From: Clostridia bacterium
GTDB taxonomy: Bacteria; Bacillota; Clostridia; Oscillospirales; CAG-272
DNA length: 46,343 nt
Direction of reading: 5' to 3'
NCBI GenBank assembly: GCA_017463405.1
Contig: JAFTPJ010000091.1
Span: 1-46,343 of the forward strand
The notes below the pieces were generated by a model. That model searched no databases, had not been told where the DNA came from, and saw only the letters and a list, made by a program, of their open reading frames with translations. A program made the position numbers and the translations under genes. How positions within the stretch are numbered: the stretch's first letter is position 1; every line of letters begins with the position of its first letter. Shown here one piece after another: positions 1-46,343 of the stretch.

Positions 1-237
1 GACCGCCGCCTTGATGCCGTGCATACCGCCCGTCGCGGGAACAATGACGCTTTTGACGTTTTTGATGATATTACCGCTGAGCAGCAGACGGATTTCGGTG
101 GGATGCCTGCCCAAGGTTTTACCGAGGATCGCGGCGGCGTATGCAATGGCGATTGGCTCGGTACAACCCATGGCGGGGATCAGCTCCTCACGCAAGATAG
201 CGGTGTAATTTTGTACGGTTTGGATTGAAAGTGACAT
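1..237 (-). CDS. L-cysteine desulfidase / UPF0597 family protein, N-terminal part
   Basis: The first 79 codons are present; the rest lies beyond the left edge. The translation begins MSLSIQTVQNYTAIL and contains the block LIPAMGCTEPIAIAYAAA, then GKTLGRHP and PATGGMHGIKAAV. This matches the start of the UPF0597/YhaM (CyuA-like) family, in which the Cys of GCTEP is a conserved cluster-binding residue. Family members break L-cysteine into pyruvate, sulfide and ammonia, or resemble the alpha part of iron-sulfur serine dehydratase. The ATG is preceded by GGAGAG at a good distance, and a promoter lies just upstream. The family call rests on the N-terminus only, so cysteine versus serine as substrate cannot be decided. 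Confidence 0.85.
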   Translation of the reverse strand, partial: MSLSIQTVQNYTAILREELIPAMGCTEPIAIAYAAAILGKTLGRHPTEIRLLLSGNIIKNVKSVIVPATGGMHGIKAAV

Positions 238-271
238 GATTCTCTCCGATTCGCATAATATATCACTTTAT

Positions 272-300
272 ATTATAATACATAAAACACGAAAAATCAA
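272..300 (-). promoter_or_regulatory. Sigma-A promoter of the desulfidase-like gene
   Basis: On the minus strand TTGATT (300-295) and TATAAT (277-272) are separated by 17 bases. Transcription would start near 265, giving a leader of about 28 bases before the ATG at 237. It is the only promoter I list here without a TG one base upstream of the -10 box. Confidence 0.75.
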
Positions 301-587
301 TAGGGAAGCGCAGAAAAGTTGAAAAGTAGCGGTTTTTGGGGGAGCTCTCCGTTTGCAAGGAAGAAGAGCGTGCGTACGAAAGACTACAGGTATTTAACAA
401 TCGAGCACTCCGTAGTTACGCATGCTCCCCTTGTCACGGCAAAGCCGTGACTTCCCTCTCTCGGGGAAACGCTGATTCAATCACGAAAAAACATCTCATC
501 CGTCATATGTCGCCATTCACTCTGATCGTACAAGCAAAACTTGATATTGATTCAAAGAAAAAGATGATATGCAGGGGAATGGATATA
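301..587. other. Intergenic stretch with no supported gene
   Basis: This region separates the divergent promoter of the desulfidase-like gene from the terminator of the lipoprotein at 628. The only open frame (336-647, plus strand) has no convincing ribosome binding site or recognisable protein, and it runs through the palindromic element and the terminator, so I do not call it. The only clear structure is the inverted repeat at 433-451. Confidence 0.6.
421..470. repeat. Palindromic intergenic element (REP/MITE-like)
   Basis: A perfect 8-base inverted repeat, GTCACGGC / GCCGTGAC with an AAA loop, lies at 433-451. It is flanked by a C-rich left side (CTCCCC) and TTCCCTCTCTCGGGG on the right. 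It has no T-tract, so it is not a terminator. The style, with C-rich and G-rich flanks around a short GC palindrome, resembles small dispersed intergenic elements of Clostridia genomes. Only one clear copy of this version is in the window, so dispersal is an inference. Confidence 0.4.
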
Positions 588-616
588 ACAAAAACGGCGC
601 GAACATTCGCGCCGTT
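588..616 (-). terminator. Intrinsic terminator after the 210-residue lipoprotein gene
   Basis: An 11-base perfect stem, AACGGCGCGAA / TTCGCGCCGTT (593-603 and 606-616), is followed on the minus strand by TTTTTG. It lies 12 bases after the stop codon of the lipoprotein gene. Confidence 0.85.
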
Positions 617-627
617 GATGGATTTTA

Positions 628-1260
628 TCAGTTTTTCGTCAGTGTAACGGTCAATTCTCTCGAGCCGTCGGGGAAGGAGTACTCACTATCACCCGTGTAG
701 CCGTCCTTGGTGATCTTTGCGGTGTAGGTGTCCTCTGCAGCGTTGACGATCGCGATACCGTTTTCATCGGTGAAAGCAGGAAGTTGGCAAAGATCTCCGA
801 TGCAAAGTTGAACCTTGACGCCGTCAATAGCCTTACCGTTTTCGTCAATCACGGTAACCTTGTATTCAACTTTTCCGTCGTCGGTTGTTTTGAGCGTAAC
901 GTTCAGCTCGGTTGCATTTGCAGCAAACGCATAGGAGCTTTCAACCTCGTAGCCTGCGACAACGATCGATACGGTGTAAGTTGCTGTTTTGGCGTTTACC
1001 GTTACAATGCCGTTGGCATCGGTAATGGCAAAGGGCTTATCTCCCTCATTGAACTGGACGATGGCACCCTGAATCGGAGTGCCTTGATCGTCAACGATGG
1101 TGACCTTGTAGGTGGCTTCCGTAGCGGGAGCACCGGTGGTTTCCTCGGCGGTCGTGGTTTCAGTATTTCCCGTACCATCCCCGGGGGTGCAGGCGATCAG
1201 CAGTACGCATGCGAGGATGCAGATGAGTGCAAGATATTTGCGGAATGCGGTGTGATTCAT
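628..1260 (-). CDS. Lipoprotein with two carboxypeptidase-regulatory-like (Ig-fold) repeats
   Basis: A 210-residue protein with a lipoprotein signal peptide. A hydrophobic stretch ends in the lipobox LIAC, with Cys24 as the lipidated residue, followed by a Thr/Glu-rich linker. Two homologous modules of about 65 residues follow (about 50-120 and 130-200). Each reads YKVT-(I/V)-x-D-x-x-G-x-x-I-x-G, then a TDANG or TDENG turn, then TY(T/S) and GY. This is the pattern of CarboxypepD_reg-like or Cna-B-like Ig folds used as stalks on surface proteins. No catalytic residues are visible. The start ATG has AGGAGG six bases upstream. The gene has its own promoter and terminator, so it is probably transcribed alone. 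The function is unknown; a surface or adhesive role is an inference. Confidence 0.88.
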   Translation of the reverse strand: MNHTAFRKYLALICILACVLLIACTPGDGTGNTETTTAEETTGAPATEATYKVTIVDDQGTPIQGAIVQFNEGDKPFAITDANGIVTVNAKTATYTVSIVVAGYEVESSYAFAANATELNVTLKTTDDGKVEYKVTVIDENGKAIDGVKVQLCIGDLCQLPAFTDENGIAIVNAAEDTYTAKITKDGYTGDSEYSFPDGSRELTVTLTKN

Positions 1261-1295
1261 AAATAACCTCCTGTGAATCTTCAGTAATCTTATAT

Positions 1296-1324
1296 ATTAT
1301 ATCACTTTTTCCTTTGGATTGCAA
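1296..1324 (-). promoter_or_regulatory. Sigma-A promoter of the 210-residue lipoprotein gene
   Basis: On the minus strand TTGCAA (1324-1319) and TATAAT (1301-1296) are 17 bases apart, and TGA directly precedes the -10 box as an extended -10. The promoter lies between the terminator of the upstream gene and the ribosome binding site of the lipoprotein gene. Confidence 0.8.
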
Positions 1325-1349
1325 GATGTTTGTGAAAAAAAGAATTAAG

Positions 1350-1391
1350 AAAAAGGGTGAGGCAAACGCGAAATGCATTTGGAGCTCACCC
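1350..1391 (-). terminator. Intrinsic terminator after the Cys-repeat lipoprotein gene
   Basis: GGGTGAG (1355-1361) pairs with CTCACCC (1385-1391), and an inner CAAA/TTTG pairing extends the stem. On the minus strand the stem is followed by TTTTTC. Its outer arms and GCGAAA core resemble the much more perfect palindrome at 22638-22676. Confidence 0.75.
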
Positions 1392-1401
1392 CTTGTTGGA
1401 T

Positions 1402-3585
1402 TTATTCGACGTACACGCCGCAATAGAGCAGCCATGCGTAGGTGCTGTTGTAGGGTGCGCCGAGCAGCTTTGCGGTGAAGATGTTGGAATCGGATCCGTC
1501 GCGCCACCAGCCCATCTTGTCACCGAATACTTGAATCGCCTCTGCCAGCTTTTCGGTCAGCGGAACACGAATCGCTTTTTCGGGTGGCGTGTCGTCGGAG
1601 GGCATGCCGTACTGGAGGAACAACTCGTTATAGCTTCGTTTTTCCAGAATGTTGCCGTCCGCATCATAAATATAGGTTCCCATTCTTTGGAGTGCGGAGA
1701 TGGTTTGGATGCTGCTGATAAACTTGGAATCCTCGGTCAGATCGATATAGATGACCGCCCCGTCGGCGCTTCCAAGGTGATAGTAGCCGTCTGTTTCGTT
1801 ATATACCGCTTTGAGCGTCAGATCGGTCAGGTCGAGTGCCTGATAGGTTCCCGTTGGATTGGCGTTCAGCTGGGCGTTGACGGTTTCCTCATCCTCCAGA
1901 TAAGGAGTCCAGGGGATATCGGAGAGCTTTGTGCCGGGCTCGCCTTCGTTTTTGATGTTGAGGATACAGGAGGTCTCTCCTTGGGATTTGATCGAGAAGA
2001 CGAAGTTGCCGCCGAGGTTTCCGGAGTAGACTTTGACCGAGAGCCCGTTGCCGTATTCGTTGATGTCCTCGGAGTCGTTCGCGAGATCATTGCCCTGCAC
2101 GAAGAAGGTACTGCCGTGGTAGCCGACCGAAAGCTCGGGCGCACCCTCATATGTGACCGAGTAGAGCGCTGCCACAGAGGGGATGAATACGAAGAAGGTG
2201 TAGTCATTCGGCGTCAGAGTGACCTCGTAGGAGCCATCGCCGTTGAGTAGATAGGCGGGGTAGTCCTTGCTGATCGGGTTACCGACGAACAAGGGAGATT
2301 CTCTTTGCTCCACTTTTTTATACAGGCGGATCGAGGCGGAGGGATTGGCGGGCGAGATTTTGCAAAGCGAGGTATCGTAGGTATATTCCGTTCCGATCTG
2401 GGACAGATCGATCTCGAGATCGTAGCTGCCGGGCTCAAGATCAAAGGTCAGAAATTTGCCCTCGTAGGGGTACATCTTCAAAAACTCGCCATTTTGCAGA
2501 ATCTTGACAAACGCGCCGTTGATCGGATTTCCGAGTCCGTCAACGATGTGGATACCGTAGGGCTCTGCTATGCCGCAATCGGTGCAGATGTTATTCTCGA
2601 AGCTGTGACCCTTGGCGGGAATGAGGCGACGGGAGACGGTAATCGCGGTGCAGTGTGCGCACTGCTTGCCGTCGGTCAGGCCCGTTTCAGTGCAGGTGGG
2701 GGTAACACCGAGTTCCGTTTTTTCGGCATGTGCACCCATTGCCAGTGTAGTTTGTGCGCTCACGGTTTCGTTACATACGGTGCAAATACGTCCCTCGGTC
2801 AGTCCGGTGGAGTTACAGGTCGGTTTGATACCGGGGATCACGGCGAGCGTGTGGGAAAGTGCCTTGATCGGTGTGCTTTCCATCACCTTTCCGCAACTGC
2901 AAAGCAACTCGGTTTTGCCCTCTGACAGGCAGGTTGCGGGGGTTATGCTTGTTACGGTACCCTTGTGCACGTGCCCTTCGGAAACGGCGGGCAATGATTG
3001 TGTGTTCAGGCGGGTTTGGCAGTACAGGCATTCGGTATACCGCTCACCGGGAGCATTGCTGTCGATGCGATAACCACTCTCCAGGTGCTCTCTTTTGGGA
3101 ACTTCAGTCTGTGCGACCAGCGTTTCGTTACAAACGGTGCAGATTTTACCCGACGTCAGTCCTTTTTCGGTACAGCTTACAGGTTTTCCCGCAACGATCT
3201 GTTCAGTATGGGCTATCTTGTCGATCGCGGTCTGTTCGACGAGCACCGTGGTGCAGTTTTTGCACTTTTTGCCGTCAGTCAATCCTTCCTCGGAGCAGGT
3301 GGGCTGTTTGCCGGGGATAATCTCTTCGACATGTGCGATTTTTTCAATGGTTGCGCTTTCCAGCACGTGATTGCAGGACGTGCATTGCTTTTGGCGCGTT
3401 CCCACTTCGGTACAGGTCGCCGCCTTGGTGATGCCCCATGCGGTGCTTTCGTGTGTGCAGTCGGCATCAGGCGTTTCGGTTGTTTCCTCCCCGTTGCCTC
3501 CGCCACCGCAGGCGGCAAGCGCTAGGGCACATAAAAGCAGGGAAAGCAGGACAAGCAGACGCCACGGATTGGTTGTTTGTTTCAT
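1402..3585 (-). CDS. Lipoprotein with an array of Cys-pair repeats and a DGYYH module
   Basis: A 727-residue secreted lipoprotein with lipobox LAAC (Cys26). Residues about 43-345 hold six or seven repeats of roughly 45 residues, with the pattern PTC-x(5)-GLT-x-GK-x-C-x2-C followed by an AH or GH motif. They look like small zinc-ribbon or treble-clef modules. Such arrays are seen on surface proteins of Firmicutes, but their role is not known to me. A regulatory-like Ig module (YGIHIVDGLGNPINGAFV) follows near 350-420. A beta-rich stretch with PPC-like features comes next, and a C-terminal module from about residue 598 begins DGYYHLG. That module recurs twice in the next gene upstream. The start ATG has GGAGG at good spacing. 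No promoter is visible in the 91 bases between this gene and the one at 3677, so the two may be co-transcribed. Confidence 0.85.
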   Translation of the reverse strand: MKQTTNPWRLLVLLSLLLCALALAACGGGGNGEETTETPDADCTHESTAWGITKAATCTEVGTRQKQCTSCNHVLESATIEKIAHVEEIIPGKQPTCSEEGLTDGKKCKNCTTVLVEQTAIDKIAHTEQIVAGKPVSCTEKGLTSGKICTVCNETLVAQTEVPKREHLESGYRIDSNAPGERYTECLYCQTRLNTQSLPAVSEGHVHKGTVTSITPATCLSEGKTELLCSCGKVMESTPIKALSHTLAVIPGIKPTCNSTGLTEGRICTVCNETVSAQTTLAMGAHAEKTELGVTPTCTETGLTDGKQCAHCTAITVSRRLIPAKGHSFENNICTDCGIAEPYGIHIVDGLGNPINGAFVKILQNGEFLKMYPYEGKFLTFDLEPGSYDLEIDLSQIGTEYTYDTSLCKISPANPSASIRLYKKVEQRESPLFVGNPISKDYPAYLLNGDGSYEVTLTPNDYTFFVFIPSVAALYSVTYEGAPELSVGYHGSTFFVQGNDLANDSEDINEYGNGLSVKVYSGNLGGNFVFSIKSQGETSCILNIKNEGEPGTKLSDIPWTPYLEDEETVNAQLNANPTGTYQALDLTDLTLKAVYNETDGYYHLGSADGAVIYIDLTEDSKFISSIQTISALQRMGTYIYDADGNILEKRSYNELFLQYGMPSDDTPPEKAIRVPLTEKLAEAIQVFGDKMGWWRDGSDSNIFTAKLLGAPYNSTYAWLLYCGVYVE

Positions 3586-3626
3586 AGTTGACCTCCGTAT
3601 AAAAGAATGAATGTGGGGTATTTAGT

Positions 3627-3666
3627 ACCAACGCATCCCCTGAATCGGGGATGCGTTGGTGGTTTT
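3627..3666. terminator. Strong intergenic hairpin with its T-tract on the plus strand
   Basis: A perfect 14-base stem, ACCAACGCATCCCC / GGGGATGCGTTGGT, with a six-base loop (3627-3640, 3647-3660) lies between two minus-strand lipoprotein genes. The T-tract (GGTTTTTT) follows it on the plus strand. In the minus direction, where the genes run, the stem is followed by ACTAAATA with no T-run. It may partly terminate, process or stabilise the lipoprotein mRNA, or stop antisense transcription. Confidence 0.6.
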
Positions 3667-3676
3667 TTATGAGAGA

Positions 3677-6526
3677 TTAAGCCTCGGGACCTACGGTTTT
3701 GTAGTAGTAGCAGAGCTTTGTCCAGGAGTGGTCAACACCCTCAAAGGTGTACTTATCCATCAGCCTCTGCAGGATTGATGCAAGCGTTGCGTCTACGGGA
3801 ACACAGCCAACAAGCTCGGGTGTGCTCTCGTCGGTGATCAGCTTGTCGAGATAAGCGGAAATATCGTCGGTCAGATCCTCACCCTTGCCGTGGTAAATGC
3901 CTGCAAGCACATCCTCCAGCTGATAGAGCTCTGCATTTTCCTCATAGGTGTCAGCCCAAAGATCCACGTAGTACGCACGGCATGCCTCGGTATCGCCGTC
4001 TAACTCGCGTAACTTTGTCAGAACCTGCTGGTCGGTTTCGCTCAACGAGAAGTTGAAGCCGTCCAGTTCGATCATCTTTTGGACGGAGTGGGAGAAGATA
4101 CCTGTGGGCAGGGTGAAGTCGACGTAAACGATCGAGCCCTGCTTACCCCCTGTGAGCTTTTCGTGATAGTAGCCGTCACTGCCGAGCATGACGTCAATAC
4201 CGCCTGCGACGGTTTCATTGATCTGCCCCGAGGCGGTTTCATGATAGGTAAAATAGCCGGGGGAGGCGAGGTGGAAATGCTCGTAGGAGTCGGCAATGAA
4301 CTTGACTGTAAAGGTGAAGGTGCCTGCCGCGTAGATGTCGTAATAAGCAATATCGATATAATAGGTCTTGTCCGCCTCTAGGTAAACGATCATGGAGACG
4401 TTTTTGGTGTCGACCTCGGAGACGTTGTAGGGGCGGTCAACGATGGCGGCGGTGTGGATGATCTCACCATTCGCATTAAATACCCAACCGTTGACCTCGT
4501 CCTCACTCTGGGATTTGATGAGGTATGCGCCGGACTTGGTGGGGACAAATTTGTAGAGGAAGCCGCGGGGCATGATCACGCGTCCGTCATAGGTGACGGT
4601 GTTGAGCTTTTCCTCGTCCTCAGTGGATTCCACGGTTTCGAATGCAGCGAAGCGTGCGATACCCTTGACGGGGTCTTCGAGTTGCTCGTCGGTGCCGTAT
4701 GCGTCATAGTAGGAGCATGCTTGTAGCCATTGGTTGGGATTGTCGAGCTCCAGACCGACGATTTCTGCCGCCTTTTCGAGGATGCCCTTGAGCTCCTCGG
4801 TGACGGGGCAGTAGCCGTAGAGATTGCCGTTGATGGAGTAGTTGCAGTAATTGACGAGTGTTTCGTAAAGATCGGTGCCGTCGTAGACGAGCTGACCGTT
4901 ATAGCCCAGCAGGTTGAGTGAGGTTGCGTTCAGCTGCGTGCTGTCCATGAGGTTGACGAGCAGGATCGGGCCGTTCTCTGTGCCGACGTGATAGTAGCCG
5001 TCGGCGGGGTTGAATACTACGGTTACGTAGTTCCGGAAGCCCAAACCGTTTTTGTTTGGATCGGTCGCTGCCTGACGCGGGATATAGGTTGCCACGTCTA
5101 CCTCATCCTTGGGAACGATGCGGAGGTTGCGCAGGTAAACGGTGTCATCGCCGACGTCGTTGGAATCATCCTTCAGATAGATAAAGGAGACCTTGTAGGT
5201 GCCGTCCTTGACAGCTACATAGGGGTAGCAGGTTTTCCATTCCGTGCTGACACCGGAGAGGGAGTAGATATCCTTTCCGTCCACGAGAATGTAGAGGATG
5301 TCAACGCCGATCTCGGTAGAGGCGAACCATTCGACTGCGAGTGCCTCGCCCGCTTTCATTTCCACAGTTGCATGGAGGGTTGCAAAGGAGGCATCCTTCT
5401 TGATATTTGCGGGATAGATGCAGGAAGCGTCATCCTTCGTGCCCACGAGGAAGGGCCATGAGTATTCTGCGTCGGCACTCTCGGTTTCGGGCGTATAGAT
5501 TGCGGTAAAGCCATCGCCGTTCAGTGCCGCGCCGATCTCCTCGGTGGAGGGCATCGGGATGTTCGGGATCTCTGCGGGAGTCAGTTCATCGATAGATGCA
5601 AAGAGCTTTTGCTCGTAATTGTCAGAAGTGAAGTGTTCAAATGCCGCATTGAAGGGCTTGACACTGGTCAGTCCTCCGATTTCGATCAGGCAAATGGTGC
5701 CGTAGCGGTCGATCATGATCGAGGTGGGATAGCCTTGCAGGCTAAAGGCAGTTCCAAGCGTGGAATAATCCTTTGCAACGGGGAAGGTCAGTCCCATCGA
5801 CGCCTTGAAATCCTTGACCGTGATCTCGTTATCGCTGGGGTAGTTGTTCAGTGCAATGACTTCAATGTCGTCCTTGTAGGTCTCGTAAGCCTCCTCCAGA
5901 TAGGGAAACTCATTGATGCAGGGGGAGCAGGTGGAGTACCAGAAGTTGATCAGGACAGCCTTTTTTGTCTTGAGTGTCTCGGAGAGCGTGAACTTGGTTC
6001 CGTCGGTGGTGGTGACGGTGAAGTCGCGTATGATGTCGCCGAGCTCGTAACTGACGCCGGTCAGATCGCTGTCGGCGATGACCGAGGAGGTCAGTACGAT
6101 ATTTGCCGTCGTGCCCGTAAAGGAGTAACGGGACTCGACGTTATAGCCCTCAAGCGAGGTTTTGGAAAGCTCGACGGTGTAATCGTTTGCCACCTCTAGC
6201 GAGACGGTTCCGATACCGTTTTTATCGGTGGTACTGTAAGCGATCAGTGCGTCTCCCTTATAAATATGGAAGATCAGGTTGGCGATGCCAAGCCCCGAGA
6301 TCGTCTTGACGCTGACTGTGTATTCGGTTTTTCCGTCGGGAGGATTGGTTGTGGAGCTACTGCCGGTCGTGGTTCCGTCCGCCGTTTCGCCTCCGTCGGT
6401 GGTGCCGTCGGTTGTTTCACCGTCGGAGGATGTGCCGTTTCCGCATCCGATCAGCGACGTGGCAAGCGCGGAGAGCAGCAGGAGCAGCGCGAGTAGCGCG
6501 GCTGTACCTTTGAGAGCTTTTTTCAT
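3677..6526 (-). CDS. Lipoprotein with TlpA-like thioredoxin domain and two DGYYH modules
   Basis: A 949-residue secreted lipoprotein with lipobox LIGC (Cys28) and a Thr/Gly linker. A regulatory-like Ig domain (about 65-145) follows. Next is an AhpC/TlpA-type thioredoxin domain (about 155-310) with VLINFWYSTCSPC, putting the redox pair at Cys200 and Cys203, and the cis-Pro segment GYPTSIMID. Such domains reduce or isomerise disulfides outside the membrane. Beta-rich domains follow, then two copies of the DGYYH module (about 510-640 and 785-949), with a PPC-like stretch between them. The ATG at 6526 is chosen over one 81 bases upstream: it has AGGAGA at six bases and begins a normal lipoprotein signal. 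The upstream ATG sits at the predicted transcription start. The partner or substrate of the thioredoxin domain is unknown; the Cys-rich lipoprotein next door is a candidate. Confidence 0.87.
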   Translation of the reverse strand: MKKALKGTAALLALLLLLSALATSLIGCGNGTSSDGETTDGTTDGGETADGTTTGSSSTTNPPDGKTEYTVSVKTISGLGIANLIFHIYKGDALIAYSTTDKNGIGTVSLEVANDYTVELSKTSLEGYNVESRYSFTGTTANIVLTSSVIADSDLTGVSYELGDIIRDFTVTTTDGTKFTLSETLKTKKAVLINFWYSTCSPCINEFPYLEEAYETYKDDIEVIALNNYPSDNEITVKDFKASMGLTFPVAKDYSTLGTAFSLQGYPTSIMIDRYGTICLIEIGGLTSVKPFNAAFEHFTSDNYEQKLFASIDELTPAEIPNIPMPSTEEIGAALNGDGFTAIYTPETESADAEYSWPFLVGTKDDASCIYPANIKKDASFATLHATVEMKAGEALAVEWFASTEIGVDILYILVDGKDIYSLSGVSTEWKTCYPYVAVKDGTYKVSFIYLKDDSNDVGDDTVYLRNLRIVPKDEVDVATYIPRQAATDPNKNGLGFRNYVTVVFNPADGYYHVGTENGPILLVNLMDSTQLNATSLNLLGYNGQLVYDGTDLYETLVNYCNYSINGNLYGYCPVTEELKGILEKAAEIVGLELDNPNQWLQACSYYDAYGTDEQLEDPVKGIARFAAFETVESTEDEEKLNTVTYDGRVIMPRGFLYKFVPTKSGAYLIKSQSEDEVNGWVFNANGEIIHTAAIVDRPYNVSEVDTKNVSMIVYLEADKTYYIDIAYYDIYAAGTFTFTVKFIADSYEHFHLASPGYFTYHETASGQINETVAGGIDVMLGSDGYYHEKLTGGKQGSIVYVDFTLPTGIFSHSVQKMIELDGFNFSLSETDQQVLTKLRELDGDTEACRAYYVDLWADTYEENAELYQLEDVLAGIYHGKGEDLTDDISAYLDKLITDESTPELVGCVPVDATLASILQRLMDKYTFEGVDHSWTKLCYYYKTVGPEA

Positions 6527-6612
6527 GGTGGTTCTCCTGTTTCTTATGTTTTTTCGTTTCTGAACGTTCCGATCCCGCCATTTTTCGGGATGGATACAAA
6601 ACGCCAATTATT

Positions 6613-6641
6613 AGCATACCATATCTTTCGAAAAAAATCAA
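6613..6641 (-). promoter_or_regulatory. Promoter of the thioredoxin lipoprotein gene
   Basis: On the minus strand TTGATT (6641-6636) and TATGCT (6618-6613) are 17 bases apart, with TGG before the -10 box. Transcription would start near 6606, leaving a leader of about 80 bases. It is divergent from the promoter at 6730; the rest of the 320-base gap (6527-6846) holds nothing else I can support. Confidence 0.65.
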
Positions 6642-6729
6642 GTGTTTGCGAAACAGTTTACGCGATATTCACAATTTTGCCCTAATTATGAACTTTTTTA
6701 TAATTTCGTGCAGTTTTTGCAAAAAGCAC

Positions 6730-6758
6730 TTGCAAATATGCAGGTACTATGATATAAT
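6730..6758 (+). promoter_or_regulatory. Sigma-A promoter of the subtilase / peptide-transporter block
   Basis: TTGCAA (6730-6735) and TATAAT (6753-6758) are 17 bases apart with TGA before the -10 box. It lies about 90 bases before the ATG of the giant protease. I see no comparable promoter or terminator before 17.9 kb on this strand. Confidence 0.8.
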
Positions 6759-6846
6759 AGATAGTAACTGTGCGACTTTTCTTTGAGACAGACCCGATAT
6801 ACATACGGAGCACGAAAAAACGGCAAAAAGGAAGGTAAGATTCAAA

Positions 6847-9800
6847 ATGTCGATGCAAAAGAAACGGACACGCGTGGCGGGCGGAGCGGTATTGCTGTTG
6901 CTGGTCCTTGCCATGACGGTCAGCGTATGTATCTTCCCCGGCGGAGATACATCCGATCCCTCCTCCTCTTTGATCAGCATGATCAGCGGAGATATCAACA
7001 AAAACATGACGCAGTTCCTCAACAGTTCTGTCATGTACAAGCTTCCTGACAGCGTCAAGGAGTCGGACGAGCTCTCGATCATTATTCAGACCGAGCGCGA
7101 CTCCCTTTTGGATGCATATGAGGCTGGGGACTGCTCGATGTCCTTCTCCGAGTACGTATACACCGAGGAGGCGGAAAAGGTAGAGGAGGGAATCCTTGCG
7201 GAAAAGCAAACCATTCTCGCGGCATTTGACGAAAGCGGATTCGACTATACGACGGGTGCTGACTACAAGGCGATCTTCGGTGGCTTTGAGGTCGTGATCC
7301 GTGCGGGTGACTTCGAAGCACTTTGTAAGGCGCTTGGCACACGCGGTACTGCGATTGTGGGTGAGGAATACAATCCGTGCGAGACGCAACTGGTAGAGAA
7401 TAAGGTCGACGTGTACGAGACGGGTATCTTCGACAGCTCCGATTTCGGTTATGACGGAACGGGAACGGTCGTAGCGGTCCTTGATACGGGTCTGGACTAT
7501 AACCACACCGCATTCTCGGTTGAAAATTTCACCGCGGACAGAACGAAGCTCGGTATGACCTTCTCCGACGTGGAGCAGCTGATTGCGGATACCAAGGCAA
7601 GCAAGCTGCACAGCGGTCTGACCGCATCCGACGTTTATCTGAACGAAAAGGTACCGTTCGCGTTCGACTACGCGGATTATGATCCCGATGTGTATCCGAT
7701 GACACCCTCCGCAAGTGAGCACGGAACGCACGTTGCGGGCGTGATTGCAGGCAAGGACGACGTGATTACGGGTGTTGCTCCCAATGCACAGCTGGCGATC
7801 ATGAAGATCTTTTCCGATGTTCTTTCCACCGCGCGCAGCTCCTGGATCTTAAGCGCACTGGAGGATTGCGTGGTGCTGGGTGTGGACGTCATCAATATGT
7901 CCATCGGTACGAGTTGCGGATTCAGCCGTGAATCCGACAAGGAAGCTATTTCAGGCGTGTACGACCGCATCAGAGCGACCGGCATCAGCATGGTGGTTGC
8001 GGCATCCAACAGCTTCAACTCCACCTACGGCTCCGAAAAGAACGGCAACCTCGGTCTTACCTCCAACCCCGACAGCGCTACCGTCGGCTCTCCCTCCACC
8101 TATGAGGGGGCGATGTCGGTCGCATCGGTCAGCGGTAAGAAGACACCTTACCTTTTATATAATAATACGATTATTTACTTCACCGAGTCTACCGACCGCG
8201 TGGCAGAGGAAAAGAGCTTTTACGATGACATTCTTCCCGTGGGTACGGATTCGATGGAGATTGAGTACATCACGATCCCCGGCGCGGGACGGTCTGCCGA
8301 CTACAGTGGTTTGGACGTGGCGGGTAAAATCGTGCTCGTGCGCCGCGGATCGACCACTTTTGAGGAAAAGGCGAACGTGGCACAACAAAAGGGCGCGGCG
8401 GGCATCATTATCTACAACAACGTTTCGGGTGATATCAAGATGAACGTCGGCGACGCGACGCTCGGCGTCTGCTCGATCGGGCAGGATGACGGTGAGTTGC
8501 TTGCAGAGGCGGGCTCCGGCGTGCTCAAGCTCAACCGTGCACAGACCTCGGGTCCCTTCATGTCCGACTTCTCCTCTTGGGGGCCGACACCGGACCTCGG
8601 CATCAAGCCCGAGATCACCGCACACGGCGGAGAGATCTATTCCGCAGTTCCCGGACAGGACTATGACCGTCAGTCGGGTACCTCGATGGCATCCCCGAAT
8701 GTGGCGGGTGTGACGGCATTGATCCGCCAGTACGTGACCGAAAGCTTCCCCGAAATCGCGCAGAACCAGGTGAAGGTAACGGCATTCGTCAATCAGCTGA
8801 TGATGTCTACGGCGGATATCCTCCGCAACACCAACGGACTTCCTTATGCGGTCAGAAAGCAGGGAGCAGGTTTGGTCAACCTTTCCAACGTAAAGAATAC
8901 GACCGCGTATATCCTGACCTACCGTGACGGTGCGGAAATGGATAAGACCAAGCTGGAGCTTGGTGACGATCCCGAAAGAAACGGTGTCTATACGCTGTCC
9001 TTCTCGGTCAGAAACTTCGGTACAACCGCGCTGTCCTACGATCTTTCGGCGTACGTGATGACCGAGGGCGTGAGCGATACCAAGACCAATCAGGGCGAGA
9101 CGACGGTTGACGAACTGGGTGTGATTCTTGACGGTGCGACCGTGGAAATCACCTCGCTGACGAACGCAACGAAGAACGGAATGAATCTGACTGTTGCGGC
9201 AGGGCAGACTGCTGATGTTACCGTAACGGTTACCTTGAGTGCTTCTGATAAGAAATACCTCGACGATTCCTTTGAAAACGGTATGTACGTGGAGGGCTAT
9301 GTGGTCCTTGACGCGGCGGACGAGAGTATGGTCGATTTGAGCGTGCCTTACCTCGCATTCTATGGCGACTGGACCGAGGCGCCTCTGTTTGACCTGGACT
9401 ACTATGCAACCAATAAGGACGAGTTGGACGATTCGATCGATCTGCTCGATAAGACGCTTCCCGATGCGTATGCGACGCGTCCGATCGGAAGCGTGCAGAA
9501 CGACTACGTCAGCTTCCTCGGGTCTTTCTACTTTGTACAGGATCCGACAACCAAGCAGATCGCGGCGGACAGAAAGTACGTCTCACTTTCCAATCAGGAG
9601 GGCGCGATCCACGAGTTGAGCAACGTCTGGGCAGGACTTTTGCGTAATGCCCGTAAGATTACGGTGACCATCACCGACGATGCGACTGGCGAGGTCGTGT
9701 TTGAGCGTGTCAACGAGGATATCCGTAAATCCTACGGCGACGGTGGCTCAATTTATCCCGCAGACGTCAAGATCGAATTTGACGCATATGAGCACAATCT

Positions 9801-12800
9801 GAAAAACAATACCTCCTACACCGTGCGCCTTGAGGGCGAGGTCGATTATGGAGACGGCGGTGTGAATACCAACGATAACAACGTCTTCGAGTTCCCGCTG
9901 GTGACCGACTTCGAGGCACCTGCCGTGACCGATTGCGAGTTCTACACCGAATATGACCGCTCGGCAAAGAAGACGCGTCTGTTTGCCAAGGTGGCGGTCT
10001 ACGATAACCACTATGCAATGGCTCTGCAGGTCGGTTACGTCCGCATTGACGACGATGGCACGAGCTATATGCTGGAAACCTTTGATCAGTACCTGACTCC
10101 CATTTATTCCGAAAGCAACTCCACAACCTACGTGGTGTACGAGCTGACCGATTACATCGATGACATTCGTCGCGGTGCTGTCAACAAGAACAGCTTTACC
10201 GTTGCGACCTACGACTTCGCACTGAACACTGCGACCTATGAGATCGCACTTCCCGACGATTTCGTAGGCATCTACTTCGAGGAGGAGAGCCTGACGCTCA
10301 GCCCCAACGAGATCTACACGCTCGCACCGAAGTCCTACCCGGATACCGAATGGACCGAGTTGCTGGAGTACATCTCCACGAATACGAGCGTTGCACATAT
10401 TGTCAACAACAAGCTCGTTCCCGTAGCCCCGGGTGAGACCGTCATCATTGCGCGTGATCCCGTATCCCGACAGCAGACTTCCTTTACCCTGACCGTTCTT
10501 GGCGAGGATGATGAGGGTTATGTCAGATACGACAAGCCTGTCACCGATAGCTTCGAGCTGACGGGGTACTTGACCAATAAGGCGTACTATTTCCTGTCCA
10601 CTGACGAGCGTGATCTCGGAAGCACCGGCGACGAGATGAAGTTCACGGGCGGATACTCGCTCAAGATGTTCCCGTCCGAGAGCGTGACGCTGCGCTATCG
10701 ACTCAACGCTTACTATCCGGATAACACCGAGGTCGTTGCCGTTTCGGGTAACGAAAATCTTGTCAGCGTGGAAAAGGTGAATGGTGAATGGGTCATCACC
10801 GCGAAGGCGGAGGGATATGCGTCGGTTTCCGTCAACGTATTGATGGACGGCGAGAGCACCTATTATTCGCAGTCCATCAGCATTGAGGTCAAGGATCCTT
10901 ACATTACGACAGGTCCTTCGCTGACACACTATTTCGGACTTGGCGGCAAGGTCACTATTCCGGAAACGCTGGCAATTACCGAAATCGGTCAGTTCGCATT
11001 TTCCAACTTCGATTACGTTCCGAAGGGCGAGGGCGACGAGATCTCCGAGGATGATCCTACGACGACCAAGCAGTGGTTCCTCGGTGACGATACGATCGAG
11101 GAGGTCATCATTCCCGAGGGTGTGGAGACCATAGGCTCCTATGCCTTTGCAAATTTGACTGCACTGAAAAAGGTTACGCTACCTTCCACGCTCAAGCGCA
11201 TCGACTTCGGCGCATTCTACGGATGCACATCGCTGACGCTGGTCGACGGCATTGAATATGTTAAGTTTATCAACAGAAGTGCTTTTGAGGGTTGCGCACT
11301 CAAGGATAAGATCAATCTGGAAAGTGTGGTTGCAATTGCAGACCGTGCGTTTGCAGGAAACACCAAGCTTGCCGGCATAACGCTGGGAGAGGATATCCAA
11401 TCCATCGGCGCGTACGCATTCAGCGGAAACATTGCACTCAATGAGCTGATCATTTCGTCAGAGATCGTAAAGCTTGGTCAATACGCTTTCGACAGCTGTG
11501 AATCGCTTGAAAAGCTTGCGATCAATGCGGCGGTCATTCCCACGGCGGCGTTTAACGAGTGTAAGTCTCTGTCCGAGATTACGCTCGGTAAGGATGTTGC
11601 GGTCATCGGCGAATACGCATTCAGTAATGTCAAGGCAACATCGATCAAGGTCGATCCCGCAAACCCTGTGCTCGCATCTGCGGCAGACGGTTCGTACCTG
11701 ACTAACAAGGCGGGTGACGTGCTGATATTGGCGGCCCCCGGGCTACGCGGCGAGGTTGTGATGAACGATTCCAATATCACGACGGTCGGTTCTGCGGCAT
11801 TCTCGGGCAACCTCAAGATTACATCGGTTCGCATTCCGAGCGTTACGAAGGTTTCTGCATACGCATTTGCATACTGCGAGGCACTGAAGACCGTGGAGCT
11901 GGGAGATGCGCTGACGCTGATCGGCGATTACGCATTCTACAGGACTGCGATCAATACAATTCCTTCCTTTAATTCTATTGACACCATCGGCGCTTATGCT
12001 TTTGCTCACACTAATGTCACCGAGCTCACGCTTCCTGACGGCATTACCGTAGGGGACAGTGCATTCCGTGAATGTAAGGCACTGGCGAGCGTGACGGTCG
12101 GCAACAACGTCAAGCTTGGTGCCAACGCGTTCCGTCTGGATAAAGAGACCAACTTTACCGAGATTCCCGGCTCTTATCGCGGACCGAACGACCGACTCAT
12201 TTACTATTACATTTACACCTCGCCGCTCCACTCGCTGACGATCGGTGAGAACGTCGAGATCGGCAATGGCGCATTTATGGGTGCGGCGGAGCTGGAGAGC
12301 GTGATCCTGGGCAAGGGTGCCGTGATCGGCGACAATGCCTTCTACAATGCAATCAAGCTGACGCAAATCGACCTTTCTGCTGTCCTGTCGGTCGGAAACG
12401 GTGCGTTTTCGGGTGATGTGCTGTATCTGTTCTCCGATCAGAATATGAGCGAGCCTTATATCAATGAGAACAGAGAATACGAGTACAGCTATTATGCACC
12501 TGCTTTGATGTATGTGGATTTGAGCGCGGCAACCTCCATCGGCGAGGATGCATTTGCGTTCTGTAAGCAGCTGACTACGGTGAAGCTGGGAAGCGGCATC
12601 ACCGAGATTCCCGCCCGTGCGTTCAACCGTTGCGATCGGCTGTACGAGATCAATCTCGACGGTATCAAGACGGTGCGCGAGGAGGCGTTCAGCTACACCG
12701 CATTGACAGCGGTTACACTGCCCGCTGTCGAGCAGATCGACAAATATGCTTTCGTTTACAATGATCTTCTGAATGCCGTGACGCTCGGTAAGAGCCCTGT

Positions 12801-14457
12801 GACGCTCGGTGAGGGGGCATTCTCCTACAACGAGTCGCTGGCACAGATCAATGGCTCCGAGGTGATTGCTGTTGTCGGTGATTACGCGTTCGCGTACACT
12901 GCAATTGTAAGTATCGATCTTTCGGGCGCTACCGAGATCGGCGATGCTGCATTCCTTAAGGAGGAGATGACCGCCTTTGTGGTCAAGCTTGGAGATTCCT
13001 TGGTCAAGTTGGGCGAAAATCCCTTTGCGATGTGCCGTCTGGAGGCATTCAACAGTACCGTAACCGAGGAATTTAACGGACAGACCGTTCAAAAGGAAAC
13101 CGATACGTTTGATATCAGCGAGCCCGTCAGAGTGATAGACGGTATGCTGTACCGCGTGGTTCCAAAGGGACTTGAGCTGATCTCCTATGCGGGAGATGCG
13201 ACTGCTGTGACGGTCGCGGACGGTACGGTGCGTATTTCCGCGCAGGCGTTTGCAGGCTCGGATGTGGCGCATGTGATTCTGCCTACAAGCTTGGTTTCCG
13301 TCGGACACAAGGCTTTCTACGCTTGTGATAAGCTCTCCACAGTGGTCTTCCAAAGCTATGAGGCTCCGGTCCTCGAGGAGGAATACGATTACAGCTATTG
13401 GCTCTCTGCGGAGAACCTTCCCGCAACGGGCGAGTATCAGTATCAGGATGCTTACACGGGCGATACGGTGATCTACGAGGGGCTCGGAATCGTTCCGTAC
13501 TTCATGTGGAACGCAACCGATACGCCTACGGTGATCTACTATGGCGCAAACTTCTCGGACTACATCGGACACGTGGAGAACACAATGGTGATGGTAGCTC
13601 CTTCGAACGGCTTGTTCTACGATTCCTTCATCTACGGTCAGTATTTCAAGGTGAACGTAGCGGGTTCGGTTGCGATGGATGCGACGACACAGGCGGCGAT
13701 CGACGCGATCAACGCATTGCCCGAAAGCGTTACGCTGTCTGATAAGGCGCTGGTCGAGGCGGCACGAGCGGCTTACGATAAGATCTCGTCTTTCGAGCAA
13801 AGAGCACTCGTGAGCAATCTTTCGGTACTGCTTGCAGCGGAGCAACGCATCAGCGACCTGGAGTATATCCAGAACGAAAATAGCGGTACCGTCAATCCCG
13901 ACGCCCCCAATGCCGGCGATACGCCCGATGGCGGCGACAACCCCGACGGTGATACGGCTGGGGATCGCACCGAGGAGCAGACCGCAGACGTGATGCTGAT
14001 CGCGATAATCGCGCTCGGTGCGGCACTGATTGTGACAATTGTGATCATTGTCGTGATTCTGATCGCTGGCAGAAAGGAAAGACGCATTGCCAAGTCCGCA
14101 CAGGCAGGAGCTGTGAGTGTAGTATCCGTGACGGATGCTCCCGTAGTGCCTGCGGATTCCGTAACTAAGAAGTCCGCAAAGTCGGATGCAAAGGAAAGTG
14201 CACAGGTCCGTAAGCGCGCGTCGCATCAGCCCAGTGCAAAGGGCAGGGTCACGGCGCAGACGACGGTGATCCGTCCGATCAAGCCCACGCCGAGCACACC
14301 GATCGATCCGTCGCAGCTTTCCGTGAACAATACGGTGAGCGACGCCAAGACGGAACAGAAGAACCGTGCGATCAAAACAGTGGCGGCTCTTCTTGCGGGC
14401 TTTACAGCCGGCAAGATGGTAAGCAAGCGTTCCTCATCCCGCAGACGCAGAAAATGA
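6847..14457 (+). CDS. Giant cell-surface subtilisin-like protease with BspA-type leucine-rich repeats
   Basis: A 2,536-residue S8 serine protease. An N-terminal hydrophobic signal (about 10-30) is followed by a propeptide-like region. The catalytic triad is visible: Asp213 (VAVLDTGLDYNH), His292 (SEHGTHVAGVIAG) and Ser613 (SGTSMASPNVAG). A PA domain (about 480-560, IVLVRRGSTTFEEKA) interrupts the catalytic domain, as in C5a-peptidase and lactocepin relatives. Fn3-like and beta-sandwich regions follow, then two Big-type Ig modules (about 1141-1215 and 1275-1355). A long array of LRR_5/BspA repeats (about 1365-2190; pattern IG-x-YAF-x-x-C-x-x-L-x-x-(I/V)-x-L) comes next, and a helical FIVAR-like segment (about 2275-2345). 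The protein ends with one transmembrane helix (about 2382-2408) and a basic tail of about 128 residues ending SSSRRRRK. There is no LPXTG motif. The first ATG is chosen because AGGAAGG precedes it. It probably digests proteins at the surface, with the repeats binding substrate or matrix. Confidence 0.93.
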   Translation: MSMQKKRTRVAGGAVLLLLVLAMTVSVCIFPGGDTSDPSSSLISMISGDINKNMTQFLNSSVMYKLPDSVKESDELSIIIQTERDSLLDAYEAGDCSMSFSEYVYTEEAEKVEEGILAEKQTILAAFDESGFDYTTGADYKAIFGGFEVVIRAGDFEALCKALGTRGTAIVGEEYNPCETQLVENKVDVYETGIFDSSDFGYDGTGTVVAVLDTGLDYNHTAFSVENFTADRTKLGMTFSDVEQLIADTKASKLHSGLTASDVYLNEKVPFAFDYADYDPDVYPMTPSASEHGTHVAGVIAGKDDVITGVAPNAQLAIMKIFSDVLSTARSSWILSALEDCVVLGVDVINMSIGTSCGFSRESDKEAISGVYDRIRATGISMVVAASNSFNSTYGSEKNGNLGLTSNPDSATVGSPSTYEGAMSVASVSGKKTPYLLYNNTIIYFTESTDRVAEEKSFYDDILPVGTDSMEIEYITIPGAGRSADYSGLDVAGKIVLVRRGSTTFEEKANVAQQKGAAGIIIYNNVSGDIKMNVGDATLGVCSIGQDDGELLAEAGSGVLKLNRAQTSGPFMSDFSSWGPTPDLGIKPEITAHGGEIYSAVPGQDYDRQSGTSMASPNVAGVTALIRQYVTESFPEIAQNQVKVTAFVNQLMMSTADILRNTNGLPYAVRKQGAGLVNLSNVKNTTAYILTYRDGAEMDKTKLELGDDPERNGVYTLSFSVRNFGTTALSYDLSAYVMTEGVSDTKTNQGETTVDELGVILDGATVEITSLTNATKNGMNLTVAAGQTADVTVTVTLSASDKKYLDDSFENGMYVEGYVVLDAADESMVDLSVPYLAFYGDWTEAPLFDLDYYATNKDELDDSIDLLDKTLPDAYATRPIGSVQNDYVSFLGSFYFVQDPTTKQIAADRKYVSLSNQEGAIHELSNVWAGLLRNARKITVTITDDATGEVVFERVNEDIRKSYGDGGSIYPADVKIEFDAYEHNLKNNTSYTVRLEGEVDYGDGGVNTNDNNVFEFPLVTDFEAPAVTDCEFYTEYDRSAKKTRLFAKVAVYDNHYAMALQVGYVRIDDDGTSYMLETFDQYLTPIYSESNSTTYVVYELTDYIDDIRRGAVNKNSFTVATYDFALNTATYEIALPDDFVGIYFEEESLTLSPNEIYTLAPKSYPDTEWTELLEYISTNTSVAHIVNNKLVPVAPGETVIIARDPVSRQQTSFTLTVLGEDDEGYVRYDKPVTDSFELTGYLTNKAYYFLSTDERDLGSTGDEMKFTGGYSLKMFPSESVTLRYRLNAYYPDNTEVVAVSGNENLVSVEKVNGEWVITAKAEGYASVSVNVLMDGESTYYSQSISIEVKDPYITTGPSLTHYFGLGGKVTIPETLAITEIGQFAFSNFDYVPKGEGDEISEDDPTTTKQWFLGDDTIEEVIIPEGVETIGSYAFANLTALKKVTLPSTLKRIDFGAFYGCTSLTLVDGIEYVKFINRSAFEGCALKDKINLESVVAIADRAFAGNTKLAGITLGEDIQSIGAYAFSGNIALNELIISSEIVKLGQYAFDSCESLEKLAINAAVIPTAAFNECKSLSEITLGKDVAVIGEYAFSNVKATSIKVDPANPVLASAADGSYLTNKAGDVLILAAPGLRGEVVMNDSNITTVGSAAFSGNLKITSVRIPSVTKVSAYAFAYCEALKTVELGDALTLIGDYAFYRTAINTIPSFNSIDTIGAYAFAHTNVTELTLPDGITVGDSAFRECKALASVTVGNNVKLGANAFRLDKETNFTEIPGSYRGPNDRLIYYYIYTSPLHSLTIGENVEIGNGAFMGAAELESVILGKGAVIGDNAFYNAIKLTQIDLSAVLSVGNGAFSGDVLYLFSDQNMSEPYINENREYEYSYYAPALMYVDLSAATSIGEDAFAFCKQLTTVKLGSGITEIPARAFNRCDRLYEINLDGIKTVREEAFSYTALTAVTLPAVEQIDKYAFVYNDLLNAVTLGKSPVTLGEGAFSYNESLAQINGSEVIAVVGDYAFAYTAIVSIDLSGATEIGDAAFLKEEMTAFVVKLGDSLVKLGENPFAMCRLEAFNSTVTEEFNGQTVQKETDTFDISEPVRVIDGMLYRVVPKGLELISYAGDATAVTVADGTVRISAQAFAGSDVAHVILPTSLVSVGHKAFYACDKLSTVVFQSYEAPVLEEEYDYSYWLSAENLPATGEYQYQDAYTGDTVIYEGLGIVPYFMWNATDTPTVIYYGANFSDYIGHVENTMVMVAPSNGLFYDSFIYGQYFKVNVAGSVAMDATTQAAIDAINALPESVTLSDKALVEAARAAYDKISSFEQRALVSNLSVLLAAEQRISDLEYIQNENSGTVNPDAPNAGDTPDGGDNPDGDTAGDRTEEQTADVMLIAIIALGAALIVTIVIIVVILIAGRKERRIAKSAQAGAVSVVSVTDAPVVPADSVTKKSAKSDAKESAQVRKRASHQPSAKGRVTAQTTVIRPIKPTPSTPIDPSQLSVNNTVSDAKTEQKNRAIKTVAALLAGFTAGKMVSKRSSSRRRRK

Positions 14458-14486
14458 GAAACGCAGGAACATTCGGAGATAGTGTA

Positions 14487-15293
14487 ATGAAAAAAAGAAA
14501 TAAGATCAAACTGATTGCTGTCCTGCTCATGGCGTTTGCCATGAGCTTGACAGCCTGTGCGGGCGGCGGTATTTACGACAAGCTCGCGGATACGGGCTAC
14601 ACCGTTAGAGTCCGCTTTGATGCGGGCGGAGCGGTCGTCAACGAAACGCCCAACACCACAATCGTGGAGGTGTACGGCGAATCGGATACTGTGACGCGTG
14701 ACGGAAAGACCGGTATCGCGCTTCTCGCGCCGGACAATACGTTGCGCGGTGCCGATGCGACCTTCAAGCTTGCGATGACCGACGGCGAGAGCAACTTTTT
14801 CCAGGCGGGCTGGTACACCTCCCGCAACCCGCGCACCGACAGCGCGGGCAATCCCGTGGATGCCTATGGTGTTCCCACCGCCGAGTCGGGCAGGGAGCAG
14901 GCTTACGTTTACAGCGGAAAATGGGACTTTTCCAAGGACTTGATCGATCCCGCAGAATATGCGGGCGAGGAGCTGACGCTCTACGCCGCATGGATTCCTT
15001 TCTACAAGTATGAATTTTATCTGCAGGATGGTGAGGGCTTTACGCTTCTTTCGAGCATGAGTCGCATCGACGTGCGCACTCCGGAATGGGATGCAGACGA
15101 CGGGGAATATAAAATGAACGATTTTCCGGATCTGCCGGATGGAAAGATTTTCGAGGGCGCCTATTTTGACGAGGCGATGACCCAATCGGTACCCGAGCGG
15201 ATCGACGGTGACAATACCTTCGTCGATTTTGAAAAGGGTATTCAAACGTCTTACGTGATCAGAATCTACATCGCCGCAGAAGATGCGGAATAA
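14487..15293 (+). CDS. Small lipoprotein with an InlB B-repeat-like module
   Basis: A 268-residue lipoprotein with lipobox LTAC (Cys24). The frame extends to an ATG overlapping the protease stop (14454), but GGAG precedes the ATG at 14487, which begins a clean lipoprotein signal. After the Cys, YTVRVRFDAGG leads into a region ending LTLYAAWIP. The FDAGG...LYAAW pattern is that of the Listeria-Bacteroides (InlB B) repeat, here with a long insertion that contains GWYTSRNPRTDSAGNPVDAYG. A second, beta-rich part follows. It lies 30 bases after the protease gene and 52 before the binding-protein gene, with no terminator on either side. It may be a surface accessory of the protease or transporter; this is inferred from position only. 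Confidence 0.85.
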   Translation: MKKRNKIKLIAVLLMAFAMSLTACAGGGIYDKLADTGYTVRVRFDAGGAVVNETPNTTIVEVYGESDTVTRDGKTGIALLAPDNTLRGADATFKLAMTDGESNFFQAGWYTSRNPRTDSAGNPVDAYGVPTAESGREQAYVYSGKWDFSKDLIDPAEYAGEELTLYAAWIPFYKYEFYLQDGEGFTLLSSMSRIDVRTPEWDADDGEYKMNDFPDLPDGKIFEGAYFDEAMTQSVPERIDGDNTFVDFEKGIQTSYVIRIYIAAEDAE

Positions 15294-15345
15294 GCCCAAT
15301 GACCTTGTATCAACAAAATTTTGATATAAAAAGCAGGAGGAAATC

Positions 15346-17925
15346 ATGAAAAAAAGAATTTTATGTACGCTTCTGTGCCTTGTGATGCTGTTCAGTACTG
15401 TCCTGATGGCAGGCTGTTCCACTCCCGAGGGACAGGGGGCGACGACGAAACCCGATGCGTTCGTTGTGATGGTTGACCAACTCGACGGACTCTTTAACCC
15501 CTTCTTCTCAACCAGTGCCAACGACAGCACCATCGTTTCCATGACACAGATCGGCATGCTCACCACGGGTTACGACGGCACCGATGTGACCGTTGCTTAC
15601 GGTGATGATGAGGCAGTTGTGGTCAAGGACTACAGCATCGTGCGCAACGAAGCGGATGACACGACCGTTTATACTTTTGTTATCAAGAACGGTATCACCT
15701 TCTCCGACGGTCACCCTCTGACCATTGAGGATGTCCTCTTTAACATGTACGTTTATCTGGATCCCGTATACACGGGCTCCTCCACCATGTATTCCACCGA
15801 CATTGTCGGTCTGAAGGACTACAGAAACCAGTCTCGCGATTCGGGCACGAGCAATTCCGACGATGCGTTGAATACTGCAGCTGTCAGCCTTGCGAACGAC
15901 CGTATCAAGGAGCTGATCAACCTTTACAAGCAGGTTGGCGATCCGATGAACACGGGCAACTACAGCGCAACCTACGAGACGATGGTCGAGGCGATCAAGA
16001 CGCATGCACTCTCTGTCGGCTATAAAAAGGCTGTTTCCGAGAATCCCGATTCCGTGACCTACGAGCAGCTGTTGGCAGACTACGAGCTGACTCTGAAGCT
16101 CTTCCGTGAGGAGCTCGAAAGAGATTACACGGGCGCGAAGGAGTCCTACACCGAAGAGCCCTACAAGTCCCATTCCGAATTTGCGGATGAAGTGTTCTGC
16201 TTCATGTTCCTCGAGGGCTTTGTTGAGGTCGAATATGCACGTGACGAGAACGGTAAGTTCGATACCACCAAGATTGAGAATCTGACGCCTTCCTACAACA
16301 CGGGCGTTGTAAAGGATAAGGAGTCCGCAATCGAATACGTCTACACCCAGAAGGTAGAGAACGCGCTGACCGAGATTCTGACCGGTTGGGCGACCGCTAC
16401 TGAATTGCTGACACAGTACACTGCAAAGGCAAAGGAGGTCATCATCTCCGAAAAGACCAAGGGCGGTCTTGTGGTAGAGAATATCTCCGGTATCGTTTCT
16501 CTCGGTCACACCACCGATGAGACGAGCGTGACCATCGGAAGCAACACCTATGTGGTGGCACAGGAGCACAATGCGAACGGTACGCCGAAGAACGCGAACG
16601 AGTACGACGTTCTGCAGGTGACCATCAACGGTGTTGACCCCAAGGCGATATGGAACTTCGCGTTCGCGGTTGCACCCCAGCATTACTATGCACCCGGCTA
16701 CGAGGTGGATATTGCCAACAACAAGTTTGGTGTGGATTACGCGTCCTTCTCCTTCATGAGAGACGTGATCCAGTCCACCAAGAACGTCAAGCTGCCGATG
16801 GGTGCGGGCGCTTACAAGGTGACCGACCGTAACGACAGCGATGCCCCCAACGAAAACGATTTCTTCGTCAACAACGTTGTTTACTTCAAGGCGAACGACA
16901 AGTTTATGATGGGCACGCCCAAGATTGAAAAGCTCCGTTACCGTGTGGTCAGCACATCCAACGCAATTGCCGCACTCAAGGAGGGATCGGTTCACTACAT
17001 TTCTCCCCAGTACACGAAGTACAATATTGAACAGCTCAACGGAATGGCTGCAAGCGGCGTTGAGACGCTGAAGAGTGATCAGCTCGGCTACGGTTACATT
17101 GGTATCAATGCGGGCAAGGTGCCGGATATCAACATTCGTAAGGCGATTATGTGCGCAATGGACACCTCGTTGGCATTGAGTTACTACGAGGCAGGAACCG
17201 CAGAGAACATCTACTGGTCCATGTCCACGGTCAGCTGGGCGTATCCGAAGGATGAGCTTGGCAACAATGAGCGTCTGAACGGGCACGATTATCCTGCGCT
17301 GAACTTTAGCAAGGAGACCGCAAAGGTCAAGATTCAGCAGTACATGGATGCAGCAAACGTATCTGCAGGTGACTCCAAGCTCAAGCTGAAGTTTACCATT
17401 GCGGGTGCGGACCTGACCGACCACCCGACCTACCTGACTTTCCGTGCCGCAGCTGACCTGCTCAACGAGATGGGGTGGGATATTGAGGTTGTTCCGGATA
17501 CGCAGGCACTGACCAAGTTGACCACCGGCTCACTGGCAGTCTGGGCGGCAGCATGGGGAAGCACCGTTGACCCCGATATGTATCAGGTTTACCACAAGAA
17601 CTCCACCGCAACCAGCGTCCTGGCTTGGGGTTACCGCGAGATTCTCGCGTCTCCCGGACAGTACGTAGAGGAGACCAAGATTCTCAACAAGCTCAGCGAC
17701 GTTATCGACGAGGCACGTGAGACTGAGGATCGCGAGGAGCGTACCGAGCTTTATAAGGAGGCAATGGGATACGTGCTGGATCTTGCGATCGAGCTTCCCG
17801 TTTACCAGAGAGACGTGCTGTATGCATACGATTCCACGGTCATCAAGAAGGAGTCCATGCCCTCGGCAGTCAACCCCTTCACCTCTCCACTTGATCACAT
17901 CTGGGAGATCGAATTCGCAGGTTGA
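15346..17925 (+). CDS. Peptide ABC transporter substrate-binding lipoprotein (SBP_bac_5 family)
   Basis: An 859-residue extracytoplasmic binding lipoprotein of the OppA/DppA family, with lipobox MAGC (Cys24). Family marks include the early FNPFFS segment, YTFVIKNGITFSDGHPLTIEDVLF, the later FFVNNVVYF and IRKAIMCAMD, and the C-terminal ELPVYQRDVLYAYD. It captures oligopeptides for the permease genes that follow. At 859 residues it is much longer than the usual 500-600: a helical, charged insertion lies at about residues 165-400 (INLYKQ, VGYKKAVSENPDS, LTEILTGWATATELL). AGGAGG lies just before the ATG. A hairpin after the stop may keep this gene more strongly expressed than the membrane parts. 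Confidence 0.93.
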   Translation: MKKRILCTLLCLVMLFSTVLMAGCSTPEGQGATTKPDAFVVMVDQLDGLFNPFFSTSANDSTIVSMTQIGMLTTGYDGTDVTVAYGDDEAVVVKDYSIVRNEADDTTVYTFVIKNGITFSDGHPLTIEDVLFNMYVYLDPVYTGSSTMYSTDIVGLKDYRNQSRDSGTSNSDDALNTAAVSLANDRIKELINLYKQVGDPMNTGNYSATYETMVEAIKTHALSVGYKKAVSENPDSVTYEQLLADYELTLKLFREELERDYTGAKESYTEEPYKSHSEFADEVFCFMFLEGFVEVEYARDENGKFDTTKIENLTPSYNTGVVKDKESAIEYVYTQKVENALTEILTGWATATELLTQYTAKAKEVIISEKTKGGLVVENISGIVSLGHTTDETSVTIGSNTYVVAQEHNANGTPKNANEYDVLQVTINGVDPKAIWNFAFAVAPQHYYAPGYEVDIANNKFGVDYASFSFMRDVIQSTKNVKLPMGAGAYKVTDRNDSDAPNENDFFVNNVVYFKANDKFMMGTPKIEKLRYRVVSTSNAIAALKEGSVHYISPQYTKYNIEQLNGMAASGVETLKSDQLGYGYIGINAGKVPDINIRKAIMCAMDTSLALSYYEAGTAENIYWSMSTVSWAYPKDELGNNERLNGHDYPALNFSKETAKVKIQQYMDAANVSAGDSKLKLKFTIAGADLTDHPTYLTFRAAADLLNEMGWDIEVVPDTQALTKLTTGSLAVWAAAWGSTVDPDMYQVYHKNSTATSVLAWGYREILASPGQYVEETKILNKLSDVIDEARETEDREERTELYKEAMGYVLDLAIELPVYQRDVLYAYDSTVIKKESMPSAVNPFTSPLDHIWEIEFAG

Positions 17926-17939
17926 TCGGAAGACAAATA

Positions 17940-17969
17940 CGAAATGCCGCAAGCATTTGCGGCATTTCG
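17940..17969 (+). terminator. Intercistronic hairpin after the binding-protein gene
   Basis: A 12-base stem, CGAAATGCCGCA / TGCGGCATTTCG (17940-17951, 17958-17969), is followed by a weak T-rich stretch (CATTTGATTTT). It fits a partial terminator or mRNA-protecting hairpin, common between a highly expressed binding-protein gene and its permease genes. Confidence 0.65.
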
Positions 17970-17996
17970 CCCATTCATTTGATTTTGGAGTAAATT

Positions 17997-18959
17997 ATGT
18001 TAAAATACATATTGAAAAGATTGCTTCTGTCGGTACTGATCCTGTTCGGTGTTTCCCTGATCCTATTTATCCTGATCCAGAATATGCCCTCGAGTTTCGC
18101 TGAAAATAAGATCAACGAAATGAATGCGGGCGGTGCGATCGTGGACCAGGCGACCAAGGACGCCATTATGGAAATGTACGATATGAGCTACGGAGAATGG
18201 CTCCGCCGTATCGTGACCCTCGATTTCGGCGAGAGCTTCACACAGTCGATGCCGGTGCTGGACGTTATCAAGAGAGATATGTTTGTCTCCTTCCTTGTCG
18301 CGGCAATTGCAACGATCTTTGAGTTTATGATCGCGATTCCGCTTGGTATCACGGCGGCAACGCACCAGTATTCCTTCCGCGACTATTTTGTGACCGTACT
18401 GGTTATGATCGGTATTTCGCTCCCGGCATTTTTCTTTGGACAGGTGCTCAAGGGCGTGTTTGCAGTAGAGCTTGGGTGGCTACCGTCATCGGGACTCGGG
18501 GACGCGACGCAATCGGCGACGGGAATTGCGTACGTGCTGGAATATGTTCGCTATCTCGTGCTTCCGATTGCGACCGTCGTCATTTTGAGTATCGGCGGAA
18601 GAATGCGTATGACCCGCACGAATATGCTCGAAGTCCTCAATTCCGACTACATCCGTACCGCGAGAGCCAAGGGGCTCAAGGAGCGCGTGGTTATCTACAA
18701 GCATGCGTTCCGCAACACGATGATTCCGCTGGTGACGAGTCTTGCGGGATTGTTGCCTTCGCTGTTCTCGGGTGCGATCATCACCGAGCAGATTTTCGAC
18801 CTGCCCGGTATCGGTAATACCGCGTACAAAGCCATGATTGTTGGCGACGTGCCCGTTATTATGGGCTATAATATGTTTCTGGCATTGTTGAGTATCATCG
18901 GCGTGCTGCTGGCAGACCTGATGTATGCAGTGGTTGACCCCCGTGTCAAGCTGAAGTAA
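17997..18959 (+). CDS. Peptide ABC transporter permease (OppB/DppB type)
   Basis: A 320-residue inner membrane subunit. The N-terminal helix MLKYILKRLLLSVLILFGVSL and the following IQNMPSS are typical of OppB/DppB. Five further hydrophobic segments are seen, and the cytoplasmic EAA loop (YIRTARAKGLKERVVIYKHAFRN) contacts the ATPases. The C-terminus ends in ADLMYAVVDPRVKLK, the usual tail of this family. GGAG precedes the ATG. It pairs with the permease gene nine bases downstream to form the membrane channel for peptides. Confidence 0.95.
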   Translation: MLKYILKRLLLSVLILFGVSLILFILIQNMPSSFAENKINEMNAGGAIVDQATKDAIMEMYDMSYGEWLRRIVTLDFGESFTQSMPVLDVIKRDMFVSFLVAAIATIFEFMIAIPLGITAATHQYSFRDYFVTVLVMIGISLPAFFFGQVLKGVFAVELGWLPSSGLGDATQSATGIAYVLEYVRYLVLPIATVVILSIGGRMRMTRTNMLEVLNSDYIRTARAKGLKERVVIYKHAFRNTMIPLVTSLAGLLPSLFSGAIITEQIFDLPGIGNTAYKAMIVGDVPVIMGYNMFLALLSIIGVLLADLMYAVVDPRVKLK

Positions 18960-18968
18960 AGGAGTATT

Positions 18969-20078
18969 ATGAAAGAGCGTAATGAAATGAATGAAGCCGC
19001 AGCGGTAGAGGATATCGAAGCGGTTGAGGCGCGTGGGGCAGAGGAGCTTGAGACTCCCTTGGATCGCAACGTGCGCCTGATGTCGCCGACCAGAATGGTC
19101 CTGCGTCGCTTTTTCCGTTCCAAACTCAGCGTGGTGGGGCTTATCATGTTGCTGGCGGTGTTCCTGTTCTGCTTTGTAGGACCTCTGATCTGGACGCAGT
19201 GGGGTGAGATTGAGGTCGATGACACTCCTATGGTGGAGTATTCGACCAAGACCTATGAGTACACGCTGGATGGAAAAACGCATACCGTTTATCAAGTGAT
19301 CGAAAAGATCGAAAAGGAGAACGCGCTCGCTCCCATGAGCGCGGAGCATCCACTTGGAACCGACAAGACCGGATACGACGTACTGGCGCGTTTGATGTAC
19401 GGCGGTCAGATTTCTCTGATGATCGGATTTTTGTCGGTGTTCATCATCACGCTGCTCGGTGTGATTCTCGGCGGTATCGCGGGATACTTTGGCGGTATCG
19501 TGGACAACGTGATCATGCGTATCTGCGACGTGCTGATGTGCATTCCCGGATTTCCCATCATGCTGGTGTTCGGTACTGTGCTGACCGCTTTTGGTGAGCT
19601 GGAAAACCCGAACGCGATTCAGGCGCTGATGGGGGACTCCCGTTACCGTATTTATTTTCTGATGGCGTTTCTGACGCTGTTCTCATGGCCCGGCACGGCA
19701 CGGCTTGTGCGCGGTCAGATTCTCTCCTTGCGTGAGCAGGAGTACATGGTTGCGGCAGAGGCAATGGGATATTCCACTGCCCGCAAGATCTTCAAGCATC
19801 TTGTCCCAAACGTCATGCCCCAGCTGATTGTTTCTATGACCCTCAGTCTTGGCAGTATGATCCTGTACGAGGCGTCGCTGTCCTTCCTGAACATGGGTGT
19901 ACAGCCGCCGTATGCTGCATGGGGTACAATGATCAACGCCGCGAGCGATCTCAATATTCTCGAAAACTACATCAACATCTGGGCGCCCCCCGGTATCTGC
20001 ATTGTGATTGCCGTGCTCGGCTTTAACTTTGTGGGTGACGGTCTGCGTGACGCGCTCGATCCCAAGTCAAGGAGGTAA
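18969..20078 (+). CDS. Peptide ABC transporter permease (OppC/DppC type)
   Basis: A 369-residue second membrane subunit. An acidic N-terminal tail is followed by [19 protein letters not shown], the OppC_N-type first helix. An extracytoplasmic stretch carries the family motif [20 protein letters not shown]. The remaining helices contain an EAA loop ([24 protein letters not shown]). The end, [14 protein letters not shown], is the standard OppC terminus. The outer segment between helix 1 and the HPLGTD motif is rather long (about 70 residues). The ATG follows GGAG by four bases. Confidence 0.95.
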
Positions 20079-20083
20079 TGGCA

Positions 20084-21355
20084 ATGGCAAAGACGAACAA
20101 AAGCAACCATTATCTTTCGGGCAGAGAGATCCGTGCGATTGCAAAGGAAAATCGCAAGATTACCAAGGCGCTGGAGAAGAGAAAGCACAGACGTGCGAAG
20201 GAAGAAGAATTTGTTTCCGCAATGAAGGATGACAGTAACATCCTTGAGATCGAGGATCTGCATACCTATTTTTACACCGATCAGGGTGTGGTCAAGGCGG
20301 TCAACGGTGTGTCCTTCGAGGTGCCGCAGAATGCCACGGTGGGTATCGTGGGTGAGTCGGGCTGCGGAAAGAGTGTGACCAGCATGTCGGTTATGCAGCT
20401 GGTGCAGGGACCTGCGGGACAGATTGTTTCGGGAAATATCCGCTTCAAGGCGTGTGATTACCGCCGCGACAAAAAGGGAAATCCCGTGGCGGTGAAGCAG
20501 GCGGACGGAAGCCGTACGTTTGAAACCGAGGAAAAAGTCTATGACATCGCGAATATGCCCGTGAGCGAGATTTTCCGCATTCGCGGCAGACAGATCGCGA
20601 TGATCTTCCAGGAGCCGATGACCTCGCTCAACCCTGTGTTTACCATCGGAAATCAGCTGGATGAGGTCACCTTCATCCACGTTCCCGGGGCGACGAAGGA
20701 GATGGCAAAGGCAAAATCGATGGAGATGCTCAATCTTGTCGGCATTGCCGCTCCCGAGCGCGTGTATAAATCCTATCCGCACGAGTTGTCGGGCGGTATG
20801 AGACAGCGTGTGATGATCGCGATGGCACTGGCGTGCAACCCGCGCCTGATTATTGCCGACGAGCCGACCACCGCGCTGGACGTAACCATTCAGGCGCAGA
20901 TTCTGGATCTGTTCCGCGATCTGAAGACCAAGATCAACGGTTCAATTCTGCTGATTACCCACGACCTCGGCGTCGTGGCGGAGATGGCAGATTACGTTGT
21001 GGTGATGTATGCAGGTCGCGTGATCGAAAAGGGAACGGTGCGCGAGATCTTCCACAATCCGTTGCACCCGTACACGGAGGGCTTGCAGAAGTCCAAGCCG
21101 ACGATGGATTCGGACAGCGATTCGCTGTTCAACATTCCCGGCAACGTCCCGAACCCCGTGAATATGCCCGACCATTGCTACTTCAAGGAACGGTGCGCAA
21201 AATGTACGAAGAAGTGCAGCGGCGATTATCCGAAGATGATTCAGGTCAGCCCGACGCACTTTGTTGCGTGCCATCTGTACGATAACGAAACGCGATTTGG
21301 CAAGGCTCTGGTCAATCGGGCAGTGCAGCGCCGTTTGGAAAAGGAAGGGGTGTAA
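20084..21355 (+). CDS. Peptide ABC transporter ATP-binding protein (OppD/DppD type)
   Basis: A 423-residue ATPase that powers import. Walker A is GESGCGKS (from residue 90), the ABC signature LSGGMRQR (near 235), Walker [13 protein letters not shown], and the switch His is in LLITHDLG. The oligopeptide C-terminal region carries a Cys cluster ([10 protein letters not shown] ... FVACHLY), as in OppD/DppD, where it may bind an iron-sulfur cluster. An ATG at 20078 overlaps the previous stop, but it is only two bases from GGAGG; the in-frame ATG at 20084 is at eight bases and is preferred. The protein has an odd extension of about 55 basic residues before the ATPase fold ([16 protein letters not shown]-like). 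Confidence 0.94.
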
Positions 21356-21357
21356 GC

Positions 21358-22362
21358 ATGGCAGACGAAGCAATGAAACAGGATTCCGAATATTTACTGG
21401 AGGTGCGCCATCTGCGCAAGTGCTTTCCGCTTCAGAAGAATCTGCTCGGCAAGGTACAAAAGGAGCTGGTTGCCGTTGACGATGTCTCTTTTACGGTAAA
21501 GGCAGGCGAGACACTCGGCATCGTGGGTGAGTCCGGCTGCGGAAAGACCACGATGGGACGTACGATCTTAAAGCTCCACGAGCCAAGCGGCGGACAGATC
21601 ATTTTCAACGGTGAGGACATCACCAATTACAAAAATGCGCAGATGCGTCATCTGCGTACCGATATGCAGATCATTTTCCAGGATCCGTATTCCTCGCTGC
21701 CGCCCCGTGCGACGGTAGGAGAGATTCTGTCCGAGCCTGTCAAGGTGCATCATATTGTGCCTGCGAGCGAGGTTAAGGACTACGTCATCGACCTGATGGA
21801 GCGGTGCGGACTGCGCGATTACTACTACGAGCGATACCCGCACGAATTCTCGGGCGGACAGCGTCAGCGTATTTGTATTGCGCGCGCACTGTCGGTCAAT
21901 CCGAAGCTGGTCATTTGCGACGAGCCCGTATCGGCGCTTGACGTATCGATTCAGGCGCAGATCATCAATCTGCTTAAGGATTTGCAGAACTCCATGAACC
22001 TGACCTATCTGTTCATTTCCCACGACCTGTCGGTGGTCAAATTTATCTCCGATAAGGTGGGCGTGATGTATCTGGGTGCGATGATGGAGTTCGGTGACAA
22101 AAAGGACATTTTTGCCAACCCGATTCATCCGTACACGCAGGCGCTGTTCTCGGCAATCCCGAATCCGAATCCCGACGTCAAGATGAACCGCATCGTGCTG
22201 GGCGGCGACATTCCGTCTCCCGCCAATCCTCCCAAGGGCTGTCGCTTCCACACGCGTTGCCCGTACGCGACCGAAAAGTGCCGCCACTGTACTCCCGCAT
22301 ACCGCGAGTACGAAAAGGGACATTTCGCCGCTTGCCATCTTCTTGATGGGGAAGAGGCGTGA
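21358..22362 (+). CDS. Peptide ABC transporter ATP-binding protein (OppF/DppF type)
   Basis: A 334-residue second ATPase. It has the typical start [12 protein letters not shown], Walker [10 protein letters not shown], the Q-loop segment [15 protein letters not shown], signature FSGGQRQR, Walker [13 protein letters not shown], and His in FISHDLS. The C-terminal part has [18 protein letters not shown] ... HFAACHLL, the oligo_HPY Cys cluster of OppF. It starts two bases after the stop of the other ATPase gene, with a G-rich ribosome binding site inside that gene. The two ATPases should form a heterodimer beneath the permeases. Confidence 0.95.
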
Positions 22363-22364
22363 GC

Positions 22365-22628
22365 ATGGGACAGAAGAAGAAAAAGGAGAAGCCGATTTAC
22401 GTCGACGACGGCTCGACCGTAGCCGATATGTCCTCGCTGACAGGAAAACCATCCGCGGGGGAGGGCAAGGGCGAGCGGAACGGGAGCGGCAAGCGCTCCG
22501 TTCCGCGCTCGGCAATGCGCGATCAGCTCCGCACGTTCACCGACGCGCAGAAGATGATGTTTTTGCCGATGCTCGCAGTGCTCGGCATTCTCGCACTTGC
22601 GTTTTTGATCATCTATTTTCTGCTGTAA
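22365..22628 (+). CDS. Small single-pass membrane protein at the end of the peptide-transporter operon
   Basis: An 87-residue protein with a Lys-rich N-terminus (MGQKKKKEKP), a polar Gly/Ser/Lys-rich middle, and one C-terminal transmembrane helix (about 68-87). It looks tail-anchored with most of the chain in the cytoplasm. A GTG at 22359 overlaps the ATPase stop, but AGAGG is better placed for the ATG at 22365. I do not recognise a family. Its position as last gene of the transporter operon suggests a small accessory or assembly factor, which is an inference. Confidence 0.8.
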   Translation: MGQKKKKEKPIYVDDGSTVADMSSLTGKPSAGEGKGERNGSGKRSVPRSAMRDQLRTFTDAQKMMFLPMLAVLGILALAFLIIYFLL

Positions 22629-22633
22629 GGCAT

Positions 22634-22676
22634 AAAAGGGGTGAGTCGAATGCGAAAATCGCATTCGACTCACCCC
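22634..22676 (-). terminator. Long perfect palindrome: terminator of the aminopeptidase gene
   Basis: An 18-base perfect stem with an AAA loop (22638-22655, 22659-22676; arms begin GGGGTGAGTCGAATGCGA). On the minus strand it is followed by TTTTATG. It lies about 55 bases past the aminopeptidase stop, and on the plus strand it sits nine bases after the last transporter gene. It could therefore act in both directions. Confidence 0.8.
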
Positions 22677-22704
22677 GCCGTTTTTGCGGAAGTATTTACG
22701 CTTT

Positions 22705-22733
22705 GGCTGCGCAAATGGCGCAGCCCTTTTTTT
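22705..22733 (+). terminator. Intrinsic terminator of the peptide-transporter operon
   Basis: GGCTGCGC / GCGCAGCC (22705-22712, 22718-22725) with a five-base loop is followed by CTTTTTTT. The T-run overlaps the stop codon of the convergent aminopeptidase gene. Confidence 0.85.
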
Positions 22734-23958
22734 AAAATGCCCAGTTGCCGTTTTCGAAAATCGGCACGCGCCGTCCGTCACGGGTGACGGCGGTGATGGA
22801 AAGATCGGCGGTGCCAATCATGAAATCGACGTGGATCATCGAATCGTTGATGCCCTTGTCGTAGCATTCCTGCATGGTGTACCGGTCGTAGTCCCTGATG
22901 ACGTTTGTGAAGCCGTGACCGAGCGCCAGGTGGCACGCAGCGTTCTCGTCAAACAGCGTGTTGTAGAACAGAATTCCCGAGTTGCAGATCGGGCTGTCGT
23001 ACGGCACCAGGGCGCACTCACCGAGATACGCAGCACCCTCGTCCATCGAGATCATCTCCTGCAGGAGTGCGTCACCCACATCGGCGTGTGCCTCGACGAC
23101 CTTGCCGCCCTCAAAGCGCATCCGGAAGTTGTCGATCAGCTCACTGCGGTACGACAGCGGCTTGGACGAGTAGACGATACCGTCTGCCACGCCCTTTTTC
23201 GGAGAGATAAAGACCTCCTCGGACGGAATATTCGGGTTGAACACGGTGCCCGAGCCCTGGGTTGCCTCGGCGCCGCCCATAAAGAGCGCGTCCTCAATCA
23301 TACCCACACGCAGGTCGGTGCCGTTCGCCGCGCGATACTCCAGCGTCTCGATGCCGAGGCTGTTGAGGTACGCACAGCGCGCCTCCAGATCCTTGTTGTG
23401 CGCCTCCCATGCCGCCATCGGATCGCCGTCGGCGCGCGAAGTGTAGAGAATTGCCTCCCACAGCTTTTCGATTGCCTGATTTTTCGAAAGCCCGGGGAAC
23501 ACCTTTTTCGCCCATGCCGCACCGGGAACGGCAGCGATGCACCACTGATATTTGTTTTCCATCGCGTCACGGTAGGGTTTGCGGATTTTGTATTTCGCCT
23601 GCGCCGCCTTGGACATTTTTGCCTGATTGACACCCTTGAGTCCGTCGGGATCGTCGGATTCGAGCCAGATGGTCACGGGGAGCGTTTCGGACTCGTGCTT
23701 GAGCTTGGCAACCTCCCAATCCTCCATCGTAGAGAGGACTTTGAGGGTTGCTTTTTTCTGCGTGAGCTTGGTGACGCCAAGGTCGCTCCATTCCACGCGC
23801 ACCATGCGCGCGCCGCATGCGTAGCATTCCTCCGTAAGCATACGGACAAATTCGGGCTGATCGAGCGAGGCGCGGATGATGACATCCTGCCCCTTTTGCA
23901 CGTTGCCGCCCGCCCGCGCGATCAGCCGCGCGTAATTTCTGAGTACTGTTTTTTTCAT
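22732..23958 (-). CDS. M29-family metallo-aminopeptidase
   Basis: A 408-residue cytoplasmic enzyme of the AmpS / thermophilic aminopeptidase family (M29), which removes N-terminal residues from peptides using two metal ions. Family motifs are present in order: NIPSEEVFISP (metal Glu), GAAYLGECALVP (second Glu), HLALGHGF (His), and MIHVDFMIG (His and Asp). The length matches the family (about 410). The ATG at 23958 is preferred over one 39 bases upstream, because AGGA lies seven bases before it. The gene faces the peptide-transporter operon, and its product could digest imported peptides. Confidence 0.95.
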   Translation of the reverse strand: MKKTVLRNYARLIARAGGNVQKGQDVIIRASLDQPEFVRMLTEECYACGARMVRVEWSDLGVTKLTQKKATLKVLSTMEDWEVAKLKHESETLPVTIWLESDDPDGLKGVNQAKMSKAAQAKYKIRKPYRDAMENKYQWCIAAVPGAAWAKKVFPGLSKNQAIEKLWEAILYTSRADGDPMAAWEAHNKDLEARCAYLNSLGIETLEYRAANGTDLRVGMIEDALFMGGAEATQGSGTVFNPNIPSEEVFISPKKGVADGIVYSSKPLSYRSELIDNFRMRFEGGKVVEAHADVGDALLQEMISMDEGAAYLGECALVPYDSPICNSGILFYNTLFDENAACHLALGHGFTNVIRDYDRYTMQECYDKGINDSMIHVDFMIGTADLSITAVTRDGRRVPIFENGNWAF

Positions 23959-24009
23959 ATTTCGATCCTTTCCGCCGCGGAATCCGCGATTTTTCATTCG
24001 ATTATCTAT

Positions 24010-24038
24010 ATTATACCAAAAAAAGCGCGAAAAAACAA
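24010..24038 (-). promoter_or_regulatory. Sigma-A promoter of the aminopeptidase gene
   Basis: On the minus strand TTGTTT (24038-24033) and TATAAT (24015-24010) are 17 bases apart with TGG before the -10 box. Transcription would start near 24003, about 45 bases before the ATG. Confidence 0.7.
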
Positions 24039-24124
24039 TATGGATTGCAAAAAAAGTGGGGGATTGGAATTTTGGGAAAGGAAATCAGCGTTTTTTTTCA
24101 AAAGCGACTGATTCAAAATCCGAT

Positions 24125-24186
24125 CGGCGTAGCCCCTCCTGTTGCCGCCTTCCTCACAGGAAGAAGGGGGCACGGTTGAGGCGCCG
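24125..24186. repeat. Structured intergenic repeat element
   Basis: This 62-base element has nested inverted repeats: CGGCG / CGCCG at the ends, GCCCC / GGGGC inside, and CTTCCT-CAC-AGGAAG at the tip (24149-24163). It shares GCGTAGCCCCT (24127-24137) with 28004-28014. No T-tract follows. It resembles small palindromic elements scattered between genes in Clostridia. The rest of the gap from 24039 to the promoter at 24294 shows no gene. Confidence 0.5.
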
Positions 24187-24293
24187 TAAAAATAGCGGAA
24201 ATTGCAATGACGAGCGCCCGTCGGAAAGGGAAGATTTTTATGGTTTGTATAAATTGTACAATTTGCAAAAGCGCTTTTTGTCATTTTTAATGA

Positions 24294-24322
24294 TTGACAA
24301 AAACGGGCAGGAGTGATATAAT
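24294..24322 (+). promoter_or_regulatory. Consensus sigma-A promoter of the 1,022-residue secreted protein gene
   Basis: Perfect TTGACA (24294-24299) and TATAAT (24317-24322) boxes with a 17-base spacer and TGA before the -10 box. It is one of the two best promoters in the window, matched only by the infC promoter. Transcription would start near 24329. Confidence 0.9.
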
Positions 24323-24328
24323 AATGAT

Positions 24329-24590
24329 GATCAAGCAGTGTGGGTTGTGACACTGTTAAAACGATGGGGTAAAGTCACCCTTTGCGTTGATCCGAAAAAT
24401 CCCCGTGTGGGGTTGTGCGGGCGTTTTCACCGCGCCGATGCGGCGTTGGCGGAGGCATTTTGCACGAACCGCGGCGAGGATAGTAAGCCTTGTTCCGATT
24501 CCCTCCCGACGATAAAGGTCCGGAGGCTAAATTTGTTCAGGTGCCCTTCGAAGCAGCAATAGGGGTCCACCTCCTGCGTCGTTTTGATCC
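24329..24590 (+). ncRNA. Candidate structured leader RNA (not assigned to a known class)
   Basis: A leader of about 310 bases separates the promoter from the coding sequence. Visible pairings include GATC/GATC closing a junction (24329-24332, 24389-24392). This junction encloses CAGTG-CACTG and AACG...GGGGT / ACCC...CGTT hairpins. Beyond it are CCCC-GTGT-GGGG, GTGCGG / CCGCGC, and a long nested arm, CGACG (24507-24511) with CGTCG (24577-24581), which encloses AGGTG / CACCT and CCC / GGG. GATCAA at the 5' end could also pair with TTGATC at 24584-24589. A 74-codon frame inside has no ribosome binding site. I compared it by eye with common riboswitch cores and found no match. It may be a stability leader, an unrecognised riboswitch or a known class I cannot recall. 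Confidence 0.45.
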
Positions 24591-24637
24591 TATTATTAAA
24601 TAGGGCGCAAGCCCAAAACAAGAAAGGAAATAATGCT

Positions 24638-27600
24638 ATGAAAATCAGAAATTCGAGCAGAATTACAGCAATCGTTCTCGCATTGGTTATGCTGCTTCCT
24701 CTGATCAGCATCCCCACCTTTGCTGAAACTACCACTGATCAGGTTCTGTGGTCGGAAGATTTCTCTTCCTACAAGGGACTTGACCAGGCAGGTATCGATG
24801 AAAAGGTAAAGTACAATTGGAGACAGTCCGCAAAGAACATGGAAGTTGCTACGGATGAGAGTGATGACACTTATCTCCGTTTCCCGATTGCAGCATTCAT
24901 TACCGGTACTGCAATGGATATGCCTTTTGCACCGTACTGCAAATATGTCGGCTTCAACTTCCAAAACGTGTTCTCCAACAACACTTCGGCTCCCGCATAC
25001 CCCGACTACTCGATCAAGTCGTACGATGCCGCAACCAATAAGGTAACCATCGCCTACACGCCCGACGGTGTTCCGGATACAACGGTTGAGGATCTGGTAA
25101 TCGACGTTACTCCCGCAAGTGAGACAGAAATTGCTGCTGGTAACTACGGTAGCTTCAAAATGCCGAACGACGATAGAAGCTGGGTACTGTGCACCGGTTA
25201 CTATGCAGCATGTGCGCAATTCGGTGACAAGGCTGCGGTTGACCGTTATGCTCACCTCTACTTCGGTCAGAGAACCTACTACGAAGCAAATGACCTTGAG
25301 GTTCTTGCAGGTACGAAAAATGTAGGCGATCTGAAGAGCGAGCCCGCAGGTATCTCCTACAAGGATCATGAAAAGGTTGTTGTTCAGTACAATGCAATGA
25401 TCGAGGAAAATTCTGCAGGTACGCTGAATATGCAGCTGAACCACTTCGATAACGCTTCCGGTGCAGGTAAATTCTCCCAGATGTACGTAGAGCTTGGTGA
25501 CCTGGATCTTGCTACCGGTAAGTGGAGTGGCGGCGCGCTTTCCGGCGTAACGCTTCCGATTGGCGAGTGGGTCACGCTGACCTTCATCGTTGACCTGGTA
25601 AACGCTACGGTACAGGGTATGTACGACGGTAAGATTATCGGTTCCGTATCCTGCGGCACCAAGGGTACCGGCGGTATTACGCTTTCCGGTTGGTCCGTTT
25701 CCAAGATTAAGAAGACTACTCCTGCGAAGATGTCCGGTGCATGGCTGGTTGACGACGTAAAGGTTCTGACCGGCGATGCAGTTGGCTCTCTGCTGACCTA
25801 CAACAACTACTCCGAGGACTTCGACTCCTATGCAGCAGGCGACACGATCAGCTCTGTTGCAACCGGCAAGTTCTCCGGCATGCCTGCCAACTACAAGGTT
25901 GCTAACCTGAACGGTGAGCTTTGTTGGGAGCTGACCGACAGTATCAACGGCGGCGGTGTCAACAACCAGAACCCCAGAATTTCGCACGAATTTATCAGCG
26001 CGGATATCAGCGACAAGTGGACCTACTCTGTACGCTACTATATCCCCTCCGACACCGATACCCAGATCCAGTGCCAGATTATGAACGGCGCTACCGGTAT
26101 CATCAACGGTGCAGCTACAGGCTTTGTCTGGGGTGACCTCTATGTCATCAAGTCCCAGGACGGCGCAGCAACCCTTCGTCGTGAAGGCGGTTACTCCGGT
26201 TATGCAGTTCCTTACGACAAGTGGTTCACCGTAACCATGGAAATCACCATGTCCAACGGTACCTTCGATATTTACGTAAACGATGATCTGGCTCTGGCTA
26301 ACCAGACCACCAGAAACTGCACCGAGTTTATCTCCTTCTCTGCTTCTACCCTGATCGTAGCAAAAGAGAACAGCGCAGCAAAGACTTGGGTAAACGGTTC
26401 CGTTTATATTGATGATATCTCTCTCTCGAAGGGTCCGTGCGGCAAGGTTGCAAAGACCTCCTTCAACCTGATTGATAGCTGGAACACCGATGATGAGACC
26501 GATCCTTACGCTTACCTCGTTGCCGATATCAGCGAGATGGTTGACGGTTTCACCAAGGGCGATCAATTCTCCTATCCTGCAGGCGCAAACATCACTCTTG
26601 ATGCAGATGACTACATCGAGGCTCTTACTCTGGACATCAAGTCCATTAAGCCCATCACGACTCCCGACGATCCCGAAACTCCCGACGTTGACGAGACCGT
26701 TTACGGCTCCGAGACCAACATCGACAAGATGCTCCGTCCGAGAATGCCCGGCTTCGATTTCGATAACTTCGAAACTGTTATCCTGAAGGCTACCTACAAC
26801 GTATCCGCAGATGCAAAGGGTAAAATTGAGAGCCAGCTGTTTGACTCTACCAACGCCGCTTGGCAGAATCTGTACGTGATTGACGCCGATGCTTCCACCG
26901 TTGAAGGCGCTCCCTTTACCAAGGGTGAGGACTTCGTGGTGACCACGGTTATTCACTCCGACGGTTACGTTCAGGTTTATCTGAACAACGTGCTCGTTAA
27001 GAACGCAAATGTTGTTCAAACCAACGGTATCAACGGTGGTGAGTGGTCCGTTGCGAAGGTACAGAACGGTTGCGCAGAGTATGCAGGTCAGGTTAAGATG
27101 ACCAACATCAGCATCGATACCGAGTACGCAGCAGAGAAGTCTGCTAACGGCCTGTATCTGTATGATCAGGAAAATATGGTTACCTTCTCCGGCGACGTTC
27201 TGTCCAAGGTTGATGCTGCTTCCATCCGTCTGTTTGCTCCCACGGGTCTCCGTTTCGCTACCCAGATCGACATGGATGCGCTTGCTCCCGTAGTAAGCAA
27301 CAACATCAAGATCGGTACGCTGATCGCTCCCGTTGAGTACGTTGAGGCTGCAGGTGCTTTCACCAGAGAAGCTCTTGCTGAACTGAACTACGTAACCTCT
27401 TACATTGATGTTGCGGCTGAAATCAACAACCTCTACCAGGGTAACGGTTCTTCCGCTGCTCTTCCCGAGGGTGACTACTTCACCGCTTCTATCGTCAACA
27501 TTCTCGAGGGTAACATTGACCGCGACTTCGCAGCTATCGGTTACATCGAGTACTCCGTTGGCGATCAGACCATCACCTACTACTGCAGCGACTACACTGT

Positions 27601-27706
27601 AGCTAACGTACAGGCAATCGCAGCAGCTGCACAGGCTGATTTCGCTGATACTGAGTATGCAAGCATTATCAATGCTTACGCTGCAGGTCAGCAGCCCAAG
27701 TATTAA
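24638..27706 (+). CDS. Secreted protein with three jelly-roll-like modules and a C-terminal domain of unknown function
   Basis: A 1,022-residue exported protein. The signal peptide (about 1-31) ends IPTFAETT with an Ala-x-Ala-like cleavage site. Three beta-rich modules look like concanavalin/LamG jelly rolls: about 35-370 (SEDFSSY...WLVDDVKVLTG), 385-605 (SEDFDSYAAGD...VYIDDISLSKG) and 690-830. The first two show the FDSY start and the DD(V/I)-type end common in carbohydrate- or surface-binding modules. The C-terminal domain (about 850-1015) begins around KVDAASIRLFAPTGLRFATQ and has IGTLIAPVEYV and ITYYCSDYTVANVQ; I know this only as an uncharacterised domain of Clostridia secreted proteins. 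The ATG at 24638 follows AAGGA at nine bases; an upstream in-frame ATG (24584) lacks a site and a signal. Codon use (many GTT, GCT, GGT, few GCG) differs from neighbours and suggests high expression. Confidence 0.88.
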   Translation: MKIRNSSRITAIVLALVMLLPLISIPTFAETTTDQVLWSEDFSSYKGLDQAGIDEKVKYNWRQSAKNMEVATDESDDTYLRFPIAAFITGTAMDMPFAPYCKYVGFNFQNVFSNNTSAPAYPDYSIKSYDAATNKVTIAYTPDGVPDTTVEDLVIDVTPASETEIAAGNYGSFKMPNDDRSWVLCTGYYAACAQFGDKAAVDRYAHLYFGQRTYYEANDLEVLAGTKNVGDLKSEPAGISYKDHEKVVVQYNAMIEENSAGTLNMQLNHFDNASGAGKFSQMYVELGDLDLATGKWSGGALSGVTLPIGEWVTLTFIVDLVNATVQGMYDGKIIGSVSCGTKGTGGITLSGWSVSKIKKTTPAKMSGAWLVDDVKVLTGDAVGSLLTYNNYSEDFDSYAAGDTISSVATGKFSGMPANYKVANLNGELCWELTDSINGGGVNNQNPRISHEFISADISDKWTYSVRYYIPSDTDTQIQCQIMNGATGIINGAATGFVWGDLYVIKSQDGAATLRREGGYSGYAVPYDKWFTVTMEITMSNGTFDIYVNDDLALANQTTRNCTEFISFSASTLIVAKENSAAKTWVNGSVYIDDISLSKGPCGKVAKTSFNLIDSWNTDDETDPYAYLVADISEMVDGFTKGDQFSYPAGANITLDADDYIEALTLDIKSIKPITTPDDPETPDVDETVYGSETNIDKMLRPRMPGFDFDNFETVILKATYNVSADAKGKIESQLFDSTNAAWQNLYVIDADASTVEGAPFTKGEDFVVTTVIHSDGYVQVYLNNVLVKNANVVQTNGINGGEWSVAKVQNGCAEYAGQVKMTNISIDTEYAAEKSANGLYLYDQENMVTFSGDVLSKVDAASIRLFAPTGLRFATQIDMDALAPVVSNNIKIGTLIAPVEYVEAAGAFTREALAELNYVTSYIDVAAEINNLYQGNGSSAALPEGDYFTASIVNILEGNIDRDFAAIGYIEYSVGDQTITYYCSDYTVANVQAIAAAAQADFADTEYASIINAYAAGQQPKY

Positions 27707-27729
27707 TCAACTGAAAGGAGATTATGAAT

Positions 27730-27861
27730 ATGAAAAAGTATGTTGAACCTATCGTAAATCTTCTTTACCTCAACAACGAGGATGTTCTGACTGCTTCCGA
27801 CCCCATCGGTGAAGACGGCTTCAACGATGAGCAGAATGCAGACGAGACCGCTGCTGAATAA
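27730..27861 (+). CDS. Small acidic protein (43 residues), companion of the secreted protein
   Basis: MKKYVEPIVNLLYLNNEDVLTASD, then an acidic Gly/Asp/Glu tail ending ETAAE. AAAGGAG lies nine bases before the ATG at 27730; an in-frame ATG at 27724 is only three bases away and less likely. It begins 23 bases after the secreted-protein stop and shares the same terminator, so the two are co-transcribed. Its form, MKKY-x-x-P followed by (E)DV(L/I)T and a short acidic tail, recalls a widespread set of tiny uncharacterised proteins in gut Firmicutes and Bacteroidetes. It has no Cys, signal or membrane helix. A precursor-peptide role is possible, but no modifying enzyme is nearby. Confidence 0.75.
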   Translation: MKKYVEPIVNLLYLNNEDVLTASDPIGEDGFNDEQNADETAAE

Positions 27862-27967
27862 GCATCGATCAAGATTTATTAACCGCCGCACGTGTCCGTA
27901 ATACATCACAACCCATGTAACTGCAAGGCACTGCATCCGCGGTAAAACAAAAAAACGTCAAAATTTT

Positions 27968-27996
27968 CCGCCCCCGAGTCATCGGGGGCGGTTTTT
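27968..27996 (+). terminator. Intrinsic terminator of the secreted-protein operon
   Basis: A perfect 10-base stem, CCGCCCCCGA / TCGGGGGCGG, with a GTCA loop is followed by TTTTT. It lies 106 bases after the stop of the 43-residue protein gene; the bases between show nothing else clear. Confidence 0.92.
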
Positions 27997-28003
27997 ACGT
28001 TCA

Positions 28004-28026
28004 GCGTAGCCCCTTTCGGTGAGGGG
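28004..28026. repeat. Short palindromic element related to that at 24125
   Basis: GCGTAGCCCCT (28004-28014) is identical to 24127-24137, and here CCCCT pairs with AGGGG (28022-28026) across a short loop. It sits between two terminators that face each other. Confidence 0.45.
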
Positions 28027-28032
28027 GACCGC

Positions 28033-28071
28033 AAAGAAAACGGCGCCGCTCTTTTCGGAGCGGCACCGTTT
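28033..28071 (-). terminator. Intrinsic terminator of the VanZ-like gene
   Basis: A 14-base stem with one mismatch (28038-28051 with 28058-28071) is followed on the minus strand by TTTTCTTT. It overlaps the stop codon of the VanZ-like gene. Confidence 0.8.
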
Positions 28072-28780
28072 ATACTTGCGGGAACAGTCGGTCAATCCAT
28101 CGGGAAAGGCGCGGTATGCGCAGGAGAAAATACAACAGGATTGCACCGCCGGCGTTGAGGATCAGGTCGTCGACGTCGCAGGAGCCGACCATAAAAATGA
28201 ACTGCAGCAGCTCCACGGTTATCACCGCCAGCAGAACCGTTGGGAGAAAGACGTACCAGCGCCGCTGCTTCGGGAACAGGCGCGGCAGGAGATAGGACAG
28301 CGGCATCATTGCGCAGACGTTGCCCAGCAGATTGAGCAGGACGTAATAAGGCGCGACGTATCCCTTGAGGAATCCGAGGACGTAGACCTCCCAGATGCTT
28401 TGGAACGGTCGGAGGTTGACGAAATATTGCAGATAATACGCGCGCGCGTCGCTGTCGGTACCGATCAGCGTGTCGCGTCCGAAGCCCTTTTCCAGCAGTG
28501 TGACGTTGAGCAACAGGTAGAGGTACAGCGCGAAGAAGAGAAGCGTCAGGTGGCGGAAAATACGGTTGCTTTGCGTGCGTCCCGCGTGCAGATGCGCACC
28601 GAGAAAGAACAGGGCGCAGACTGTGAGCAACAGCAACAGGCGCAAAAGGATCGGCGGCGCGGCGGTGAGGCGCAGGTGCGTTTGCAGCTCGATGACGGCA
28701 AACAGCAACAAAAAAACGGAAGCGGCGAAAAAAATCCATCCGTCCGCGTATTTCCGACAGATTCCGATTATTTTTTTCAA
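28070..28780 (-). CDS. VanZ-like membrane protein
   Basis: A 236-residue protein with about five hydrophobic segments. The C-terminal half has the VanZ pattern: NLRPFQSIWE, then NLLGNVCAMMPLSYLLP, then ELLQFIFMVGSCDVDDLILNAGGAILLY. VanZ gives low-level teicoplanin resistance in enterococci, but most family members have unknown roles in the envelope. The start is read as TTG at 28780, eight bases after AGGAGG; a GTG at 28789 directly abuts that site and is less likely. It has its own promoter and terminator. Confidence 0.88.
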   Translation of the reverse strand: MKKIIGICRKYADGWIFFAASVFLLLFAVIELQTHLRLTAAPPILLRLLLLLTVCALFFLGAHLHAGRTQSNRIFRHLTLLFFALYLYLLLNVTLLEKGFGRDTLIGTDSDARAYYLQYFVNLRPFQSIWEVYVLGFLKGYVAPYYVLLNLLGNVCAMMPLSYLLPRLFPKQRRWYVFLPTVLLAVITVELLQFIFMVGSCDVDDLILNAGGAILLYFLLRIPRLSRWIDRLFPQV

Positions 28781-28811
28781 GGTACGCACCTCCTCTCACA
28801 CTTCTTCTTAA

Positions 28812-28840
28812 AGTATAACAGAAACTTGCGCAAAAGTCCA
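28812..28840 (-). promoter_or_regulatory. Promoter of the VanZ-like gene
   Basis: On the minus strand TGGACT (28840-28835) and TATACT (28817-28812) are 17 bases apart with TGT before the -10 box. It is back to back with the promoter at 28862; the two -35 boxes are 21 bases apart. Confidence 0.6.
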
Positions 28841-28861
28841 TAGCTTTGTGCAAAAAAAGGC

Positions 28862-28890
28862 TTTACAAAAAATGATATTTGTGGTATAAT
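28862..28890 (+). promoter_or_regulatory. Sigma-A promoter of the nucleotidyltransferase gene
   Basis: TTTACA (28862-28867) and TATAAT (28885-28890) are 17 bases apart with TGG before the -10 box. Transcription would begin near 28897. Confidence 0.8.
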
Positions 28891-28927
28891 TACAATAATG
28901 AAAAACAATCGAAAGGATGTTGGATTT

Positions 28928-29815
28928 ATGGATACTACGCTGGTTATTTTGGCGGCGGGACTCGGCAGCCGCTTCGGAGGGAACAAGCAGATCTCGCACG
29001 TGGGGCCGCACGGCGAGATTCTGATGGAATATTCGATTCACGATGCGATCGATGCGGGCTTTACGCAGATTGTGTTTATTCTGAAGGAGGAGATGGTCGA
29101 CCTTATAAAAGCCACCGTCGGCGCGCTCCTGGAGGGGCGCGTACGCGTCGATTACGCCGTGCAGGACGACACCACGCTCCCCGCATGGTACACCCGCCCC
29201 GAGGAGCGTACAAAGCCCTTTGGAACGGTGCACGCTGTGCTGTGCGCAAAGGATTTGATCCGCGGCCCGTTCGCAACCGTCAACGCCGACGATTACTACG
29301 GCAAGGAGGCGTTTGCCATCATGCACAAGCTGCTCACGGAGCTTGGCAGTGCGGGTGACGCGGCGATGGTGCCGTACATTCTCGGCAATACGATGAGCGA
29401 AAACGGCGGCGTGACGCGCGGAATCTGCCGTTTGCAGGACGGAAAGCTGGTGGATGTGTGCGAGACCAAGGAGATTCGCTACGGCGAAAACCGCGAGATT
29501 GTCAGCGACGCGGGCAAGCTGTCCCCCGACGAGATGGTTTCGATGAACATGTGGGGCTTCCACAAGGATCTGCTCCCGCGCATGAGCGCTTATTTTGAGG
29601 ACTTTTTACACAATATCCCCGCGGGGGACATCAAGGCGGAGTGCCTGTTGCCGATTATGGTCGGCACGTTTTTGGCGGAGGGGAGCTTCAGCGTTACGGC
29701 GCAGAGCTCGCCCGACAAGTGGTTTGGCATCACCTATGCTGCCGACCGCGAGCTTGTGATGGAGAAGCTCGCCGAGCTTCACGACGCGGGCGTGTATCCC
29801 GAAAAGCTGTTTTGA
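28928..29815 (+). CDS. Nucleotidyltransferase family protein (sugar-nucleotide type)
   Basis: A 295-residue NTP-transferase fold protein. The N-terminal loop LAAGLGSRFGGNKQ is the nucleotide-binding signature of GlmU/RfbA-like enzymes, and NADDYYG carries the metal-binding Asp pair. It probably joins a sugar or alcohol phosphate to a nucleotide; the substrate is not evident. An ATG 30 bases upstream lies at the predicted transcription start, so the ATG at 28928, ten bases after AAAGGA, is chosen. It is followed after 13 bases by a sugar isomerase-like gene, suggesting a shared small pathway. Confidence 0.85.
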   Translation: MDTTLVILAAGLGSRFGGNKQISHVGPHGEILMEYSIHDAIDAGFTQIVFILKEEMVDLIKATVGALLEGRVRVDYAVQDDTTLPAWYTRPEERTKPFGTVHAVLCAKDLIRGPFATVNADDYYGKEAFAIMHKLLTELGSAGDAAMVPYILGNTMSENGGVTRGICRLQDGKLVDVCETKEIRYGENREIVSDAGKLSPDEMVSMNMWGFHKDLLPRMSAYFEDFLHNIPAGDIKAECLLPIMVGTFLAEGSFSVTAQSSPDKWFGITYAADRELVMEKLAELHDAGVYPEKLF

Positions 29816-29828
29816 GGAGGGCGTGAAG

Positions 29829-30677
29829 ATGTACAGAATCGGACTTTCCACCTGCGGCGCGCCGAACGACGCACTGTTTGCAGAGTACCGCCGCGTGGGC
29901 ATCGAGGTTGCGGAGATCAGCCTGAAGGGCGAGGCGTATCCCACATTTGACTACAAGGCTGCGGCGAATGCCGCAAGGAACAACGGCATCGAGCTGTGGT
30001 CGCTCCATCTGCCGTTTACGTTCGAATTATACGATATTTCCAAGGAAGATATCGCGGACGGTGCGGTGGCGGCACTCTCGGAGATGATCCGACGCGCGTC
30101 AGACATCGGTATTGCTCGCATGGTGATTCATCCCAGCGGCGAGCCTGTGCCGACCGATCCCGCGGAAAGACACGAGCGCATGGCGCGTGCAAAGGACAGC
30201 CTTGCGCGGCTTGCGGACGTCGCAGGGGCGTGCGGCAGTGTGATTGCGGTGGAGGATCTGCCGCGCACGTGCCTGGGGCGCAATTCCGACGAGGTTCTGG
30301 AGTTGGTTTCTGCACACGATGCGCTTCGGGTGTGCTTTGACACCAACCATCTTCTGGGCGAGGACGCTGTGACGTTTATCCGACGTCTGAAAGGGAAAAT
30401 CATCACCACGCATGTCTCCGATTACGATTTTATCAACGAGCGGCACTGGCTCCCCGGCGAGGGTAAGCAGGATTGGAAGGCACTGCTCGGCGCGCTTTCG
30501 GAGATTGACTATGACGGCGTATGGCTCTATGAGATCAATCCCAAGTGTCCGTGGTCCATCAAGCGCCCACGCGATTTGATTTGCGAGGATTTTGTCCGCA
30601 ACGCGCACGAGCTGTTTGAAGGGAAGACTCCGACCGTGATCGGGACACCCGTTGCGGGAATTGGCATGTGGGCTTGA
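29829..30677 (+). CDS. Sugar phosphate isomerase/epimerase family protein (xylose isomerase-like TIM barrel)
   Basis: A 282-residue protein of the AP_endonuc_2 family. The barrel strands and likely metal ligands appear in order: WSLHLPF, MVIHPSGEP, IAVEDLPR (Glu), RVCFDTNHLLGED (Asp, His), TTHVSDYD (His, Asp), HWLPGEGKQDW and WLYEINPK (Glu). Members isomerise or epimerise sugars and inositols. GAGGAGG is eight bases before the ATG at 29829; a GTG at 29823 is too close to it. It is probably co-transcribed with the nucleotidyltransferase gene. The substrate cannot be told from sequence. Confidence 0.9.
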   Translation: MYRIGLSTCGAPNDALFAEYRRVGIEVAEISLKGEAYPTFDYKAAANAARNNGIELWSLHLPFTFELYDISKEDIADGAVAALSEMIRRASDIGIARMVIHPSGEPVPTDPAERHERMARAKDSLARLADVAGACGSVIAVEDLPRTCLGRNSDEVLELVSAHDALRVCFDTNHLLGEDAVTFIRRLKGKIITTHVSDYDFINERHWLPGEGKQDWKALLGALSEIDYDGVWLYEINPKCPWSIKRPRDLICEDFVRNAHELFEGKTPTVIGTPVAGIGMWA

Positions 30678-30688
30678 ATCCGAATATT

Positions 30689-30727
30689 GACAAAAGGCAC
30701 CGCAGGGTGCTTTTTGTCATTTTTTGG
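30689..30727 (+). terminator. Intrinsic terminator after the isomerase-like gene
   Basis: GACAAAAGGCACC (30689-30701) pairs with GGTGCTTTTTGTC (30706-30718) with one G-U pair, followed by ATTTTTT. Confidence 0.85.
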
Positions 30728-30737
30728 TGAAAAAGTA

Positions 30738-30766
30738 TTGCAAAAATGTTTTCAATATGTTATAAT
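30738..30766 (+). promoter_or_regulatory. Sigma-A promoter of the CDP-alcohol phosphatidyltransferase gene
   Basis: TTGCAA (30738-30743) and TATAAT (30761-30766) are 17 bases apart with TGT before the -10 box. Transcription starts about 25 bases before the gene. Confidence 0.8.
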
Positions 30767-30797
30767 AATATTTAAATTATTCTTTTGGAGGGAAATG

Positions 30798-31346
30798 ATG
30801 ACAGTTTATAAAAATCTTCCCAACATTATCACCGGCTTGCGTATCCTTGGCACAGGATGTCTGCTGTTTACAAAGCCTCTCTCCACGTGGTTCTATATTG
30901 TGTATGCGCTGACGGGGATTACCGATGTGCTGGACGGCTTTATCGCGCGCAAAACGGGTTGCACGAGCGAGCTGGGGGCAAGGCTCGACAGTATTGCGGA
31001 TATTCTGTTTTACGCCGTGATGCTGATAAGGCTGTTTCCCATTATGTGGGAAATTCTGCCGTTGTGGATCTGGATTGCGGTTGCCGTCGTGCTTTTGATC
31101 CGCTTGGGCGCGTATCTGACGGCGTATATCAAGTACCGTCGCTTCGCCTCGCTTCACACCTATATGAACAAGCTTACGGGCGCATCGATCTTCGTATATC
31201 CGTTTGTGATGCTGTTTCCGATCGCGGTACCCGTGGCAGCTGTCGTTTGCTGTATCGCGGGGGCGGCATCACTCGAGGAGCTGTTAATGCATCTTTGCCG
31301 CGCGGGATATTCGACGGGCGCGAAAACCATCTTTATGATGCGTTGA
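30798..31346 (+). CDS. CDP-alcohol phosphatidyltransferase family membrane protein
   Basis: A 182-residue integral membrane enzyme. The full CDP-alcohol signature, DG-x2-AR-x8-G-x3-D-x3-D, is present from DGFIARKTGC to LDSIAD. Such enzymes move a phosphatidyl or similar group from a CDP-alcohol to a second alcohol (for example PgsA, PssA, cardiolipin-type synthases). The length and single-domain form fit PgsA-like members, but the acceptor cannot be told. The open frame extends far upstream, through the promoter and terminator, so a start near GGAGG is required. ATG codons lie at 30795 and 30798, and the second is better spaced. Confidence 0.9.
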   Translation: MTVYKNLPNIITGLRILGTGCLLFTKPLSTWFYIVYALTGITDVLDGFIARKTGCTSELGARLDSIADILFYAVMLIRLFPIMWEILPLWIWIAVAVVLLIRLGAYLTAYIKYRRFASLHTYMNKLTGASIFVYPFVMLFPIAVPVAAVVCCIAGAASLEELLMHLCRAGYSTGAKTIFMMR

Positions 31347-31374
31347 ATTCCATAAACAACACAATGCGAGAGCG

Positions 31375-31500
31375 TTATTTCTCGTCTTGTTGCCGTTTGA
31401 CATACTGCATGGGGGAAATCCCCATGCTTTTTTTGAACGCCTTGGAAAAGTGGTAGACAAGGCGTATATCCTCTCCGAACCGGTCAAGCACGTCCGGTCC
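31375..31500 (-). pseudogene. Remnant of an AraC-family regulator C-terminus
   Basis: On the minus strand a frame ending in TAA at 31375-31377 reads FGEDIRLVYHFSKAFKK, then SMGISPMQYVKRQQDEK. The pattern YHFSKAFKK-x-x-GISPMQYVK is the end of the AraC/XylS DNA-binding domain. Upstream the frame gives no recognisable helix-turn-helix, has no start codon and meets a stop near 31570. Only about 40 codons are recognisable, so this is a decayed gene rather than an expressed one. It occupies most of the 300-base gap between the phosphatidyltransferase and LysM-CAP genes. Confidence 0.65.
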
Positions 31501-31585
31501 AAAATCGAGGACGGTACGATCAAGCGGTCGTACTGCGGGTAATTTGAGGCTGAATCTTCCTCTGTTTCCTTACCAATCATTACAT

Positions 31586-31614
31586 TTGCAAATTTCCTCA
31601 CAATATGGTATAAT
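31586..31614 (+). promoter_or_regulatory. Sigma-A promoter of the LysM-CAP gene
   Basis: TTGCAA (31586-31591) and TATAAT (31609-31614) are 17 bases apart with TGG before the -10 box. Transcription would start near 31621, about 28 bases before the ATG. Confidence 0.85.
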
Positions 31615-31648
31615 GGATGCGTATTCATTCAAAGGAGGTAATTGCAGA

Positions 31649-32257
31649 ATGAAGAAAATGATACTGTTTGCCATCAGCACGGTCATGCTTGTCGGAATGC
31701 TTCTGACAGGCGTATCCGCCGCAACCACACATACGGTAGCGGCCGGGGACAGCATGTGGAAAATCGCGGTCCGATATGAGGTGGGGCTGAGTGAAATCAA
31801 GGCGGCGAATCCGCAGATTGTCAATCCCGATCTAATCTATCCCGGTCAGGTTCTCAATATTCCTACCACCGATTCTGCGGTTCTGAATTATGAGCAGGAG
31901 GTCGTGCGGCTGGTCAATGAGGAGCGCTCCAAGGTCGGATTGAAGCCCTTGACGCAGGATTGGGAGCTCAGTCGCGTTGCAAGATACAAGTCGCAGGACA
32001 TGAAGGATAACAACTATTTCTCACATACCAGTCCCGTGTACGGTTCTCCGTTTCAGATGATCAAGAGCTTCGGTATTTCTTACCGCAGTGCGGGGGAAAA
32101 TATTGCCAAGGGCTATGCAACGCCGCAGGCAGTTGTGAATGGTTGGATGAATTCCGCAGGGCACCGTGCCAATATCCTGAATGCGTCGTACACCCACATC
32201 GGCGTGGGCTACGTTGCGGCGGGAAAATATTGGACGCAGATGTTTATTGCAAAATAA
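31649..32257 (+). CDS. Secreted LysM and CAP (SCP/YkwD-like) domain protein
   Basis: A 202-residue exported protein. The signal peptide ends around GVSAATTHT. A single LysM domain (about 27-72, HTVAAGDSMWKIA...NPDLIYPGQVLNIP) should bind peptidoglycan. A CAP domain (about 83-202) follows, with family motifs VVRLVNEERSKVGLKPL, YFSHTSPVYGSPF, AGENIAKGY and WMNSAGHRANILN. This layout matches spore-coat and cell-wall proteins of the SafA/YkwD kind. CAP proteins of bacteria are mostly uncharacterised. GGAGG lies ten bases before the ATG at 31649; the frame runs further up but covers the promoter. Confidence 0.95.
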   Translation: MKKMILFAISTVMLVGMLLTGVSAATTHTVAAGDSMWKIAVRYEVGLSEIKAANPQIVNPDLIYPGQVLNIPTTDSAVLNYEQEVVRLVNEERSKVGLKPLTQDWELSRVARYKSQDMKDNNYFSHTSPVYGSPFQMIKSFGISYRSAGENIAKGYATPQAVVNGWMNSAGHRANILNASYTHIGVGYVAAGKYWTQMFIAK

Positions 32258-32280
32258 TTTAAAAAAATTCAAAAAAACTA

Positions 32281-32309
32281 TTGACAAACCGATTACGGTG
32301 TGGTATAAT
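32281..32309 (+). promoter_or_regulatory. Consensus sigma-A promoter of infC-rpmI-rplT
   Basis: TTGACA (32281-32286) and TATAAT (32304-32309) are 17 bases apart with TGG before the -10 box. Transcription would start near 32316. Confidence 0.92.
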
Positions 32310-32315
32310 ACCAAG

Positions 32316-32447
32316 GAAAACAAAGCAGAGCACTCCGCTCTCACCCTCCCACACCGTGGTCGGGTCAATAGACGATTCCGCTTCTATACAAGATAGAGGT
32401 GGGCTTGCCGTGCGGAGATGCTGTCTTTGTACGGTTTATTTTTTTGC
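32316..32447 (+). promoter_or_regulatory. L20/IF3-type leader with attenuator
   Basis: The leader before infC can form two exclusive structures. In one, CTCCGC (32333-32338, within GAGCACTCCGC) pairs with GCGGAG (32412-32417). In the other, CCGTGC (32408-32413) pairs with GTACGG (32429-32434), followed by TTTATTTTTTT, an intrinsic terminator. The shared segment GTGCGGAG makes the choice. This layout is like the L20 leader of Firmicutes, where ribosomal protein L20 binding favours termination. That L20 is the ligand here is inferred from family knowledge. Confidence 0.75.
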
Positions 32448-32463
32448 TTGGAGGTGTTGAACT

Positions 32464-32994
32464 ATTAGCGCAAAAGACAAAGAAAGAGAAAACCTGCTCA
32501 ATGAGGAGATCAATGCGAAGGAAGTGCGTCTGATCGGAGCCGAGGGAGAAACACTCGGAATCATGAGCTCCGCCAAGGCGTTGGAAATCGCGTATGACCA
32601 GGGAATGGATCTTGTGATGATGTCGGCACAGGCTGTGCCTCCCGTTTGCAAGATCATGGACTACGGCAAATTCCGCTTCGAGCGCGACAAGCGTGAAAAA
32701 GAGGCGAGAAAAAAGCAGCAGACCATCGAACTGAAGGAAATTCAACTTTCCTGCCGCATTGATACCCACGACTTTGAAACCAAAGCAAACCATGCACGCC
32801 GTTTCCTTTCCGACGGAAACAAGGTGCGTGTTGTCATGAAGTTCAAGGGACGTGAGATGAGCCATATGAATATCGGACGCGAGATTCTTGAAAAGTTTGA
32901 GGAGGCTTGCTCCGAATTGGGAACTGTCGATAAAAAGCCGGTTCTGGACGGCAGATTTATGAGTATGGTGATCTCGCCTGTCAAAGCGAAATAA
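32464..32994 (+). CDS. infC: Translation initiation factor IF-3
   Basis: A 176-residue IF-3, which keeps 30S subunits free and checks start codons. The N-domain runs from LLNEEINAKEVRLIGAEGE to VCKIMDYGKFRFE, and the linker KREKEARKKQQ leads to the C-domain (IELKEIQLSCRIDTHDF ... VVMKFKGREMSH). The start is ATT at 32464: GGAGG lies nine bases upstream, an in-frame TGA is at 32458, and there is no ATG, GTG or TTG before a GTG at residue 21, inside the N-domain. A rare start codon is a known feature of infC and allows IF-3 to limit its own translation. Confidence 0.95.
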   Translation: MSAKDKERENLLNEEINAKEVRLIGAEGETLGIMSSAKALEIAYDQGMDLVMMSAQAVPPVCKIMDYGKFRFERDKREKEARKKQQTIELKEIQLSCRIDTHDFETKANHARRFLSDGNKVRVVMKFKGREMSHMNIGREILEKFEEACSELGTVDKKPVLDGRFMSMVISPVKAK

Positions 32995-33071
32995 TTCACG
33001 CTGCACGTAAGCGGTCAATTTACTGTACAAAAAATCCGGCAATGACCGGGAATAGAAAAGGAGTTATGAAA

Positions 33072-33266
33072 ATGGGAAAGATCAAAACACATAAGGCTTC
33101 CGCGAAGAGATTTTCCGTTACTGCAAACGGCAAAGTCAAGATGTTCCACAGCTCGCACCGCCACAACACGGGTAATAAGAGCGCAAAGCGCCTGCGCCAT
33201 CTGCGTTCCAGCGCGATGGTCAACGGTAAGATTGCAACTAACCTGAAGACTTTGGTCCTGAAGTAA
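33072..33266 (+). CDS. rpmI: 50S ribosomal protein L35
   Basis: A 64-residue basic protein, MGKIKTHKASAKRFSVT ... HRHNTGNKSAKRLRHLR, clearly L35. The AAAAGGAG site is eight bases from the ATG at 33072 and only two from an in-frame ATG at 33066, so the second is chosen; it also matches the usual L35 start. It is the middle gene of the conserved infC-rpmI-rplT operon. Confidence 0.97.
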   Translation: MGKIKTHKASAKRFSVTANGKVKMFHSSHRHNTGNKSAKRLRHLRSSAMVNGKIATNLKTLVLK

Positions 33267-33288
33267 GACGAAACGGAGGAATTGAAAA

Positions 33289-33642
33289 ATGGCAAGAATT
33301 AAGGGCGCATTGATGACGCGCAAGAGAAGAAAGGCTACACTGAAGGCTGCGAAGGGCTACTGGGGTGCAAAATCCAAGCATTTCAAGATGGCAAAGCAGG
33401 CTGTCATGAAGAGCGGTAACTACGCATTTGCAGGCAGAAAGATGAAGAAGAGAGACTTCCGTTCTCTCTGGATCACCAGAATTTCCGCGCAGGCAAAGGT
33501 AAACGGACTGAACTATTCCACCTTGATGCACGGCTTGAAGAAGGCGGGCATCGATCTCAACCGCAAGATGCTCTCCGAGATTGCAATTTCCGACAAGGAA
33601 GCATTTGCAGCACTGTGCGCACAGGCAAAGGCAGCACTTTGA
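33289..33642 (+). CDS. rplT: 50S ribosomal protein L20
   Basis: A 117-residue L20, an early 23S-binding assembly protein. [30 protein letters not shown], the middle [14 protein letters not shown] and the C-terminal half ([24 protein letters not shown]) are all typical. In Firmicutes it can bind the leader of its own operon, and that leader is seen at 32316. GGAGG precedes the ATG. Confidence 0.98.
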
Positions 33643-33654
33643 TTTTAACAACTG

Positions 33655-33681
33655 AAAACCCGATGGTATCATCGGGTTTTT
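33655..33681 (+). terminator. Intrinsic terminator of infC-rpmI-rplT
   Basis: AAAACCCGATG / CATCGGGTTTT with a GTAT loop, then TTTTT. It lies 13 bases after the rplT stop. Confidence 0.92.
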
Positions 33682-33758
33682 GTCGTAGATAGAATGCTTT
33701 TCGAATGTTGGAAATAGACAGAAAAGTGCTTTTTCGATGGTGAAAAGGGGGAGTTGGA

Positions 33759-34607
33759 ATGTATTTTGCAGGAGATGTCATACGCTCCAGACAAAACAAA
33801 AATCTGGTGGAGCTTTGCAAGCTGACCGATCGGAAGAACCGCGAGGCGGGACGTGTTTTTCGCTTTGACGGGATCAAGCTGCTGGAGGAGGCGATTGCAA
33901 AATCGGTGGATTTGGCGGCTGTGTTTTTGAGAGAGTCCGATGCGGAAAAAATTGTTGGCGGCTTGCAAAAACGACTCGGAATACTTGATTTTGACAGATT
34001 TGGAAAAATTCTGGTCGTTGCGGATGAGGTTTTTGACCGCATTTCCGAAGAAAAATCGCCGGAAGGTGTAATAACGATCGCAAAATATATTGACAAATTC
34101 CAAAAAAATGTTACAATATATAATAGCGCGGATTTTTTTGATATGAAAAACGATCGCATTGTGCTTTTGGAATCGGTGCGGGATCCCTCCAACATTGGTG
34201 CGGTGATCCGCAGTGCCGCGGCACTCGGAATCGATCGGCTGATTATCAGTCGGGATTGTGCTGATATTTATCATCCGCGTGCGGTGCGCGCTTCGATGGG
34301 AACTCTGTTTGATCAGCAGATTGATCGCGTGGAGAATCTGGCGACGGTGATCGCTTCGTTTGCTTCACACGGCAGGCGTGTCTTTGCCGCCACACTGGAT
34401 GAGCGAGCTGTCAGGCTTGGAAGCTTTGATGTGCGTGGCGGAGATTGCGTCGTAATCGGCAACGAGGGACACGGTCTTTCGGACGCTGTAATCGCGGCTT
34501 GCACCGACAGTGTGATGATTCCGATGAGCACACGGGCAGAATCCTTCAATGCGGCGGTTGCCGCTTCGATTTTGATGTGGGAGTTTGCAAAGCAGGATAT
34601 TCGGTAA
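33759..34607 (+). CDS. TrmH-family (SPOUT) RNA 2'-O-methyltransferase
   Basis: A 282-residue putative rRNA or tRNA ribose methyltransferase. The N-terminal substrate-binding part (RSRQNKNLVELCKLTDRKNREAGRVFRFDGIKLLEEA) is of the SpoU_sub_bind type. The C-terminal SPOUT knot has all three motifs: LESVRDPSNIGAVIRSAAALG, VVIGNEGHGLS and IPMSTRAESFNAAVAASI, which bind SAM. GGGGGAG precedes the ATG. In many Firmicutes a gene of this kind lies near rplT. The target nucleotide cannot be told from sequence. Confidence 0.93.
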   Translation: MYFAGDVIRSRQNKNLVELCKLTDRKNREAGRVFRFDGIKLLEEAIAKSVDLAAVFLRESDAEKIVGGLQKRLGILDFDRFGKILVVADEVFDRISEEKSPEGVITIAKYIDKFQKNVTIYNSADFFDMKNDRIVLLESVRDPSNIGAVIRSAAALGIDRLIISRDCADIYHPRAVRASMGTLFDQQIDRVENLATVIASFASHGRRVFAATLDERAVRLGSFDVRGGDCVVIGNEGHGLSDAVIAACTDSVMIPMSTRAESFNAAVAASILMWEFAKQDIR

Positions 34608-34629
34608 GGGATAAGGAAAGGAGAAGCAT

Positions 34630-35988
34630 ATGAAAAGCGGAGACGTTTTGTTCTGGATCTGGTTGGCGGAAGCGCTCGGACCTGCATATCAAAAAACGAG
34701 TCAGTTGCTGTCGTTATATGACAATCCTTACGACCTGTTTCAAGCCGAGGAGGCAGAATTGGAGAGAATTGAAGATTTTCCGGAACGGGTACGTGCGGCA
34801 CTTTCCGATAAAAGCCTGAAGCATGCCTCCGATATTTTAAGCGCGTGCGAGCGTCTGGGGATTTCAATCCTTACGTATGGTGAGGATGAATATCCGTACG
34901 TTTTGCGCGAGCTTGCCGATCCGCCGATTTTGCTGTATTATATCGGACAGCTTCCGGATTGGAATCGCAAGCTTTGTGTTGCAATGGTAGGAACGAGACG
35001 GATGAGTGCATACGGACTTCATTCCTCGTATAGAATAGCATATGAGACAGCAATGGCAAATGCGGTGGTTGTCAGCGGTATGGCAACGGGGATCGACGGC
35101 GTTTGCTCTGCGGCGGCGTTGGCGGCCAACGGTGAAACCGTTGCGGTACTGGGATGCGGTGTGGATTCCATTTATCCGAAGCACCATAGACGGCTGCGGG
35201 ACGCGATCTGTAAGCGTGGCGCAGTAATTTCGGAGTATCCGCCCGGAACCGAGCCGCGCGGCTATCATTTTCCCGCAAGAAATCGTATCATCAGCGGGAT
35301 GTCCCAGGCAACGGTCGTTCTGGAGGCGGGAATCGGAAGCGGATCCTTGATTACCGCAAAGGATGCGATTTTGCAGGGGAGACAGGTGTACGCACTTCCC
35401 GCAAACGTCGGAAGTCATGGAGCCGAGGGAACGAACGGTCTTTTGCGCGACGGCGCGAAGCCGATTATCGAGGCGGCAGATCTTCTGGAGGCGTATCGGC
35501 ACGTATACGCGGACACGCTTGCGATCAACAGCATGCTCCAAAACCGTGCGGCACCTTATGCAGATCTGCACTATCTGCAGGAGCTCGGCGTGATTGAACT
35601 GACCGAGCACTCGCAGAAAAACGGTGCGTCTGTCGGTACAGTGGCGACGCAGTCGCTGACACAGAAAAAGCTGCGGGAAGCAGAGGAGAAGTCCCGACGT
35701 GTCACAGTAAAGAAAAAGAGAGAACAAGCGGAATCGAAAAAGATGGAGAAGACGGTTGCAGAGATTGACGAATGCACGGATGGCGGGCAGACGCCCGATG
35801 AGGTCCTTTCCTCATTGACACCCGTCCAGCAGGCAGTCCTGGCGGCGATTCCGGATGACCGCGCCATTTCTGCAGATTCGTTGAACGCACTTGACTATCC
35901 TTACGGAGATGTTGTAGCGGCGTTGACGGTTCTGGAGATCATGGGGATGATCCAAAAGCTCCCCGGCGCGCTATATACGAAACTTTAA
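34630..35988 (+). CDS. dprA: DNA-processing protein DprA
   Basis: A 452-residue DprA/Smf, which loads RecA on incoming single-stranded DNA during transformation. The Rossmann core shows VGTRRMSAYG, VSGMATGIDGVCSAAAL, VLGCGVDSIYP, EPRGYHFPARNRIISGMS and GSGSLITAKDA, with the end LPANVGSHGAEGTNGLLRDGA. A charged linker (about 340-385, KKLREAEEKSRRVTVKKKRE) leads to a C-terminal winged-helix domain (about 395-452). The length is above the usual 360-380 because of this linker. AAAGGAG lies six bases before the ATG. It begins the housekeeping run that continues to ftsY. Confidence 0.97.
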   Translation: MKSGDVLFWIWLAEALGPAYQKTSQLLSLYDNPYDLFQAEEAELERIEDFPERVRAALSDKSLKHASDILSACERLGISILTYGEDEYPYVLRELADPPILLYYIGQLPDWNRKLCVAMVGTRRMSAYGLHSSYRIAYETAMANAVVVSGMATGIDGVCSAAALAANGETVAVLGCGVDSIYPKHHRRLRDAICKRGAVISEYPPGTEPRGYHFPARNRIISGMSQATVVLEAGIGSGSLITAKDAILQGRQVYALPANVGSHGAEGTNGLLRDGAKPIIEAADLLEAYRHVYADTLAINSMLQNRAAPYADLHYLQELGVIELTEHSQKNGASVGTVATQSLTQKKLREAEEKSRRVTVKKKREQAESKKMEKTVAEIDECTDGGQTPDEVLSSLTPVQQAVLAAIPDDRAISADSLNALDYPYGDVVAALTVLEIMGMIQKLPGALYTKL

Positions 35989-36015
35989 TGAACCCAATCG
36001 AAAGGAATACAGATA

Positions 36016-38355
36016 ATGGCAAACAATCTGGTTATTTTGGAGTCTCCCTCCAAGGCTTTGACCGTGAAGGGATATCTTGGAACCAATTATAAGGTGATCG
36101 CTTCGATCGGACACGTTCGCGATCTTCCCAAGAGCTCGCTGGGCGTGGATATTGAGAACGGTTTTGAAGCACACTATATTAATATTCGCGGAAAGGGAGA
36201 CTTGATCAAGGAGATCCGTAAGGAAGCGAAGGCAGCGGGAAAAATCTTTCTTGCAACTGACCCTGACCGCGAGGGAGAAGCGATTGCATGGCATCTTGCC
36301 GCAACACTCGGGATTCCCGTGGAAAAGACGCAACGCATTTGCTTTAACGAGGTCACCAAAACAGCGGTGAAAGCTGCAATCAAGGCGCCGAGACAGATCG
36401 ACATGAACCTTGTCAATTCACAGCAGACGCGCCGTATTTATGACCGTATCGTCGGATACAAGCTCAGTCCTCTTCTTTGGAAGAATGTCAAAAGCGGATT
36501 GAGTGCCGGACGTGTGCAATCGGTGGCGACGCGCATCATCGTCGAAAGAGAGCGCGAAATCCAGGCGTTTGTGCCGTCCGAATATTGGACAATTGAAACC
36601 CTTCTGACCGACAAGAGCGGGAAGAGCTTCCGCGCGAATTTTTGGGGAAATGCAGACGGAAAGATCCTGTTGGGCAGTGAAGCGGATGCGATGAAGATCG
36701 CGAATGCGGTCAACGGTAAGGATTATTCCGTTGAATCTGTCAGACGTGCGGCAAGACATAAAACGCCCGCTGCGCCGTTTACCACCTCATCATTACAGCA
36801 GGAGGCATTCCGAAAGCTCGGATTTCAGTCCCAAAGAACCATGAAGGTCGCACAAGAGCTTTATGAAGGTGTGAATCTCGGATCGGAATTTGGCGGCACG
36901 CAGGGTTTGATTACCTATATGCGTACGGATTCAGTCCGTGTTTCCGTAGACGCACAGAATGCGGCAAGAGCGTTTATCGTGCAGAAGTACGGACAGCAGT
37001 ACTGCCCGGAGGAGCCGCGCGTTTATAAATCCAAGGCAGGAGCGCAGGATGCACATGAGGCGATCCGTCCTGCAAGAGTGGATCTGGAGCCATTGCGTAT
37101 CCGCAAGCAACTGACAAACGATCAGTACAAGCTTTATAAATTGATCTGGGAGTGCTTTATTGCAAGCCAGATGGAATCTGCGGTATTGGATACCATCAGC
37201 ATCGATTTCGGATGTGCTGGGTATATCTTCCGTACCAGCGGATATTCGGTCAGCTTCCCCGGCTATATGGCGGTTTATGAGGAGAGCGAGGAGACCTCGC
37301 GCGATGACCGTGAGCCGAAGGAGGTCAAGGATATTCACTTGCCCGAATTGAACGTGGGGGATTCCCTGCAGGCGGATGACGCAGAGCTGACACAGCACTT
37401 TACCGAGCCCCCCGTGCGCTATAACGAAGCGTCGCTAATCAAGATGTTGAAGGATCTTGACATCGGACGTCCCAGCACCTATGCGACCATCATTGGAACC
37501 ATCATTGCGAGAAACTACGTCAAGCGCGAGGGCAAGGCATTTGTTCCAACACCCTTGGGTGAGGTAACGAACAAGCTGATGGAGGAGCATTTTTCCACCA
37601 TCGTGGATTACGGCTTTACCGCAGATATGGAGCGCAGGCTGGATGATATCGAAAACGGCGATGCGGATATGCTGACGGTTTTGAAGGATTTCTGGGGAGA
37701 TTTCTCCAAGCAGCTGGAGCTCGCCGAGAAGACTATCGGGGAGAATACCATCGAAATTCCCCCGGAGGAGACCGATATCATCTGCGATAAGTGCGGAAGC
37801 CGCATGATCGTCAGAAACGGACGCTTCGGAAAGTTTGCCGCATGTCCCAACTATCCGACTTGTCGGAATACCAAGCCGCTGACACCTCCTGCAGAGAACG
37901 CAAATGAGGGCGCGTCGGAGAGCAATGAAGGAGACGCGGCAGACGGCAATGTGCAAAAGACACCCGTGATTGCGGATTTCAAGTGTGAAAAATGCGGGTC
38001 TGATATGGTATTGCGCACAGGTAAGTTTGGCAGCTTCTATGCATGCGTCCAATATCCCAAGTGTAAATTTACCAAGGCGCGGATGCGGGAACTGGGCGTC
38101 AATTGCCCGAAATGTTCTGCGAAGGTTGTGACCAAGTACGGGAAAAATCACACGGTGTTCTACAGCTGTGAGCGCTATCCCGATTGCGACTTCTCCTCCT
38201 GGGACGTGCCGACAAACGAGCTGTGTCCCGATTGCGGAAGAATGCTGTTCCGTAAGAAGGGCAAGGGGATTTTGGTGTGCCACGACGAGGCTTGCGGATA
38301 TTCCCGCGAGATCGCGGAGACGGCTGAAGCAGGTGCAGAAGGATCGACAACGTGA
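36016..38355 (+). CDS. topA: DNA topoisomerase I (type IA)
   Basis: A 779-residue topoisomerase I that relaxes negative supercoils. The TOPRIM domain is at the N-terminus (LVILESPSKALTVKGYLG ... ATDPDREGEAIAWHL), and the active Tyr is Tyr301 in GLITYMRTDSVR. DIGRPSTYATII and VPTPLGEVTNKLM are further family motifs. Four C-terminal zinc-ribbon units follow, with Cys pairs at CDKCGS, CEKCGS, CPKCSA and CPDCGR; many Firmicutes enzymes have three. An acidic linker with NEGASESNEGD separates the first two. AAAGGA precedes the ATG. The gene overlaps trmFO by four bases. Confidence 0.98.
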   Translation: MANNLVILESPSKALTVKGYLGTNYKVIASIGHVRDLPKSSLGVDIENGFEAHYINIRGKGDLIKEIRKEAKAAGKIFLATDPDREGEAIAWHLAATLGIPVEKTQRICFNEVTKTAVKAAIKAPRQIDMNLVNSQQTRRIYDRIVGYKLSPLLWKNVKSGLSAGRVQSVATRIIVEREREIQAFVPSEYWTIETLLTDKSGKSFRANFWGNADGKILLGSEADAMKIANAVNGKDYSVESVRRAARHKTPAAPFTTSSLQQEAFRKLGFQSQRTMKVAQELYEGVNLGSEFGGTQGLITYMRTDSVRVSVDAQNAARAFIVQKYGQQYCPEEPRVYKSKAGAQDAHEAIRPARVDLEPLRIRKQLTNDQYKLYKLIWECFIASQMESAVLDTISIDFGCAGYIFRTSGYSVSFPGYMAVYEESEETSRDDREPKEVKDIHLPELNVGDSLQADDAELTQHFTEPPVRYNEASLIKMLKDLDIGRPSTYATIIGTIIARNYVKREGKAFVPTPLGEVTNKLMEEHFSTIVDYGFTADMERRLDDIENGDADMLTVLKDFWGDFSKQLELAEKTIGENTIEIPPEETDIICDKCGSRMIVRNGRFGKFAACPNYPTCRNTKPLTPPAENANEGASESNEGDAADGNVQKTPVIADFKCEKCGSDMVLRTGKFGSFYACVQYPKCKFTKARMRELGVNCPKCSAKVVTKYGKNHTVFYSCERYPDCDFSSWDVPTNELCPDCGRMLFRKKGKGILVCHDEACGYSREIAETAEAGAEGSTT

Positions 38356-39677
38356 AGAACTATATCAATGTTTACGGTGCGGGGCTTGCGGGCTGTGAGG
38401 CGGCATGGCAAGCGGCGAATCGGGGGGTGAAGGTTCGCCTTTACGAGATGAAACCGCAAAAATACACGCCCGCACACCACACACCCGGCTTTGCGGAGCT
38501 GGTATGCTCCAATTCGCTCCGCTCCGACAGCACCGCCAATGCAGTGGGACTGCTCAAGGAGGAGATGCGCCGTATGGGCTCTCTGATTATGGAGGCGGCG
38601 GACGCCACACGCGTTCCCGCGGGCTCGGCGCTTGCGGTGGACCGCAAGCTGTTCTCGGACTATATTACCGAACGCATCAAGGGGCACTCGAACATTGAGG
38701 TGATTGAGGCAGAGGTTGATTGCACGGAGCAGGATACCGTGACGGTGATTGCCACGGGACCGCTGACCTCCGACCCCATGGCGGCGTATATTTCGGAGAC
38801 GCTGGGATGCGGAAATCTGCATTTCTTTGATGCCGCCGCGCCCATTGTGGATGCCGCCAGCATTAACATGGATATTGCTTTTTTTGCCTCCCGATACGAC
38901 AAGGGAGACGCGGATTATATCAACTGTCCGATGACAAAGGAGCAGTACGATGCGTTTTACGAGGCTTTGATCTCTGCCGAGGAGGCAGAGCTGAAGGCGT
39001 TTGACAAGGAAAGTCAGAAATCTCTCAAGGTGTTTGAGGGATGCATGCCTGTTGAGGTTATGGCGCGGCGTGGATACGATACGCTGCGCTACGGTCCGCT
39101 CAAACCCGTGGGTCTGATCGACCCACGCGTGGGACACGAGTTTTACGCCGTTGTTCAGCTCCGTAAGGAGAATGTCGAGGGAACGATGTTCAACCTGGTC
39201 GGCTTCCAGACGCATCTGACCTTTCCGGAGCAACGCCGCGTGTTTCGCATGATTCCGGGACTGGAAAATGCGGAGTTTTTGCGCTACGGCGTGATGCATC
39301 GCAATACCTACCTCAATTCTCCCGGAATGCTGGATGCGACCTATGCGATGGTCGCGCGCCCCGAGATCTGCTTCGCGGGACAGATGACGGGTGTCGAGGG
39401 CTACGTGGAGTCGGCGGGAAGCGGACTTTTGGCAGGCATCAGCGCGGCAAGACGCGTAAAAGGTCTTGCAGCAATTGCGTGCCCGGAGGAGACGATGCTG
39501 GGAGCGATGGCGGCGTATGTCAGTCGCGGCGGGATCGGGGATTTTGCTCCGATGAACGCAAATTTCGGCATTGTACCGCCGTTGGGTTATCGCGTCAAGG
39601 GCGGAAAGAGCGCGAAAAACGAGAAGATATCCGAGCGCGCGCTGGAAATGCTCGGGGAATGGAAGGAGCGGCTCTGA
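38352..39677 (+). CDS. trmFO: tRNA uridine-54 C5-methyltransferase TrmFO (folate/FAD-dependent)
   Basis: A 441-residue flavoprotein that makes ribothymidine at tRNA position 54 using methylene-tetrahydrofolate. The FAD loop is VYGAGLAGCEAAWQAA; the conserved TPGFAELVCSNSLRSD follows, and the C-terminal part has FAGQMTGVEGYVESAGSGLLAG. The length matches the family (about 440). The GTG start overlaps the topA stop (GTGA), with AAGGAT seven bases upstream. The topA-trmFO pairing is common in Firmicutes. Confidence 0.97.
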   Translation: MKNYINVYGAGLAGCEAAWQAANRGVKVRLYEMKPQKYTPAHHTPGFAELVCSNSLRSDSTANAVGLLKEEMRRMGSLIMEAADATRVPAGSALAVDRKLFSDYITERIKGHSNIEVIEAEVDCTEQDTVTVIATGPLTSDPMAAYISETLGCGNLHFFDAAAPIVDAASINMDIAFFASRYDKGDADYINCPMTKEQYDAFYEALISAEEAELKAFDKESQKSLKVFEGCMPVEVMARRGYDTLRYGPLKPVGLIDPRVGHEFYAVVQLRKENVEGTMFNLVGFQTHLTFPEQRRVFRMIPGLENAEFLRYGVMHRNTYLNSPGMLDATYAMVARPEICFAGQMTGVEGYVESAGSGLLAGISAARRVKGLAAIACPEETMLGAMAAYVSRGGIGDFAPMNANFGIVPPLGYRVKGGKSAKNEKISERALEMLGEWKERL

Positions 39678-39722
39678 CCGCATGGACGGAGTCGGTTAAA
39701 TTTTCACCCAAAGGATGAAAGT

Positions 39723-40769
39723 ATGAGAATTATAGTTGACGTAATGGGAGGCGACAAGGCTCCTGAGGAAACTGTCAAGGGCGTGATACATGCGTCGCAG
39801 GAATATAACGCGACCTTTATACTGGTTGGCAACCGCAACGACATCGAGCGGATTGCCGCCGAGAACGATTTTGACATCCGCCGTATGGATATCGTACATA
39901 CGGAGACGGTCATCACGATGGAGGATGACCCTCTTTGCGTGGTGCGCGGGAAGCAGGATTCGTCGATGGCTGTTGGGCTAAAGATGCTTGCGGAGGGACA
40001 GGGAGATGCGTTTGTCAGCACGGGAAATACAGGGGCGTTGTTTACGGGTGCCACCCTGATTGTCCGCAAGGTCAAGGGAATTCACCGCGCAGGCATCGGA
40101 ACGATTCTGCCGCTCGGCAATCCCGTCTTGCTTCTGGATACGGGTGCGAATGTGACTGTGACCGAGGAAAATCTGGAGCAGTTCGGCGTGATTGGCTCCG
40201 CATATATGTCCAAGATGTACGGCATCGAGCAGCCCCGCGTGGGACTTTTGAACAACGGTGCCGAGGAATGCAAGGGAACCGAGTTGCAAAAGGCTGCGTA
40301 TCAACGTCTGAAAAATAATACCGATATCAATTTTGTTGGAAATATCGAGGGAAATATTCTGCCGTTCAACAGCTGTGACGTGATCGTTGCAGACGGCTTT
40401 ACGGGCAACATTCTTCTCAAAACCGTGGAGGGGCTCGGAAAACTGTTGCTCGGCAAGCTCAAGGAAATCCTTTACAGCTCGACTGTCACCAAAATTGCCG
40501 CCTTGTCCATGAAAAAGCAGTTGGGCGCGATGAAAAAGCAATTTGATGCCTCCGAGCACGGCGGATCTCCGATTCTCGGCATCTCCAAGCCCGTCGTCAA
40601 GGCGCACGGCTCGTCGGACGCCAAGGCGTTCAAGAACGCGATCCGTCAGGCGATCAGCTATGCGGATTCGGGAGCGATCTACGATATTGCCGAATCGGCG
40701 CAGGCATACGCCGCACGCAAAAAGGCGGAACAGGAGGCGCAGAAGGCAGAGACCGCGAAGGAAGCATAA
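39723..40769 (+). CDS. plsX: Phosphate acyltransferase PlsX
   Basis: A 348-residue enzyme that turns acyl-ACP into acyl-phosphate at the start of phospholipid synthesis. Family motifs are MRIIVDVMGGDKAPEE, VRGKQDSSMAVGLKML, AFVSTGNTGALFTGATLIV, LLNNGAEECKGTEL and VADGFTGNILLKTVEG, with the C-terminal HGGSPILGISKPVVKAHGSSDA. A Lys/Glu/Ala-rich tail extends past the fold. The ATG follows AAAGGATG. The usual acpP gene is absent between this gene and rnc. Confidence 0.97.
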   Translation: MRIIVDVMGGDKAPEETVKGVIHASQEYNATFILVGNRNDIERIAAENDFDIRRMDIVHTETVITMEDDPLCVVRGKQDSSMAVGLKMLAEGQGDAFVSTGNTGALFTGATLIVRKVKGIHRAGIGTILPLGNPVLLLDTGANVTVTEENLEQFGVIGSAYMSKMYGIEQPRVGLLNNGAEECKGTELQKAAYQRLKNNTDINFVGNIEGNILPFNSCDVIVADGFTGNILLKTVEGLGKLLLGKLKEILYSSTVTKIAALSMKKQLGAMKKQFDASEHGGSPILGISKPVVKAHGSSDAKAFKNAIRQAISYADSGAIYDIAESAQAYAARKKAEQEAQKAETAKEA

Positions 40770-40816
40770 AAAGCGCTTAAAGTGCGCACAAGAATGAAAG
40801 AAAAAGAGGTAAGAAC

Positions 40817-41539
40817 ATGGCTTTGCCATTAGAACAGTTGCAGGAACGGATCGGCTACCGCTTTCGGGATATCCGATATTTACAGCGTGCGGTGACGCAT
40901 TCCTCCTATTCCAATGAAACGGGAGCGCGGAATCACCATCTGCTTTGTAATGAACGGCTGGAGTTTTTGGGAGATTCGGTGCTTTCCCTGATTACAAGCG
41001 ATTATCTGTATGCACGGTTTCCGGAGCTTCCCGAGGGAGATCTGACAAGAATCCGTGCGGCAACGGTGTGTGAGGAGGCGCTGGTTTCCTTTTCCGAAAA
41101 GATCGGGCTGGGGGATTTTCTCCTGCTCGGCAAGGGAGAGATATTGAGTGGCGGTGCGAAAAAGCCCGCAATTCTGGCGGATGCCTTTGAGGCGATTCTG
41201 GCGGCGATTTATCTCGATGCGGGTGCGATGGAGGGTATGAAGGTGGTGTCCGACGTGCTGTTGCCGTTTATCAAAACGGCGGTGTCGGAGATGCCCGAGC
41301 CGGGAAGTGCACACATTGACAGCAAGTCGCGTCTGCAGGAGTTTATTCAGCAGGATAGGGAGCAGAAAAATGTTTTGGAGTACCGTCTGATCAGAGAGAG
41401 CGGTCCCGACCACAACAAAACCTTTGAGATTCACTTGTATCTCGGTGCGAACTGCATCGGACACGGCAAGGGACATTCGAAAAAGACGGCGGAGCAAGCG
41501 GCGGCAAAAGCGGCACTGGAGCTGTTTGGACAGGCATGA
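40817..41539 (+). CDS. rnc: Ribonuclease III
   Basis: A 240-residue double-strand-specific endonuclease that processes rRNA precursors and mRNAs. The RNase III signature NERLEFLGDSVL (metal-binding Glu and Asp) is at about residues 44-55, and the second acidic site is in ADAFEAILAAIYLD. A C-terminal double-stranded RNA-binding domain (about 168-238) ends GHSKKTAEQAAAKAALE. Length is normal for Firmicutes. AGAGG precedes the ATG. The stop overlaps the next gene by four bases (ATGA). Confidence 0.97.
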   Translation: MALPLEQLQERIGYRFRDIRYLQRAVTHSSYSNETGARNHHLLCNERLEFLGDSVLSLITSDYLYARFPELPEGDLTRIRAATVCEEALVSFSEKIGLGDFLLLGKGEILSGGAKKPAILADAFEAILAAIYLDAGAMEGMKVVSDVLLPFIKTAVSEMPEPGSAHIDSKSRLQEFIQQDREQKNVLEYRLIRESGPDHNKTFEIHLYLGANCIGHGKGHSKKTAEQAAAKAALELFGQA

Positions 41540-42545
41540 GCTTGCAGCACCGTAATATACCGATTTTTATCCCACACATGGGATGCCCGAATCAGTGCGT
41601 GTTTTGCAATCAGCGTTCGATTTCGGGGTGTATGGATTTTCACGAAGAGGATGTCAGGGGGCAGATCGATGCGACGCTTGCGACAATTCCCGACGGGACG
41701 GAAACCGAAATCGCGTTTTTCGGCGGTTCTTTTACGGGAATCGACCGTGCGCTGATGATACGGCTATTAGCCCTTGCCGAGAGTTACGTTCGCGAGGGGC
41801 GTGTGATGTCAATCCGTCTCTCTACCCGTCCGGATTATATCTCGGGGGAAATATTGGACATTCTTTCTTCCTACACCGTGCGAAATATCGAGCTCGGATT
41901 GCAGAGCATGGATGATGATGTTTGTCGGCTACGCATCGCGGGCATAGCGCGATGCAAGCGCGAAAGGCTTGCCGCGCTGTTGTGGAAGCGGGCTTTTCGC
42001 TGATCGGGCAGATGATGATCGGGCTTCCCGCATCCACGCCCGAAAGTGAAATTCTGACCGCGCAGACCATCTGCGACATGGGGGCTAGCGCGTCACGTAT
42101 ATATCCCACGGTCGTGTTTTACGGTACGCCACTTTGCGAAATGGCACAGTGCGGCGAGTATACACCGCTGTCGGTTGACGGGGCGGTTGAACGATCGGCA
42201 AACGCATTGGAAATCTTTCAAAAAAACGGTGTTCCGTGCATTCGCATAGGACTGTGCTCCGGTGAGGCGTTGACCTCTCACGATGCCGTATATGCGGGAC
42301 CGAACCATCCCGCGATTGGTGAATTGATCATCAGCGAGTGCTATTTCCGCAGGATGCGAGCGTATCTTTCGGAGAATGATCTTGTCGGACGGGATGTGAT
42401 CCTGCACCTTCCCCAACGGGAGATGTCGCAGGCGATCGGACAGAGGCGGAGCAATCTTGTACGCTTGCAAGCTGAACTCGGCACACGTGTCATCCGCGTA
42501 GTTCAGGACACGCAGATCGATCAATTTTACTTTGTTTCTTGTTGA
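41536..42545 (+). pseudogene. Radical SAM protein gene interrupted by a single-base frameshift
   Basis: A radical SAM enzyme of the Elp3-like type often found between rnc and smc in Clostridia. The cluster motif CPNQCVFCNQRSISG (C-x3-C-x2-C) is near the N-terminus, with AFFGGSFTGIDR and RLSTRPDYIS following. The first frame reads ELGLQSMDDDV and then breaks. The next frame continues with the expected LSATHRGHSAMQARKACRAV and runs to the stop at 42545. One T appears to be missing in the TTT run at 41921-41923. With it restored, the product would have 336 residues. Either a sequencing or assembly error, or a real recent mutation, would explain it. The start overlaps the rnc stop (ATGA). Confidence 0.9.
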
Positions 42546-42581
42546 ACCCCTACCAATACCCAAATCAGGAGGACGTTTACT

Positions 42582-45500
42582 TTGTATCTGAAATCATTGG
42601 AAATGCAGGGCTTCAAATCCTTTCCGGATAAGACGAAGCTCGTGTTTGAAAACGAAGCAGAGGTGACTCTGCTCAATGACGGCGAAGCGCACGGCGTTAC
42701 GGTCATTGTCGGACCGAACGGTTCGGGAAAATCAAATATTGCCGACGCGATGCGCTGGGTATTGGGAGAGATCTCGTCCAAGAGCTTGCGTGGAAGCAAG
42801 ATGGAGGACGTTATTTTCGGAGGTGCGGACAGCCGTCGCCCCATGGGATATGCCGAGGTGTCGGTTACGTTTGACAACCGCGGCGAGTTTTCCAAGCTGG
42901 ATTGCCCGTACGATGAGGTGACGGTTACGCGTCGCTACTATCGCTCGGGCGATAGCGAATATTTTATCAACCGCAAGGGCGTTCGTCTGAAGGATATCTA
43001 CGAGCTGTTCATGAATACGGGTATCGGCCGTGATGGTTATTCCATCATCGGTCAGGGACGAATTGCCGAGATGGTGTCGCGAAAGAGTGAGGAGCGCAGA
43101 AGCGTATTCGAGGACGCATCGGGAATTGCAAAGTACCGCTACAAGAAGAACGAGGCGGAAAGGAAACTCAAGGACACCGAGGACAATATGACGCGCGCGA
43201 ACGATATCTTCGCCGAGGTTTCCGCACAGGTGGGACCCTTGCAGAAGGAAGCCGAAAAGGCAAAGCGTGCGATCGAATTGATGGAGAACAAAAAGCGCGC
43301 GGATGTCAGTCTGTGGTTGTACGATACCGAAAAGTTGCGCGGCGAGCTGACCTCGGCGGAGGAGGCGATGCAGCACGCCACGTTCGATCTGCAGATGGCA
43401 GAGGACGGTATCCAATCGCTTGAAGTGCAGAATGCTAAACTGTTTGAGGCATCGCAGGGAAGCAAGCAGGAGTCGGAGGAGCTACTCACTAAAATTCGTG
43501 AGCAGACCGAGCAATGCCACACGCTGGAGAGCGAATATCGCGTGGCAGAGAATACCATCTCGCACGCCAAGGAGCTGATTGCCGCAACGCAAGGATCTGT
43601 CGGCGGCACCGAAAAGGCAATCGCGAACGAGCTGGCAGCGGCAGAGAAGCATGCAGTGAAAATCGCCGAATTGCAAAGCGCGGAGACCGAGCTTGCAGAG
43701 CAGCAGGAGGCGCTTTCGAAGGAGCAGACGCACCTGACGGCAAAGGCATCCGAGCTGGAGGCAAACGTGGCGTCGGCGCTGGAGGATATCCGCGCCCTCG
43801 AGAACGAGGCTGTGGACGTCAAGGTGCGCATCTCGGTTCTGGAGAACGCCAAAAACAGTGATACAAATAAAAACAGCTCGGCGCTGACCGAGCTGGAGGG
43901 ATACCGTGCGGTTTCCGCCGATCTGGAGGCGCAGTGCGCGTCCAAGGAGAGAACGATCGAGGCATACGACGCGGAGATCGCGGGGATCGACGACGAGATT
44001 GCGGATAAGGAAAAGGCGCTGGAGACGACGGGGGCGAGCCTGAAGACCACGACCGCCAAGCTGAACAACGAGACCTTCCGCCGCGATTCGATCGCACAGC
44101 GTATCTCTACCTTCAAGTCGATGGAGGAGCATTTCGAGGGCTACTCTAACGCAGTTCGTTTCGTAATGAAGCAGTACGGAGAGGGTAAGATCACCGACGT
44201 ACACGGCGCCCCCTGCGGAACGATCTATGGACCTCTTTCCAAGGTGATCTCGGTGGATGACAAATATCTGACGGCGATTGAGATTGCACTCGGTGCGAAT
44301 CTGCAAAACATCGTCGTCGAGGATGAAGCGACCGCAAAGGCGGCAATGTATACTCTCAAACGCGGGGAGGCAGGTCGTGCGACCTTTTTCCCTTTGACCT
44401 CAATGAAGGCTTCGGCACCCATGCGGGAGCTGACCGACGCAGCAGGCTATGCAGGATACATCGGTGTCGCGGATACGTTGATTTCGGCGGATGCAAAATT
44501 CCGTGACGTGCTATCCTCCTTGCTGGGACGCACCGTTGTATTTGACAACATCGACCACGCAACCGTCATGGCAAAGGCATTGCATTACCGTGTGCGCGCA
44601 GTGACGCTGGACGGTCAGCAGATCAACGCGGGCGGCTCCTTTACGGGAGGTTCCGTTCGGACGGGGAGCGGTATTCTTTCCCGTGCGGGCGAGATCAAGC
44701 GTCTGGAGAGCGAGCTTGCAGAGCGTGAGCGCGCGGTCGCAACGCTGACTGCAGAGGTTGAAAAGCTGCAGGCGCAGGTGCAGGATCTGGAGGATGAGAA
44801 ATACTCCGCAGAGGATCGCCGTGAGCTGATCTCGGTGCTTCGAGGCACGGAGAACGGACAGCTCGATCAGCTGCGCGCAAAGCTGGACGCCAACAATACG
44901 CTGCTCAATAAGCTCAAGGCGGATATGCATGAGTATGAGACGGCAAAGGCAAAATACGAGGAAGATATCGGAACGCTGATGTCGGAGGAGAAAAATCTGC
45001 GTCACCGCATCCGCGAAATGAACGATTTCCGCACCGAAAAGGATTCGGAGCGCGGAGAGATTCTTCTGCGATTGGATGAAATCGCAAAGGCGCTGACCGA
45101 GCTTTACATCCGCATCAGCGAAACGCAAAAGGATATTGAAACCGCCGAGACGCTCAAGCAAAACTCCGAGGAGCGCTTGGAGAATCTGAATCGCGAGATG
45201 ATGACGCTCTCGGGCAGAATCAATACGCAGACCGAGCAGATCCGTATGACGACCGAGGCAATGGAGGTTAACCGTGCGGCGTTCGAGGCAGCGAATCGAC
45301 AGCTGGAGCTGCTCAACGAGAAGAGAAGCACGGTGGAGAAGGATAACTTCGAGTTCGAGCGCAAGCTCAACGAGCTCAATGCCAAGCTTCGGGACCGCAT
45401 GAATCAGAAGGAACTGATCTTCCGTGAGCATACCAAGTGTGAAGCGAAGCTGGCAAACCTGCGCGATACGCAGGATAAGCTGGCGACGAAGCTCTGGGAT

Positions 45501-46253
45501 GACTACGAACTGACGCGAAACGATGCGGTGGCTCTGGGATATCCGCCCGTAACCAAGGAAAACAGAAGCGAGCTGATCTCCCTGCAGACCGATTGCCGCA
45601 ACAAGCTGCGCGTCATCGGACACGTAGATCTCGACGCGGTGAACAAGTATGAGGAGGTGAGAGTGCGTTACGATTACATGAACGCGCAGATCACCGATCT
45701 CGAAAAGGCACGCAAGGAATTGAACGGTATCATCAGTCAGCTGGAAGTCGAAATGAAGTCGGCGTTCGTCGATTCTTTCAACAAGATTAACGAGAACTTC
45801 GGAAAGGTCTTTGCCGAGCTGTTCGGCGGCGGTTCCGCAGAGCTGTCGTTGAGCGATCCCGAAAATGTACTGGAAAGCGGAATCGAGATCAAGGCGGCGC
45901 CTCCCGGAAAGATTATCAAGAGCCTGATGCAGCTCTCGGGCGGCGAGCAGGCGTTCATTGGTGTCGCACTTTTCTTTGCAATCATTCAAGTCAACCCCAC
46001 TCCGTTCTGTATTTTGGATGAGATTGAGGCGGCACTGGATGAGGTTAACGTCGAGCGTCTGGCACAGTACATCAAACGATATGCACACGGTACGCAGTTT
46101 ATCATGATTACGCACCGTCGCGGAACTATGGCGGCGGCGGACAGACTGTACGGTGTTACCATGCCCGAGCACGGTATTTCTAAGGTGCTGATGCTCGATG
46201 TCAATGATATTTCCAAGAAGGAAGGAGAAGACTGGAATGGGATTTTTGGATAA
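42582..46253 (+). CDS. smc: Chromosome segregation protein SMC
   Basis: A 1,223-residue SMC ATPase that compacts and separates chromosomes with ScpAB. The N-terminal head begins MYLKSLEMQGFKSFPDKT and has Walker A GPNGSGKSN (about 44-52). Long coiled-coil arms (about 170-500 and 700-1030) flank the hinge (about 520-680, from EGYSNAVRFVMKQ to GGSFTGGSVRTGSG). The C-terminal head has the signature LSGGEQ (near 1118) and Walker B FCILDEIEAALDE. The start is TTG at 42582, with AGGAGG nine bases upstream; no ATG lies nearby that keeps the conserved first strand. It overlaps ftsY by 17 bases. Confidence 0.97.
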   Translation: MYLKSLEMQGFKSFPDKTKLVFENEAEVTLLNDGEAHGVTVIVGPNGSGKSNIADAMRWVLGEISSKSLRGSKMEDVIFGGADSRRPMGYAEVSVTFDNRGEFSKLDCPYDEVTVTRRYYRSGDSEYFINRKGVRLKDIYELFMNTGIGRDGYSIIGQGRIAEMVSRKSEERRSVFEDASGIAKYRYKKNEAERKLKDTEDNMTRANDIFAEVSAQVGPLQKEAEKAKRAIELMENKKRADVSLWLYDTEKLRGELTSAEEAMQHATFDLQMAEDGIQSLEVQNAKLFEASQGSKQESEELLTKIREQTEQCHTLESEYRVAENTISHAKELIAATQGSVGGTEKAIANELAAAEKHAVKIAELQSAETELAEQQEALSKEQTHLTAKASELEANVASALEDIRALENEAVDVKVRISVLENAKNSDTNKNSSALTELEGYRAVSADLEAQCASKERTIEAYDAEIAGIDDEIADKEKALETTGASLKTTTAKLNNETFRRDSIAQRISTFKSMEEHFEGYSNAVRFVMKQYGEGKITDVHGAPCGTIYGPLSKVISVDDKYLTAIEIALGANLQNIVVEDEATAKAAMYTLKRGEAGRATFFPLTSMKASAPMRELTDAAGYAGYIGVADTLISADAKFRDVLSSLLGRTVVFDNIDHATVMAKALHYRVRAVTLDGQQINAGGSFTGGSVRTGSGILSRAGEIKRLESELAERERAVATLTAEVEKLQAQVQDLEDEKYSAEDRRELISVLRGTENGQLDQLRAKLDANNTLLNKLKADMHEYETAKAKYEEDIGTLMSEEKNLRHRIREMNDFRTEKDSERGEILLRLDEIAKALTELYIRISETQKDIETAETLKQNSEERLENLNREMMTLSGRINTQTEQIRMTTEAMEVNRAAFEAANRQLELLNEKRSTVEKDNFEFERKLNELNAKLRDRMNQKELIFREHTKCEAKLANLRDTQDKLATKLWDDYELTRNDAVALGYPPVTKENRSELISLQTDCRNKLRVIGHVDLDAVNKYEEVRVRYDYMNAQITDLEKARKELNGIISQLEVEMKSAFVDSFNKINENFGKVFAELFGGGSAELSLSDPENVLESGIEIKAAPPGKIIKSLMQLSGGEQAFIGVALFFAIIQVNPTPFCILDEIEAALDEVNVERLAQYIKRYAHGTQFIMITHRRGTMAAADRLYGVTMPEHGISKVLMLDVNDISKKEGEDWNGIFG

Positions 46254-46343
46254 ATTATTCGGCAGAAAAAAGCGTGAAAAAGAACTCGAAGCCCAACAGG
46301 CGGATGATGAAGCGCGCCGATTAGCCGAAGAACAAGCCGAAAA
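46237..46343 (+). CDS. ftsY: Signal recognition particle receptor FtsY, N-terminal part
   Basis: The first 35 codons are present; the gene continues past the right edge. MGFLDKLFGRKKREKELEAQQ is the usual FtsY start, an amphipathic membrane-binding helix followed by a charged A-domain. Its ATG lies inside the end of smc, with AAGGAG nine bases upstream. Position after smc is the standard order in Firmicutes. The GTPase domain is not in view, so the call rests on the start and on gene order. Confidence 0.88.
   Translation, partial: MGFLDKLFGRKKREKELEAQQADDEARRLAEEQAE

Follow-up and report, generated by a model that had tools for sequence, protein, structure and literature searches.

Surface cutting of proteins and import of the resulting peptides are probably combined in one conserved gene block of uncultured gut Clostridia, and adjoining genes for surface redox proteins may open protein disulfide bonds beforehand. 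In the 46,343-nt stretch of DNA analyzed here (the window), this block comprises the genes for a subtilase, a partner lipoprotein, OppABCDF, and an 87-aa membrane protein, which are predicted to form one transcription unit. The subtilase is best read as a protease of the C5a peptidase/lactocepin type tied to its own Opp4-like importer.

All these genes had been named in an initial annotation made from the sequence, and all were found on the + strand, from the subtilase to the small transmembrane (TM) gene. The surface subtilase (6847-14457; Pfam S8, PA, fn3_5, and LRR_5) consists of a signal peptide, an S8 domain with an inserted PA domain, fn3_5, BspA-type LRR_5 repeats, a TM segment placed by hydropathy at residues ~2377-2395, and a long basic tail. 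It is followed by the 268-aa partner lipoprotein (14487 [ATG]-15293) with a divergent InlB-B/Flg_new-like domain and by the 859-aa OppA-like lipoprotein (15346-17925; Pfam SBP_bac_5) with an insert at residues ~165-412. The permeases OppB (17997-18959; BPD_transp_1) and OppC (18969-20078; BPD_transp_1 and OppC_N) and the ATPases OppD (20078-21355) and OppF (21358-22362), both with ABC_tran and oligo_HPY domains, come next. The last gene (22365-22628) encodes the 87-aa protein, which has a C-terminal TM segment predicted from hydropathy and belongs to no Pfam or NCBIfam family. No tandem DNA repeats, tRNAs, or Rfam RNAs were found in the window; a leader at 24328-24640, which matches no Rfam family, folds slightly better than its shuffled versions (z = -1.59; 6 of 100 shuffles were as good).

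The linkage of the subtilase to the Opp genes, on whose conservation in relatives the initial annotation had staked its single peptide-foraging block, is borne out. Among the best 80 of the 310 related loci found (OppA relatives from metagenome assemblies; 61 of the 80 records name a herbivore gut sample), the subtilase gene precedes oppA, in the same orientation, in all 71 loci with more than 8.7 kb upstream of it, and oppBCDF follow in order in 67 of 67 loci. The small TM gene is found downstream of oppA in 65 of these 67 loci, and relatives of its product carry an IDDGRTIADMS-like motif. Short open reading frames (ORFs) were noted for oppD in L031 and for oppF in L095. In a sample of 295 genomes from the order, the same 7 genomes encode a strong subtilase (at least 625 bits; next score, 460) and a strong OppA (at least 974 bits; next score, 283), and the other 288 encode neither. 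The corresponding figures for 98 relatives are 12 with both, 1 with OppA only, 2 with the subtilase only, and 83 with neither, where G010 is scored as OppA-positive from two contig-edge fragments; the sampled genomes share kinship, so Fisher values for such counts overstate independence. The arrangement varies: in G021 and G034, the subtilase gene comes immediately after oppF; in G052, it follows oppF and a small TM gene; and in G032, it is ~30 kb away from OppA. The OppA and subtilase distance matrices are closely correlated (Mantel r = 0.91; 0 of 2,000 permutations as high), and the two trees have 31 of 69 splits in common, whereas none of 200 label shuffles gave more than 3 shared splits. 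Some OppA splits conflict with equally supported subtilase splits (9 of 35 at support of at least 0.95; 17 of 47 at support of at least 0.8). The linkage does not extend to every subtilase of this type: no strong OppA is encoded next to the distant ones (~307 to 460 bits) in G138, G330, G167, G246, G072, and G200 or next to the second copy in G314, and the only OppA of G072 and G246 is distant and encoded on other contigs. Among 398 genomes drawn from the phylum, with this order sparsely represented, a strong match was found only in the window's own genome, followed by G072 with 352 bits.

The partner lipoprotein has homologs in 78 of the same best 80 loci, most of which carry a GLUG/beta-helix-like C-terminal half that the window protein lacks. 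A subtilase ORF could be recovered from 72 of the 80 loci, and the one in L095, which ends at 948 aa, was excluded from the fusion count. In 8 of the remaining 71 loci, the subtilase and the lipoprotein are fused, with the former lipoprotein signal peptide now forming a membrane helix, which suggests that the two are a working pair. Parsimony requires 5 changes for the 8 fused loci on the tree of OppA and 7 on that of the subtilase (random placement, 7.8); a single fusion event was therefore rejected, tentatively because the gene trees are weak, in favor of repeated fusion or fission.

The subtilase gene is preceded by a promoter-like TTGCAA-17-TATAAT site (6730-6758, + strand; 10 of 12 matching positions, with a TG before the second hexamer) and by a second such site at 6677-6704 (+). 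Beyond the small TM gene, a hairpin at 22638-22676 (+) and a terminator-like hairpin with a subsequent T run at 22705-22725 (+) close the unit. In this region, single sites of these kinds are close to chance expectation (20 promoter-like sites against 12.2 expected and 24 terminator-like sites against 18.0), so the signals were tested in relatives, with gene starts taken from the longest ORFs, the best promoter score of at least 10 of 12 sought within 250 bp upstream, and terminator-like hairpins sought within 120 nt of gene ends. Such promoters precede the subtilase gene in 30 of 71 relatives, any other gene of the block in only 0 to 7 of 65 to 78, and control stretches inside the subtilase gene in 2 of 72. 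Terminator-like hairpins follow the small TM gene in 52 of 65 relatives and the other genes in 0 to 5 of 71 to 77, except for oppA (22 of 78). This enrichment agrees with the initial claim of a single unit extending from the subtilase gene to the small TM gene. The hairpin between oppA and oppB in the window (17939-17970, +), which that claim had passed over, is a candidate attenuator or processing site.

The redox genes adjoin the protease-importer locus in two arrangements. In the window, a divergent gene (3677-6526, - strand) encodes a 949-aa redoxin/TlpA-like lipoprotein with the motif NFWYSTCSPC, in which Pfam recognizes a Redoxin fold (3e-17) with the CxxC of TlpA/ResA-type proteins. It is followed by the gene of a lipoprotein (1402-3585, -; 132 bits by tblastn) homologous to one encoded 3' of the redoxin gene in relatives, whose N-terminal half has Cys-rich tandem repeats, and by the gene of a CarboxypepD_reg-type lipoprotein (628-1260, -), a weak homolog (57 bits) of a 145-aa lipoprotein of the redoxin cluster. 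A 4Fe-4S membrane protein with a thioredoxin-like part is encoded by two tandem ORFs on another contig of the same genome; in relatives, this protein, with its Fer4_5 repeats, is fused to the thioredoxin domain. The redoxin cluster, the 4Fe-4S/thioredoxin protein, and the subtilase-lipoprotein fusions are absent from the initial annotation.

These redox proteins probably belong with the block, and it is rather unlikely that they are mere neighbors of it, forming a separate extracellular system for peroxide defense or for folding the surface proteins of the cell itself. In the order sample, the redoxin lipoprotein and the full-length 4Fe-4S/thioredoxin protein occur in the identical 7 of 295 genomes, 6 of which are strong subtilase genomes, and all 8 of the 98 relatives with the redoxin lipoprotein also encode the subtilase. 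In 53 of 70 loci (from the best 80 of 310), the sequence visible upstream includes a redox gene; the other 17 show none in the ~1 kb visible. A peroxide-related role would agree with the fact that Pfam also calls the domain AhpC-TSA, but NFWx(1-4)CxxC is present in 34 of 43 redoxin ORF pieces, some of the other 9 of which end short, and we take NFWxxxCxxC to indicate the TlpA type rather than a peroxiredoxin. The redoxin lipoprotein may act as a reductase rather than an oxidase. Separateness is also favored by the six genomes of the older (deeper) subtilase lineage, which lack the redox genes: no match to the redoxin (E ≤ 1e-30) or the 4Fe-4S protein (1e-100) was found in the subtilase genomes G018, G021, G029, G032, G034, and G052, nor in G249 at 1e-20 and 1e-40, respectively. 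The redox arm is accordingly not essential to the core.

The catalytic triad of the window subtilase (D213, H292, and S613) and its oxyanion residue N388 are invariant in all 72 aligned sequences, including its own. The S8 domain with the intact triad, the PA insert, and fn3_5 are those of cell-envelope proteinases of the lactocepin/C5a peptidase class. Members of this class usually carry an LPXTG sorting signal near the C terminus. The final 300 aa of the window protein contain no LPx[TS]G. Among the 72 subtilase ORFs, 15 have such a string in their final 250 aa, 14 of them at least 191 residues from the end and inside a conserved stretch; the 15th, in the fusion L084, has no TM segment after it. 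The best PDB matches are C5a peptidase 7edd (5e-67), 5xyr, and 5xya; C5a peptidase and chemokine proteases are the nearest solved relatives, and the NCBIfam model of SGO_0316/0317 serine peptidases gives 275 bits, well short of its cut-off of 1400. These matches would suit a protease that breaks down one particular protein of the host or of a microbe, with the importer recycling the products. However, cell-envelope proteinases (6vjb and 31mr) are on the same PDB list, and the tight coupling to Opp would be unexpected in a pure immune-evasion enzyme, which makes such a role distinctly unlikely.

The cluster contains the full gene set of an Opp4-type importer, with a substrate-binding protein, two permeases, and two ATPases, and the nearest transporter family, as judged from profile and structure matches, is Opp4/App. 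The best NCBIfam models are Opp4A for OppA (93.1 bits; cut-off, 650), Opp4B for OppB (230.9 bits; 450), and Opp4C for OppC (333.8 bits; 350), all three below their cut-offs, so the importer is filed as a relative rather than a member of Opp4. OppA is only a distant relative of solved peptide binders (best PDB match, AppA 1xoc, 1.9e-14) and also weakly matches the NikA and CntA models, so other ligands are possible, and peptides are its predicted cargo. Opp importers can carry signals, such as pheromones, and the pairing of one protease with one importer would fit a subtilase that trims a secreted peptide for import as a signal. This seems improbable, given that no regulator was found within the scope of the survey, the conserved genes of the locus, and that a large LRR protease accompanied by redox proteins is better suited to bulk protein. 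Import of a metal chelate or glycan, at which the NikA and CntA matches might hint, is quite improbable in view of the Opp4 and AppA matches and the constant pairing with a protease.

One proposal considered was that the subtilase docks onto the OppA insert. The profile of this insert (residues 165-412) matches OppA at 9 loci of genomes that encode the subtilase (L111-L113, L115, L117, L130, and L145-L147) and 0 of 22 loci of distant OppA homologs, none of which shows a subtilase in the stretch examined. The proposal was set aside because L124, a contig-cut OppA from the subtilase genome G052, is not matched and because the core scores of the unmatched loci are lower, so that overall divergence alone may account for the correlation. 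Carriage by plasmids or phages was also rejected: OppA has matches (E ≤ 1e-5) in 26 plasmid records and 1 phage record, none over 80% of its length.

The M29 aminopeptidase (22732-23958, - strand; Pfam Peptidase_M29), which faces the block and had initially been cast as its finishing enzyme, is a neighbor outside the conserved system. It is present in 0 of the 67 loci with more than 5.5 kb downstream of oppA, and no match at E ≤ 1e-10 was found among the related loci searched; at least 3.5 kb lies beyond the last gene called in 62 of the 80 loci. The block as first drawn thus stands in its gene set and linkage but loses this member.

Taken as a protein-scavenging operon with a co-occurring disulfide-reducing redox arm, a fairly likely reading, the system would work as follows. 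Transcription would start ahead of the subtilase gene and end beyond the small TM gene, and the hairpin after oppA probably raises the output of OppA. The subtilase, held in the membrane by its C-terminal TM segment, would cut proteins at the cell surface, with its long LRR repeats binding the substrate or the surface. The partner lipoprotein would keep the protease near the enlarged OppA, and peptides would be imported by OppBCDF, probably with the small TM protein. The redox proteins probably pass electrons outward and thereby reduce disulfides of protein substrates before or during cutting. A stronger version, in which opening of disulfides is combined with direct hand-over of peptides to the importer, can be put forward only tentatively. 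In that version, cytosolic electrons would flow through the 4Fe-4S/thioredoxin membrane protein to the surface redoxin lipoproteins, which would open the disulfide bonds of food or host proteins, and the partner lipoprotein would hold the subtilase against OppA so that peptides pass straight to the importer.

As the initial annotation had surmised, no description of a subtilase linked to its own importer was found in searches of open-access literature. C5a peptidase, chemokine protease C, and SGO_0316 serine peptidases likewise combine S8, a PA insert, and an fn3_5 module, but the LRR_5 repeats and the coupling to Opp set the present subtilase apart. Opp4/App transporters have the same ABCDF gene content, whereas OppA here, with 859 aa and its insert, exceeds the Opp4A model length of 556. 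TlpA/ResA extracytoplasmic thioredoxins and NapH-like 4Fe-4S membrane proteins, with their Redoxin fold and CxxC and their Fer4_5 repeats, respectively, are presumably the nearest named kin of the redox arm; unlike in these, the redoxin is part of a 949-aa lipoprotein, the membrane protein in relatives is fused to a thioredoxin domain, and both are tied to a protease-importer locus. By analogy, the closest functional counterpart is the lactococcal PrtP/lactocepin with OppDFBCA and PepO, in which an S8 cell-envelope protease of the same broad class likewise feeds an Opp importer. Published sources describe lactococcal opp as an operon with pepO on pIL4 (PMC3138775) and lac and opp together on plasmids (PMC6458302). 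In contrast to the lactococcal system, a single transcription unit is predicted here for the protease, lipoprotein, and importer genes. Other differences are the LRR_5 repeats of the protease, its C-terminal TM segment and basic tail, and the accompanying redox arm; besides the subtilase, no conserved peptidase was found.

If the stronger version holds, the locus would parallel polysaccharide utilization loci as a Gram-positive system directed at proteins. To our knowledge, little is known about how gut anaerobes digest compact disulfide-rich proteins or about any physical coupling of surface proteolysis to uptake such as polysaccharide loci have. With this locus, uncultured Clostridia provide a defined and conserved set of genes for addressing both questions gene by gene, and attention is drawn to three unnamed parts: the small membrane protein encoded beside oppF, the partner lipoprotein of the protease, and the 4Fe-4S/thioredoxin fusion.

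The initial annotation had proposed a peptide-foraging block, and the genes and strands that it named proved correct on re-examination of the window. The subtilase (6847-14457, forward strand; 2536 aa) combines a signal peptide, an S8 domain with a PA insert, fn3_5, BspA-type LRR_5 repeats, a TM segment, and a basic tail, and its Asp213, His292, Ser613, and Asn388 are invariant in all 72 aligned sequences, including the window's own. It is followed on the same strand by the genes for a 268-aa lipoprotein, which starts at the ATG at 14487, the 859-aa OppA (15346-17925), OppBCDF, and a small protein (22365-22628) with a single C-terminal TM segment. Searches of Pfam and NCBIfam assigned the small protein to no family; an IDDGRTIADMS-like motif is found in its relatives.

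The content and order of these genes, their co-occurrence and fusion, and their intact residues were read directly from sequence. One genome per species was scanned for OppA relatives, and the best 80 of the 310 found, picked by likeness to OppA and not by the subtilase, were compared. Among these best 80 of 310, all 71 loci with more than 8.7 kb upstream of oppA encode the subtilase 5 to 10 kb ahead of that gene and in the same orientation, so that linkage of the subtilase to the importer is indeed conserved in relatives, in agreement with genome samples not selected by OppA. In the 67 loci of this set with more than 5.5 kb downstream, oppB, oppC, oppD, and oppF always follow in that order and the small TM gene is present in 65; the M29 aminopeptidase, which had been counted as part of the block, is present in none. 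A lipoprotein homologue is found in 78 of the 80 loci, and the contigs of the remaining two begin shortly before oppA. Distances among the subtilases closely follow those among the OppA proteins (Mantel r of 0.91; 0 of 2000 permutations), and the two trees have 31 of 69 splits in common (shuffle mean, 0.3; maximum, 3); the subtilase tree contradicts 9 of 35 OppA splits at support of ≥0.95 and 17 of 47 at ≥0.8. Short ORFs were seen for oppD in locus L031 (276 aa) and for the subtilase (948 aa) and oppF (205 aa) in L095, which may reflect frameshift, assembly error, or decay alike.

Among 98 relatives, taking a subtilase of at least 512 bits as strong and an OppA of at least 324 bits or contig-edge fragments (G010), 12 genomes encode both proteins, 1 OppA only (G026), 2 the subtilase only (G018 and G024), and 83 neither; completeness of these four named genomes is 69 to 78%. 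In 295 genomes of the order, the subtilase and OppA sets are the same 7 genomes from two families. Both genes share a contig in 6 of the 7, and in the seventh (G276) the subtilase and OppA contigs both stop within the lipoprotein gene. Fisher values for this co-occurrence are descriptive only because the lineages are related. The position of the subtilase gene is variable in a deeper lineage: upstream (G029), immediately 3' of oppF (G021 and G034), after oppF and a small TM gene (G052), or ∼30 kb away (G032).

Scans of the window by itself, with 20 promoter-like sites against 12.2 expected and 24 terminator-like sites against 18.0, are weak evidence for a single transcription unit. Across relatives, the sequence pattern clearly points to one: good promoter-like sites precede the subtilase in 30 of 71 relatives (control stretches, 2 of 72), terminator-like hairpins lie 3' of the small TM gene in 52 of 65, and median gaps between successive genes range from −19.5 to 34 bases (starts taken from the longest ORF). 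A hairpin also follows oppA in the window (17939-17970), as does a terminator-like one in 22 of 78 relatives; hairpins 3' of a binding-protein gene usually lift its output relative to the permeases. Elsewhere in the window, 24294-24640 holds a full-consensus (12/12) sigma-70-type promoter and a leader of ∼300 nt, with no Rfam match, ahead of the gene for a 1021-aa protein whose N-terminal part includes a hydrophobic stretch.

Of the 71 loci in which the subtilase frame is full length and a lipoprotein was called, 8 have both in a single open frame of 2922 to 3017 aa, and the lipoprotein signal peptide there has turned into a membrane helix. A lipobox-like motif is found in 60 of 64 separate lipoproteins, while none of the 8 fusions has a cysteine in the 25 residues preceding the shared domain; one (L070) keeps a cysteine at the inner start of the helix, away from the lipobox place. 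This loss speaks against an assembly error and favors a pair that would work together at the membrane. Most lipoprotein relatives have an extra C-terminal half, which is absent in the window and L031 and partial in L032; at an E value of ≤0.1, Pfam matches among 24 relatives were to Flg_new (12), Peptidase_M26_N (6), and GLUG (1).

In loci L118 to L120, with no subtilase in view, the lipoprotein, OppABCDF, and small TM genes are already together. Among 22 loci of distant OppA homologues, some cut by contig ends, the small TM gene is present in 14, a lipoprotein homologue lies just upstream in 6, and the fetched stretches contain no subtilase match. The importer and the small TM protein are thus probably older and the protease a later addition; the small protein trails oppF in many such loci and is possibly an unrecognized Opp subunit.

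The protease groups with C5a peptidase, chemokine protease C, and cell-envelope proteinases; its score is too low for membership in the SGO_0316 family, and a search of it for an LPXTG sorting signal was negative. The importer is closest to Opp4/App, with Opp4A, Opp4B, and Opp4C scores all under the cut-off. An OppA relative (29.8% identity over 62%) is encoded at 3647-5635 of MT836037.1, a "Bacteriophage sp." entry from human faeces that is possibly bacterial DNA. In function, the block is comparable to the lactococcal PrtP-Opp system. An operon of opp with pepO is described there (PMC3138775 and PMC6458302), in passages that do not place prtP in it. Searches of the open-access literature turned up no description of the present locus.

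Facing the subtilase gene is that of a 949-aa redoxin lipoprotein (3677-6526, reverse strand) with a Redoxin/AhpC-TSA domain and the motif NFWYSTCSPC. It was detected in 8 of the 98 relatives (E ≤ 1e-30), all 8 with the subtilase, and in 7 of the 295 order genomes (E ≤ 1e-20): 6 with the strong subtilase and G340, in which a 330-bit subtilase match breaks off where a 5.4-kb contig ends and no strong OppA was found. Some genomes carry the redoxin gene 3' of the small TM gene and co-oriented with it, clustered with homologues of 1402-3585 and, weakly, 628-1260, and with a second redoxin lipoprotein of ∼284 aa. The N-terminal half of the 1402-3585 lipoprotein carries Cys-rich repeats in tandem (CTHESTAWGITKAATCTEVGTRQKQCTSC type), and a cluster neighbor in G314 (L164:3109-3933) has a dockerin type I domain at its end (Pfam, 8e-15). 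In other genomes, the subtilase-facing gene is one of a pair encoding a TM protein of ∼240 aa (238 aa) and a membrane protein in which Fer4_5 repeats and 4Fe-4S motifs are joined to a C-terminal thioredoxin-like domain. This membrane protein is encoded at L164:1542-3038 and L116:7037-8560 and on contig C126 of the window's own genome. It has matches in 35 of the 295 order genomes (E ≤ 1e-40), but full-length ones with the thioredoxin part in only 7, the same 7 as the redoxin lipoprotein; the match is in two pieces in G315 and has one stop in the window's genome, where it forms two tandem ORFs. It is found in 7 of the 98 relatives (E ≤ 1e-100), all of which have the subtilase or, in the case of G026, the block's OppA. 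A gene of this redox arm lies upstream of the subtilase in 53 of the 70 loci that extend 500 bp or more in that direction (best 80 of 310), a tally of any such gene, as the two queries cross-hit via thioredoxin domains. Searches of six deeper-lineage subtilase genomes and G249 gave no redox-arm matches.

Judging from the proteins encoded, a reverse electron flow, in which the redox arm oxidizes the cell's own surface proteins, is conceivable. In the reading we prefer, the redox arm would reduce substrate disulfides, with electrons carried outward by the 4Fe-4S protein; the subtilase would cut proteins at the surface, the lipoprotein would hold it next to OppA, and OppBCDF would import the peptides.
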